From contig NC_058503.1 in NCBI RefSeq assembly GCF_020382885.2, positions 20,903,535-20,967,534 of the forward strand: a stretch of DNA of 64,000 nt, given 5' to 3'. This document shows, one piece after another, positions 1 through 64,000 of this stretch (position 1 is its first letter; each line of letters opens with the position of its first letter). The translations under genes were made by a program, and so were the position numbers. The notes under the pieces were generated by a model. The model saw only the letters and a list, made by a program, of their open reading frames with translations, made no database searches and was not told where the DNA came from. The stretch is from Scatophagus argus (Eukaryota; Chordata; Actinopteri; Scatophagidae).

Positions 1-1813
1 TTGTTTGACATGAAAGAGTTTCATTGGAGCAGAAAAGGTTGCGCAGTGGGATGTGAGGGGACTTACTGTGGATCTGGGTTCAGGCCCCTGTTGGTAAGTC
101 ACTGAGCCCCTGAAGTATCCCTGAGCAAAATACTGAAAGACACAATCTGCAAGGATGTGCTGGACTCCACGCGCTAACCAGTAAGGTATTTTCACAGTCA
201 GCATTTTAATCTTAATCCACTCACGCCGACATTAATCGTTAGTCAGTCATTAGCTGCAAGTAGACTGACAGTCTCATGGAAGGCAGCTGCCGCAGTCTGT
301 GTGCTGACTCATAAAAATCTTACACTCTCAGCAGTCTGTGCTGCGCCCGCCTCAGCCTGATCAGATAGAAATCAAGGCCAGCCGATTTTTTAAAAATTGA
401 TTTATGTACATGATTGTAATGCGGTCGCTATAAGATTAGAATTGTTAGGAAAATGAAAATCCAAAAAACATACCGCCGCGTTGTTCTGTCAGTCCATCAA
501 TTCACCAACTTGGTCCAGACTTAAATCTTTCCTGTACTGGATGGATTTCGAATTATTATGAAATTTGATATGGACATTCAGGGTTTCCAGAAGTCGCATC
601 GCAGTGACTTTGGTGATCCTGTGACTTTTCTTCTGGCACCACTAGAACGTGGTTTTGACTGATGTCTCTTGAGAACTATTGGATGGATTTCCCTTACATT
701 TGGTATTAACAATCATGGTTCCCTCATGATGAACTCTAATGACTCTGGAGATCCCCCTGACCCTTTTAGCTGCGCAGCTAAAAACAAAGACCCATATTAA
801 ACATTTAACACATTTGAAAACAAACCCTTAAACCTTATGGCTGGCACAGCAATATAAAATAAAATAAATATAAACAAACAAACAAAAAGGTAAAACAGCA
901 ATAGAACAATCACATCTCTCTTCACTTTATGTATATTTGGATCGATAAGTCAAAATTTTTTACATCTAAAAGTATTTTTACATTGTGATACTGCTGCTCT
1001 TACAGAAGTACATCATCTGCTCAGTGTGTATCTACTAAGCAAAACTGTTGTTTTATGAAAGAAGTTACTTTTTATGACTCATGAGTGTCTCTCAGAGAGT
1101 TGGGCAGTCTGCATCATCCCATACATCCAACATAATGTGTCCCATTAAAAACAGACCCAAACAGACAAATGCGCTGCAGGTGCTCTGCTTAATGGTGAAA
1201 ACTAATACAGTCCTTACAGTCCTACTGTCTCTGCTGTCCTCTGATAAATATGATCAAACACTTCCCGAAAAGGAAGATTTTCTTGAGTCTGTGTGTCTGT
1301 ATTCCTGTCTGACAGCTACCCTTTCCTCTTATTGTCCCCTGAAACAACAAGATCAGATCTTGGGTTCTTGATGTTTCACTCCCTCCTTGTTCCAGCTCCC
1401 CCACACGCCTCACAAGTTCATGAGAACATGAGACTGACTTCTCACCACATTATGACTGACATGTTGCAAGGAATGTATTCACAGTTGCTTCACAATTTAA
1501 TATCACCACCCACTGGAAAAAACCCAGACTGATCATGAAGGCGAGGCTCATTTTGTTCCACAGCTATTTGCTTTTATATTTTGCACTTTTCCTGCAGAGC
1601 CACGTGAAAGACATTTTCCATCTGACTTTTTCAGACTCTGCTTGTGAAACAGACAAACACACACCCTCCTTCATACTTCACCTCCAGACTTTTAAGCTAC
1701 AATTAGGTCACATTAAGCTTTTATATTTTTGGGACCATGCTTAACTGTTTTGGAAAGGCGCTCTGCTTAGCCCAAATGAGTCACAGAAGGCCACCTCTTC
1801 AGAGAGATCACTG

Positions 1814-1843
1814 ACCACACACACACACACACACACACACACA
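1814..1843. repeat. AC dinucleotide microsatellite
   Basis: An uninterrupted run of about fifteen AC units in intergenic sequence, typical of teleost genomes. Confidence 0.9.
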
Positions 1844-2439
1844 TGACTAATAGGGATATTTGACTGGATGGAAATAGGGAATAAAAAACTGAGACATGAA
1901 AAACATCAGCTTTGTTCTTTTGCCTCACGTGCTTCTAAGTTTAGTTTAAATCTGTTTTTTTTTTCCATAATAGGAACATTCCTCTGTACAGTGGGATTTC
2001 TGTCCTGCACACAGTTATGCAAAGAATTCACCAAACAACTGATCAGGCAGTGCCCATCCAGTAAAACCCATATGAGTCTAAACCATCGCTGTGCACAGCA
2101 AATTAGCACCAGAAGCAGTGATACGAGACATGAAAACATCTCCTCAGCAAAGTTTGTATGCAACTGCAGCAAAAGAAAAAAGACAGAGACAAACTACAAT
2201 TTGCTTTGTTCCTTGACAGAGAAATAGAGTTACACTTACCTAAAATACAGTTCAGTATTATGAGTCAGACCTCCAGAGGTGGCCTCTCTTCAGGAGACAG
2301 CTCTCCCAGGGAGGGGTGGGACCCTGGATGGCTGGCCAAAGAGAAGATTCAGATTGGTGTATATGCGCTCAGATCCAGACTCAAGGAGAGTCCAGGGACC
2401 GTTATGAGCTCAGGGCTTTAAAAGACTGGGAGTATGCGA

Positions 2440-2635
2440 AAGGAAATCTGGCTCAGCCTCCCGCTCCCTCCCCTCTCTCCACAAATCTGATTCCTTAGTC
2501 ACTGCTGCCACAAGCCGTGACGCTCTGCTCTGCTCCCTCCCCTCCTCATTCCCATCCTCATCCTCCTCTTCCTCCTTCCTTACACCCCACCACCACCACC
2601 AGCCTTCCTTCCTTTCCTGCCACTCCCTCACTCCG
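2440..2635. repeat. Pyrimidine-rich low-complexity tract
   Basis: About 200 bases made mainly of CTCC, TCCT and CACC units on the plus strand, directly downstream of a TTTAAAA box. It explains the Glu/Gly/Trp-rich frame seen on the minus strand, which is not a gene. It could be a transcribed 5' leader or simple low-complexity DNA. Confidence 0.6.
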
Positions 2636-4633
2636 CCATACACAGACTTTTCACTGGTTCATCTGGTGAAGGGCACTCCACTTGGTGTGCTTTGCTCTGC
2701 CTGCCCTTCTCCTTGATCCCATGGGTGATTGAGAATGTAGCGTGACTTTCATGTCTCTCCATCAGCACTGATAACAAGCAACACAATGCTGGGAAAAGGT
2801 CCGCCTGTGTTGGGGAAACAAGCCAAATCATAACACAATAAGAAATTGTGCTTGAAAAAAGTCAACATCTGCAGGATTAATCCCAAGTCAGCATGGGTCT
2901 CCTATAATTTCTTTTACTTGATAAAATCTCTGATATCTAACAAAAGATGGCAGTCTGAGCACAAACTGATTTAGGACTACTGTAGAGCTTGGCTGTATGC
3001 CACGTGCTGCAGAGCTCTGACTGGCTTCAGACAGTTTTCATTATAATGTTCACTTTAATTTGTCTTTCACTGCAGTTCGACATCCATGTAAATATGCAGC
3101 AACTGTGGTGTGAACTTCTTCTACCATGCAAAGAAATCATGAAAGAATTTTATTGGCTGGCAGATGTAGGAAAAAACCCTTTTCTCAGCCCAGTCGCTCT
3201 AATGTACTCATTTAAAAGGCTCCCTGGACCTATAATGACTTTAGCTACTGTGGCTCATTCTCTTATAAAAGGCAAGCAGACAAAAACACACAATGCACAC
3301 TTAGAAACATCTCCCACGGCATCAGATGTGCTCACAAATGGAATGGATCATAGGTGTTTCCGCTATGCATGACGTCCATCTCGGTCGTTTAGGATAATGG
3401 AACCTATAGGGGCAACAGTCTGTTAATGTTCCAGTAACAGGAAGTGAAGGCCCATCGGGGCCCGTGTTAGATGGAGCACTCAGACAGCACAGGTGAGACA
3501 GTATCTCATCTGACAGCCAAAGAGTGAAGCTAAAGTAACTCTAAAGTGTCCACCAATTAAAAATCCATCTTGCACAAAACTGGATGTTTTTCTTTATTTA
3601 CACAGTGAGTCATCTGAGCTGCTGTACTTGGAGCCAAGACTCAAATACAAGGTTGAATCAATTCATTGAGTCCAACTATTTGGACTCATTTGTCCAAAGG
3701 TGTTCCCCATCTTTGTCTCAATGCATGCTGGGATAGCACCTAGCCTCCCAGACCACACAGTGAGGGGGGACATAGAGAATGAGAGTGTCTCCAATAGCCC
3801 TTCCTGCTCCTGGCTCCATGAGACAATAAGTCAAATATGGCCTTCATAATCAATGCTGTCTTTCCGGCGAGTGAGACTGGAAGCAGCTCTTCTTGGGTGG
3901 AAAACTACGTATGAAATATCTTGATCGAGACATTTCGCTCTGGACAGAAGTACTATACATAATACTCGCTCACCAAATATGAAGGCGGTAAAAACATGAA
4001 ACTATACAGAAGGACATACTGTGATTTCAGGCAGGAAGAGACAAAACCAATCATGTAGAAGATTAAAAAGTCTTATTTGAAAGGCAAGAAGCAAAGAAAT
4101 AACTGCTCCAACTATGAAGTGTTACAGTCAGTGATACACAGCAAAAGATCAGAGCTGACATTAGCAGCAGAAACTGACTGATGACTGATAGATCAATATT
4201 GATATTCTGACAGGCATCCAGGTAAACAATGCAGTGCAGTTAACTGCAGCATAAAATGTTTTATAGGCCATTAATGAACTTTTTTTTGAAATTTAACATG
4301 TTCTTCTTCTGTTGTTTTCAGTTTACTGTTAAAAAATACTGTCATTGTTTTAATAGTGAAGTCAATAGTTTGATTGTGAAATATCCTAACCCAGACATGT
4401 CTTCATCACTACAAACCGAATGTGAGGGAGAATCATTTACATCTTAACAAATAACAGTCAATATATCATTACTGGATTTAAATCATTCTCAAATATCAAT
4501 GTCAGTATTGGATTTGACAGTCTATCAGTCTCACTCCTGAAACACATTTTAGCTTGTAATAGCGACCTTGTGTGTGCAGGTGACAAACTGGCGTAAATCA
4601 ATCCATCTACCCAGAAACAAAAACAAATCTTCC

Positions 4634-4639
4634 TTTATT
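4634..4639 (-). terminator. cnot9 polyadenylation signal
   Basis: TTTATT on the plus strand is AATAAA on the coding strand, about 95 bases after the cnot9 stop codon. Cleavage is expected near 4610-4620. Confidence 0.7.
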
Positions 4640-4733
4640 ATGTCCTTCGTGTTGCAGTCAGTCTTAGCACCACTTTAGGCAAAATACAAAATCTAGACAG
4701 TGACGAGAGAGTCCCTCTGTGTCTTTGTCCCCG

Positions 4734-7700
4734 TCACTGCGGAGCCAGTGGGATCCCTCTGGCATCGGTGACTTGGCCCTCCTGCAGGTTCTTGACCAGC
4801 TGTGCCAGCCAGCGTTTGGTGGTGGTGTCGTCTTTCAGCACCTGGGCGAAGGTGCTGTCTTTCAGCTGGTCGGGCAGACACTGACGCAGGGCTTCTCTGG
4901 CTCTGAGGAAGGAATCGCACATGTCACAAAGCAATGTGCTTTTCTGTCAGTGACACCTTGCTATCAAACACGTCGCCTTTCACGGCTCCAAATGGTGACG
5001 AGATCAACCTTTAAATAAGGTCTGTACTTCTCTCCCTGCCTCGCACAGAGGAGAGGGAGCCCTCAGATAAATGAAATAAATAAATTATTAAAAAGCTTTA
5101 AAAGCACAACTTCTATTATGAAACGTGCTTCCCTGATATGAATTATTGATTCTCCTTAAAAGGACAGACGCTTGCTATAATGAGCTACATATTACCTATG
5201 AGGTCGATAAACTATATCGGTAAACTTTAATAAAACACACAAGGCTTTTCTGGAGGAGCTAGAAAAAAAACAACAACTTGTTCGGTTTTGCTTCAGTGCT
5301 GTCAATTTAAGATGACTTGCGACTGACCTGCTATCACAGCAGCTACAACCCAGACAGTATGTGTTGTGTTGTATGTAAATCATGTACATTTAAAAAATGG
5401 CAATAGCTCATTAGAAGTTACCAGACCTCAAAGCAACATTGAAAAGTTGCTTTCTTAGATTCTGGAAGAAGCCAAAAGGGCAAAAGTATCACTTCACTAA
5501 CCACCAAAGCAGTAATTCATTTTCTGATCATTGTCTAATTATTGCAGTTAGTGTGTAAACATTAAGTTCTGACAGTCACCACACACTGTGTTTATATCGT
5601 GGCTCCACCTAGTGGCAAGCACTGGCCATCAGCTTTTTCATGTTCTCTACCAAGTTAAAGGCTTCCAGGGAGCTCAGCTTACAGAGATCACCACACAATG
5701 TAATGTGTTTGTACAACGTTGCTCTACCTGAGATTATCTGAGAGGCGAAGGTAGCAGCGAACAACATGCTTCAACAGTCGAGCTGATGGTTCTTTAGAGA
5801 GCTGGAGCACCATTTTACCCTGCAAGAAAAAAGACGAAAATATCATGACAGAGGATCTTCTCTTATAACTGAGTGTCACGGAGTGCGCAGAGACCAGCGC
5901 AGTAAATTCAATCAAATTCAGATGTTTCTCAAGGGATACATACAAGAATCATGGCCACGTGGGAGAAGCGTTCATACGTCTGACATATGTAAGCCAGGCC
6001 TGTGTCATCCAACAGGATCTTCTGCAGGATGAATGTGGCAACCTGCCAAAGCAAATGAAGGGATGAACGATAAGATGGTAATTAAAGTCATAACCCTGTC
6101 AGTTAATATATTCTTTCTTTACAATCTTAGGAGAGAAAAATAAGACAGTTACATGCTCATAATCTCGTTAATAAACAGAGGGCTGAGAGAAACAACTGGT
6201 ATTAGATTAGGTATTTATATGTTTTTAAATGACAGGAAACAAATTGGACAGTTAAGTACCGTCTTGGAGAGTTCACTCCCCGATTCCATGATGCGCAGAC
6301 ACAGTGGGATGATTTCAGTAGTGAGGAGGAAGTTAATCACTTCTTGTTCATCTGTTTTCACCAAGGCACCTGCAGAAAAAACAGAGAGCATTAATGAGAA
6401 AGATCAAGAAAACATTTTGTAAAATTCACCTCAATCAAGAAATAAAAGGCCTAAGCAGGGGTAAAGGTTACCTATGACCCCGAGGCTGGTAAGTCGCAGG
6501 TACTCAAATGGCCTTGTTTTGCTCACAGTGTGCAGAAAAGGGTAAAGGAAAAGAGGAATGTGCGCAGCAAGAAAAGCTGACCTGGAAAGAAACAAAGATG
6601 TAATCAACCTGAACAGAATTAAATGCACAGTAAAGATGTAAACTCCAAAGTCAACCTTACAGATTCTACTGTCAATGGAGTCAAAAATAAAAAGCTATAT
6701 TAACATTACAAATAATGAAGTGCAAGAATCAAAGTCCCGGTTTTCAGACGCAAAACATATTCCTGTGTCAATAAAGACATATTTTTAAAAGGAAATGAGC
6801 AATGTGTCATGTCTGATAAAGAAGTCACTTCTGGCGCTTTACCTTCAACATTCATTAAAGAACTATACTGTCACACAAATACTTTTTGCTAGTGATTTTT
6901 GGCTTTTGACTGTGTTCTGGAATATAAATGAACCATTTCACAAGATTTCAACAAATTCAGAGCAAATTACATCATGGAATACACAGCCTGAGACTGAGTA
7001 GCAACAGCTTTCTGGAGGAAAACGTAGTAGAAGCTTCTTTTAACTTAAACTGAACTCCTCATTACCGTGTCTCTGGGTGTGAGGCGACACATTGCAGAAG
7101 TGCCAGGGCGTTGCACACTCTGTTAGACTGGTGAGCTGTAAGTGTAGGTGGGTTTATAGATGGATAGATGTTCACTATTTCCTAAAAAGAGAAAGAAAAA
7201 AGACAAGGGAAAAAAAGATAAAGTTAACACTGAAGCCACACAACAGCAGTTACGATTTTTTGGGTCTGGTGGAGTGATTATTGCGAAAAATGCTCCCCAC
7301 CCTCCTTAGACGGCTGATGTGCCCTTGAGCAAGGCATTTAACCCCCCCCCCAATATGCTCCCCGGGCGCTTGACGCTGCCCACTGCTCCTGCTCCTGTGT
7401 GTGTTTCACTGCATGTAATTTGCCGGGTGTCGCATGTGTGTTCAACTAAGGATGGGTCAAATGCAGAAGTCAAATTCAGTATGTGTATGTAAAAATATAT
7501 ATACTGTCAATAAAGTTGATTCTTCTTCTTCTTCTTCTTCTTCTATGAACAGACACCCTCATCTGGAGACCTTAGGGTGCTCTCACACCTACTGTCAGTC
7601 ACCACAGTTTGATTTCCCCACACACAGGATGCCAGTGGCCAAAAGAAGCTACTGGTCAGCCTATATAACTTCATGTTTTACTTTTCGTTTTTACTTTTCA

Positions 7701-8849
7701 TTTGTTTGCAAAAAGTCAGTGTGAAAACAGGCCTGAGCAAAAGAGATCTGTGTCAGAGGACCCATGTTAACAGTTCAGCAGCAGCATTTAAACCACTTGA
7801 AAATAATTCAGGGAAGATTTGCTAAAGTGGGTGAAAAGGAGGTTAGAATAATCAAAACTGGACAATATAAAAATATGACCTAATATTTTCATCTCCATGT
7901 GAGACACAGTGACCTGAGTGTTTTAATGTTTCTCAGCTAGAAAACAAAAAACAAGAATCAACAGCTTGACATGTTGGTCTGGAGTCAGAGTCTGGTCCAT
8001 GGTGACACCTTGATTTGTTACAATAATTTGACTCAAGACCAATTTAGTGAGGGACAAGACTGGGAGGGTCAGAAATATGGATTTCTTTTTTGTCTTAACA
8101 GCATACTTAAGGTTGGCACATAGACATACCTGCAACAGGGCAGCAATGGTGCCACAGGAGTGCCAGAGCATTGGGGCCAGGTCCGGCACAGACTCGCGTT
8201 TCTTGCTCAACTCCAGCAAGGCGTTTTCTCTGGTCTCTGGACTGGACAACTCATTGATCCATTGGTAGATCTTTTCCCGGTCTACCTGGGCCAGGGCTGT
8301 GACGTTAGTAACAGCCTGTAAAAAGAAGGACAAAGAGTACATCCATAATAAACACACAGTTAAATCCCGAATAAGTACTGTGTGTCAATTTGACAGCATG
8401 AGAAAGGAGAATACCTGTGATTTTGTTTATCATAACAATACAACATATATTTTTTATGTTTGTTACCACTACACATACACACAATATAGCATCATATGAT
8501 TGATATCAAGGTATTCAAAAACATACAGTTCCATCTGATTGTATGGGAGCGAATAGCTTTATTCTGGCTCGATGCTAATGAACTGCCAATTTTACTGAGA
8601 TCTTATTATTGTCATTATCCGTTCACCTGGTTACGGCAGAAACCAGAAGATAAATTTTTTCTGTGGTCCACCGATCAGAGAATCTACAGTCATTTGAGGA
8701 TGGAGATACCCAAATTTCAGAAGATAACACATACGTTACGCTTTCACAACCTTAAACCAATTTATTGGGAAACAAAGGGAAAACGTATAATAATACGGTA
8801 GGTACCGTACAGAATGCTATTAGATACTTACTGCTCCCGTCGCAAGCAT
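4734..8849 (-). CDS. cnot9: CCR4-NOT transcription complex subunit 9 (CNOT9/RQCD1)
   Basis: CNOT9 is the armadillo-repeat scaffold subunit of the CCR4-NOT deadenylase. It docks on CNOT1 and, in other animals, binds tryptophans of TNRC6/GW182 during miRNA repression. Eight coding exons read on the minus strand: 8849-8832, 8315-8130, 7181-7066, 6581-6472, 6369-6260, 6042-5944, 5819-5728 and 4902-4734. They total 900 nt including the stop, giving 299 aa, the human length. The body is near-identical to human, including the motifs [40 protein letters not shown] and [20 protein letters not shown]. The start MLATGA replaces human MHSLAT. Two changes are visible in otherwise invariant stretches: Cys at position 60 (human Phe, WHSF) and Leu at 243 (human Pro, SDNP). 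An AATAAA-type signal lies at 4634-4639 (minus). Intron 2 holds a SINE. The gene is divergent from usp37. Confidence 0.96.
7262..7544 (+). mobile_element. tRNA-type SINE body and TTC tail (5'-truncated)
   Basis: It contains the segment reading GAGCAAGGCATTTAACCCC, then CACTGCATGTAATTTGC and CAACTAAGGATGGGTCAAATG. It ends with AATAAAGTTGATTC followed by a TTC run. The same body occurs at 42115-42345 (reversed) and at 58465-58810, where the tRNA-like head is present. The head is missing here. It lies in intron 2 of cnot9, antisense to the gene. Confidence 0.8.
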
Positions 8850-9300
8850 TCTCTGAGGCTCTTTGTGGTCCCACTGTGTTGTTTAGAACTATTATGTCAG
8901 CTGAAGAGTGGTGTAATGTCAAAATGAAGCGGATGCAATGAAATAAAGTTGGCGTAACTAACGCTAACACGAAGTATGGGCAGCTAGCCCAAGCTAGCTG
9001 CTAAATGTCTTGACAAATGAAATTGAGTACGCGCGTAAATCAGTTTTACAAGCAACATAACTTCATTGAGATAAGAGAACAAAACATCAATATTCGCATT
9101 ATCTATAGCAATTACAGCATCAAGAGCTCAAAACGGAATGCTATAGGTCAGATAACATAGTTAATCCGCTAGCGAGTTTTTCTTCGGCCATGGAGGTAAC
9201 CTAAACACAAAAAAATAAATATCGCGAGAGGAGGAAGAACTCTCGGTTTTCATTTCCGTTGTAAATTTTCACATTCCCGCCATCATCGCGTAGTGTTGCT
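8850..9300. promoter_or_regulatory. Bidirectional promoter between cnot9 and usp37
   Basis: About 450 bases separate the cnot9 start codon from the presumed usp37 first exon, with no TATA box in a clear position. Visible motifs are TCGCGAGA at 9222-9229, which resembles the BANP CGCG element of housekeeping promoters, and CCGCCAT at 9277-9283, which resembles a YY1 site. In human CNOT9 and USP37 are also head to head. The motif assignments are by eye. Confidence 0.6.
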
Positions 9301-9448
9301 TCGAGGCGTCGTGTGCGGGTCCACACTGTCAACAACAGACGTACGAAGAGCAGGTGAATGCCGGCAAAACAAACTTTCTGCCCTCGGAGGACCTACATAA
9401 ACGATACTGTAATTTAAAAGTTTCAAGACGAGGACATATCATCGACAG
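9290..9448 (+). other. usp37: Putative non-coding first exon of usp37
   Basis: The usp37 coding sequence begins in an exon opening at 10320 after a CTTGTGTAG acceptor, so a 5' leader exon must lie upstream. The best donor in the promoter region is GACAG|GTAAAG at 9448/9449. The upstream limit is a guess from the promoter motifs. Confidence 0.4.
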
Positions 9449-10374
9449 GTAAAGAACTGTGACGATGTAATGAAACCGTGACACTGTTTTCATCACCAAA
9501 TTACAATCAGGCAAATTAGCCAGTTAGCTAGCGCCCGCTAGCCTGCTAGCCGACTTGCTAATGTCGGCCTCCTCCATCCATTCAGCGTCTGTTGATGATG
9601 GGACGACATTATCAGCATCCCGAACATTCAGCTCTGCTGTAGTACCACCGTGGTTTGCTCTTTCGTAACTTTGTTGGTTTAGCACATTTTGTGACTGTTG
9701 GTCTCGTCAAAATAACGTTAAGAAATAACGAACGCTGACCGTAATGTGTCGGGCACCTTCGCCCGTCTTTTCTGCGCGATACCGATTGGCCATGGGGCTA
9801 GTTGGATGGCTAATGCAAACCAGGCTTCATTGCCTCTTAATGGAACCGCTAGGCAGTCAGTATAAGTGGCATGTGCTTCCCCACTCTGTGAGCATTCAGT
9901 CTCATTCGCTACGAGTGTAGCATATGTTGTGTTGCAAGTCGGCGGTTAAAACGGGTGTAGCTGTTTTGCTACGTTGGTTGTGGTTGACTTGGAGTTTGTT
10001 GTGACTTTGAACAGGCGCTCAGTTGTGAAGTGTTGGTCATAGCGGGCTCGTTTAAGTGCGTTGTTGTTTTTTTTACTCAACTAATGTAAACTAAACAAAT
10101 TTCAATTATGCTGTGATTGTAATAAGCCGTGCAATATTAGCGCTGATGATTTGTTTCGAATCATTAAGCTTTAGCTCGTTAGGCTACTTTAACGTCCTGG
10201 TTGAAGATACAATGTGCTCTGTGTATGGTTAGTTAGTTAGTCTAGACACAGAGAGTGGGTTATGAATGACATGCGGAGGTTGTACTGACAAAATTATTTC
10301 AATTTTTCCTCTTGTGTAGGATTTGTCTCATCACAAGTCCCTGCCTCCAAAGTGCACCAACTGGATAGTAAGCC

Positions 10375-13300
10375 ATGGCAACCACAGTGCCCAAACTCTC
10401 CAGCGGTGGCGCTGTTAAGATCCGCTTTACCAGCATGGACCGGGGTACCACCAGATGGAGAGAGGGAACTTTTGAGATTCTGGAAAAGGACAACAAAGTC
10501 AACCTTTGTCTGAGGTTCAGCTGTGGCGGAGCTTCCAAAATTTTCCAGGTATCATTTAATTTGAATTTATTCAATAATGGGTGGACATGCTGATACATTG
10601 CTTTGGATTCTGAAGTGTAGTGTGTGTGTGTGTGTGTGAGCATTGTGTAGGAGGAGAGTGGAAAGATTGAACTGTGAGTTGGCATTTTAGCATTAAATGT
10701 GTAGTCCAGGTTACAGTTTGTCAGTACATTGAGACTGCAGCTTCTCCTGACCAAAGTGAAATTCTCATGTCTTGTTTCCCTACTGCTGGAAGTGTGAAGG
10801 GGTTAGTCCCAACACTAGTAAAGAAAGGAAAACTCTCCCTAAGTAGAACAGGGAAGGTTAAAGGTAAAGCAAAAAAGATTGTTTGTTATTTTGGTGATAT
10901 GAATTTGTGGTGCTGCTGGACCGCCAAATTAATACAGGTGCTAATTCTAATACCAGTAATATTATTGTAGTTTAATTTTTATCTGCAGGATTAGCAGATT
11001 TAAGCACAATGGATAGAAATGGGGAAAAATTGTGCAGCATTTAAAATTGATTGTTACAAATAAAGGTTTGAACTATTTAGTACATCCCTCTTACTGCAGT
11101 TGTGCATGCTAGCTCATAAACGTTAGCGGTAAAATGCTGTTTCCCACCAAGACAAGTAAAATGTCTGCTGTAAAAATGAATAAATAAAAGTGTAAGAACT
11201 CATACGGTGGTAAGCAAAAGAATATCAAAGCCTGTCACCTCCTGCCATTGCACCGTTTGAGTACTGATCTGTCATAGATCATTTATTGGCTACCTTTCCT
11301 ACAAATTAAATGACTAGTTGGCTTGGGTCTTATGTTTTGTTTATAAAGGTACTAATTGTGAAAGAATTTTGAGCAGAAGCCAGTCATGAAGGTACGTTGT
11401 ATTTATTACAGTACAAATTCAGACAATCTGAATGAGCTGCAGATGTCTTGCACACTAAAGAGTGGACTGGTTGGTGTGTGTCAGGATTGAAATGAAATAT
11501 TTTAGTATGACACTCTTGTTTTTCTTGCCATCAGCTGAACCAGAACGTGAAGACCATCAATCAGAATTTGAACCGAATCCAACTGACTTTAAAGGACAAC
11601 AGTGTCATCACTCTGGATAAGCTGCCACCAACTTTGGTTCAGAGGACTAAAGAATACCTGGAAAAGCTGAAGCAGGCAAAAACAGGTAATTACACCACTG
11701 CTTTGTTTTTTTGAGAGTTTAAAGAACCATAACATTGAATGAATAGTGAGAAGCCAACAGGATGAACTGATAAACAAAAGAACAAACAACTTCTAACTAC
11801 TCCACTTGATTATTTACACGATATAATCATTTGTGTATTACTAGAATGATATACATATTTGATTTTTTCTTTTTTTTAAATACCATGGTTACCACTGAAC
11901 CACTGTTGAATGTTTACATTTTGTCAAAATAAATGAGACAAATGTTATTGTCTACATTTTTTTTCTTTTCTCTGCTTCCTTGAAAAGAAATGTACCAAAC
12001 CGCAACCTTGAAACTGAAATACATGTGGACACATAAATTTTATGTGCTGTTACACGCTTACACCTACTGTGAAGTAAAATATTATGGTGGGTGAGAAGGG
12101 GAACAGTATAGTCTGCTATAACTCCAGACTGAATTGTCCAAGGAATCTTTTCATTCACAGGCTTTGTCCTCAGTTCTTATTTTTCTATTCTTTCAGCGGT
12201 TTTAAAATCATCCCTTGGAAGTGCAAACTTCAGTGTGCTTGGGAACCGCTCTGTGAAAAATGAGACCAGTCCATCAGGGTCTCAGGTGAGCAAGAACACA
12301 TTTTTTACCTTGAAAATACGTAGATAACCATACACTTATATTTGATTTTAAATATCCAGACATGTCCTTATATCTTCCAGACGACACCGAGGCGGCAGAG
12401 TGCAGAAGGCCGGGAGGACACAACACCCAGGAAGCCTCTGGGCAGTCCAAGCAGAGCTGCCTCCACTCCGACTCGCACTGGTCTCTCTGAGAATAGGTCT
12501 GATGGAAATTCATGTTGCTGTTGCTCTGTAAATTATGTCATGTGAACAATTTGATCATTTTTAAACATAACCTGGGGGTGATGATGCTTGACATTATTAC
12601 AGCAAAACTCATCATCCAAAAATTGAAAATAGCTGCATTCAGTATTTTTTCATAAAGTTTAGGAATGGTTTTTTGTTTATCCTGACCACAACAACATGCC
12701 CTGGGCCTGTTTTCCTGCCACTGCCACTTTGCATGCCACTGTCCTCCTAAAGGAGAGCTTTGACTCGTCTTTTTTAGGTGTTGTGTTTTTGTCTTTCTCC
12801 TATTTAAAAATGGTCACCTCAGGCTTGCTAAATGAATTGTTCCGTGACACTGTTTTTCAGGAGCGAGAAGAGAAAGAGACTCCTTAACTCTGAAAGTGAC
12901 CTGTCTGAGGACTACCCCAAAGAAAATGACTCCTCAAGGTAAAAGCTACACACTTTGCTGCCCAGACTGGAATGTTGTGGTGTTTTTTGGTGGTATTTTT
13001 GTCGTATCTGGTGATTAGACAGATACCATAATGTTAATGTGTTCAGTATTGTACATTGTATCACTGATCATCGTGTATGGACATAACACTGACAATCATT
13101 GTGCAGACACAGGTTTTACATATTTTTTTGTTTTGGTTTGGTTTTGGTTTGGTTTTTTTTTTTTTTTTAGCAACAACAAAGCCACTTCAGATCCATCCAG
13201 GAAGTTTCTGTTGAGCTGCAAAGATAAACTGAAGCAAGCAGAGGAGAACCGGAGCTCAGGTAAACTGCCATACTCAGCAACAGCACTATCTTTAAAGCAC

Positions 13301-16300
13301 CTTGCTTGTTGAATTTAACCGTTTGTTCGGGTTGGGCAGGTTTTCAGTTTTTCCATTCCAGTGTACAAGCTTAAACCAGTTTGATACCATGCCAACTAAC
13401 TGACCTGGTATTTGTCAGGTATAGGTAGAGAGAGATAGCAGTGTGCAGCTAGCTAGCAGGAACCCTCAGATGACCAGTTAGCTCAACACCACAGGGTGTT
13501 GTTGCCCTGAGTTTTGGAATGATGAACTAGAGTTGAGATGTGCACACAGTGCTGCTACACGACTGTCCGATGTCCATAAAAGAGGAAACTGTTATGAGTC
13601 ACGAGGTGGTGCGGGTTATTTCATTTAATATTGTGTTACATGCAACAATACTTAGTACAAAGCTTTGTACACCCTGTTAAAGTTCCTGCACTACACTGAC
13701 CAACACTTCCTATATCCATTTCAGAATAATAACCCAGTAATGTTTCAGAGTGGGACACACACTGATTTGCAGGGTTCTCATATGCACTTAATGTGGCTAT
13801 GTCAGTCTTCTCTCAAGAAGAAGAAAAGTTTTTTATGACGTGTCACCTTTGCCCTGGTGAATTGTGGTGCTTCTACACTCCCATTCATTCATTCATTTTA
13901 GAGCACTTGGGTAAATGTCATCTGCAAATTTTGACATAATAAATGGAACATTAACCTGTATATTCAGAACAGAAAGGTTCATTTTTTTAACACTTTATCC
14001 CATCACCCTCAGCTCCACTGGGTTCAACGCCCCTTCAGCCAACGTCGTTCTACGGCAGAGGATCTGTCACTAAAGACTACAGCCAGAGTCACTCTTTCCT
14101 GGACAGGTGAGTTTTTCGAGTGCTGCAGTAAAACATAAAGAGAACAGTGTCACATTATTGCACATGTTTAGTTTATGGATATATAGTTTTGTCTGTTGAT
14201 TACTGGAGGAATTTGTTGTTTCAAGCACATTTAAATTTAACTGTCAAATTGAACAATCTTATGGTCAGGTCAGTCACTCACATCTGTATAATTTGTACTG
14301 AAGGCCATCCAGTACAGCACAGAGCACCACAGTCAAGAGAAGCCTCATGCTGCCCAATCACTCCACTCCCTTCAAGAAGGTGCGCCCCTCTCTGGACTAC
14401 AGTGGCTGGAACAAGCAGAGGCCTTCCACTCTCACCCAGCCTCAGCCGCCATTGCAAGGGTAAGAATAAGCCACAATGAGCTCCGAGTGTGAGCAGAAGC
14501 AATCAGTGTATGTGAAAAGAGACTGGATTGCATTTGTGTTGTTATTGTACAGCATATGACACACAAGGGAAATCAGAAAGAGCTGCCCATCTTAGCTATT
14601 AGTGAGAAAGGGAAATATTGGTCCCTCAGAGGTAGTTTTACTTTTATGATCCCAAACATAAACATTTGTAACATCATTAAAACCACGCCTCTGTAAGTCC
14701 TGGAAAAGGGTATAGTGTCTTACATTATTCTTCCTTTTTTTCATCCAATATGTGAATTCTTTAATTCATATATTGCAGATTCTCCAATCTGGGTAACACT
14801 TGCTATATGAACGCCATCCTGCAGTCCCTCTTCAGCCTCCCCTCCTTCTCCAATGACATGCTGAGGCAGAGCATCCCATGGAAGAAGGTGCCCATCAATG
14901 CATTGCTCAGGTACTGCGTCAGACTCTGTAGACTGGGCCAGATTTAAGGGGGGACTGTGATTCCTGTTGAAGAATCTGTGTAGAAAATAGTTTGTTCATG
15001 TGCTTGTTGAGCAGACCTCTTTTCTTGAAGGTGTTTGTAGCAATTTTATGGTACTTGTTGAGTAGTTCTACATGATTCTGTGCTGTCTTGACTACCTGTA
15101 GACGTTTTGCTCACCTTATGGCCAAGAAGGACGTGGGCTGTCCGGAAACAAAGAAAGACCTTTTGAGAAAAGTGAAGAGTGCCATCTCCTCCACAGCGGA
15201 GCGTTTTTCTGGAAACATGCAGAATGTAAGATCTCCCTGTAGAATTAACAGTTCAGAGCAGTTGTGGTGGACTGGTACATGAAAAAGTACCCCAGTCAAG
15301 TGTTGTGTGGTTGTTACAGAGGATATCATGCCATATATCTTACCAGAAAACAAATATATACTGTTGTTTGTGAAGCTCTGCACCTGCTTTCATTCACAAA
15401 CCTCTAATCAGTGTTATCTTTTCATATCAGAAAACTGAAGACATAACATACATACACACCCTCCTATTAAATTTATTCATTGTGCTTCTCACACTGGTAA
15501 CCAGGATGCACATGAGTTCCTGAGTCAGTGTTTGGACCAGTTAAAGGACGATGTAGAGAAAATTAATAAGAGCTGGACAAATGAACATGTGGCATCCTCA
15601 TCGTCCTCGGTGGTGGGTGAAAATGGCCTGGAGGCAACATCGTCAGCAGCCAAGACAGAGCCCGGTGAAGAAGTGGACACCTCCCGCATCTACACCTGCC
15701 CTGTGGCGGTAAACATGGAGTTTGAGGTGCAGCACACCATCATCTGCAAGGGGTAAGGCCTGTTTTCCTGCTGGATCATAAGAATTTTATCCTTGAAATG
15801 TTTCATTATAATGCAGTAACCTTCGTTTTGTTTTGCAGCTGTGGTGAGGTGGTGACCAAGCGAGAACAGTTCAATGACTTGTCCATCGACCTACCGCGCA
15901 GGAAAAAAACCCTTCCGCTGCGCTCTATTCAGGATTCTCTGGATCTCTTTTTCAGAGTGAGTCTGTGTAAACAGGTTATAGTTCTAATAAATGCTATGAA
16001 ATGTTAATATCTGAGCACTTTCCAAGCTTCTTTTTTTCTTTTGAAAGTAATTATCCTCACATGAAATGACGAACATCATGTAGATATATAATGATATGTT
16101 ACCTTTTCCTTTTGTAGATGGAGGAAATTGAGTACTCGTGTGAAAAGTGCAATGGAAAAGCAGCCACTGTTACGCATAAATTCAGCAAACTGCCCAGGTA
16201 TCTAAATGCACGTGCACCATTGGAGGTTGTCACACTCATTGTCAAATACTTGAAGTTGAACATATTTCCGAGTTGAGCAGAAGCTTCCTGCATTTCAAAC

Positions 16301-19300
16301 ACACTGTACGTTTAGTCACTGTTCACCCACAGCTAGTAGTTACTGTAAGATAAACAAAGATGCCAGTTATGAGTTCTGATGGCTCTTTTCTCCCCTCAGA
16401 GTGCTCATCCTACACCTGAAACGGTACAGCTTTAACGCTCAGCTGTCTCTGAACAGCAAGCTGGGCCAGCAGGTGGTGATTCCACGATACCTGACCTTAC
16501 TGTCCCACTGCACTGAATCCACACGACCCCCGATAAGCCTCAGCTGGAGTTCCCAAGCCTCCATGTAAGACATCCTAAACATTCCATAAATGAAAAATAA
16601 CTTCAAACATTTCGCAATCTGGCCTGTTACCGAGACTTTGAGAGAGCCTCGGCCAGGTTGCCTCAGCAAGAAGCCAGTGGAATTTTTCCGCTCAATTGTG
16701 GATTATTGCCAAAAATAAGCAAATAAAAGTTTATGGCACATGTTTTGTTTATAATGGTAATCTGAACTTTTATGGTTTTTGAAGCATAAATTCATTCACC
16801 AAAAGTAAAAAGCCAAAAAACCTTGAATTGACTTGACTTTGTGGCAAGGGAACCTGAATCACCAAAATCATTAAGCCAATTCTCAGTTTAAGGACTCTGT
16901 TGATTTGGCCCTATTGGCTGAGAGATGATGGAACGAGTAATTAGGCCTCTAAATGTTTTCTTTGTTGTTCTCAAAGGTCCAGAACGCTCAAAACGTCACA
17001 GTTGATCAGCTCCTCCACAGCACCTCTTCGGTAAGTGCTGCTCGTTCAAGAATCTCAAATAAAGGAAGTGTTACATTCAGAGTGAACACCACAGGATTCC
17101 CAAATGTGCTGCAGCTTCCTCTGTGCTCGTCCTCCCTGATTTACATATGTGTCACATATTGCATGATGTAAGAAGGACTTGAAGTGTGCCCAGACTTGGT
17201 TTTCTACTTTTTGCTTCACTGAATCTTATGATTGTGCATGTAGGCGGACTGGAGGAAAGGTGGCCAACGCCAGCTGCACTTCTGTCCTCGTGGACTCTGA
17301 CAGTGAAGAAGAGCCTAACAGAAAGGTGAGCGCCAGCCGAAAGCGACGCCTCAGCAGCTGTCTGCCTGAAGACGACGACCGACCCGAAGAGGTGAGCATT
17401 TGCTAACTAACCTCAACTATTATGATTCCGCCTCATTTTTTATTTGTCTCTGTGTGTTTTGACCCTGTTTATGTGTTTACTGCAGAGACCAGCAATAGAT
17501 TCTGCGGACTTCAGTGGTATTAATGATGACGAAATGCTCGAGGCCGTGCTGGAGATGAGTCGGCAAGAGGCAGGGCTGTCTGCTCCACCCTCCCTGGAGG
17601 ATGAGCCAACCAGCAGCCCCGACACAGGTTTTGGGGACACAGATGCACATGACCTGGCCTATCATGCAGATCTGCTGGAAACTGACACCAAACAGCCTGC
17701 AGGTTGTCCATCGCCATGTGGCTATAACATTTCAGTAGATGGGGTTTCTATTAAAGGACTTATATAAATATATAATAGAGGGATTTTAGGCATCATAGTA
17801 AAATGTGTTAACTTGACTGGCTGAAGATTTTTAAGTTGTAGGCAAGGCATCATTGTCATTATTAAACTCACTAGTGTGATCTTGTGTAGATGTGCTGGAT
17901 TCGCTGGACTTGACCATGGATGAGAACAAGGAGAACCAGACTCCAGAGAGTGTGCAGCAGCAGGGAGAACTGGACTGGGTCCAGCAGTACAGTCTGGATC
18001 AAGAGAGAGAAGAACAGGAGCTACAGCAGGCTCTGGCCCAGAGTCTGCAGGAGCATGTAAGATTAAAGGCTACATGTCATCTGCAGGATTGGAACAGTGC
18101 TGCTCCATCTAAATACATCCCTCATTGCTCCACTGAAGCATGTTGCTGATGTGGAAGCAGACCTGTAACACCCAGCAGACATGACTTGAGTGAACATGCA
18201 ATGTTGAAATTTCTTACTCTATATCTGTGAAGTAATAATACCTCACCCCATGTAGGAGGCCCAAGAGATGAGAGAGGATGACGATCTGAAGAGGGCCACT
18301 GAGCTCAGTTTGCAAGGTAAGAACCAAGACTGACTGAATGTTGAGTCGCTGCCTCATGGGCCTGATTATTGCATGTTGGTGATGGCTGAGTATGTAAAAG
18401 TGGTGGTGTGGAGGTCATCACTGAGACTGTTAAAAGAATCCAAAATTCAGTCCAGTTTCCCGTGTTTTTCCCCCGTTGTCCTTTCCTTCTTAAACATGCA
18501 AACGACCCCAGGCTGACAGCATCAGTGCAAAGCAGCACATTACAGTGTCGGCTGTTTTTAATGTTTTAAATTATTCCACATAATGACACCGTTATACGTG
18601 ACCAGCACAACTGTCTCCTGTTCACACAACAGAGTTTAACAACTCTCTGCCTGAGCTGCTGTGCTCAGATGACGATTCTGGCAACGAGGATGTGCTGGAC
18701 ATGGAGTACACTGAGGCAGAGGCTGAGAGTCTGAAGAGGAACGCTGAGGTAGGCAACAGTCTGCTGTGACACACCATCCACCTTGTGATCTTTAAACACG
18801 TAGAGCGATCTGGATCATGAGTAGAGTTCTACTTCCACAATAAACTGAAAGGCAAACATTATACACTGCAGACATACTGAAGATACGTAGTCTGCTACAA
18901 CATGTCTGCTAAACGTTCCGGCTGCACTAATGATAAACAGTCTGCACTGGATACACTGAACCACGTGTCATTCATTGTAACCTGCTTATAAACACTATAA
19001 TCCACAGAGCGGAGACTTGGCCAACTCTTTTAGACTCATCAGTGTCGTCAGTCACATCGGGAGCAGCTCCTCCTCAGGTGAGCATACACTCGTGTGTCTC
19101 TGTCTGTAAATAAAGCCAAAAAGATTTCAGACTGAACATCTGCATATAAAACCTGAGGAGCATGGTGCCAACTTTTACGTGCTTGTGTGTTGATGCAAAA
19201 GTATTGTATTGTTTACGCTCCATGTTGTTTGATGAGCTGATAATAGCTGATAGAGGCTGTCCAGGCTGGTTTCTTAGCTCTTGATGTTGCACAACATTCA

Positions 19301-19728
19301 GCTTGCCAGTGAAATCACCTCACCACTTTATTCACTTTCCATCCCAGGCCATTACATCAGTGACGTGTACGACATGAAGAAGCAGTCGTGGCTGACCTAC
19401 AATGACCTGGACGTGTCACGCACGCAGGAAGCAGCCGTCCAGAGAGACCGCGACCGCAGCGGTTACATCTTCTTCTACATGCACAAGTGAGTAGCCAGAT
19501 GAGTGATCTGAAATAACTCCTGTCCTGTGTCAGTGTAGCATTTGTATCCATAATGAACCTGGTGGATCCTGTCCAGCTTCTTTTGATGGAAGGCATCTGT
19601 GTTTTTTCTTCTGACACGTTCTCCTCTTGTGTGTGCTCAGGGACGTGTTCGAGCAGCTGTCTGAAATGGAGAGATCTGGAGCCAGCGCCACTTCAGAGGC
19701 AGGAAGGAACGTCCTGCAGCCTCTCTGA
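10375..19728 (+). CDS. usp37: Ubiquitin-specific peptidase 37 (USP37)
   Basis: USP37 is a cell-cycle deubiquitinase that in human removes chains from cyclin A and is controlled by APC/C. Twenty-three coding exons start at 10375, 11535, 12197, 12381, 12861, 13171, 14013, 14304, 14779, 15102, 15505, 15839, 16118, 16400, 16977, 17244, 17486, 17890, 18256, 18633, 19008, 19348 and 19641. They sum to 2874 nt, giving 957 aa (human 979). Visible in order: an N-terminal PH-like domain (about 1-110); a KEN box at 197-199; the Cys box FSNLGNTCYMNAILQS with catalytic Cys about 324; zinc-type CxxC pairs in CKGCGE and CEKCNG; three ubiquitin-interacting motifs near 685-702, 785-800 and 808-822, inserted in the catalytic domain; a second KEN at 758-760; and the His box SGHYISDVYD with catalytic His about 884. 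The start GCCATGG has good context. It looks intact. Confidence 0.96.
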
Positions 19729-20180
19729 GTGGCGCTTCGTTGGACAGCCACCCACACATCCACGGCTTGGACCCTGGTAGATGGAGTTCTCCTCTGAACA
19801 GCCTTGAGTACTACTGATTGCCGTCCTGTTTTTGGTCGTTTTCAGGCACTTCTTTTCCTCGACAAATTACTAAATGGCCTGCTAAATTAGCACCTGTAAG
19901 TGTCAGCACAGGCGCTAAACTGTCTAGACTCCTTTAGATACCAGAAATGCAGTTAAAAATGTTCAGTGGATCAAAATGCCGCCATGTTTTTGGGGCTGAA
20001 GTTTTTCTTTGCTTTGATTTTATCAAACTGTTTTGTAAAGTTTTTTTTTTCTGTTTGTTTCTTGATACACTTCTTTAAACTTTAATGCCATTCATTCAGA
20101 CTTTCACTATCAAACACCAGGTGCTACTGGTGCTTCATGGATTGTATGTTTTCCGGACCCTTTATTTCCTATATAAACTA

Positions 20181-20186
20181 AATAAA
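20181..20186 (+). terminator. usp37 polyadenylation signal
   Basis: AATAAA lies about 450 bases after the usp37 stop codon. A second AATAAA at 21405-21410 could serve a longer 3' UTR, since no other plus-strand gene lies between. Confidence 0.65.
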
Positions 20187-20209
20187 GATATATTCTATGT
20201 TGAGTATAA

Positions 20210-21420
20210 GCTATTATAGAGTTAGAGGGTTGTTGTATTTAGCGGGTACATTTGGTGCAATATTTATGTTCTGGCACAAACTGGCCAGTTCAAATCTGCT
20301 TTCTATCACAGTGTGTGTGGATGTTTGCCCAGTTGCTTTCTGTGCTTTACTTATGAACTAATTTGTGTGCGTGTGGTTGTCTCCATATTATAGACAAAAA
20401 TCCATATAAAAAAATCCATGAGCCCATCAATAAGAAGCCTGTTTTTACTGATCTTTTCTCAGTAAATCCCTCTTAATTCTTTTGGGGTTTTGACCTTGTG
20501 CCTCCCAAGAAATCTTTTTATAAATGTGTACACAAGCTTTACTTTGAATGTTGCACAACCTTGTTTTTGAATATGTTTGTCAGCAATGTGTAAGTCAGAT
20601 TTCCCTTCCTAAGAAGCCAAGATTTTCTATTTATTGCAGCAGAGGGTTGATTTTAACGTACGGTAATTAACCCAGCAGTTTATGCCACGGCAAAGAGACG
20701 TCATTAATACTCCAGGGAAGTTAGCTGTGATGTCATGTCTTTTGTTTCACCACCGTTAAGGCCAGTATACAGTACTTATCACCTTAATGCTCTGCTAATG
20801 CTGTTTGACTAGTTCCTATCAGGCATGCTTATAGAATGGAGCAGCAGAAAGTGTTTTGTTATTCCTCTCTTGGTTTCAGTACGAGAAACTGGTTGTATGG
20901 CTCTTATTTGTTAGCACTGTAAAAATGAAGTCACATTTCAGTACACTGTGGCTAATGTGCTGCGTTAAAATGTTGTGTCTGCTGGACAGTTTCAGACCAC
21001 ATCAGATTATTCCCTCAACTCCCCGCATTACAGATGAGAATCTAAATGACATAGCATTATAAAACATAAAAATATAATAAAATATCAGTATGGACTGAAT
21101 ACGGTATTCTCGATACCTTCTCCTTTGTAGTTGTGGTTTTTAGGAAGTGAGCGTTATCAGCTGACTCCTGGAGGTACAGTATTCTGTTGCACCTTGAATG
21201 CATCACTTGTGACTGCAGATAAGTTGCTTAAACTGGTTCCTTTTCTTTGTGTCTGCCTTAGATTTAAATTTCTGAAACATTTTGCTTTCCTGGAAATCCT
21301 GTCCCAAATGCAGTGTAAAGAGGGTACGATGTATTTGTTTTAAGAAAAAATGAACAGCTTTTTCTACCCTTCATACACAACTGACTCTTCCTAAAGCAGA
21401 TTTTAATAAAATATTACAAC
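20210..21420. other. Convergent intergenic spacer between usp37 and ybey
   Basis: It is AT-rich with no recognised gene or mobile element. It may carry an alternative long 3' UTR of usp37 (AATAAA at 21405). The ybey signal, read on the minus strand, is the TTTATT at 21436-21441, so the two transcripts end within about 30 bases of each other if the distal usp37 site is used. Confidence 0.5.
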
Positions 21421-21435
21421 ATGAACTGACTTTTC

Positions 21436-21441
21436 TTTATT
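21436..21441 (-). terminator. ybey polyadenylation signal
   Basis: AATAAA on the minus strand, about 265 bases after the ybey stop codon. It is the first clear signal downstream. Confidence 0.6.
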
Positions 21442-21703
21442 CAATGTTTAACTAACATCCAGTGTTTGAAAAGGACACCCGCAACCAAACAGGTCTGCTG
21501 CCAGTTGATAAAAGTCCTTTTAAAACAGTAGCTGCAAATAACCGTGGTTGTGGAGAAGGCAGCATCCAATGTGTGTTTGTAAAAGGGGGGGGGGGATTAA
21601 TAAAACTACTTTATTCAAATAGCAGTCCACCTGATCATCGGACGGCGAACTCCCACCGTGGTGCACCAAATGCAAGTGTAAAGCCAACAGGTGAGCTCCG
21701 TTG

Positions 21704-22806
21704 TCACCTGTCCTGAGTGCATTTCTTGGTCAGCGGCTCCAGATGACTTCCTGTGAGTCTGTTGTACTCACTCAGAACGTACTTTTCCTTCTGCAGCATC
21801 TGGAAGCAAATTTAAAAACAACAACAACAAATTAAACCCCACATTTGAAACATATTTCCTCTGTAATAGTTGTAGTTCATAGAGTTAAAAAATTCACATC
21901 CAGATGAACCTGGGCGCATCAAACCAGACATCAAATCGTACACAACTAAAACAATCGTGTCAGCAGAGTTTGCTTTTTAAACTTGTGATGGGGTGCGTCT
22001 GTGCTCAACAGATGAAAATGCCTTTCAGAGAGAGATAGAAACAAAAGCAATGACGCTTTTCTCCAGGCAGTTTGCACCCTTTCTTCAGTTAAAGTGCGGG
22101 TTCAGCCACACTCGCCGTACAAACCTCAGTCCATTCGTCCTCAGTCTCATGTCTGTAGCCCAGCAGGTGACAGATGCCATGTGCAGTGATAACCTAAAAC
22201 ACGAGGCAAAAGAGGAACAATTCCATTGACTGATTTATTTAACAAAACGAATTCTGCACCCTGAAAGACGTCGCTGCAAATCTCAACACATGACCGTGGG
22301 TGGAAGTCGACACGCGTGTTTGAAAGATAGTGTTCAGTGGCGCAGCTACTCACAGTGAGGGCTCCGTACAGATCTACAGACTCCTCCTGACACTGCTTCA
22401 TCACAAATTCCACTCCCAAGAAAATGTCCCCAAGGTTCAGCTCATCTCTGTGAAGGGGGCAAGGCAGCTTACCGGGTCTCAGGTCCTGAAAAGTTGAAAG
22501 GTATCATCGCAATTGTGATTAGTCAAAGAAAAATTGGAAAAACTAATGGAGAATTCTTAGTCAAGTCTGATGACTCCATGTGTTAGCAAGTGTTACCTCG
22601 TAGAAAGGAAATGAGAGAACATCCGTAGGCACATTTTTCTTTCTGTATATGCTATTTATTTGCTGAATCTTTCGGTTGTCCACGCAAACGATGCCCAGGT
22701 CGAATTTCTGAACGCCCAATATATGTCTTAGCATGTCAACATCCCTGCGCAGCCTGGCGCGGCGAAGAGGCACCACCTTCTGGAGGTTCCGCAGTACTAC
22801 TCCCAT
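21704..22806 (-). CDS. ybey: YbeY endoribonuclease (mitochondrial rRNA maturation factor)
   Basis: YBEY is a metal-dependent endoribonuclease of the UPF0054 family. In animals it acts in mitochondria on rRNA and small-subunit assembly. Four minus-strand exons (22806-22597, 22485-22354, 22193-22125, 21799-21704) sum to 507 nt, giving 168 aa (human 167). Exon 1 carries [14 protein letters not shown] and [11 protein letters not shown], nearly as in human. Exon 3 carries [11 protein letters not shown], the H-x3-H-x5-H zinc motif, with His at 119, 123 and 129. I chose the Met at 22806 because it matches human MSLVIRNLQ. An in-frame upstream Met at 22839 would add 11 residues and might extend a targeting sequence. 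The gene is divergent from mcm3ap, as in human 21q22.3. Confidence 0.95.
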
Positions 22807-23300
22807 TTTTACATTCGGCGTAAGAAGAGAAAGGGACAATCTAAAAAATCTTGACGCATAAGTGGAAGTTAAACCTAACCTGCTGTGGTGACTCCAACAA
22901 CGAGCAGTTACAATATTTCTGTGGTGGCACGTCTACGAGAAGGGACTCCTTTACTTTCGTGGTCAGCGATGGTTAGCCAGTCCGGACAGACAGAATTCAA
23001 GGTGACACGTCCCAGCGGCAGTATCAACATTTAGTTCCCAGAAACCGACCACGTAAGCGTTCTCTTAGTACTAGATATTACAATGCAAGTAGGAGAAATT
23101 AAACATATCCTATCGTCTATGAAAAGCGGTCGCTTGCCCGTTCAAAATCCATTCGAACAACGAGGCGGTCGCAACGTTGACTAACACCACACGGAACCCC
23201 GCATTGAATGGGGACCTCAAACATCGTCGGACCGGAACCGGATGTGGGACTATGTGTTTGAACTGGAGCAAAAACTCAACATAGCAGGCATAAGGTGTGA
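22807..23300. promoter_or_regulatory. Bidirectional promoter between ybey and mcm3ap
   Basis: A CG-containing, TATA-less interval between two divergent start regions. Two tandem ETS-type cores, CCGGAA at 23232-23237 and CCGGATGT just after, lie close to the probable mcm3ap first exon. That leader exon probably ends near 23287 (AAG|GTGTGA), and the coding exon opens near 23520 after GACGTGGTAG. The same head-to-head pair exists in human. Confidence 0.55.
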
Positions 23301-23644
23301 GAGATGAGATTTTCTTTCCTTTTTCTTGTTAGATATGTCTGATTTTGCCATGTTTCCAGACTTTTTTACTGTGTCAGTAACACAACCTTAAGGGCAACGA
23401 AACAAACTTTGCGGAGATAACTTGAACAGTGTTTTGGCGTTAGCTTATGCTAGCGGCCGATCAGCGCATGTTTATTATTTTCTGCCTTCATAATGTTCTA
23501 TTGTTTTTTGACGTGGTAGGGTGTTACACCAGAAAGCCGAGAGACGGGAGCAGTGCAACAGATTTGTGCTGTTTGAATGCCTGGATGAGAAACATTTCGG
23601 AGTGCAAAAGCCTGCGATACTAAACATCCGTTAATATTTGCGCC

Positions 23645-26600
23645 ATGAATCCATCCAATCCGTTTGGCAGCCCACAGGGTGGAGCTTTCCAAGCCCCGAG
23701 CAATACTTTAAAGGCTGGTTTGTTCCAGTCATTTGGGCAGCAAAGTTCAAACAATCAGTCCCAAACTATGGGTTTTTACCAACCCTCAGCGTTCGCACAG
23801 CCCTCACCTCATGGAAGTACCATCTTCGGACAGACCCCAGCCTTTGGACAGACCTCTACACAGCCGCCCTCGCTGCCTACCGTAAGTCAAACTCCTGCTT
23901 TTGGACAGCCGTCATTAGGAATGAGTAGCTCGGGCTTTGGCAGTAGCACCACACCAGCTTTTGGCCAGATCAGTGGACCGAACCAGAGTTCAGTCTTTGG
24001 GCAGATACCTGCATTTGGGCAGCCTTCTGCATTTGGACAGGCACCAGGATTTGGCAAACAGCCACCAGGGTTTGGGCAACAACCGCCTGGGTTTGGAAAC
24101 CCCCAGATGACTTCTGGCTCGACCACTTCCTTAGGACAACCTCAGCCACTGGCTTTTGGACAGTCTGTGTTTGGACAGCCCTCATCTACCAGTGTCACCA
24201 CCAGTGTATTTGGCACAGCTCAGAGTGTGACCCAAAACAGAAGCTTTGGACCATCCGAGTTTAGTTTCAAGCCAGCCAACGAGGCGCTTTTCAAACCTAT
24301 CTTCAGTTCCAGCCCTGAGCCCACTAACCCTCAAACTACTTCAGTGTCCAGCTCACCTTTTGGCAGCAGTGGGTCCCAGACGAGTACCAGTATGATAAGT
24401 AGCAGCAGTGCCACCACCACTGGCTTTTCCCTACTGACAGGGGCTAATTCTGGGCCACTGGGCTTCAGCTTTTCACAACCAGCTGCAGCCCCCTCTGTCT
24501 CTGCTCAAAACAACCCACTAACAACTGACAACAGCAGGGGTCCCTCCAACACTCTGCAGTTCACCTTTTCCCAGCCAGCTGCCCCATCCAGCTCCAGCAC
24601 TCAGGCTCCCACTTCCCAGCCCACTACCCCATCAACTTTCAGCTTCTCAGCCAAAGCCACCCAGCCCCAGGCAACACCCCTGTTTGGAGGAACCAGTTTT
24701 GGTCAGCCTTCTGCCTTTGCAGACACCAAAGCTAAAACAGAACCTAGTACAGATGAGAAAGGGAGCAACCCTGAAGCTCTAGGGGATACAAATATATTTG
24801 CGCGATTGAGCAAAGGCACCAAGCGCAAAGAAGATCCGGCTGTCAGCAGTACTGGTCCAGAGAAGCCTGCCACAGAGGAAGACGTTCCAGCAGAAGCAGA
24901 TTCACCAAGACAACCCTCAAAGAGACCCCTAATGAGGCCCCGTGGCCCACCGGGAGGTTTATTTGGTCGGGCACTGAGTGATCTTCGTAGGGATGGCCCT
25001 AATCCAGTGAGGCGAGATGCCCCACAGGACACACAGCAGCAAGTATCAACCACAGAGGAAACAGTGAGGGAAGTCCAGGCTCAGAGCGATGACCTACCTG
25101 CTACACCACCCACAGTGCAAGCAGGGTCCAAGGACGTGCTGGAAAAAGTTGAAGATTCGGGTGAGACATCCAGATCATACATACTATGTATTATATGCAT
25201 TTTGCACCAACATGGGTGTATTAAAGCACAACTTTGATGATAAAAATGACATTTATATGACTGTGGCCTAAATGATTTTTCAGATTAGCTGACTAGTTTG
25301 TAATATGATAATTGGTAGGAATTAATCCATATTTGTGATATTTCTGGCAGCACGGAACATGCACATTTAGTTCCCCTCGCCTCTTTTATGAAAATCACAA
25401 CAATTTTTGGTTTTGATGAAGTACAAAAACTTCATCTTGCTGAATTTCATGTGGATATCTTAAATGACTTAAAATGTTGGTTTTCATCATTAAAATATAC
25501 TCGCCTGCTCATCATCCCTCTCTAGACTCAGCAAAAGCCCCAGACCCGAAGCTGGAAACCACAACCCCTGTGAAACGCAGCGTGCGCAGGGAGAGCTCGG
25601 AGAGCCTGGGAAACATGTCTCCCACCGACTGCACCGCCATCCAGTGCAGGAATGTGCCTGTAGCCCTCAACAAGAAGGACGTAATCGAAAAGCACTTTGG
25701 TCGTTTTGGCAAAGTTCGCAAGGTCTTCTGTCGACCTGCCAAGAACCTGGCCATCGTTCACTTTGATGACCACGTGAGTTAACTTTATGCTACTTATCCA
25801 TATTAAAGCAAGTTCATCATACTTTGGCCAATTTGAGTTTTTTGGCTTTGCCAAAACTGAAACTTGAGCCTGTGACCTCACTTCCCTGCCCAACTAAGCT
25901 CATTTTAACTCCAGAGTTGGTGTGTAGTTTTCAGTGAAATCACAAAATGATTTCTCACAAACTGTTATCTCTTTCAGGCATCAGCAGCTAAAGCAAAGAA
26001 GAAAGGCAGAGTCCTGCATCGACAAGAACTCCTTCTCTTGTGGCAGAAGAAGAAGCAGAGTAAATATTTAATATTTGTAGGAAAACTCAAATAACAGAAA
26101 AGCAAATGGTAGTACTCAACAGCTAATTATCTGCTGTATTGATATCACTTTGCTTGTTTGCAGACAAACAAGCAAAAATGATTTCGAATCAGAACTTGCA
26201 AGCAGCAGTTTATTTTCTATTGCCTTTAATTCCTTTCAATGAGTTGTTGCATAGATTCTGGGTTATTTTTATTATTTTTCTGGATTAGGTCCAGGTGACA
26301 AAGAGAGCAGACCTGCAGCAAGAGCAGAGGAGACAGAGGGGGAAACTCAGGAGGACACAGCGTCTTCCTCCCCTCTCAGAAGACCGACACTCAGAGGCCC
26401 TGCAGTCAGCAGCGTGATGTCCTTAACCAGCAGGTAACGCCTGCACCTTTGTGAAAAGTGTTTTCCATCATAACAGCACTTCAGAGTTAGATTTATGTCA
26501 GATTTTTTAGATGGCAATGGAAAAGTTGCTCTAGTGCTGTGACTGTCTCACTTGTGTCTTTTCATGGGTCAGGTCTCCTGTGAAGAGGCCATCGTTGGCC

Positions 26601-29600
26601 AAGTGTCTGCAGTTTGACACTGAACCCCAGAAAGACAGCAGCACAGAGCCCCCGAGCTCAGAGCGCCCGATACCCTCCTCCCTCCTCCAACTCATTGGCC
26701 AAGTGGCTGAGACATCTGAGGACAAGTACCGCCTCCTGGAGCAGAAAGACAAGATCCTGCGTCAAGGTCAAGCCACCTCCCACACCAGTCTATTAATAAG
26801 GTCTAAAAACATGGGAGACACTCTAACTCTGAGCTTAAAAAATCCGCACAGGTCGGCCTAAGAGGACAGACCTGAACCTGTCTCAGGTGTTTGTGGGTAC
26901 TTGTCCTGACATGTGTCCAGAGAAAGAGAGGTACATGAGGGAAACACGGAAGCAGCTGAGCTTATTCGAGGTCATCACAGATACTGAGCTGGTAAGGTCT
27001 TAAATGTCTTCTGCCTTCAGCTTGTATTCTGTACAGGTTTTTATCAGACCTCACAAACAGTACTGTGCGCGTGTTTCATCATGTCTTTGGCACCTTTTTT
27101 TGGCTTTTGCAGCGCAGAAAAGTTATGTGGGTACATCTGCATATTCGTATGTGTATGTATCCTGTCTTGATTAGGTGGATCACACAGCAGCCATTAAAGA
27201 GTACAGTCGTTCGTCAGCCGACCAGGAGGAGCCCCTGCCCCATGAGTTGCGCCCCCTTCCTGTGCTCAGCATGACCATGGACTATCTGGTGACTCAGATC
27301 ATGGACCAGGGCAGCGATAACTACCGCGACTGGTATGACTTTGTCTGGAATAGAACCCGCGGCATCCGCAAGGTAAGCTGGCCTCTTCAGATCTCAGCTG
27401 TCACTGAGCAGTACAGACTGTGTGTGGGATTAGGTTTATTGTGTGCTGAAAATACTTTGTCAGTTCACAAGCATTCCCACAAGTGGATAGTAAAAAAAAA
27501 CACTTTATACCGATGCAGGCAAGACTGAAGACTGAATGGTTTCCTCTCTCATTTTATGTGTTTATCTCCAAATTCTAACTTCAGACACATCAGTTTTAGG
27601 GAAACTTGTAGCTATCTGAGTGAAGCTCATAAAACCCTTAAGTTCAAATACCAATATTTGCTACGAGCTCTTCTTCACACACAGCTGACTGAACTGTAGA
27701 TGCTGGCCATCAGTTGTTTCAACAAACTGTCTGGGTGAAGTCATGTCACGTGTTTTGTAGACTGATTTCGAAGCCCGGCCTTTCCTCTCTCACACCAACA
27801 GGACATCACCCAGCAGCGCCTGTGCTGCCCACACACGGTGTCTCTGATTGAGAAGTGCACGCGCTTTCATATTCACTGCGCTCACCACCTCTGCGAGGAG
27901 CACATCTCATCTTTCGATGCCAAGATCAACAACGAGAACATGACAAAGTGCCTCCAGAGTCTCAAAGAAATGTACCAGGACTTGGCCATGCGTCAAACCT
28001 ACTGCCCCCAGGAGGCAGAGTTTCGCCAGTACAGCGTGCTGCTGAAACTCAACGACGGTGACATCCTTCGGTCAGTCTGTCAAATCGCACATACAAAAAT
28101 GGTTGATTAAAAATGCTGAAATGTCATTGATGGATGTGTAAAACTCCTGCTCTTTTTTTTCCCAAGAAAATGACTTTATACATCTCCTGCTGTGACTGAG
28201 TTGTAATGAAATACTTCCTCACACTTCATGTCCGCAGTGAGGTGCAGCAGTTCCGCGATGAAGTCCGCAATTCCCCTGAGGTTAAGTTTGCCGTGCAAGC
28301 GTTCGCAGCAGTCAACAGCAACAACTTTGTGCGTTTCTTCAAGCTGGTGAAAGGAGGCTCCTATCTCGCCAGCTGCCTAATGCACAGATACTTCAATCAG
28401 GTTAGAAACTGTTTCCATCATGGACAGACGAGATCAATCTCAAAGACATCCAAAATCAGAAGAATCCTAGAGATCATATTTAATGTCCTCTTATTTCTCT
28501 TTCCAAACTTCACATAACCTCATTTACAATGGTATGATTTGATGTATTTTTCCCTCGCATCCCCTTCGATTTGGGTTTCGATCTTCAGGTCAGAGCTAAG
28601 GCCTTGAAGACCCTGAACTTGGCCCACACTGTGGGTCCACGATCGACTGTGTTTCCACTTGAGGACATAGTTCGGATGTTGATGTTCTGCAGCAGCGCAG
28701 AGGCCACTGACTTCATCCAGCAGTACGGCCTCAATGTCAATGATGAGTGAGTGTCTGTTAGTGGTCTGATAGACATTTGGCTTAATTTGATAATAAAAAG
28801 TTGTGAACTCCTGATGATAGCCCCGCCGTCACACATAAAAACAATTGTGTATGTCAGAGTTTAGTAACTATGAGCAAAAATGTAATTATCTTCATAGAAT
28901 GCTGCATCATGTTGCTGTTCTGTACATTTCAGTGAAATGTTGTTTTTTAATATCAGACAAACAAGATCCAAAATGAAATTACTTTAAACCCTGAGAAAGA
29001 AGCATCATGACTTCAGAGTATGTTGTGCAAATATCCAATTAAAGTTTCATAACACATTGCTCACAGTGTGGTGGAGCTGAGTCGGATAACCTATCAGGAG
29101 CCAGACCTGCCGCTGTCCCAGAAGAAGTCAGAGGTCATCCTCGCAAAGAAAACTGTGCTGACCGGTGAGGTGGTGAACGGCGGCCCCCTCCCCAACCCCC
29201 CTCAGCACACTCCTGTCTGCAGCTTTGACTCCCAGAACAAGTACCTTGGAGAAGGTCTGCTGGCTGAGCCCGGTCCAAGCCGGATTAAAGGTACAGACTC
29301 GATTTCACTGAGCCCAAGCCTTGAATCTGCCTCACGTGAAGTCGTATGTAACCTCATCACGTCTGTGAGAATGTAGAGAATCAGCCTCATTAACCCCTTT
29401 CTGCAAATAGGAATTCAGCAAAATTTGGAGACGTTTTGTAGACATAGCCTTCAGCATTCATTATCTCATGCTATACATGTAGCACATGGCTAAATGGGGG
29501 CTTAAATTAAAGAAGACACATGGGCCAAGACATGTATTGATGTCTAGCTGTTTATTTTACTCATTAAGTGTCCATTTCAGAAGATCATACATAGCATAAA

Positions 29601-32600
29601 ATGTCAAAAAAGTAAAAATCGCCTAACTTTTTTTTAGTTTTCAGTGAGTTCAAGGCTGATAAGAAAAGATCAAACTGTCAAACTGTACATGCCCTGATTC
29701 TACATGGTCTTGGAAAGTAAAATCCAAAATTTGAAGTAGATACATAAAAGTACATAGGTGCTACACAACCATTTCCATAGGGTACAAATAGGCGTCTCCA
29801 ACCTCTCCAAAAACCTCTCCAAAACCTCTCCAAGCTCTCCAAAAAAAAAATTGCACCATACAAAAGGGGGTGATTGTAATATTTTTTTTCCTTCATTTTG
29901 AAATAGTACAAATACATTTTACTGCATTCCAGACTAAAATTCACAAGAACTTCAGTACCTATAAATACTATAAATACCTATAAATACCTATATAGTACCT
30001 ACTAAATAATATGTTTTGGAGTGATTGTGAGTATATAAGTGAAAACAGTCCGTTTAGGCCTGGCCATGATGTGTAGAGGTAAAAACTTGCAGGAACTGCA
30101 AACTGCAAACTTCAAACTGCAAACTTCACCAAACAAACAAAAGTTTGCCAACAACACGGTGACACTTGCTAATTCGCCAGGTTACACATGCGTAATGACG
30201 TCGGTCAATGACTCCCGATGAGTTCAGCTGCGGCGCAGGGCTTTACACAAGCCTCCTGTCCACAGACATCATTGGCGCAGGGCTTTACGCACACCTCCTG
30301 TCCACAGACATCATTGGCGCAGGGCTTTACGCACGCCTCCTGTCCACAGACATCATTGGGGCAATCATGACACCCTAACCCCTAAATGTTCATTTGTCGG
30401 TTTACTATTCGTTGAAAGAGGTGTCAATCACTTCAGATGAGCCTGACACCGGCAACAAGGAAGAAAGTTGGACGATGCTTTTGTGTTTACAACTCGGGTG
30501 CACGGCGCACACATGAAACACAGCGTCTGCTTCGGAAATTACTCAGCGGATTACAAATAAATACCTTTTGGTTTTGTAGAGGACATCTTCAAGTTTCTAT
30601 TCATGTATAACATTACGAGTAAATTTGCGATTGCTGGTCAGAACGAGTTAGAGAAGACCGCGGTGGATTTTTATGGGGAAATACGACTATTTTACACGAT
30701 GGAATGACTAAGGACATAAAGCATTGTTTTGACCTTTCCCATGCAATGAAGACCAGTTTCCACACGACTAAAAGGTAAATAATGACATTATGCCTTCATT
30801 TGCGCTCACTCGAAATGTTAAAACTTTATAAATATGAATGTTTTAGAAGGATGTTACTTCCTGTGTTCGTCAATGGGAATTGCTATGCTAAGCTAATGTG
30901 ACTATTTCTGAATAACGTATTTATAACATAAGCCAATTTTCCTTTAGCACAAAGCTCTGACATGACAGAAGATAGATATATGGGTATTTTGTTTGTATTT
31001 CGAAAATGGGAGACGTATATGAGCAGTAAATCCCCGAATTTGATCTGGACCCGCCGGCGGGTCCGTTTTAACCCTATCTGCACAAACAGGTTAACTAAAG
31101 CTGCAATGTTTCTTCTCAGCTTCTGCTCCGAAGGTTGAATTCAAAGCAGCACCTGCCGTCAAGGTTCCAGACGTGCCCTCCGTGTTCAGGTTGCCTCCAG
31201 CTGTTACGGACAGCTCGGCCCGCCCAGCAGACGCCCCGCAGCTGTTCCAGCCGATACCCGAACCTCAGCCCGTCAAACCGCCATCGCCTCCACCCAAACC
31301 TCAGCCTGTGTACAGCAATGAGGTGAGCGCCATCTCTCAGCTCTTTATCTCAGCACCCATCGAAGATGGCTTGGACTTTAGCAGAAGTTAGGATTTTTTT
31401 TAGCTTCTTCCTGACATTTGATATTACTAATTAAGGAGAGAATCAGATTTATTGGTTAGTGATCACTGAAGCGATGCTGAACTTGCTGTCCTTTTTGTTT
31501 TTACTGTGCATGACAGTAGCTGTGCTGTTTTTGTGCTCTCCTGCAGGACGTCTCGGCTGTACTGGATAGTGTGATTGAAGAGGTGGTCGATGCCACAGCG
31601 CGAGAGGTCGCTGAAGCTGCCAGTAGCTACGCCACGGCAGCTCTTGCGTAAGTTTGAGTTGTTCATTCATGATACGTTGAAATCATGTTTTACTTCCTTT
31701 CCTTGCACTTATTATTAATGTTGTTGAATTAGTGGGTGTGCAGAGGCAGAGGAGGTCCAAACCCAACCCAGTTGTTTAACTTTCTGTATCATTGCCTTTG
31801 GGTCTGCAGCGAGAGCAGCATGCAGGCAGAGTCTCTGGTGAGTGAGGTGTTGGGACAGATGCTGCAGGAGATGTCCTCCGCTGAGATCAAGCTGGAACAG
31901 CAGCGTGTGGCTGAAGAGAAACGCAAGCTTGAAGAAGCCAGGTTGGTCTACCGACAGTTGCAGGCGGCCTGATGTGTTTTATCATTCAGCTCAGTTAAGA
32001 AAGTTCCCAAAACACAGGATATAAGTCTGTCTGTGTGTGGAGGTTACACACACACTTCCATTTCTACAAGCATACTGTAAACTGTTAAAGCATCCGGACA
32101 TCTGGAGGAGGGCTGCATAGTCATTTTCCACAAAAACACTCGTGGACTTCACCGTGAGAGATGCAGATTTCATTTCACAGCATCATTGTTGGATATAATA
32201 AATTAAAATAGTATTTATAGTGCAAAGCAACTACTGTACCTTTTCTACAAGATCAACAGTTGCAGTCGGGCATTATAATCACAGCAATTATCAAATTAGA
32301 CTTGCTACAGCTCACTCACATTTTCTTCTCCATGTCTGTCGGTGGCAGGAGGAGGCAGGAGCACGAGGCCTTCTTGGCCCAGTTCAGCTTCTCGCTCTGC
32401 ACAGAGCTCATCCATGAAGTTTTAGATGAGACCATCAAGGAGGCCGCCACCTCAGAGATGCAGTACGGCTTATCATCAAGTTTCATGTCTTCCAGTGGCA
32501 CAAATATTTTCACGAGTGAGGTTCAGTGAATTTAAACTGGCGCCTGTTTTTCCTCCTTTTTCAGGCGGGCAGTGAACGAGAAAGCAGACCGTGTGGCCAA

Positions 32601-35600
32601 ATGCACAGAGCAGGTCTGTGCCAGTCTAGTTGAGGAGACTCTGAATGCAGACATCACTCTGCTGGTTGAAGACATCCTTGAGGCTGAGCTGCAACGCATC
32701 CACAAGTACATCAATAGGTAAGAAACAGCGAAAATGTGGGAAAGTCAGAGAAATCACATGACTCTAAACTCTTCAATGAAAACCAAGAATTTCTTTGCTC
32801 AGCCGATCATAAATATCTGATAACGGGCTACCGTCAATCAGTTATATTGACACATCAGTGAACCACTCCAGTAGAAGGCTTACTATTTATTACAGTATTT
32901 GTACAAAGTCTTGGAAGTTTAGTAAATGCTCAGTTTTACCTAACAGAAGTTAAAAACATGCTTGAATTTGAATATTCTCCTTGAAAAACAAATGCTTGTA
33001 TGTTTTTAACTTTTAAAAATCTGCCCAAACCAAAGTGTCTTGTGTCCCGTTTTGTCTCATCTGTACCACCAGGTGGCGTGATGTGGTCGCAGTGCGCCGG
33101 CAGCTGAAGAGGCAGATGAGAAGCTTCCCAGCAGCTCCTTGCTGTGTGGACCCTCGATTCAAACTGAAGGCTCTGGCTCCCAGCGCCCCTGCACAGCCCT
33201 CCATGTCAGATCTGGCTCGCGGTCTGGTCAACCTGGGAAACGCCGGCACCCTGGCCCTGTCCAGCACCAGGTTTGTTCCTTTTAAATCACTGTTGTTACA
33301 CCAGTGTGTCTGTGGGATGCACATGAGGGTTTGATGAAGACGTGGTGAATATGGTTCATAATTTGCCAACATTGTTTCCCGCTCTTTTTACAAACTTGTG
33401 TGCTCCTTCCCGCTACATACGACTTGAAGTAAATGTCACTTTTCTGCTCCAGTCACATGTTTTGTGTTTTGTCAAGGTTGTTGAAAATGAGACAAGAAGT
33501 GATTCACCAAATGAGAGTCCACCACTACTATCAGCAGCTGCTCGAGTAAGTCGTCAGTATGTTCATCTGGTCAGTGGTCGACATCACAAAACGGCACTTT
33601 GACCTCTTTTTGCCGTTTGTCTCAGTGAAACAGTGTGGGCGCCACTCGACCTGCCATCCCTGGTGACAGAGAATATCGCCAACCCACCCGACCGAATCTT
33701 CTGGAAAGCTGTTGTCCTCTTACCAAGCGACCACGAGAGTGTAACCAGCCTGGCTGACAGGTGAGCAGCAGTGCTTAAGTATGACAACAGGTCACCTTGA
33801 TTATCTGTTAAGATCGGAGGCTCCCGGTGTTCACCGAACCTTTCATCAAGCGTGTCCTCTCCTGCAGGATCCTGTCAGACTGGCTGGAGGCGAAGCTCGG
33901 TGGTGACAAGGGGTCAGGGTCGAGTGAGGAGCAGCTTGATGGCACTCTGCAGACCCTCCGTGTCACCAGCACACTCCAGGAAAAAGAACAGCACATTCAC
34001 AAAGTGCACATCAGCATCAAGGTAAGACCAGACAGCAGCTTACAGGGTGACTGCAGTCAAACAGACCTGAACGTTTCTGAGTCAGTGGAGCTCGTCTCTG
34101 CTGACGCTGATGTCACATGCTCATACCGTATGTGCGGTGAAACACAACATGGCATAGTCTTAAGGTTGAGCTGAAGATAAGAATTAGAAGAAATATCAGG
34201 GATTAGAATTCAAAGATAAAATGAAATGTCATCTGTGGTTTTTCTGTCATTAAATTGAGATCACGAGTATCTCATTATCTCGAGAAGCAAGCTTTGAAGG
34301 AACCCGTTACCATGAGACAACAAACGGTCGTACTTATAATGTTCCTCAGAGATCAGCATGTTCTGAACACAGTCAGTGATGTTCAGCAAAGCTGTCAAAC
34401 ACAGTGTATCTCGACTTATTAGCAACCCAGGTTGGTGCTGATTAATTGTTATTTATGTAGATGAAGATATTAACTTCTGTGCCTCCGTGCTGAACATCAC
34501 ATGATTTTTTTGCAGGCATCCCGGGGCCCTCTGACCGAAGACGGCTTGTCCAAAATGGAGGAGTGCTGTGAGCTGCATGGGGCGGGAGCTCTTATCACGC
34601 TGCTCCCCGCCATGTTGATGGGACTCGAGGAGCAGGATGTGCCTCTGCTGTCAGCCCTGCTTCAGCTCAAACAGCTCCAACAGGCCAGCACCTGGCACTG
34701 CCCGCTGCCTCTGGTCATCCTGGTGCCAGGGCCTGTTGGTGGGGATACGCAGAAACTGGAAGAAGGTAGCTAATAACAGCTCGATATGTTTCTAGTTAAT
34801 ATATTCTACGATTAAAGTCAAAACTGGGATTTTAGGCTGGCTGTAGAAGGTGTATTCTGTGTCAGGCTTCATTCTTGGTGCAGTAGCTGAATTAATCTGG
34901 ACAAAATGTGTAAACACTGAAATGTTCCTGTCACGGTGCTTCATCTCTCAGCCCTGATGCTGCACACACTGGTCAAGGAAGGCCTGATATCAGAGTACAT
35001 GTTCCTCTTCATACCAGAGACCACAAGTGACCTTCAGGGATCCAAACAGGTACTGCACATCCACATGCAGAGACCCACCACACACAGACAGTTCTTTGAA
35101 CCGTTTCACCATTTGTATTTAATGTCCTTCACTTTTCTAAACATGAGTTTACTGCCCACAATTTATATATGATGTACAGTAAGGTTTTACAAGTAGACTC
35201 TCCTTCAGTGTAAGCCAAAAAGGTTCAGATCCCAGTCTTCCCAGTCTTTATGGCCTTCACCACCTTCTCTGCTCTTGTCCTGTGTGTCTAGCTAAGACAG
35301 GCTCTGCATTGGCTGCTGGCTCGTGCTCCGCCACCCTTCCCACTCTCCTGCCAGACCCTGGTGCAGCTCATAGAGGCCAGTTTGAGTCGTGAGTTCAGTC
35401 CCAGAGTTTATGCCCACCGCCAGGAGCGGGCTGCTGCGTGTCTGCCTTCTGAGGACCCTGCGCCCGTCATCCGACTCTACAACGCTGTCCTGGCTCACAT
35501 TGCTGACAAAGTGGCATCGCAGGAGCTCAGCAGACTCTCGTGGCCACCAGGGGAGTTCTGCCAGCCTGATACCCGTGACTTTGTCCCTCATATGGGCTGG

Positions 35601-37514
35601 AACTCTGTCGCTCACTTGGCCTGGCTACGCAAAGTCATCCTGAGCCTGCAGCTGCCACAGTGGGAGCAGCTGTCTGCCACAGGTCAGTGACTGAGATGTC
35701 ATTTTGATTTATCTCTGCAGGGTTTTCTCTTATGCTTCCCTGACTGTACAAAATCCTCTTGAGTACAAAAGGAACACAGAGCAGGTATGTGTATTCATGA
35801 ACCATCTTTCCCTCTCTCCACCACCTTTGTTATTATCTCTTCCACTAGACTCGTGGTCTGAGCTCTGCTCCTCCATCTTTGGCTACGCCACTCAGATCCC
35901 AGTCTCCCGCCGCACTCAGCCCCTGCTGATGTCACGGCTGGAAAACCTTCTGGAAAGGGTCAGGCTAAAGCTTCATCGTACTGTTTGTCCGGCCTTCAGT
36001 CAGATCCCTTGGGACGACATTCTGATGATATGCATAGACCACAAGCTGAAAGACTGGCAGATCCCTGGGCCACCTGTCTGCGAAGGTGAGGACAGTCATG
36101 GAGAAGGTTATTCCTCTGTGAAGAACCAATGAGGTGTGGCTCGCATTCAGTGTGTATTTGTTTGTTTTGTCATGTAAGATGCTGTGACTGAGGACGGGGA
36201 GATCCTGGTCTACTTCTCCACTGAGTCTTTGAAGGGTTTCCAGCCACCCGAGGAATGGACTGAGGCCATCAGACAAACTCACAGGGAGAAGCAAGAAGAG
36301 AAGGAAGGGTGAGAAACTCCAAAAACCCGCCACCGCCATCATCTTTACTTTAAAACAGCTGGCAGCAACCTGTGACCTTGAGGCAGTTCAGGGCATTGAA
36401 CTCTTCGTTAACCTCCAGCTGGTAAAATTAGTGCTGCAGCATTTATCAATTTGGTGAGATTTAGTTGCTGTCAGGTAACTGACATCTGTCACTGCATCAC
36501 ATGTTAAAGTAAAACACTGGACAGTGCAGGCCTCCACATGTACACAGTCCTTGCACAGTGCTGCACCTTCCATCCATGAACTAACCTTGACTTCCTGTCC
36601 CTTCCACTCACTTTTAAAAAAGACAAAGATTTCATGACCCTGAAGATCTCATTGTCGTCTCTTTGTTCTCTCCTTTTTCCAATTACTCTTCCTCCTCGAC
36701 CCTCAGGGCGAGTGCAGCTGCTTGTGCCACGCCCACCAGTCAGACCCTCAGACAGAGGTTGTTCCACAGTCTGGTGGAGCCCGTCGGCGCTCCGGCAGCC
36801 CCGCTGGACATCACACACACCCCCACGGCCCAGGAGCTGCTGGCCCACAAAGTCCTGCAGAGCTTACAGGAGGAGAAGGCTGAAAGCAAAAGGTGGAACG
36901 ACTGAGTACCAATGACTTTGGCATAGAATTCAACCCCGCACAGAAAGGCTCCATTACAGTTATTATGTAAAATATAATGTACACGTTGTGTTTGTGTTTT
37001 ACAGGAGCATGGACCAGCTTCAGCGTTGGCTGGACGGAGACCCCGTGGACCACTTGTCCACACCGCTTTTCATTCCATCCTCCACTCTGTTGTCCATGCC
37101 CACAACAATAACACAAACACCCACAGCCAAAGCCCGAGGCCCTGCACTCATACAGGTACGACGTGTGCCCTGGGACCAGTTATGTCCTTTTTCAAACTGC
37201 CAAACTGTTTTGCTAGAAATGGCGAAGGTGGCAGGTTTGTAGTTAATAACAGCTAATTTGTTAATCATCATCAGCAACAACATTTTCTAAATGTTTCAGT
37301 CTATGAAATGCAGTAATCACACATTTTCCCTGTTTGGACTGTCCAGAAGTCGGAGCCTGATGATCCGTCAGACAGAGCGGACCGACCTAAAGCCACGCCC
37401 ATGTCTGTGGCATGGCGACTGAAGGAACTGGAGCGAGAGATTCTGGCTAGCCAAGAGGAGGAGCTGGCCTGCAGACTGAAGCTGAGTGGTCTGCTGAGCA
37501 TCGTGGATGATTGA
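23645..37514 (+). CDS. mcm3ap: MCM3-associated protein / GANP (germinal-centre associated nuclear protein)
   Basis: GANP is the scaffold of the TREX-2 mRNA-export complex at the nuclear pore. Twenty-eight coding exons begin at 23645, 25526, 25978, 26289, 26573, 26852, 27175, 27802, 28238, 28589, 29067, 31120, 31547, 31810, 32349, 32565, 33073, 33477, 33626, 33868, 34516, 34952, 35292, 35849, 36179, 36707, 37005 and 37347. The sum is 6207 nt, giving 2068 aa (human 1980). Visible in order: FG-nucleoporin-like repeats (about 1-230, many AFGQ/VFGQ); a KRPLMRPRG stretch; an RRM-like domain (about 543-605); the SAC3 domain opening with [14 protein letters not shown] (about 745) and containing [20 protein letters not shown]; and the C-terminal MCM3AP/acetyltransferase-like region, ending GLLSIVDD. 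The intron after the exon at 29067-29290 carries a 1.7 kb piggyBac-like element. Apparently intact. Confidence 0.96.
29394..31090. mobile_element. piggyBac-like non-autonomous DNA element in an mcm3ap intron
   Basis: TTAA occurs at both edges (29390-29393 and 31091-31094), as expected for piggyBac target duplication. The ends are imperfect inverted repeats: the left reads CCCCTTTCTGCAAATAGG and the right, reversed, reads CCTGTTTGTGCAGATAGG, with 14 of 18 positions matching. No transposase-like frame is present, so it would be non-autonomous. The interior contains a 42-bp tandem repeat. The family call rests on TTAA plus terminal similarity only. Confidence 0.55.
30232..30357. repeat. 42-bp tandem repeat, three units
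   Basis: Three near-identical 42-bp units (30232-30273, 30274-30315, 30316-30357), each starting GGCGCAGGGCTTTAC and ending CACAGACATCATT. They lie inside the piggyBac-like element. Confidence 0.9.
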
Positions 37515-37908
37515 TGAAGGAAAAATCTTTTAACAGATGACTGCGCTTTGGAAATGTGTGACAACAGCAGAACACTGAGAAACCATTCTGGGTTCACTCT
37601 GTTAGGACTTCACTGATTGCAACAATCTGTGTCTATTTTTGTGTGAATTAAGGTCTGGGTTTGTACAATATGAAAAGAAAATCAAGATTTTTATTCTTGG
37701 TTTAATTTTTGATTTTGCCTTTCTAACTTTCATGTGTGTGTGTATTGTGTGTGTTGGGTTTTGCACAAACCTTATGACTCTCAAAGTGTGCTAAAGCCTC
37801 TAGAAAAGCTACTTTTCTCGTCTTAAACATGTTGAATTATTTGGATTGACTTCTGTGTGGTTTGAACTTATTTTTGTACTGATGAAAACATCCAACAGCT
37901 GAATACTG

Positions 37909-37914
37909 AATAAA
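37909..37914 (+). terminator. mcm3ap polyadenylation signal
   Basis: AATAAA about 395 bases after the mcm3ap stop codon, followed by a TGTTTTTTT stretch. It is the probable 3' end of the transcript. Confidence 0.7.
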
Positions 37915-37994
37915 AGTGTTGTTTTTTTATGTAAACTGCTCATGTGTGAGGACACAGGGTCTCGGTGGATCAGCCTGCAAGATAAGGAACTTTT

Positions 37995-38350
37995 CTTAAC
38001 TACACTATATAGACAAAAAGTGTTGGGACATGTGACCATCACACCAACAGGGACTTTAATGACGTCTCATTGTAAACACACAGACAGCTTTGCAGCTCTA
38101 ACAGCTTCCACTCTTCTGTGAAGGCTTTCCACAACATGTTGGAGTGTTTCTGTGGGAATTTGTGCCCATTCATGCAGTAGAGCATTTGTGAGGTCACACA
38201 CTGATGTTGGACCAAAAGGCCTGGCTCACAATCTCCGTTCCAGTTCATCCCAAAGGTGTTGGATGGGGTTGAGGTCAGGACTCTGTGTGGGCCAGTCAAG
38301 TTCTTCCACACCAGCCTTGGTGTTTTGGCAGGTCTGTTGCCACCACTGTA
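37995..38350. mobile_element. Interspersed repeat with CACTATAT-GACAAAAAGTG terminus
   Basis: It begins at ACACTATATAGACAAAAAGTG and runs through segments such as GTGCCCATTCATGCAG and GATGGGGTTGAGGTCAGGAC. These are familiar from dispersed non-autonomous DNA repeats of teleosts, where the terminus reads TATGGACAAAAGTATTGGGAC. The other end was not found, so it is probably truncated near 38350. The superfamily is not assigned with confidence. Confidence 0.5.
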
Positions 38351-40550
38351 CTGTCAGTGCAGATTTAATGCACATAAAGTAGTAGTCCATAGCTAATGAT
38401 TAAAAACAGGCCTAAAATGTACAGAAAAACATACTGAATTAATTTCTGGGTATCAAAAACATTTAATGACAGCATCGTGTAAGTTTGTCTGTCTGACTTA
38501 ACCTTCAGTCTTGTAAAGGAGCTCAGTTCACTGCGAGGTTTCCTAGTGTTACTCAACCTGCTAATATGAAAGAGGAACAAGAACCCAAATATTAACACAA
38601 CATTTCTGTTTGCTTTCAAACTTCAAAGTGTGGGAGACTTTCCCTTTACGCCCTGAATATGTAGCAACATTGTGGTGACTTCAGTAGAAAATGGATCCTG
38701 TTTTTCCCTGTCAGCGGGAGGATGCAGTATGTGTTGTGAAATGTGACATTTAATACTAACACAGTGTCTCTCTGTCCATCTGTCTGTCTCTCACATACAG
38801 ACAGGCGACATGAGGACAGATTTTACCCATGTGGTTTGTACCTCAGCAGTAATACAGACTCTGAGCACTCAACACTGCATTTACATTTACATTGACTGCA
38901 TATATCATGTATTTATACACACTTAAACTGTGTTAGTTTTAATCACTGAATGAGACAGAAGTCTAATGCAGTTAATGAAACTCGAACAACACTCAACAAA
39001 ACTAATTACTAACTAAAGCAGCTGATTTTTTCAGATCAGACTGAAGGTCTCCTGTTAAGTTTAGCCTTCAGTCATTTATGTGTATTTTATTTATTTATTT
39101 GCTCTGAAAAAATCCAAACAAAATCTGTTCTTCATTCAGATCTCTTGTGGGTCTGACCACTGACCCTCAAACTCCAACACCTCCAGTGGAGCTGCTCAGT
39201 GATTGGCAGATCAGACTGTGGCTGCACTGAGCAGCTTCCAGGTGTGTGAACGTGTACCTGTGTGAATGTTTCCATATCTTACAGCACATGTGGAACCTAA
39301 AGCAAATCTTTCGTGTAGACAAAATAATCCCTCACAGGAGACGATGCTGATCAAGCAGGCGTCTGAATCGTATCGATGAGACCAGATGTCAGTTCTTGTG
39401 TAACAAAGTGATCTTGAAAGGTTCAGCATTTTGAGACTGTTACAACACAGATATCGACACATTCGCACTCCCATTCTGTGCCCTCACATTTAAAGCTGAC
39501 GCCAACTGTTTTCATGTCATTAAAGTTCAAATCCAGGTTCATCCATCCATCCATTAATGTTTTGTAAAGGTGTTTCTCTGTCTTTTTATTTATTGCGTGG
39601 AAAGACTTTTATTTGCTCCCAGGGTTTGAGGTTTTGAAATGTTTAGACACGACTGAGCTAAATAACACGGCTGCTTGTGATTAATCCTCGTTTCTTTTCT
39701 TTCACATGTACTGAATGTGTTCAGTTCGTTCACTACAAAAAGTGGATTTTGTTCAGAATTTGGAGAAATGTGAAGCATGAAAGTTTTGTTTTATTGAACT
39801 GACAGAAAATCAAAACATATTTTAATAATCCTTTAACTCAGTTTTCATTATTTCAGCTGCAGAAATGTACAAATTTACTGTTTTGCCTTTACAATATTTT
39901 AATTATTATTTTTATTATTATTTTTTTTTTTGGTAATTTGGATGTTTAACTGTTGGTTGGATAAAACAGGTTGCTGTGTGACAATTTTCACTATTTTAAG
40001 AATTTTTAAAAAACAAGCTAATTAGCTGATTAAAGGAGAAAATAATCAGTAGATCCACCCATAATGAAGATAATCACTAGTTGCAGTTTTACACAAAAGG
40101 AGTTTCAAATCGCTCCACCTCAACCAGCTTCAACAGTAAAATCCTCCTTAATGCAGTTCTTTTACTTTTAATACTTTAAGTACATTCTCCTGTACTGACA
40201 CACTTTTACTGAAACAAAAGTTTCAGTGCAGGACTTTCACATGTAACAGAGTATTTTCACAGAGTGATGCTGTTACTTTCTGAGAACTTTTCCATAAGTA
40301 AACGATATGAATACTTTGCCCCCCACTGACTGTCTTGTCTCAGGAGTCAACTGGTGAATCAAAGTTTCTCTTTTCTCTGCTCCCAGACTGAAAAACTGAT
40401 TAACGAGAGTCAAACTCATTCTGACTCTTCAGTCAAGAACTGAATAATGAGCTGCCATACTGTTTTAAAAACAGTCAGAAATAGTTAAAATGTTGTGTGA
40501 TGTGTGTTCTTAAGGTTCTTAAGAAATTCTTAAGAAATCTTAAGAAATTA
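38350..40550. other. AT-rich intergenic spacer, no gene recognised
   Basis: Only short frames without family resemblance. It contains poly-T/A stretches around 39900-39930 and CTTAAGAAATT-type short direct repeats at about 40510-40550, just before the first array gene. Confidence 0.5.
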
Positions 40551-40555
40551 GAGCT

Positions 40556-40684
40556 GCAGGTGGGAGTTGAGGCTCTGGCCCTGATGTTGGCCTCTGGATT
40601 GTTTCCAGCTGAGGTGGGGCTTCTTACTGTATAAAAGCAGAGTCGGTTCACTGCTGCGTCTATGGATCTGCACTCCAGCACTCA
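40556..40684 (+). promoter_or_regulatory. Copy A promoter (class I) and non-coding exon 1
   Basis: TATAAAA lies at 40630-40636. The first exon probably starts near 40660 and ends at 40684 (CACTCA|GTGAGT). From GCAGGTGGGAG at 40556 onward the sequence is almost identical to the promoters of copies C and F. To the left of it the three copies are unrelated. Confidence 0.75.
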
Positions 40685-40814
40685 GTGAGTCCACCAGCAG
40701 CTTTCTGAGCTTCATCACCATAAAATGTGTGTGTGTATTGATTTGTTATGTCAGATGTGTCTAATTCAGTGTCTTCTTTCACTTCAGGGTTTGGATCTGA
40801 TCTGAAACTCCAAA

Positions 40815-41152
40815 ATGTACGGTGAGTAACTCTTTTGCCGACACCACCTGGCCGTCCTTTCTGTCAAACCAAACTTTGTTTATTGAACTTGAAAGGGCAA
40901 AAATTGACATCAGCTTCGTGCAAACTAAAAGTGAAAATAATGAGCTCCGCCCCCTTTGTTTGACCAGGAAACCAGTATCCTGGCTGTTATCCTCAGCAAA
41001 TGGGAGGATACCCTCAGTGTCCACCATGGACTTTCCCATCCCAGCCCTGTCCTCCACAGCCCTGTGGTCCTCCACCCTGTCCTCCACAGCCCTGCGGTCC
41101 TCCACCCCAGCCCTATGTGTGTGGGCCTTCTTGGGGATTTGGATGTCGCTAA
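40815..41152 (+). CDS. Array copy A: short Pro/Cys-rich protein, PRR13-like family
   Basis: Two coding exons, 40815-40821 (only ATGTACG) and 40968-41152, encode 63 aa. It starts MYGNQYPGCYPQQ, is built on PCPPQPCGPP units and ends SWGFGCR. There is no signal peptide or membrane segment, so it is probably intracellular. The exon continues 17 nt past the stop to a donor at 41169/41170. A last exon from about 41413 then carries the former Ser-rich tail as 3' UTR, with AATAAA at 41699-41704. It lacks the Cys/His cluster of copies C and F. The role is unknown. The family link is inferred from the shared gene structure with C and F, whose architecture resembles PRR13. Confidence 0.75.
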
Positions 41153-41719
41153 GGTCCTGGACTGCCAGGGTAAGTTGATTTATTGACATACCAAATTAAA
41201 TGCTGTAAAATGCTTAAAAGAGTCATGTGCTTTTTAAATCAACCTGTTTAACTGTTAACTGTTTAAACTCTTTAATGCTTTCATAAATTGATTCTTATCC
41301 TGTTTCATTTATCTACAGTGTTACTGATATTCCGTTAAATCATGAATTCACGACCTAAAGAGCTGACTGACTGAGTGAACTGACTGAGTTTGTCTCTGCT
41401 GTCGTCCTCCAGCAGCTCCTGCAGCAGCGACTCTGAGGTGAAGACGTCTGGATGGGAGGAGACACAAGACGAGCTGCCGCCTGGAAACCTTCATCCTGCT
41501 GCCGATTCACATCACGATCAGTTCAGTTCAGCGCTTCACATTCAAATTTCTTCTGTTTTTTGTTTTATCGGGCTAATTAATGCATTTAAAAGTCACATAC
41601 TTTCCTACCTTGCATAAAATGTGAGAGAATCTAAACTCTTCTTTTCATGTATCAGAATCATTTCCTCCTGATAAACAACATAAAGCTGCCTTCTGTCTAA
41701 TAAAAGCAAATCATCTCTA

Positions 41720-42110
41720 CAAAACTTTGAATCTCTTTTTCATTTGACCTCATTGGCATCACTGTACTCTGAGTATCTTTATGTGTTTAAGACTCCGACT
41801 CCTGCAGCTGCTAAAGTTACAGAAGGCCTCATCATAAAATACTTCGACCACACTGATACTGGATCTCATTCACACATAATCAAATTGATTTCAAAATGTC
41901 TTAGTTTGGCGCCATCTGGTGGTCATGTCAACAATGACGCTGTGGCAGGCGGCAATGCACACCACAGATGCAAACGGCATTTGTTTTCAGCATTGGTTCG
42001 TGTTCATTTTGCTGTATGTTAAATTCCCAAGACTAAAGACAGCTGATATGTTCTCCAAATTCAAGCCTGTCGAAAAGGACGGTGATTTTAGTGAAAGTGA
42101 AGAAGACGAC
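41720..42110. other. Spacer after copy A, no gene recognised
   Basis: Part (about 41810-41880) resembles the sequence downstream of copies B and D, with AAGGCCTCATCATAAAATACTTCGACC here matching the AAGGTCTAATCATAAAATACTCCGAC stretch there. It is therefore a diverged remnant of the same duplication unit. Confidence 0.45.
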
Positions 42111-42114
42111 TGAA

Positions 42115-42345
42115 GTTTTAAGAAGAAGAGAAAGAATCAGCTTTATTGACAGTATATATTTTTTTACATACACACACTGAATTTGTCTTCTGCATTTGAC
42201 CCATCCTTAGTTGAACACACACATGCAGTGAAACACACACAGGAGCAGTGGGCAGCATCAAGCGCCCGGGGAGCATATTGGGGGGTTAAGTGCCTTGCTC
42301 AAGGGCACATCAGCCGGCTAATGGAGGGGGGGAGCCTCTCGCTCA
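42115..42345 (-). mobile_element. SINE body, minus orientation
   Basis: Reversed copy of the SINE at 7262-7544. It starts with AAGAAGAAG and TTTATTGACAG, then TTGACCCATCCTTAGTTG and GGGGTTAAGTGCCTTGCTCAAGG. The tRNA-like head was not found. Confidence 0.75.
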
Positions 42346-42349
42346 TCAG

Positions 42350-44460
42350 TTCTGAATTTTTCAGTCTTGGAGCACCATTTCTGAGGCAGACAGTCTGGGT
42401 GGAGGAAGTACACATCGTAGTAAAAGTACCAATACTGCACTGTGTAAACAACTATGTTTACAAGCAGTCCTGCAGCCAAAATGTTACTTAAGCCAAACTC
42501 TGCAAGCAGTTCATGTGTACTTAAAGTATACGTCCCTGTGACTGTAAAACTATTAGAAACTATACCAACATGTGGGTGAATCCTCGACACTGATTGTCTA
42601 CAGGGTGTTTGTTCACTATTCTACCAGTGAACTACGCACACATCGACATTATAAATAAATGACATGAAAAATAATCTGAGCGTCTCATTTATTCTACTGA
42701 TTACTCTCTTTCAGTGAACACCACAGGATGGAGACTGTAACACACAAGCAGTACAAGAAGTACACTGTCCCTTCTGAATGTACTGGTACTTCGATACTCA
42801 TCCCACATCCCGTTTGCTCAGGTCACTACTATCACTACCTGTCACTACCTGGTCTGAGTGGCTACAAGGTCTGAGCCTTCATAGAGAGCTACTGTAAGTA
42901 CAGAAACACCCCTTTGGACAAACCACATGATGAACTGCAGTTAAACTGACCATTTGTTCAATGCGTCTTCGTAAAATCACTGACCTGCTGTGCTTCGCTG
43001 TGCTTCCTGTGTGGTGATTCACACAACAGCAGCAACAACAACAACAACAACAGTGTTCTGCCAAACCAAATACCAAACCTGCAATTAACCACGTGACCTG
43101 CAGAAATATCAGCGTGTCCTCTTTTGCACGAGGCAGTTGTGTTTACTAATCAAAGCTTTTTAGTAAAATCCTGGTGCAGGTTTAGACAGTGACGTGGGTG
43201 CAGTTTGGGTGCAGTGGAGATCAGTGTGCAGGCGTCCTGATTTCCTTTCATTAACACGCCCAACTCCAATTCTGCATTTTCATTTCTTTCACAGACATGT
43301 TTTTAATCACTGCCAGTGTTAGTGCGTTTCCTTACAATACACGTGACTTCCATGACAGGCCTACCCAAAGTTCCTCAAAACTACTCCAAGTCCATCAGGT
43401 CGCTCAGGTCCACTGTGTCGGGTCCAGGATGTGAATCTCTGTATTAAGATGCACTGAAACTACAGGAGTTTTAAAGGAGGCAGTGATGCTCTGCAGTGAG
43501 AGCAAACAAAGAGGAAGGTTCAACAAGTCTGGATGGGGAAATGGTCAGAAGACGCAGTGTGTTGGAGATTTCAACCGTCAGCTTTAACCTGCGAACAGTA
43601 CGATGCTAGCTAACGTTAGCTGCAACGGGAGTGGGGGGGGGGGACTCACTGAGTCCACCCAACACTGAGACTACAGAGGGCCTTTATGTGTGTGTTTGGG
43701 TTTTCATGTTACCTGAAAGGCACCGTAGGGGTCATCAACACTTGTCCAAGGGCCCAAATATTTTGATCTGATTTACTGAATTATTAGCCTAATTAGCCTT
43801 TTTTAAAAACATTTTCACTTTCATTTTTCACTTAGAAAATTAATGTTATCTCCAGGACCAGACTCTTAAAAACATGGGAGGACCGTAATGATAACTGGAC
43901 GCTTAGCTGGAAAACCCTGGAGACAGTCAGTACTCGATACGACTCAGCTAACGAATGAGTCCAGGCTGCCTGTTGGTGATCCACATTGGACACGATTGGA
44001 AAAGTTTGGGTATAAGAAGAGCATATTCAGTTGGTAGCATTCTGCAAACACATTAGTTTTATTTTGTGTTGTTATGACAGTGTGCTCTGTGCTGAGACAA
44101 ACTGTTTACAAGGGCTGATATTATCCCTGTGGGTGTAACACTTTGAACAAAGAATAAAAGAAATGTGGTCTGATGAGTTGTTGTCACACCTTAACTATCA
44201 TCAAACCTCAGCTGATTCAGCTAAGCTGCTCCACCCTTTTGGTATTTTGTTAAGTGAAGTAAGATTGTGTCATCCACAAAAGGGACTGAAATTTACTCAC
44301 CTTTTGGCCTTGTGTTCTTGTCATGTTCTGCAAGGTAATTAACGTGACATTTAAGGCAGACACACCCAGTATGAACGTGATGTGGCTCTCATGTTAAACA
44401 AAAGTTCATCTTGGCATTGACCAAAATGTGTAACTTGGTAAAGTTAACTAATGATACACC
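42350..44460. other. Spacer between copies A and B, no gene recognised
   Basis: No recognised coding sequence. A CAGCAACAA run lies near 43025-43055 and a G run near 43627-43639. The part at about 43120-43440 is an old duplicate of 49330-49620, sharing CTACTCCAAGTCCATCAGG, which marks ancestral flanking sequence of B and D. Confidence 0.5.
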
Positions 44461-44474
44461 TGCTGCAGCGAGGT

Positions 44475-44558
44475 GAGGTGTGGCCTCTCACGGTATAAAA
44501 GCAGTAAGCAAAGCAGTCAGTTCACTGCTGTGTCTGTGGATCTGCACTCCAGCACTCA
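44475..44558 (+). promoter_or_regulatory. Copy B promoter (class II) and non-coding exon 1
   Basis: GTGTGGCCTCTCACGG precedes TATAAAA at 44494-44500. The first exon ends at 44558 (CACTCA|GTAAGT). It is shared with copies D and E and differs from class I around the TATA box by carrying CAGTAAG-AAAGCAGTCAG. Confidence 0.75.
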
Positions 44559-44808
44559 GTAAGTTCCTTTGTTAATTGTATTGTATTATTCCGTCATCAT
44601 GTCTTTATCTTCTTTGTCTTGATGCAGGACATCTGACCTGCACTGTTTTCTAATATCTAATGAAACATGCAGTGGACTGCAGAAAAAAATTTACATTTTA
44701 GGTTTGACAACTGCTTAAATCTGCTTTTTCATGACAACAAGTCAGATTTATGTTTAAATTACGTGGCTTTTGTAATTTCAGGGTTTGGATCCGATCTGAA
44801 ATACAGAA

Positions 44809-45211
44809 ATGTCGTTCAACAACAGAGGTAAAAACTCCAGTTCTTCTCTCTTCTGTCTTTTTTGCCTTCACTAAAATCCCGTCGCTGTCTTTTTCTTAAC
44901 ACTTGAAAGATCAAAAACTGACAGATCGTCGTGCATGCAAACTAAAAGAGAAAATGATGAGCTCCACTCCTGTTGTTTGACCAGGAAACCAGTATCCCTA
45001 TGGATGCTATTCTCAGCCAGGAGGATACGCTCAGTGTCGTCCAGGCTTTGTGCGACACCAGTCCTGCACTCCGCCCTTTGTGTCGACTGTCTACAGTCGC
45101 CCGGGCGGTTCATGGACTGGCTGCTTTCCTCAGCAAAGACCACAATGGTGCCCTCCTCAGTCTTCTGGTAAATTTGCTTACTATACCACGACTCGCCGCT
45201 GTCCGTGGTGA
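44809..45211 (+). CDS. Array copy B: diverged short Pro/Cys/Gln-rich protein
   Basis: Exons 44809-44827 and 44985-45211 encode 81 aa. It begins MSFNNRGNQYPYGCYSQPGG and ends TTRRCPW. It has the family head but has lost most PCPPQP units and gained Phe, Tyr, Arg and Ser. The stop is 45 nt before the donor at 45256/45257. The final exon (from about 45844) is 3' UTR, with AATAAA at 46099-46104. It is the most diverged plus-strand copy. The splice sites are good, so it is probably still a gene, but relaxed constraint cannot be excluded. Confidence 0.65.
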
Positions 45212-46124
45212 AGACCGGGACCTGGAGCGTGGTGCTGTGGGTACTTGGCAGTCAGGGTAAGATCCTCTGTGAAGTGTCAATCACTGAGTCTCTAAATGCT
45301 GCACTGCAGAGCACTGACAAAGTGTAAGTGTTACATGGAAGTCATATTAATTTCACTTATGCAATCAAAATGTTAGTTAAATACAACCGAGAGCAATTCA
45401 GTCACAGCCCACATTGTTAGAAAAATTAAAAAACAAACACAAAAACAAACAAGAAAAAAAAAACAATTTTCCATCCGACAAAAATGATCCTGAAAGGAAG
45501 AATTTAAATCATTTTAATTTGATCTCTTTTGGTCTTTCAAGTCCAACTGGTTCAGCTGTTCCAAAGATGACACATATGAACATTTCCTCATGCAGCCTCT
45601 GTGGTAGACAGAGACACGACTCCTAATGGACGCTAACGTTGCTCTGCGTCTGCTGGACGCGAGCCGTCAGTCTTAAGTTCACAGATGGTTTTTGCTGCCC
45701 TCGAAAAGAAAGAAAGAAATGGAAGAAACAAGAAGGAATTTATTTGAAGTGTTACTGATATTCCGTTAAATCATGAATTCACGACCTGAAGAGCTGACTG
45801 ACTGAGTGAGCTGACAGAGTTTGTCTCTGCTGTCGTCCTCCAGCAGCTCCTGCAGCAGCGACTCTGAGGTGAAGACGTCTGGATGGGAGGAGACACAAGA
45901 CGAGCTGCCGCCTGGAGACCTTCATCCTGCTGCTGATTCTCATCACGATCAGTTCAGTTCAGCGCTTCACATTCAAATTTCTCTGTTTTAAAGCTTCTGA
46001 GTGATGGGACGCCATGTTTGCTGTGTTTGCTTTTCATGTATCAGACGCTGATCAGAATCATTTCCTCCTGATAAACAGCATAAAACTGCCTTCTGTCTAA
46101 TAAAAGCAAGTCATCTCTACCAAA

Positions 46125-46785
46125 CTTTGTGTTTTCATTTTGTTCATACAGCTCTTGTTTATACTGGAATGTTTATCGATCGAGACTCAGATCAGAGATT
46201 TCAGGGCTGAGCACCTGATCTCCACTGATCCTAGAACAGCCCCTGCTGACATTTAAACAACCATGTGAATGAGAGCTTTGCGTTCAGCAGACAGTCTGAG
46301 CAGACCAGCGTGTAGCGAAGGCTTGGTGTTGCACCGTCAGGTTTTGGTATTTGTTCAGCTCTTTGTGGTCTTTTCAGTGTGAGGGCACCTAAAGACACAA
46401 TCAGTAAGAAAAATCCAAGTTAAGTTAATTCACTTCCAGTTAAGTTTGGTCTCAAAGTTTGGCCTTTGATTTTTGGTCAACCACACCTTCCACTTTGGTG
46501 GCTGAGAAGTGATGAGCTGCAGCTGGTGGAGTAACCGAAGGTCTAATCATAAAATACTCCGACTTCACTGATCCTGGATCTCGTTCTGGACTAAAGGGAC
46601 CAGCTGGCAGCCCTGATCACCAGCTGCTAATTTGGTCTGATGTTTGGTTGCTGCTCAGAAGCATGTAGGTGTTTATTTCATTGGAACAAAAATAAATAAA
46701 AAATTGACAATTGAATGAGTGACGGGAGATTTTTGTTTCATCCAACAAAGATGTGTTGTGACGTGGAAAAGAGAACAGAGAGACA
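46125..46785. other. Spacer between the convergent 3' ends of copies B and C
   Basis: No frame of interest. It is repeated almost exactly after copy D (about 53300-53955) and, in reverse, between F and G (about 61900-62520), so it is part of the duplicated module. Confidence 0.7.
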
Positions 46786-47083
46786 AAGTTTGGTAGAGAT
46801 GACTTGCTTTTATTAGACAGAAGGCAGTTTTACGTTGTTTATCAGGAGGAAATGATTCTGATCAGCGTCTGATACATGAAAAGCAAACACAGCGTCACAC
46901 ACTGACTGATGCTGAAGTCGTTTTCACACAAAGCAACGCTGCAGTATTTGAAAAGAAAGTTTTGAAACACACACTTTGAATTTTAAGTGGTCAGATAAAG
47001 TGATTATGATGACGATTGGCAGCAGGATGAAGGTTTTCGGGTGGCAGCTCGTCTTGTGTCTCCTCCCATCCAGACGTCTTCCT

Positions 47084-48208
47084 CTAGTCAGAGTCGCTGC
47101 TGCAGGAGCTGCTGGAGGACTGCAGCAGAGACAAACAGGAAGCGTCCATCAGTCAGGACAACCTTTTAACGCTCATGAACCTGCAACTCCTGATTATTGT
47201 CATTATGGATGATTGCTCGTTCACCCACAAGCACACTGAACCTTCAAAGATTATTAAAAACATAATCTGTAGTCTCTGTTTTTCCCCTGGATAAAAAAAT
47301 CTTTAAAATATTTTAGTTATAACATGAATGACAAAGTATTTCTGTTATTTCAACAGAAACAAACCCTTTAAGCTTGTTGTTTCTCTGAACACTGAACCAA
47401 CCACACTTCCTGTTGTGAATAAAGTGAACACGACTGAATCTTACCCCGTGACACTCCGTCCCCTTCTTGTGACACCTGACGTGCTGGTGGCCACACTTGT
47501 GCTTGTGCCTGCACTTTTCAGCAAGTTTCTGGCCGGGGCCACATCCTTGTCCAGGACCACATCCTTGTCCAGGACCACATCCTTGTCCAGGGCCACATCC
47601 TTGTCCAGGACCACATCCTTGTCCAGGGCCACATCCTTGTCCAGGGCCACATCCTTGTCCAGGACCACATCCTTGTCCATGGCCATGGCCCCAACTTGCC
47701 CAACAAGGCCTTGGTCCACACTGGAGAGCTGGGCCACAGGGCTGATGAGGGCAGGGAGGAGGAGGACCCCAGGGCTGATGAGGGCAGGGAGGAGGACCAC
47801 AGGGCCGAGGACCACAGGGCTGATGAGGCCAGGGAGGGGGAGGACCCCAGGGCTGATGAGGGCAGGGAGGAGGAGGACCCCAGGGCTGATGAGGGCAGGG
47901 AGGAGGACCACAGGGCCGAGGACCACAGGGCTGATGAGGGCAGACCTGAGGAGGGGCAGTCCACGGTGGACACTGATGGTATCCTCCTGGCTCAGGAAAG
48001 CAGCCATGGGGATACTGGTGTCCTAGTCAAAAAAGAGGCGGAGCTTATTATTCTCTGCTTAAGTTTGGATACACTTGATGTCAATTTTTGCTCCTTCAGA
48101 TTCAAGTTTGACAAAAAGGACAGCAGTGGGGTTTTAGTAAAAGTGAAAAAATGGAGAATAAACAAAAGACTGAGAGCTGAAGTATTTACCTCCGCTATAC
48201 CACGACAT
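47084..48208 (-). CDS. Array copy C: full-length Pro/Cys/Gly-rich protein with Ser-Asp tail (PRR13-like)
   Basis: Three minus-strand coding exons (48208-48190, 48022-47445, 47119-47084) sum to 633 nt, giving 210 aa. The frame has no ATG inside its large exon, so it is visible only after splicing. In order: head MSWYSGGHQYPHGCF; repeats of CPHQPWGPPP and CGPRPCGPPP (about 30-110); eight tandem GPGQGC-type hexapeptides; a basic cluster KCRHKHKCGHQHVRCHKKG; then a tail from the last exon, SSSSSCSSDSD. PRR13 likewise has a Pro-rich body, a His/Lys-rich cluster and a poly-Ser-Asp end, though without these cysteines. TATA box at 48666-48672, leader exon ending 48618, AATAAA at 46809-46814 (all minus). 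The function is unknown; metal binding by the Cys/His cluster is inference. Confidence 0.75.
47541..47684 (-). repeat. 18-bp coding minisatellite, eight units, in copy C
   Basis: Eight 18-bp units of the pattern ACATCCTTGTCCAGGACC (plus strand) follow each other without a gap. They encode Gly-Pro-Gly-Gln-Gly-Cys in copy C. Copy F has only a diverged short equivalent, so the run expanded after the copies separated. Confidence 0.9.
47739..47945 (-). repeat. Higher-order repeat encoding Pro/His/Trp-rich segment of copy C
   Basis: Segments starting AGGGCTGATGAGG(G/C)CAGGGAGG recur six times on the plus strand with alternating spacing (about 27-48 bases). A longer block of several segments is itself duplicated. 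The coding strand gives CPHQPWGPPP and CPHQPCGPRPCGPPP units. Confidence 0.8.
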
Positions 48209-48617
48209 TGCCGAACTTCAGGTCAGATCCAAAGCCTGAAATTAAAAAAGCCACATAATTTAAACACAAACCCCATTTAACATAAGGAGAGAAATACAAT
48301 TTTAATGAAAAGCAGATTTAAACAGTTGTAAAGCCTAAAATATTATATTGTTTAGAAAGACAGAAACTGCAGTCCACTGAGGAAAAGACTGCGTGTTCTG
48401 TTAAACATTAGACAGTGGAAGTCAGAAGTCCTGCATCGTGCAGTCAGTGATGAACACATCATAAAGACATCAGCATGTCTGACATGAGGACAGAATAATA
48501 CAATACAGTTAAGAAAGGAAATACAAGATGAGTACACATCAATCAACACACAAACTCAGACACACACACACACACATTTTATGGTGATGAAGCTCAGAAA
48601 GCTGCTGGTGGACTCAC

Positions 48618-48745
48618 TGAGTGCTGGAGTGCAGATCCACAGACGCAGCAGTGAACCGACTCTGCTTTTATACAGTAAGAAGCCCCACCTCAGCTGGAAA
48701 CAATCCAGAGGCCAACATCAGGGCCAGAGCCTCAACTCCCACCTG
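48618..48745 (-). promoter_or_regulatory. Copy C promoter (class I) and non-coding exon 1
   Basis: Reverse complement of the copy A and F promoters. TATAAAA is at 48672-48666 and the leader exon ends at 48618 (CACTCA|GTGAGT). Similarity to A and F stops at about 48745 on the upstream side. Confidence 0.75.
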
Positions 48746-48749
48746 CAGC

Positions 48750-50510
48750 TTTTATTATTATATTTCAGTTTAAAGGTGAAATGTCTCTTTGATGGAATAG
48801 ACAACAACACAACTTAAGCTGAGAGCAGTCATGCAGTTCATAAACACAATGGAGACGTTAGGTTTTCTGTCCATAGGAGACAAAGCATGAAATTCCGATG
48901 AAAGGTTTGTGTGACTGAGCACATATAGATAGTTACACATGCTTATCCACTGGGGAGTCACAGCTGAGACTCTGGTACATCCTGGACAGATCAAAGACAC
49001 AACCACCCACGCTCACATCCACACCTACGGGCAGTTTAGAGTTCCCACTTAACCTAACCTGTATGCCAGGAAAGCAGAGCCCCCAGAGAAAACCTGTACG
49101 GGGAGAACATGAAAACTCTGCACAGAAAGACCCCCAGCTGGGTTCAACCCCCAAACTTCAGAGCAAAAAATCATGATTGCAATGCAATTACTGCATTGTG
49201 TCAATTTGTGGAAGTAGATATCGCTAAAAGCTACAGCAATGTGCAGAATTGTCCACACATATTAAATAGACTTATCTGCAAAGGCTTTGCAGCTGCCTTT
49301 GCAGCTTTGCAGGCTTCGTGGTGACACAAATGACGAGGCAGTTGTGATTACTTATCAACGCCTTTTGGCAAAGCCCTGGAACAGGCTTAGCCAGTGAAGT
49401 GGGTTCAGGTGGGGTCAGCGTGCAGGTGTTCTGATTTCCCTTCACTAACACAAACAACTTGTATTCTGATACTGTGCTTTTATAGCTGGTATTTTATCAC
49501 TAGTATTGATAAGTTTCCTTAAAAAACGCACGATTTCCTTGATATGCCTCATGAAAGATCCTCAGACTTACTCCAAGTCCATCAGGGGGATTAGGTCCAC
49601 GATGCAGAGTTCAGGGGGATTTACTGGTGCACACTGAATCTGATATTCATCATTACATTTTCATTGGTGTTCAATCACCTGAAACTAAGAATCTCTATGC
49701 TTTTGTTACTTTAAGCCAAACTCAGACTTCACAGATTATCTTCTGTCTGATGTCAACCATGCGCACGCTACCAGATTTAAAAATAAAGGTGCCTCACAAA
49801 CCACAGGATATTTAAGAATATCCTGCAAGAGGGATCAATGCAGCACCTCACTTGATCTCAAGTGGTTGGAGAGACGCAGTCAACACGGACGAGATGAGAC
49901 ACTGAGAGCTGCTGCAAGACATTAAGACTGGATTTGTAAAGCCTTCACAGCAGTAGATCATCTGGCCCAAAGGAGGGCTAAGAACTTCACTTTGACAGGA
50001 TGAGTCCTGCGGACTTTTGGATGGTGTTTTGCTCGAGTTGAGCAGTTTTTGTCGATGCCTCCAGGGAGTCATTCTCTGACCAGGTTTTGTGATTACAAGC
50101 ACATTCTGAGCAACCTTATCAGAACCAAAATGGGCTGCGGTGACTGCTTGATTGTTCTCTCTGAAACATTGGAGTGTTTATAGTTTTATTTGCTGTTGGA
50201 CTGAAACATGAAGACATTCTTGAGCAGCTGTGGCAGCTTAATTTGTTATCTTTGACCTTAATTAAAGTTTATTTAATTATCAGCATCAGCTTCAGCTTTA
50301 TTTGAACAAGTCACTGATAGCAAACTCTCTTTCACAATCTCACAATGACTGCCCAAATTAAAACAAAACATGTAGCTGTTAAAACATCATACAGGAAGCA
50401 GTCGTGACAGAGCAAACAGGTTTCAAATCAAGGTTCAATAGTTTAAGTGCTGAAAAAAATTAAATCGGAAATGGATTTGTGACCTTAGAATCAAAAGTCT
50501 GAGACTGAGT
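48750..50510. other. Spacer between copies C and D, no gene recognised
   Basis: About 48955-49160 resembles a widespread fish interspersed repeat (GGGAGAACATGAAAACTC, then CAGCTGGGTTCAACCCC). Its family was not determined. 49330-49620 is an old duplicate of 43120-43440. The rest shows nothing recognisable. Confidence 0.5.
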
Positions 50511-51849
50511 CATGGATTTAAAAACCACAACATCCCTCCCTTATGGCAAATTGTTTATTAAAATGGACAGCAAAAGTGGCTCCAAGCGGCTTCACGATGC
50601 AAGATCACTTCTTCTAATGAAAAACACTCACTGTGAGGGAACTCTTCAACCAGGCCCGAGTTAAACACCAATAACACCGCAGTCATACACACACAACACG
50701 ACAGCAGTGAAATCAAATCAAAAAGATGGCAGCCCCTACCAGCTTCCTGTCATCGATCTGTGTTAAGTCTCATTCAGACAAAATCAGGCTTTGTTCTAAG
50801 ATCCAGCAGAGTAAACATCTCATAAAGATATGACATATTACACTGCAAAGCAGCCTGGCCTAAATTCCACCCAGCTTATCTACGCCAGACAATGTTTCAG
50901 CCTCGCCAAGGCGACTTTGTCCTGGTTAACCTTATCAAATGCAAAACATGTTTAATCACTGACAACACTGTTAATGCTGTTGCGAGTTAATAAAATCTAA
51001 CTGCATATAAAATCTCAAACTATTCACAATGTTGGTTTCAAAAAAGCTGTTGAACTAACTGGCTACATCACACAGCCTGGTGACGAACGGATGCCCACAT
51101 TCGAGTATCTTTGAGAATTGCCCGACTTCTTGCACATTTGTTCATTAGAGGTTTCTTGTCATTGTTGTTACTATCATTTTTGTTTAAAATCTTCTTTTTT
51201 TTGATGTCAGTGAAATCTGTCACCTTACTTCTCAGCTTGCAGTAAAGAATCTAAAGGATCTAAGAGGCTCCCTGATTCATGAGACTCGCTGTAACATGCA
51301 GGATTCTCTGCTTTCTGTTTTTAAAAACACCAGCGAGCAACTGTTGAGTTTCATTCTGAGGTCGTCTGCTACTTTTGTTGAGCTAACGCTAAAACCACCA
51401 ACATTCAATGTGATGTCTTCAGGACAACAAGCCAACAGCAATATATACCTCAGTAACCAGGACGACAAAAATGAAGTCAGAAGCTCATTGTCCCGCTCCC
51501 GTTTGGCCATACAGGAGCATCAGCTGCTGCTCCACCAGACTACAGAGCAGCAGGAAAAACTGTATTCACTTTCAACATCTGAGCTGGTGGCAGACATTAA
51601 TATTCACTGCATAAACACAGCCGCTCTTGTTGCTGATGGTCTCTCATGCAGGTCATGTAATGTCATCAGTATTAAAGTGAGACCGATTCAGGACCACTTC
51701 AGAGTTCCTTATAGAACATGAAAGTGTTGTTGAATGCAAGAGCTCCACTCTCCCTTGGATTGGAGTAATATTTGAGCAGGAGTACTTATACTTTACTGAA
51801 GTAATGGAGTGGTGTCCTTTGTCCTCCACTGGATGTCAGGCTCTGGATT

Positions 51850-51943
51850 GTTTCTGTCTGAGGTGTGGCCTCTCACAGTATAAAAGCAGTAAGAAAAGCA
51901 GTCAGTTCACTGCTGTGTCTGTGGATCTGCACTCCAGCACTCA
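51850..51943 (+). promoter_or_regulatory. Copy D promoter (class II) and non-coding exon 1
   Basis: TATAAAA at 51879-51885. The leader exon ends at 51943 (CACTCA|GTAAGT). The first intron starts with a TG microsatellite at about 51966-51988. Confidence 0.75.
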
Positions 51944-52257
51944 GTAAGTCCACTAGTGGCTGAGCTGTGTGTGTGTGTGTGTGTGTGTCCATAGATTTCT
52001 AATCCTGTATTTCCTTTGTTAGCCGTGTTGTTTCATTCTGTCATCAGTCAGACATGCTGAAGGCTTTGTGATGAATTTTCTTCTGGCCTGCACTGACTGT
52101 TTTCTGATATTTAATAAAGCACACAGTGAACTGCAGTTTTGTTTTTGAATTTCTATGCGATGTAACATTTTAGGTTTTACAACTGGTTGAATCTGCTTTT
52201 ACATTTTAACAACACCTTCTTTGATTTCAAGGTTTGGATCTGATCTGAAATTGCAAA

Positions 52258-52656
52258 ATGTACGGCATGAACTCAGGTGAGTAACTCACTTGCTGTAACT
52301 TTCTTCGTTGTCAGTCCGTCTCACTTTTACTTGAACCCATCCCAGTCATTTGACATCTGCTGTGTACAAACTAAAAGAGAAAATGATGAGCTCCACCCCC
52401 TTCTGTTTGACTAGGAAACCGCTGTTATCCTCAGCCAATGGGAGGAGGAGGATACCCTCAGTGTCCTCCAGGTCCTGCACCTCCTCAGATGTGTCCTCCT
52501 CAGCCCTGCCCTCCTCAGTTTGGTGGCCCATATGTGTGCTACCCTGCAGGTGGATTTGGCGGTTCAGGGTCTGGCTACTGTCCTCAGCCAATGCCACCCT
52601 GCCCTCCTCCGCCTTCATATGTGTGCTATCCCACACCCCCACGTTGTCCATGGTGA
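52258..52656 (+). CDS. Array copy D: 86-aa Pro/Gly/Cys-rich protein
   Basis: Exons 52258-52276 and 52415-52656 sum to 261 nt, giving 86 aa. It starts MYGMNSGNRCYPQPMGGGGY, has CPPQPCPPQFGGPYVCYP and SYVCYPTPPRCPW, and no signal peptide. The stop lies 45 nt before the donor at 52701/52702. The last exon (from about 53014) is untranslated, with AATAAA at 53269-53274. The protein is identical to that of copy E. The Pro/Gly/Tyr/Cys content is typical of low-complexity or cross-linked structural proteins, but no function is known. Confidence 0.75.
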
Positions 52657-53969
52657 GGACCAGGGCCTGGTGGATGTGGCTGCAGGTCCTTGGCAGTCAG
52701 GGTAAGATCCAGTTTATTTTTAATCAAAATGTTAGTCCAATACAACTGAGAGCAATTCAGTAACAAACCACATTGTCCAAAAAGACAAAACAAAACAAAA
52801 CAGTTTTCACCCCGACAAAAATGATCCTGAAAGGAAGAACTTTTTGATCTGACAGAAAGAAAGAAAGAAAAAGAAATGAAAGCGTACAACAAAAGAAACA
52901 AGAAGGAATTTATTTGAAGTGTGACTGATATTCCGTTAAATCATGAATTCACGACCTAAAGAGCTGACTGACTGAGTGAACTGACAGAGTTTGTCTCTGC
53001 TGTCGTCCTCCAGCAGCTCCTGCAGCAGCGACTCTGAGGTGAAGACGTCTGGATGGGAGGAGACACAAGACGAGCTGCCGCCTGGAAACCTTCATCCTGC
53101 TGCCGATTCTCATCACAATCAGTTCAGTTCAGCGCTTCACATTCAAATTTCTCTGTTTTAAAGCTTCTATGTGATGGGACGCCATGTTTGCTGTGTTTGC
53201 TTTTCATGTATCAGACTCTGATCAGAATCATTTCCTCCTGATAAACAACATAAAACTGCCTTCTGTCTAATAAAAGCAAGTCATCTCTACCAAACTTTGT
53301 GTCTTCATTTTGTTCATACAGCTCTTGTTTATACTGGAATGTTTATCGATCGAGACTCAGACCAGAGATTTCAGGGCTGAGCACCTGATCTCCACTGATC
53401 CTAGAACAGCCCCTGCTGACATTTAAACAACCATGTGAATGAGAGCTTTGCGTTCAGCAGACAGTCTGAGCAGACCAGCGTGTAGCGAAGGCTTGGTGTT
53501 GCACCGTCAGGTTTTGGTATTTGTTCAGCTCTTTGTGGTCTTTTCAGTGTGAGGGCACCTAAAGACACAATCAGTAAGAAAAATCCAAGTTAAGTTAATT
53601 CACTTCCAGTTATGTTTGGTCTCAAAGTTTGGCCTTTGATTTTTGGTCAACCACACCTTCCACTTTGGTGGCTGAGAAGTGATGAGCTGCAGCTGGTGGA
53701 GTAACCGAAGGTCTAATCATAAAATACTCCGACTTCACTGATCCTGGATCTCGTTCTGGACTAAAGGGACCAGCTGGCAGCCCTGATCACCAGCTGCTAA
53801 TTTGGTCTGATGTTTGGTTGCTGCTCAGAAGCATGTAGGTGTTTATTTCATTGGAACAAAAATAAATAAAAAATTGCCAATTGAATGAGTGACGGGAGAT
53901 TTTTGTTTCATCCAACAAAGATGTGTTGTGATGTGGAAAAGAGAACAGAGAGACAAAGTTTGGTAGAGA

Positions 53970-54255
53970 TGACTTGCTTTTATTAGACAGAAGGCAGTTT
54001 TATGTTGTTTATCAGGAGGAAATGATTCTGATCAGCGTCTGATACATGAAAAGCAAACACAGCGTCACACACTGACTGATGCTGAAGTCGTTTTCACACA
54101 AAGCAACGCTGCAGTATTTGAAAAGAAAGTTTTGAAACACACACTTTGAATTTTAAGTGATCAGATAAAGTGATTATGATGACGATTGGCAGCAGGATGA
54201 AGGTTTCTGTGCGGCAGCTCGTCTTGTGTCTCCTCCCATCCAGACGTCTTCCTCT
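53970..54255 (-). pseudogene. 3' end fragment of a copy C-type gene
   Basis: It matches 46800-47085 (the 3' UTR and stop region of copy C) in the same minus orientation. It ends abruptly inside the last exon, where unit 2 of the tandem duplication begins. No promoter or coding exon remains, so it is a gene remnant left at a duplication junction. Confidence 0.8.
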
Positions 54256-55594
54256 TCATGGATTTAAAAACCACAACATCCCTCCCTCATGGCAAATTGT
54301 TTATTAAAATGGACAGCAAAAGTGGCTCCAAGCGGCTTCATGATGCAAGATAACTTCTTCTAATGAAAAACACTCACTGTGAGGGAACTCTTCAACCAGG
54401 CCCGAGCTAAACACCAATAACACCGCAGTCATACACACACAACACGACAGCAGTGAAATCAAATCAAAAAGATGGCAGCCCCTACCAGCTTCCTGTCATC
54501 GATCTGTGTTAAGTCTCATTCAGACAAAATCAGGCTTTGTTCTAAGATCCAGCAGAGTAAACATCTCATAAAGATATGACATTTTACACTGCAAAGCAGC
54601 CTGGCTTAATTCCACCCAGCTTATCTACGCCAGACAATGTTTCAGCCTCGCCAAGGCGACTTTGTCCTGGTTAACCTTATCAAATGCAAAACATGTTTAA
54701 TCACTGACAACACTGTTAATGCTGTTGCGAGTTAATAAAATCTAACTGCATATAAAATCTCAAACTATTCACAATGTTGGTTTCAAAAAAGCTGTTGAAC
54801 TAACTGGCTACATCACACAGCCTGGTGACGAACGGATGCCCACATTCGAGTATCTTTGAGAATTGCCCGACTTCTTGCACATTTGTTCATTAGAGGTTTC
54901 TTGTCATTGTTGTTACTATCATTTTTGTTTAAAATCTTCTTTTTTTTGATGTCAGTGAAATCTGTCACCTTACTTCTCAGCTTGCAGTAAAGAATCTAAA
55001 GGATCTAAGAGGCTCCCTGATTCATGAGACTCGCTGTAACATGCAGGATTCTCTGCTTTCTGTTTTTAAAAACACCAGCGAGCAACTGTTGAGTTTCATT
55101 CTGAGGTCGTCTGCTACTTTTGTTGAGCTAACGCTAAAACCACCAACATTCAATGTGATGTCTTCAGGACAACAAGCCAACAGCAATATATACCTCAGTA
55201 ACCAGGACGACAAAAATGAAGTCAGAAGCTCATTGTCCCGCTCCCGTTTGGCCATACAGGAGCATCAGCTGCTGCTCCACCAGACTACAGAGCAGCAGGA
55301 AAAACTGTATTCACTTTCAACATCTGAGCTGGTGGCAGACATTAATATTCACTGCATAAACACAGCCGCTCTTGTTGCTGATGGTCTCTCATGCAGGTCA
55401 TGTAATGTCATCAGTATTAAAGTGAGACCGATTCAGGACCACTTCAGAGTTCCTTATAGAACATGAAAGTGTTGTTGAACGCAAGAGCTCCACTTTCCCT
55501 TGGATTGGAGTAATATTTGAGCAGGAGTACTTATACTTTACTGAAGTAATGGAGTGGTGTCCTTTGTCCTCCACTGGATGTCAGGCTCTGGATT

Positions 55595-55688
55595 GTTTCT
55601 GTCTGAGGTGTGGCCTCTCACAGTATAAAAGCAGTAAGAAAAGCAGTCAGTTCACTGCTGTGTCTGTGGATCTGCACTCCAGCACTCA
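55595..55688 (+). promoter_or_regulatory. Copy E promoter (class II) and non-coding exon 1
   Basis: Same sequence as copy D: TATAAAA at 55624-55630 and leader exon ending at 55688. Confidence 0.75.
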
Positions 55689-56002
55689 GTAAGTCCACTA
55701 GTGGCTGAGCTGTGTGTGTGTGTGTGTGTGTGTCCATAGATTTCTAATCCTGTATTTCCTTTGTTAGCCGTGTTGTTTCATTCTGTCATCAGTCAGACAT
55801 GCTGAAGGCTTTGTGATGAATTTTCTTCTGACCTGCACTGACTGTTTTCTGATATTTAATAAAGCACACAGTGAATTGCAGTTTTGTTTTTGGATTTCTA
55901 TGCGATGTACCATTTTAGGTTTTACAACTGGTTGAATCTGCTTTTACATTTTAACAACACCTTCTTTGATTTCAAGGTTTGGATCTGATCTGAAATTGCA
56001 AA

Positions 56003-56401
56003 ATGTACGGCATGAACTCAGGTGAGTAACTCACTTGCTGTAACTTTCTTCGTTGTCAGTCCGTCTCACTTTTACTTGAACCCATCCCAGTCATTTGACA
56101 TCTGCTGTGTACAAACTAAAAGAGAAAATGATGAGCTCCACCCCCTTCTGTTTGACTAGGAAACCGCTGTTATCCTCAGCCAATGGGAGGAGGAGGATAC
56201 CCTCAGTGTCCTCCAGGTCCTGCACCTCCTCAGATGTGTCCTCCTCAGCCCTGCCCTCCTCAGTTTGGTGGCCCATATGTGTGCTACCCTGCAGGTGGAT
56301 TTGGCGGTTCAGGGTCTGGCTACTGTCCTCAGCCAATGCCACCCTGCCCTCCTCCGCCTTCATATGTGTGCTATCCCACACCCCCACGTTGTCCATGGTG
56401 A
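56003..56401 (+). CDS. Array copy E: 86-aa protein identical to copy D
   Basis: Exons 56003-56021 and 56160-56401 encode the same 86 aa as copy D, in the duplicated unit. The donor is at 56446/56447 and the last exon starts at about 56759. The family poly(A) signal is missing because the duplication ends at about 56966. An ATTAAA at 57050-57055 in the new flank may replace it. Confidence 0.75.
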
Positions 56402-57159
56402 GGACCAGGGCCTGGTGGATGTGGCTGTAGGTCCTTGGCAGTCAGGGTAAGATCCAGTTTATTTTTAATCAAAAAGTTAGTCAAATACAACTGAGAGCAA
56501 TTCAGTCACAAACCACATTGTCCAAAAAGACAAAACAAAACAAAACAGTTTTCACCCCGACAAAAATGATCCTGAAAGGAAGAACTTTTTGACCTGACAG
56601 AAAGAAAGAAAGAAAAAGAAATGAAAGCGTACAACAAAAGAAACAAGAAGGAATTTATTTGAAGTGTTACTGATATTCCGTTAAATCATGAATTCACAAC
56701 CTAAAGAGCTGACTGACTGAGTGAACTGACAGAGTTTGTCTCTGCTGTCGTCCTCCAGCAGCTCCTGCAGCAGCGACTCTGAGGTGAAGACGTCTGGATG
56801 GGAGGAGACACAAGACGAGCTGCCGCCTGGAAACCTTCATCCTGCTGCCGATTCTCATCACGATCAGTTCAGTTCAGCGCTTCACATTCAAATTTCTCTG
56901 TTTTAAAGCTTCTGTGTAATGGGACGTCATGTTTGCTGTGTTTGTTTCATGTATCAGACGCTCATCGTAATTGCATTCATTTCATTCAAGCAGTTCATTT
57001 CTCCAGCACTTCAACCTCTTCATTCTCCTTCTTCTGTAATCTTATGTCAATTAAACATTCAATTAATTATTGTTACGCCTCACAGTTGTTTGTCTCTACG
57101 CAGCAGTCAAGTTGCAATTTACATCCAAGTCATCTCATATAATACACTCATATAATATC

Positions 57160-58460
57160 TGGAGTGACTGACAGAGAGCAGCAACAACCACCTGAAGCTC
57201 AGGATCAGCAGAAATCAACCAGCTTGTGCTGGACTACAAAGCTGCAGAGAAGCTACGGAGGCTTTACACACATGTCCAACCCAGCAGAACAGAAGATCTC
57301 TGCTCAGTCAGAGTCTCTAGTTCGGTATGTGACCGCATGCATCTGACTTTAGGCCTCTTGTTGACCACATGGGACTGAGTTTAATACCTGAGTTATTGCT
57401 GTCTATCTATGTAAATTTGTGAGCTCACAGTAACCTTTGACCACCAAAATCTAATCTAAGTTTCTGAGAAACGGACAGACTGACAAGTCATTCGCAGACA
57501 CAGAGGGATGAAAATTACAAACATTTGTTCCTTCCAGCTTCTTGTTTAATATCTTTGTAAATCAATCATCTTTGTGTGTTAGGTCTCTTGTTGGCACTTT
57601 TACTTTTTCTCTGACATTTCAGAGAAAAGTGACAGGTTACTGATGGTGAACATAATGTAACACACAAAGCCTCTCCTCCCTCTGTTTCACACATCACTGA
57701 CTTTTGGCTTCAACGCATTGAGTGTGGCGCCCCCTGGTGAGTCAATGTGGTTCCAGCACCTGTCTAAGATCGAGGACGGGGAAGTCTTCCTCTGCAGCCA
57801 GGCTGACAGCATTAACAGAAGCAGAACAGGGAAGAACTGAGAAAAGACCTCGATGAGAGATCCCGAAAAGTTTCTCGATACGTTTCTACCGTTTACTACC
57901 CACATACAAAACAGGGGGCCCAAGTCCATACTGGACATGTGTTTACTTACATATGCTTGCTTACATATTTTTTTAAAAATATTTAAATTGTTTTCCAAAA
58001 GACATTTTTTCTAAACGAGGACAGTGTGTGCAACATAATTAACAGAGACAATCCATGCACCAGACGTGAAGACTTCTGAATGGGAGACACACCATCGAAC
58101 ATGAGCTCTTCTTCTTCTTCTTCTTCTTCTTCTTCTTTCTCTCTGGAGATGAGCTGATGAGGAGGCTGACATGAAAAAATTGGCCTCTTGTGTATCTTGT
58201 GCTATGTCCCAGAGGAAGTCCAGGGGATGAGGACAGTACGCAGAACATCAGCTGTGGTGAGACAGCTTCTAAGCCATTCGGAGACCAACGATCACCACCT
58301 CAAATAACCAGCTGGTTTGGAGTAAAAGCTGAGATTCCAAACAAACATGTCAGGAGGTTTTATCCAGCTGAAGTGTGTGCTCTGAACTGCGGTTCAACTT
58401 GTCTGATTGTCGAATTTGGTTGGTTTGGACACAACACGACTACAACACAGCTCATAGGGG
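57160..58460. other. Spacer after copy E, no gene recognised
   Basis: No recognisable coding sequence. A TTC run lies at about 58108-58136. Copies of the array were not found here. Confidence 0.5.
58108..58136. repeat. TTC trinucleotide microsatellite
   Basis: About nine CTT/TTC units in a row, followed by TTCTCTCTGG. Confidence 0.85.
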
Positions 58461-58464
58461 AACA

Positions 58465-58810
58465 GGGGCAGCTGTGGTCTAGAGGTTGGAGGAGCGGCTT
58501 GTGATCGGAAGATCGCTGGTTCGATTCCCCCACCAGACGCTCAGGAAAAATTTGAATGAAAACAATTGAGTGTGGTGGAATGACTAATGTGGAAAATGTT
58601 CCTCCTGCTCCATTAGCCGGCAGCTTGAGCAAGGCACTTAACCCCCAATTTGCCAATTTACAGCCCACTGCTCCTGTGTGTGTTTCACTGCATGTAATTT
58701 GCTGGGTGTTGCATGTGTGTGCAACTAAGGATGGGTTGAATGCAGAAGACAAATTCAGTGTGTGTATGTAAAAATATATATACTGCCAATGAAAAGATTC
58801 TTAATTCTTC
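58465..58810 (+). mobile_element. tRNA-derived SINE, near full length
   Basis: The head has an A-box-like TGGTCTAGAGGTTGG and a B-box-like GGTTCGATTCC. The body follows with TTGAGCAAGGCACTTAACCCC, CACTGCATGTAATTTGCTGG and AACTAAGGATGGGTTGAATG, then an A/T-rich TTCTTAATTCTTC end. It is the most complete copy here and defines the family for the other three. Confidence 0.85.
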
Positions 58811-58814
58811 TTAA

Positions 58815-59940
58815 TAAAATGAAAACGACCGACTGGAATATGTTATTCAGTATAACTTTAACATGCAGCTACCACTCAGGGAACAGTTACACCCATTCTG
58901 CAGCTCAGCTCGCTGAATGTTACACACACAGGAGCAAAAGTCAAAGAAATAAGCGAGTAATTTTACATGGTGGGCTCTGAAATGAGAAGATTAGACAGTG
59001 AAAACAGAGCTTTCAGTCAAGAGTGGACAAACTCTTACATGTTCCTCCCAGCTTCAAAACCAGCTCTCAGTCTCACATCCCAGACGCTTATTGAAAGCAA
59101 CACGAAGCGCCACCACGAGACAAACCGCATGAGGCGACGGATAATTGAGGACAATATTTTATATGACCCTGAACTGCACCTCTTTGAATTTTAAACTCTT
59201 TTCTCTGAATCACCAGGATGATTTTCAGCCAGTGGTTTTTAGTACTCCCTCCTGTCTGCCAGCACCGAAGTGTCCTGGACAGTGCAGGTTAGCAGTGAAC
59301 TCAACAACAGGAGTCAAAGTGAGGCGTGACTAATGACAAAACTAAAATCTGGAGTATCCTCAACAGGATGAGGATTATTGTGCAACAGTAAGAAGAAGTG
59401 AGAAGGTTTTCTTTAGAATTTCTCTAAAAAATGTGCTGTGTGAAATCACTCCGCTGACCTTCTGACTCCTTCTGTTCCTGTTGACCTGAAGGGGAGTTAA
59501 ATGTGACTGTTTAACACCACAAGTTACTACAGTTACAAGTTATTTCCACTGTAAAATTAATGGAGGATGTGAACTTGAAGAATTGTTCTTTTTCTCCTCA
59601 CATCTCCAAAACTATCAACATGCTGGTCATGTGTCCACGATCACACAGCACAGCACATAAATCATATGTGCAAAGTCAGCACAACACTGATTTGAGTGAA
59701 ATTTTCTCTGTTTATTGTATAAAGTTTGGTTTAAATTTCGTCCGGAAGAGGACTGATGTGTGACAAAAGTTTGCCTCACTGCAACAGATGATCAGTCAAT
59801 CTGTATATAACATCTCCACGAGTCTTCACTGAAACGTGACCAACATCTTTTTAGCAAGTATTTGTAACAGACAGTAATGCAGCAGAGTGATGTGTGGTGA
59901 TTATTCTGAATGTTATGGCCAGCATTTTGAGTCGGATTTA
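58815..59940. other. Spacer upstream of copy F, no gene recognised
   Basis: Only chance-level frames; no repeat family recognised. Confidence 0.5.
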
Positions 59941-59962
59941 AACAGAGTCTGTCACATGTGAT

Positions 59963-60091
59963 GCAGGTGGGAGTTGAGGCTCTGGCCCTGATGTTGGCCT
60001 CTGGATTGTTTCCAGCTGAGGTGGGGCTTCTTACTGTATAAAAGCAGAGTCGGTTCACTGCTGTGTCTGTGGATCTGCACTTCAGCACTCA
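59963..60091 (+). promoter_or_regulatory. Copy F promoter (class I) and non-coding exon 1
   Basis: TATAAAA at 60037-60043. The leader exon ends at 60091 (CACTCA|GTGAGT). The sequence from GCAGGTGGGAG onward matches copies A and C. Confidence 0.75.
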
Positions 60092-60221
60092 GTGAGTCCA
60101 CCAGCAGCTTTCTGAGCTTCATCACCATAAAATATGTGTGTGTATTGATTTGTTATGTCAGATGTGTCTAATTCAGTGTCTTCTTTCACTTCAGGGTTTG
60201 GATCTGATCTGAAACTCCAAA

Positions 60222-61599
60222 ATGTACGGTGAGTAACTCTTTTGCCGACACCACCTGGCCGTCCTTTTTGTCAAACCAAACTTTGTTTATTGAACTTGAA
60301 AGAGCAAAAATTGACATCAGCTTCGTCAGATAAGATAAGATAAGATAAGATAAGATAAGATAAGATAAGATAAGATAAGATATGAACTTTATTGATCCTG
60401 CAGGAAATTGTTGTGCCAGGGTTACAATACGAAGAAGCATACAAAAGTAGCAAGTAATTTTTCACACAAAACATAAAAATAACAGAGAAATATATAAAAA
60501 GAAATAACAGAGTACTATGAAAAACAACAGAGTATATACATGAAAATAGATAACAGCAAATAAGGTGCAGAACAACAAAGGATAAGGTGCGGATACAATC
60601 TTAAAGTGTTAATTGTAGTGCAGGATAAATTGTTATTGTCCTATGTGGAGAAAGGGGATGAGCTGAAGAGTTTGATAGCCACAGGGAGGAAGGACTTCCT
60701 GTGGTGTTCTGTGGAGCACCTCGCTGGTCTCAGTCTACGACTGAAGGTGCTGCGGTAGGATTCTTGTTTAGGATGTTGAGCAGTTTCCTCAGCATGTTCT
60801 GCTCAGACAAACTAAAACAGAAAATGATGAGCTCCGCCCCCTTTGTTTGACCAGGAAACCAGTATCCTTATGGCTGTTATCCTCAGCCAATGGGAGGATA
60901 CCCTCAGTGTCCACCATGGACTGCCCCACCCCAGCCCTGTCCTCCTCAGCCCTATGGTCCTCAGCCCTGTCCTCCTCAGCCCTGTGGTCCCCAGCCCTGC
61001 CCCCCTCAGCCCGGTGGTCAACCTGTGTGCCACCCTGCGGCTACACCTTGTGGATGGTATGGACCAGGTCCTAGCTGGGCAAGCTGGGGGTATGGATGGA
61101 GCAATGGTCCTGGGCAAAAACAAGGACAAGGATGTGTCTGTGGTACCAGCTGTGGCCGTGGCAAGCAAGATGGCAAGAAATGCAGGCACAAGCACAAGTG
61201 TGGCCACCAGCACGTCAGGTGTCACAAGAAGGGGACGGAGTGTCACGGGGTAAGATTCAGTCGTGTTCACTTTATTCACAACAGGAAGTGTGGTTGGTTC
61301 AGTGTTCAGAGAAACAACAAGCTTAAAGGGCTTGTTTCTGTTGAAATAACAGAAATACTTTGTCATTCATGTTATAACTAAAATATTTTAAAGATTTTTT
61401 TATCCAGGGGAAAAACAGAGACTATAGATTATGTTTTTAATAATTTTTGAAGGTTCAGTGTGCTTGTGGGTGAACGAGCAATCATCCAATCAGGAGTTGC
61501 AGGTTCATGAGCGTTAAAAGGTTGTCCTGACTGATGGACGCTTCCTGTTTGTCTCTGCTGCAGTCCTCCAGCAGCTCCTGCAGCAGCGACTCTGACTAG
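60222..61599 (+). CDS. Array copy F: full-length Pro/Cys-rich protein with Ser-Asp tail (PRR13-like)
   Basis: Exons 60222-60228, 60855-61249 and 61564-61599 sum to 438 nt, giving 145 aa. In order: head MYGNQYPYGCYPQPMGGY; PCPPQPYGPQ and PCPPQPCGPQ units (about 25-55); a Gly/Trp/Ser stretch with SWASWGYGWSNGPGQ; a Cys/His/Lys cluster from GKKCRHKHKCGHQHVRC to KKGTECHG; then the last exon adds SSSSSCSSDSD. The cluster and tail are the same as in copy C. Human PRR13 also ends in a His/Lys-rich cluster followed by poly-Ser and DSD, which is the basis of the family name; direct orthology is not proven. AATAAA at 61869-61874. Intron 2 carries an antisense LINE fragment. Function unknown. The SSDSD end would suit CK2 phosphorylation (inference). 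Confidence 0.78.
60327..60806 (-). mobile_element. 5'-truncated LINE (non-LTR retrotransposon) 3' end in copy F intron 2
   Basis: Read on the minus strand it encodes STEHHRKSFLPVAIKLFSSS followed by a stop. That is the usual C-terminal pattern of L2/Rex1-type LINE reverse transcriptase proteins. An A/T-rich 3' UTR with GGATCAATAAAG and a TTATC-repeat tail follow. Copy A has the same intron without it, so the insertion postdates the A/F split. Only the last few hundred bases are present. Confidence 0.75.
60329..60381. repeat. GATAA pentanucleotide repeat (LINE tail)
   Basis: About ten GATAA units at the 3' terminus of the antisense LINE fragment. They form its tail rather than an independent microsatellite. 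Confidence 0.85.
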
Positions 61600-61899
61600 A
61601 GGAAGACGTCTGGATGGGAGGAGACACAAGACGAGCTGCCACCCGAAAACCTTCATCCTGCTGCCAATCGTCATCATAATCAGTTTATCTGATCACTTAA
61701 AATTCAAAGTGTGTGTTTCAAAACTTTCTTTTCAAATACTGCAGCGTTGCTTTGTGTGAAAACGACTTCAGCATCAGTCAGTGTGTGACGCTGTGTTTGC
61801 TTTTCATGTATCAGACGCTGATCAGAATCATTTCCTCCTGATAAACAACGTAAAACTGCCTTCTGTCTAATAAAAGCAAGTCATCTCTACCAAACTTTG

Positions 61900-62515
61900 T
61901 CTCTCTGTTCTCTTTTCCACATCACAACACATCTTTGTTGGATGAAACAAAAATCACAAAAGTCACTCATTCAATTGTCAATTTTTTATTTATTTTTGTT
62001 CCAATGAAATAAACACCTACATGCTTCTGAGCAGCAACCAAACATCAGACCAAATTAGCAGCTGGTGATCAGGGCTGCCAGCTGGTCCCTTTAGTCCAGA
62101 ACGAGATCCAGGATCAGTGAAGTCGGAGTATTTTATGATTAGACCTTCTGTTACTCCTCCAAAGTGGAAGGTGTGGTTGACCAAAAATCAAAGGCCAAAC
62201 TTAACTGGAAGTGAATTAACTTAACTTGGATTTTTCTTACTGATTGTGTCTTTAGATGCCCTCACACTGAAAAGACCACAAAGAGCTGAACAAATACCAA
62301 AACCTGACGGTGCAACACCAAGCCTTCACTACACGCTGGTCTGCTCAGACTGTCTGCTGAACGCAAAGCTCTCATTCACATGGTTGTTCAAATGTCAGCA
62401 GGGGCTGTTCTAGGATCAGTGGAGATCAGGTGCTCAGCCCTGAAATCTCTGATCTGAGTCTCAATTGATAAACATTCCAGTATAAACAAGAGCTGTATGA
62501 ACAAAATGAAAACAC
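61900..62515. other. Spacer between convergent copies F and G
   Basis: Reverse complement of the B/C spacer (46125-46785), with few differences. No gene. Confidence 0.75.
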
Positions 62516-63416
62516 AAAGTTTGGTAGAGATGACTTGCTTTTATTAGACACAAGGCAGTTTTATGTTGTTTATCAGGAGGAAATTCTGATCAGAGTCTGA
62601 TACATGAAAAGCAAACACAGCAAACATGGCGTCCCATCACTCAGAAGCTTTAAAACAGAGAAATTGGAATGTGAAGCGCTGAACTGAACTGATCGTGATG
62701 AGACTCGGCAGCAGGATGAAGGTCTCCAGGCGGCAGCTCGTCTTGTGTCTCCTCCCATCCAGACGTCTTCACCTCAGAGTCGCTGCTGCAGGAGCTGCTG
62801 GAGGACGACAGCAGAGACAAACTCTGTCAGTTCACTCAGTCAGTCAGCTCTTTAGGTCGTGAATTCATGATTTAATGGAATATCAGTAACACTTCAAATA
62901 AATTCCTTCTTGTTTCTTCCATTTCTTTCTTTCTTTTCGAGGGCAGCAAAAACCATCTGTGAACTTAAGACTGACGGCTCGCGTCCAGCAGACGCAGAGC
63001 AACGTTAGCGTCCATTAGGAGTCGTGTCTCTGTCTGCCACAGAGGCTGCATGAGGAAATGTTCACATGTGTCGTCTTTGGAACAGCTGAACCAGTTGGAC
63101 TTGAAAGACCAAAAGAGATCAAATCAAAATGATTTAAGTTCTTCCTTTCAGGATCATTTTTGTCGAATGAAAAATTTTTTTTAACAATGTGGGTTGTGAC
63201 TCTCAGTTGTATTGGACTGATGAAATTGAAATTAGTATGCCTGAAACGTAACTCAGTTAGACTCAATGATGATCACATTTATATTCACATTTAAATAAAC
63301 TGGATCTTACCCTGACTGCCAAGGACCTGCAGCCACATCCACCAGGCCCTGGTCCTCACCATGGACGTGGGGGTGTGGGATAGCACACATATGAAGGCGG
63401 AGGAGGGCAGGGTGGA
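62515..63416 (-). pseudogene. Array copy G: 5'-truncated copy of a B/D-type gene
   Basis: On the minus strand it keeps the poly(A) signal (62545-62540), the last exon (from about 62797), the intron and the 3' part of the Pro-rich exon (63416-63311, with donor at 63311/63310). The intron (about 62920-63160) is closest to copy B. The exon piece, encoding the CPPPPSYVCYP region, is closest to D/E. Sequence beyond 63416 is unrelated, so promoter, leader, start codon and head are gone. Confidence 0.8.
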
Positions 63417-63460
63417 TAATTCACTTTTTAAATATCACAGTTGTCTTGACTCAGGGATCT

Positions 63461-63895
63461 CTAAATGTGGTGATTTTGAATGTCTTTGATAAACTGAAGC
63501 TTGGAGTGTTCCTCTGTGCACTGGAGAAAATTCTCAGACTTCTTAAGCTCAGTAAACCAAAAAGCTTCTTGGGTTAGCTGAAAAAACATGTCATCAAAAG
63601 CTGAAAACTGTGCTGTTTTTCTGAGCTCATGACAAGACAGGTGGTTCTCACAGGCCAGTGATGTTAATCTCACACAGTGGAAGAATGTTATTTTATCAAC
63701 ACAACCACTGGAGCGAGCCTGCCAGGCCATTTTCCGGGTTGTTTCCAGGCAGTTTGGTAGTTTTCTGAAAATCACTTGCTGGTTTTGTAGTAGAGTCACC
63801 ACCAGTGATGGTGGACACATCACAGACCAGCCCTCCCATTGTTGTATATGACCTGACTTTGCATCACACAACTGAAGACCATCACAGTGTATCAT
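63461..63895 (-). CDS. Unrecognised 144-codon open frame
   Basis: A minus-strand frame with a mixed, globular-looking composition (many Cys, Phe, Leu and Lys; for example TRKMAWQARSSGCVDKITFF). It has no family match that I can name and ends HHI. It lies right where copy G is cut off, next to a SINE head. It could be one exon of a gene reaching past the window, an old gene fragment, or chance. Confidence 0.2.
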   Translation of the reverse strand: MIHCDGLQLCDAKSGHIQQWEGWSVMCPPSLVVTLLQNQQVIFRKLPNCLETTRKMAWQARSSGCVDKITFFHCVRLTSLACENHLSCHELRKTAQFSAFDDMFFQLTQEAFWFTELKKSENFLQCTEEHSKLQFIKDIQNHHI

Positions 63896-63909
63896 TAGAT
63901 AACATTGGT

Positions 63910-64000
63910 TGCGTGCAGCCGTGGCCTAGAGGTTGGCGAAGCGGCTTGTGATCAGAAGGTCATTGGTTTGATTCCCCCACTGGATGGGCAGGTAAAATTT
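63910..64000 (+). mobile_element. tRNA-like head of a SINE, cut by window end
   Basis: TGGCCTAGAGGTTGG (A-box-like) and GGTTTGATTCC (B-box-like) with a GGGCAGGTAAAATTT end match the head of the SINE at 58465. The rest lies beyond the window. Confidence 0.75.

Follow-up and report, generated by a model that had tools for sequence, protein, structure and literature searches.

Within a 64,000-nucleotide stretch of the Scatophagus argus genome (the window), several small proline- and cysteine-rich reading frames lie close together. This arrangement raises two questions, namely whether they are genuine genes and whether they are related to PRR13.

Organization of the gene array

The array of PRR13-like layout is a real local gene cluster. 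A sequence-only reading had proposed six copies (A–F) and one defective copy (G) in tandem and inverted order within about 23 kb, and this was borne out by self-alignment and by the signals located. Sequence comparison and splice-signal modelling recovered all seven at the positions proposed (40556..63416; Table 1). A genome-wide promoter and exon-1 query gave eight matches, which all fall in a 41-kb part of contig C11. Two of them fall outside the window; one is the promoter of G and the other belongs to a full copy, H, at C11:20984542, with which the array extends beyond the window. H has a Gly/His-rich middle, begins with MSWNNKG, and carries the same SSSSSCSSDSD tail as C and F.

The description of G as truncated holds, since this copy lacks exon 2 and the beginning of exon 3. 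Clipping by the window edge was rejected as the cause, because G has its own promoter and exon 1 in addition to its 3' half, and about 0.8 kb of other DNA replaces the missing part. D and E are recent tandem duplicates (98.97% identity over 2.7 kb), with no differences in 242 nt of exon-3 coding sequence. A 3'-end relic lies behind D, and a motif scan did not detect the exon-4 motif in it, so that it is without the exon-4 coding part.

Table 1. Positions of the copies and relics of the array (window coordinates unless a contig is named)
Feature	Extent	Strand	TATA box	End of non-coding exon 1	Exon 2 (ATG)	Exon 3 (stop)	Exon 4 or relic	Polyadenylation signal	Modelled protein or remark
Gene A	40630..41704	+	40630-40635	40684	40788-40821 (40815)	40968-41169 (TAA ends 41152)	relic/3'UTR from 41413	AATAAA 41699	63 aa, MYGNQYPGCYPQQ..GFGCR
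Gene B	44494..46104	+	44494	44558	44782-44827 (44809)	44985-45256 (TGA ends 45211)	relic from 45844	AATAAA 46099	81 aa
Gene C (full form)	46809..48672	-	48672-48667	48618	48235-48190 (48208)	48022-47445	coding 47119-47084	AATAAA 46814	210 aa, coding minisatellites
Gene D	51879..53274	+	51879	51943	52232-52276 (52258)	52415-52701 (TGA ends 52656)	relic from 53014	AATAAA 53269	86 aa
Relic of C/F-type 3' end, behind D	53694..54255	-							3'UTR only; 97.5% to 62161-61598
Gene E (recent tandem copy of D)	55624..57055	+	55624		55977-56021 (56003)	56160-56446 (TGA ends 56401)		native AATAAA lost; ATTAAA 57050	86 aa, identical to D
Gene F (full form)	60037..61874	+	60037	60091	60195-60228 (60222)	60855-61249	coding 61564-61599	AATAAA 61869	145 aa, ends ..KCRHKHKCGHQHVRCHKKGTECHGSSSSSCSSDSD
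Pseudogene G	62540..63416	-				partial	relic	AATAAA 62545	D-like 3' half
Promoter/exon 1 of G	C11:20967777-20967872 (window-equivalent 64243-64338)	-							just beyond window; found by promoter/exon-1 query

Promoter and splice signals

As the earlier reading had it, A–F all share a TATA box, a non-coding first exon, a 7- or 19-nt coding start exon, and a Pro/Cys-rich exon. The start exon has 7 nt (ATGTACG) in A and F and 19 nt in B, C, D, and E, always in phase 1. Exon 1 ends in CTCA|GTRAGT and an AG acceptor precedes exon 3 in 6/6 window copies. The exon-1 donors are low-scoring, reaching 5.44–5.57 of a maximum of 12.58 in A, B, C, D, and F with an approximate weight matrix. AATAAA is common to A, B, C, D, F, and G; E has only ATTAAA. 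A 36-nt exon-1 block is kept with 0–2 mismatches in all six copies and has no further match in the window even when 7 mismatches are allowed, which excludes a chance origin of the array.

Long and short forms

Within the window, the Lys/His/Cys block and the exon-4 tail SSSSSCSSDSD are found only in C and F. The claim that these two alone have the full architecture is thus right inside the window, and H shares the Ser-Asp tail outside it. In A, B, D, and E, a stop codon lies inside exon 3, and the old exon-4 acceptor CTGCAG has become CTGTCG. A 29-nt exon-4 core is identical in 7/7 window copies. The tail exon of these four copies is, by prediction, 3'UTR, or would require altered splicing.

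H, C, and F have exon 4, the CTGCAG acceptor, and the TAG stop in common. Because the outlying full copy H shares these three features, the change can be polarised, and C and F would keep the older form, with H as the reference. Compared with H, the window copies are most similar in the core promoter and exon 1 (86–90%), the exon-4 coding part (97%, for C and F alone), and the 3'UTR over its first 60 nt (92–95%). The exon-3 head is intermediate (71–85%), and lower values are found in exon 2 (62–75%), intron 2 (64–74%), the 3' end of the exon-3 sequence (68%), and intron 3 (39–44%). A structured RNA in the conserved exon-4/3'UTR block was considered and rejected, as the three sequences folded (z 0.31, 0.40, and 1.85) were not stabler than shuffles.

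For A, D, and G, DNA alignments to F that run through the copies' own stop codons were equalled by none of 1000 shuffles in each case. Alignment of B to F across the stop of B was equalled by 45/1000 shuffles, which is weak support for homology. Against C, the numbers of shuffles as good per 1000 were 0 for D, 1 for A, 4 for G, and 238 for B.

It is also conceivable that D and E use an alternative donor, CCATG|GTGAGG, which overlaps the TGA and joins exon 4 in frame to give a longer Ser-Asp-rich tail (..RCPCSSCSSDSEVKTSGWEETQDELPP..). With the approximate matrix, its score is 9.03, compared with 8.63 for the donor downstream; its phase 2 fits the CCTCCAG| acceptor, and the invariant exon-4 core would be consistent with such use. 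However, a phase fit arises by chance one time in three, and every tail difference among D, E, and G alters an amino acid (D/G 4, E/G 3, D/E 1; none silent). Tail pairs with A or B have 1–3 silent and 1–6 changing differences, overall as untranslated DNA would, and A and B have no donor above the 5.5 cut at the corresponding place. Use of this donor is therefore considered quite improbable, and an untranslated tail exon in the short copies is preferred.

Coding constraint and possible decay

Among the 15 exon-3 pairs compared, all 14 that differ have dN below dS; D and E are identical, hence there are 10 distinct comparisons. In ungapped blocks, pN/pS is below 1 in the true frame in 10/10 pairs, and the true frame has the lowest of the three values in six of them, while another frame is lower in four. 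At the level of sequence comparison, this shows coding constraint on exon 3, with a moderate frame control. In free alignments, indel lengths are multiples of three in 23 cases and not in 34 for exon 3, and in 12 and 44 cases, respectively, for the introns, a comparison that is uninformative on coding. Chance low-complexity reading frames were rejected on the basis of the coding constraint together with the common splice signals and promoter. Overall, the genes of the cluster look real, protein-coding, and fast-changing.

A and F are less identical in exon 3 (91.7%) than in intron 1 (99.0%) and intron 2 (98.0%). Constraint alone would not predict this pattern, and the intron similarity is read as homogenisation of the 5' ends.

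The exon-3 stops, the altered exon-4 acceptor, and the loss of the common polyadenylation signal in E may also suggest that only the long copies C, F, and H work, with the short copies A, B, D, and E being duplicates in decay whose frames are still open. In nonsense-mediated decay, the usual rule is 50 nt. The stops lie 17–45 nt upstream of the exon-3 donor, near enough to escape it. Furthermore, dN is below dS among the short copies too (A/B, A/D, and B/D, although another frame is lower in A/B and B/D), and their core promoter and exon 1 are kept. Decay of the short copies is thus unlikely, and short forms that still encode proteins are favoured.

Relationship to PRR13

In mammals, PRR13 (proline-rich 13, TXR1) is regarded as a single gene of which little is understood. 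Its layout consists of a Pro-rich head, a Lys/His block, and a Ser...DSD end; the human gene has a short phase-1 start exon, and its protein begins with MWNPNAG. The array resembles it in the phase-1 short start exon, the Pro-rich main exon, the basic Lys/His block, and the Ser...DSD end. The order of Pro-rich head, Lys/His-rich block, and Ser-Asp C-terminus is present in C, F, and H and absent from A, B, D, and E. The models of the full forms have four exons, among them a short start exon and one for the tail alone, and a mouse study describes floxing of Prr13 exons 3 and 4, so that the mouse gene has at least four exons (PMC11936294).

The array differs from PRR13 in having seven open copies (A–F and H) and a pseudogene, a Cys-rich composition, Gly/His or Gly/Cys repeats, and the lack of the tail in four copies. 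The human query is an approximate sequence; with it, phmmer gave negative scores for 6/6 proteins (A–F; E=6) and nothing significant. In alignments of F to this human sequence, none of 2000 shuffles was as good over the full length or the last 45 residues, whereas the head (384/2000) and the Lys/His block without the tail (129/2000) were indistinguishable from composition. For H, the values were 0/2000 over the full length, 25/2000 for the last 45 residues, 33/2000 for the head (marginal), and 1497/2000 for the block (composition). Only the layout and the Ser-Asp tail clearly exceed shuffling. The earlier label "PRR13-like" thus appears fair for the architecture of C and F, reinforced by the start of H, while homology finds no clear support beyond layout and tail, and membership in the PRR13 family is putative.

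The flanking genes found are Rcd1/CNOT9, a ubiquitin hydrolase (UCH/UIM, just below Pfam cut-offs), YbeY, and MCM3AP. A figure legend on ayu places prr13 with pcbp2 and map3k12, and no genes of these types were present among 15 further reading frames scanned in part of the window. No fish PRR13-like array appeared in the titles and abstract openings of the literature matches listed.

Comparison with epidermal gene clusters

The sequence-only reading had also compared the layout with epidermal structural-protein clusters. EDC genes have a TATA box and vary in length through coding repeats, as the array does. Like simple EDC genes of the SPRR and loricrin type, the array consists of clustered small genes with a non-coding first exon and Pro/Cys/Gln repeats. 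In simple EDC genes, however, the whole coding sequence lies in one exon after the non-coding exon, according to one report (PMC7393497). Here the start codon has its own exon in 6/6 window copies and in H, and the coding sequence is spread over two exons or three, with the Ser-Asp tail on an exon of its own in C, F, and H. The likeness is one of analogy in layout, and kinship finds no support in exon structure or in Pfam, where the array proteins had no credible match and none at family cut-off. A search of the PDB with F alone gave 0 matches to solved structures, and only 1 of 14 pattern matches to viral contigs was confirmed, over 12 residues, which was taken as chance.

These likenesses bear on the possibility that the array is a teleost family with no kinship to PRR13, made up of cross-linkable structural proteins in the style of cornified-envelope or keratin-associated proteins, whose likeness to PRR13 reflects convergence on Pro, His/Lys, and Ser-Asp low complexity. 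The composition-level similarity of F outside the Ser tail, the empty phmmer search, the neighbours other than those of prr13, and the epidermal-cluster style with coding minisatellites all favour it. Cornified breeding tubercles, which occur in various teleosts according to one source (PMC11152450), were also counted in its favour. It is weakened by the divided coding sequence and by the failure to match any Pfam family, and such convergence is held to be a real but lesser possibility. Most likely, the family derives from a PRR13-type gene or has an ancestor in common with one.

Proposed origin and function

The proposal for this PRR13-type origin, to which we give an even chance in its complete form, is a local family of genes for small intracellular proteins. 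The family would be still changing, would have arisen from a four-exon starting form, and would have a derived short branch and a cross-linking action. The starting form, retained by C, F, and H, would consist of a TATA promoter, a non-coding exon 1, a tiny start exon, a low-complexity main exon, and a last exon. The main exon would encode a Pro/Cys/Gln/Tyr-rich head followed by a Lys/His/Cys- or Gly/His-rich basic block, and the last exon SSSSSCSSDSD. Copies were probably multiplied by tandem and inverted duplication together with sequence homogenisation. In the derived branch of A, B, D, E, and pseudogene G, the tail-exon acceptor and stop would have been lost and stops would have arisen in exon 3, leaving predicted Pro/Cys-rich miniproteins of 63–86 aa.

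The common TATA core promoter may drive strong expression in a single type of cell. The Pro/Cys/Gln-rich heads are predicted to form extended chains that associate or are cross-linked via cysteines, perhaps also via Gln/Lys. In the long forms, the His/Cys block may be a binding site for metal or for acidic partners, and the Ser-Asp tail could be an acidic end under putative phosphorylation control. The short forms would retain only the cross-linking module.

PRR13 is reported to be nuclear and to influence thrombospondin-1 expression. As a broader and quite doubtful suggestion, a teleost lineage may have remodelled such a nuclear PRR13-type gene, and the outcome would be a cluster of structural proteins that cross-link themselves and bind metal. 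The ancestral protein would have been divided into long forms, which have the charged, phosphorylatable tail, and short forms with the Pro/Cys part alone, all driven by the same kind of promoter. Such a cluster would be the fish equivalent, evolved independently, of the epidermal clusters of tetrapods. The cluster would test whether fish evolved their own clustered cross-linking proteins, and its tail-keeping and tail-losing copies, in which core promoter and terminal exon are conserved, would amount to a natural experiment on the role of each part of a protein of this kind.

Gene array and extent

Self-comparison of the window showed interlocking tandem and inverted duplications at 40.5-63.2 kb, in which six open genes (A-F) were modelled manually and the models checked by script. 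The sequence-only reading had described an array of six copies with a TATA box, a non-coding first exon and a start exon of 7 or 19 nt, and the models agree. Each copy has TATAAA, a non-coding exon 1 that ends in CTCA followed by GTRAGT, and a phase 1 exon 3; the start exon is 7 nt in A and F and 19 nt in B, C, D and E. A 36-nt block of exon 1 is present with 0-2 mismatches in 6/6 copies, and allowing up to 7 mismatches gave no further occurrence in the window. The core promoter CTGAGGTG(G/T)GGC...GTATAAAAGCAG is common to the six, with a different start in B (GTGAGGTG), and the DNA farther upstream is of two types, A/C/F versus B/D/E.

The genome (570.7 Mb, 48 contigs; window at G000:C11:20903535-20967534) was searched with a 92-nt promoter/exon-1 query, for which match counts are lower bounds. 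At least eight matches were found, all within C11:20944143-20984602 (8/8 candidates scored): A-F, the promoter of G, and H, a further copy outside the window. H has all four exons and a modelled product of 154 aa, MSWNNKGYQRPQ...HHHHRHGHMHGHCHKKGKQCHGSSSSSCSSDSD (Gly 27%, His 27%). G, previously called a truncated copy, consists of promoter and exon 1, about 0.8 kb of other DNA including a tRNA-like SINE recognized by eye, and then a partial exon 3; it is therefore a pseudogene, and the start exon is what it lacks. Past its promoter, a D-type upstream unit and a C/F-type relic indicate that the array extends beyond the window. With F exon 3 as the genome query, F and A alone were recovered at E<=0.001, so diverged copies are missed by protein searches in this genome.

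Features in and around the array (window positions unless prefixed by L010 or L012, stretches retrieved around the G promoter and H)
Feature	Position	Strand	Remark
Rcd1/CNOT9 gene, flanking	within 7926-37239	-	Pfam
Ubiquitin hydrolase with UIM, flanking	within 7926-37239	+	Pfam, just under cut-offs
YbeY gene, flanking	within 7926-37239	-	Pfam
MCM3AP gene, flanking	within 7926-37239	+	Pfam
DDE_3 transposase-end relic	38229-38399	-	E 5.3e-5, under Pfam cut-off; presumably Tc1-like
C exon-3 coding minisatellites	47539-47943		18-nt unit x7.8 (GCGPGQ); 111-nt unit x1.9 at 98%
177-aa ORF upstream of D and E	51188-51721; 54933-55466		identical translations; no credible Pfam match
First 60 nt past ancestral stop	53039-53098; 61600-61659; L012:3002-3061		90-100% identity among F, C, D, B, H
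RGWRSGL-coding sequence	58480-58504; 63930-63951		one within DNA interrupting G; apparently tRNA-like SINE head, by eye
Insertion in F intron 2	60321-60800		AGATA x11 at start, LINE-like 3' end, by eye
D-type upstream unit into another C/F-type 3'UTR relic	L010:2930-3096		by eye

The neighbour survey scanned 15 ORFs besides the gene models.

Coding constraint and homogenisation

The copies show coding constraint. dN was below dS in all 14 differing pairs of the 15 compared. In ungapped blocks, true-frame pN/pS was below 1 in 10/10 pairs and the lowest of the three frames in 6/10, so the evidence for coding is good without being uniform; indels, tested likewise, gave no discrimination. Over the regions aligned, D and E are separated by 3 gap positions and 25 base differences, of which 8 are upstream, 4 in intron 1, 1 in the exon-3 UTR and 12 in intron 3 and exon 4. 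Their exon-3 coding sequence (242 nt) shows no difference, which is weak evidence at such low divergence.

C is a mosaic: its promoter and exon 1 are of A/F type (99.5% to A over 185 bp), most of its intron 1 is alignable to B (83%) and D (85%), and its exon 3 is closest to F (88.7%), which points to conversion or recombination. A and F are less alike in exon 3 (91.7%) than in introns 1 (99.0%) and 2 (98.0%), as if their 5' ends had been homogenised. The minisatellites of C exon 3 are likely a length polymorphism.

Tail loss

C, F and H are long forms, with a Ser-Asp tail (SSSSSCSSDSD) in exon 4; A, B, D and E stop in exon 3, and this branch has lost the tail. The exon-4 acceptor CTGCAG and the GAC TAG end are common to H, C and F, where A, B, D, E and G carry CTGTCG and GAG GTG. 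Across their stops, D, G and A align to F better than any of 1000 shuffles each, and B weakly (45/1000 as good); against C the counts were D 0, A 1, G 4 and B 238 of 1000. The shared acceptor and end in H and these alignments argue most simply for the long form as the older. The stop lies 17 nt upstream of the exon-3 donor in A and 45 nt upstream of it in B, D and E. D, E and G have a second donor that overlaps the stop and slightly outscores the downstream one; it would splice exon 4 in frame, but the differences between these copies in the tail look like those of untranslated DNA.

Conservation relative to H falls into three levels: higher in the core promoter/exon 1, in exon 4 and over the initial 60 nt of the 3'UTR, lower in exon 2, in introns 2 and 3 and at the end of exon 3, and intermediate in the exon-3 head. 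In C and F, intron 3 can barely be aligned to H, unlike the 60-nt block. A stable RNA fold was looked for in the exon-4/UTR block and none was found.

Relationship to known families

A Pfam search placed A-F and H in no family at its cut-off (weak matches for C at E=0.013 and for D at E=0.017, far under curated scores), and F matched no PDB sequence. The earlier reading had proposed a resemblance to proline-rich 13 (PRR13). Against human PRR13 as reference, phmmer gave nothing significant. Full-length F and H each exceeded all 2000 shuffles, owing to the order of Pro block, basic block and Ser tail, but the F head and basic block taken separately were not above shuffles; the H head was marginal. 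PMC11936294 records exons 3 and 4 in mouse Prr13, and a figure legend in PMC8389408 gives prr13 alongside pcbp2 and map3k12 in ayu. In this window, the neighbours identified among the 15 ORFs scanned are Rcd1/CNOT9, the ubiquitin hydrolase with UIM, YbeY and MCM3AP. PRR13 ancestry is likely but unproven. The earlier reading had likened the layout to epidermal structural-protein clusters; simple epidermal differentiation complex (EDC) genes were rejected because their exon structure, as described in PMC7393497, differs from that of this cluster.

Possible function

Cornified tubercles occur in various teleosts, according to PMC11152450, so an epithelial role is possible. The genes would be expressed abundantly and in specific cell types, and the proteins may be cross-linked via Cys/Gln/Lys by disulfides or transglutaminase, with His/Cys residues as putative metal ligands and a putatively phosphorylatable acidic tail. 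The cluster is not a new kind of system; it is a genuine, local, partly homogenised array whose genes have PRR13-type architecture and one derived branch of which lacks the tail, and it is of interest to specialists.
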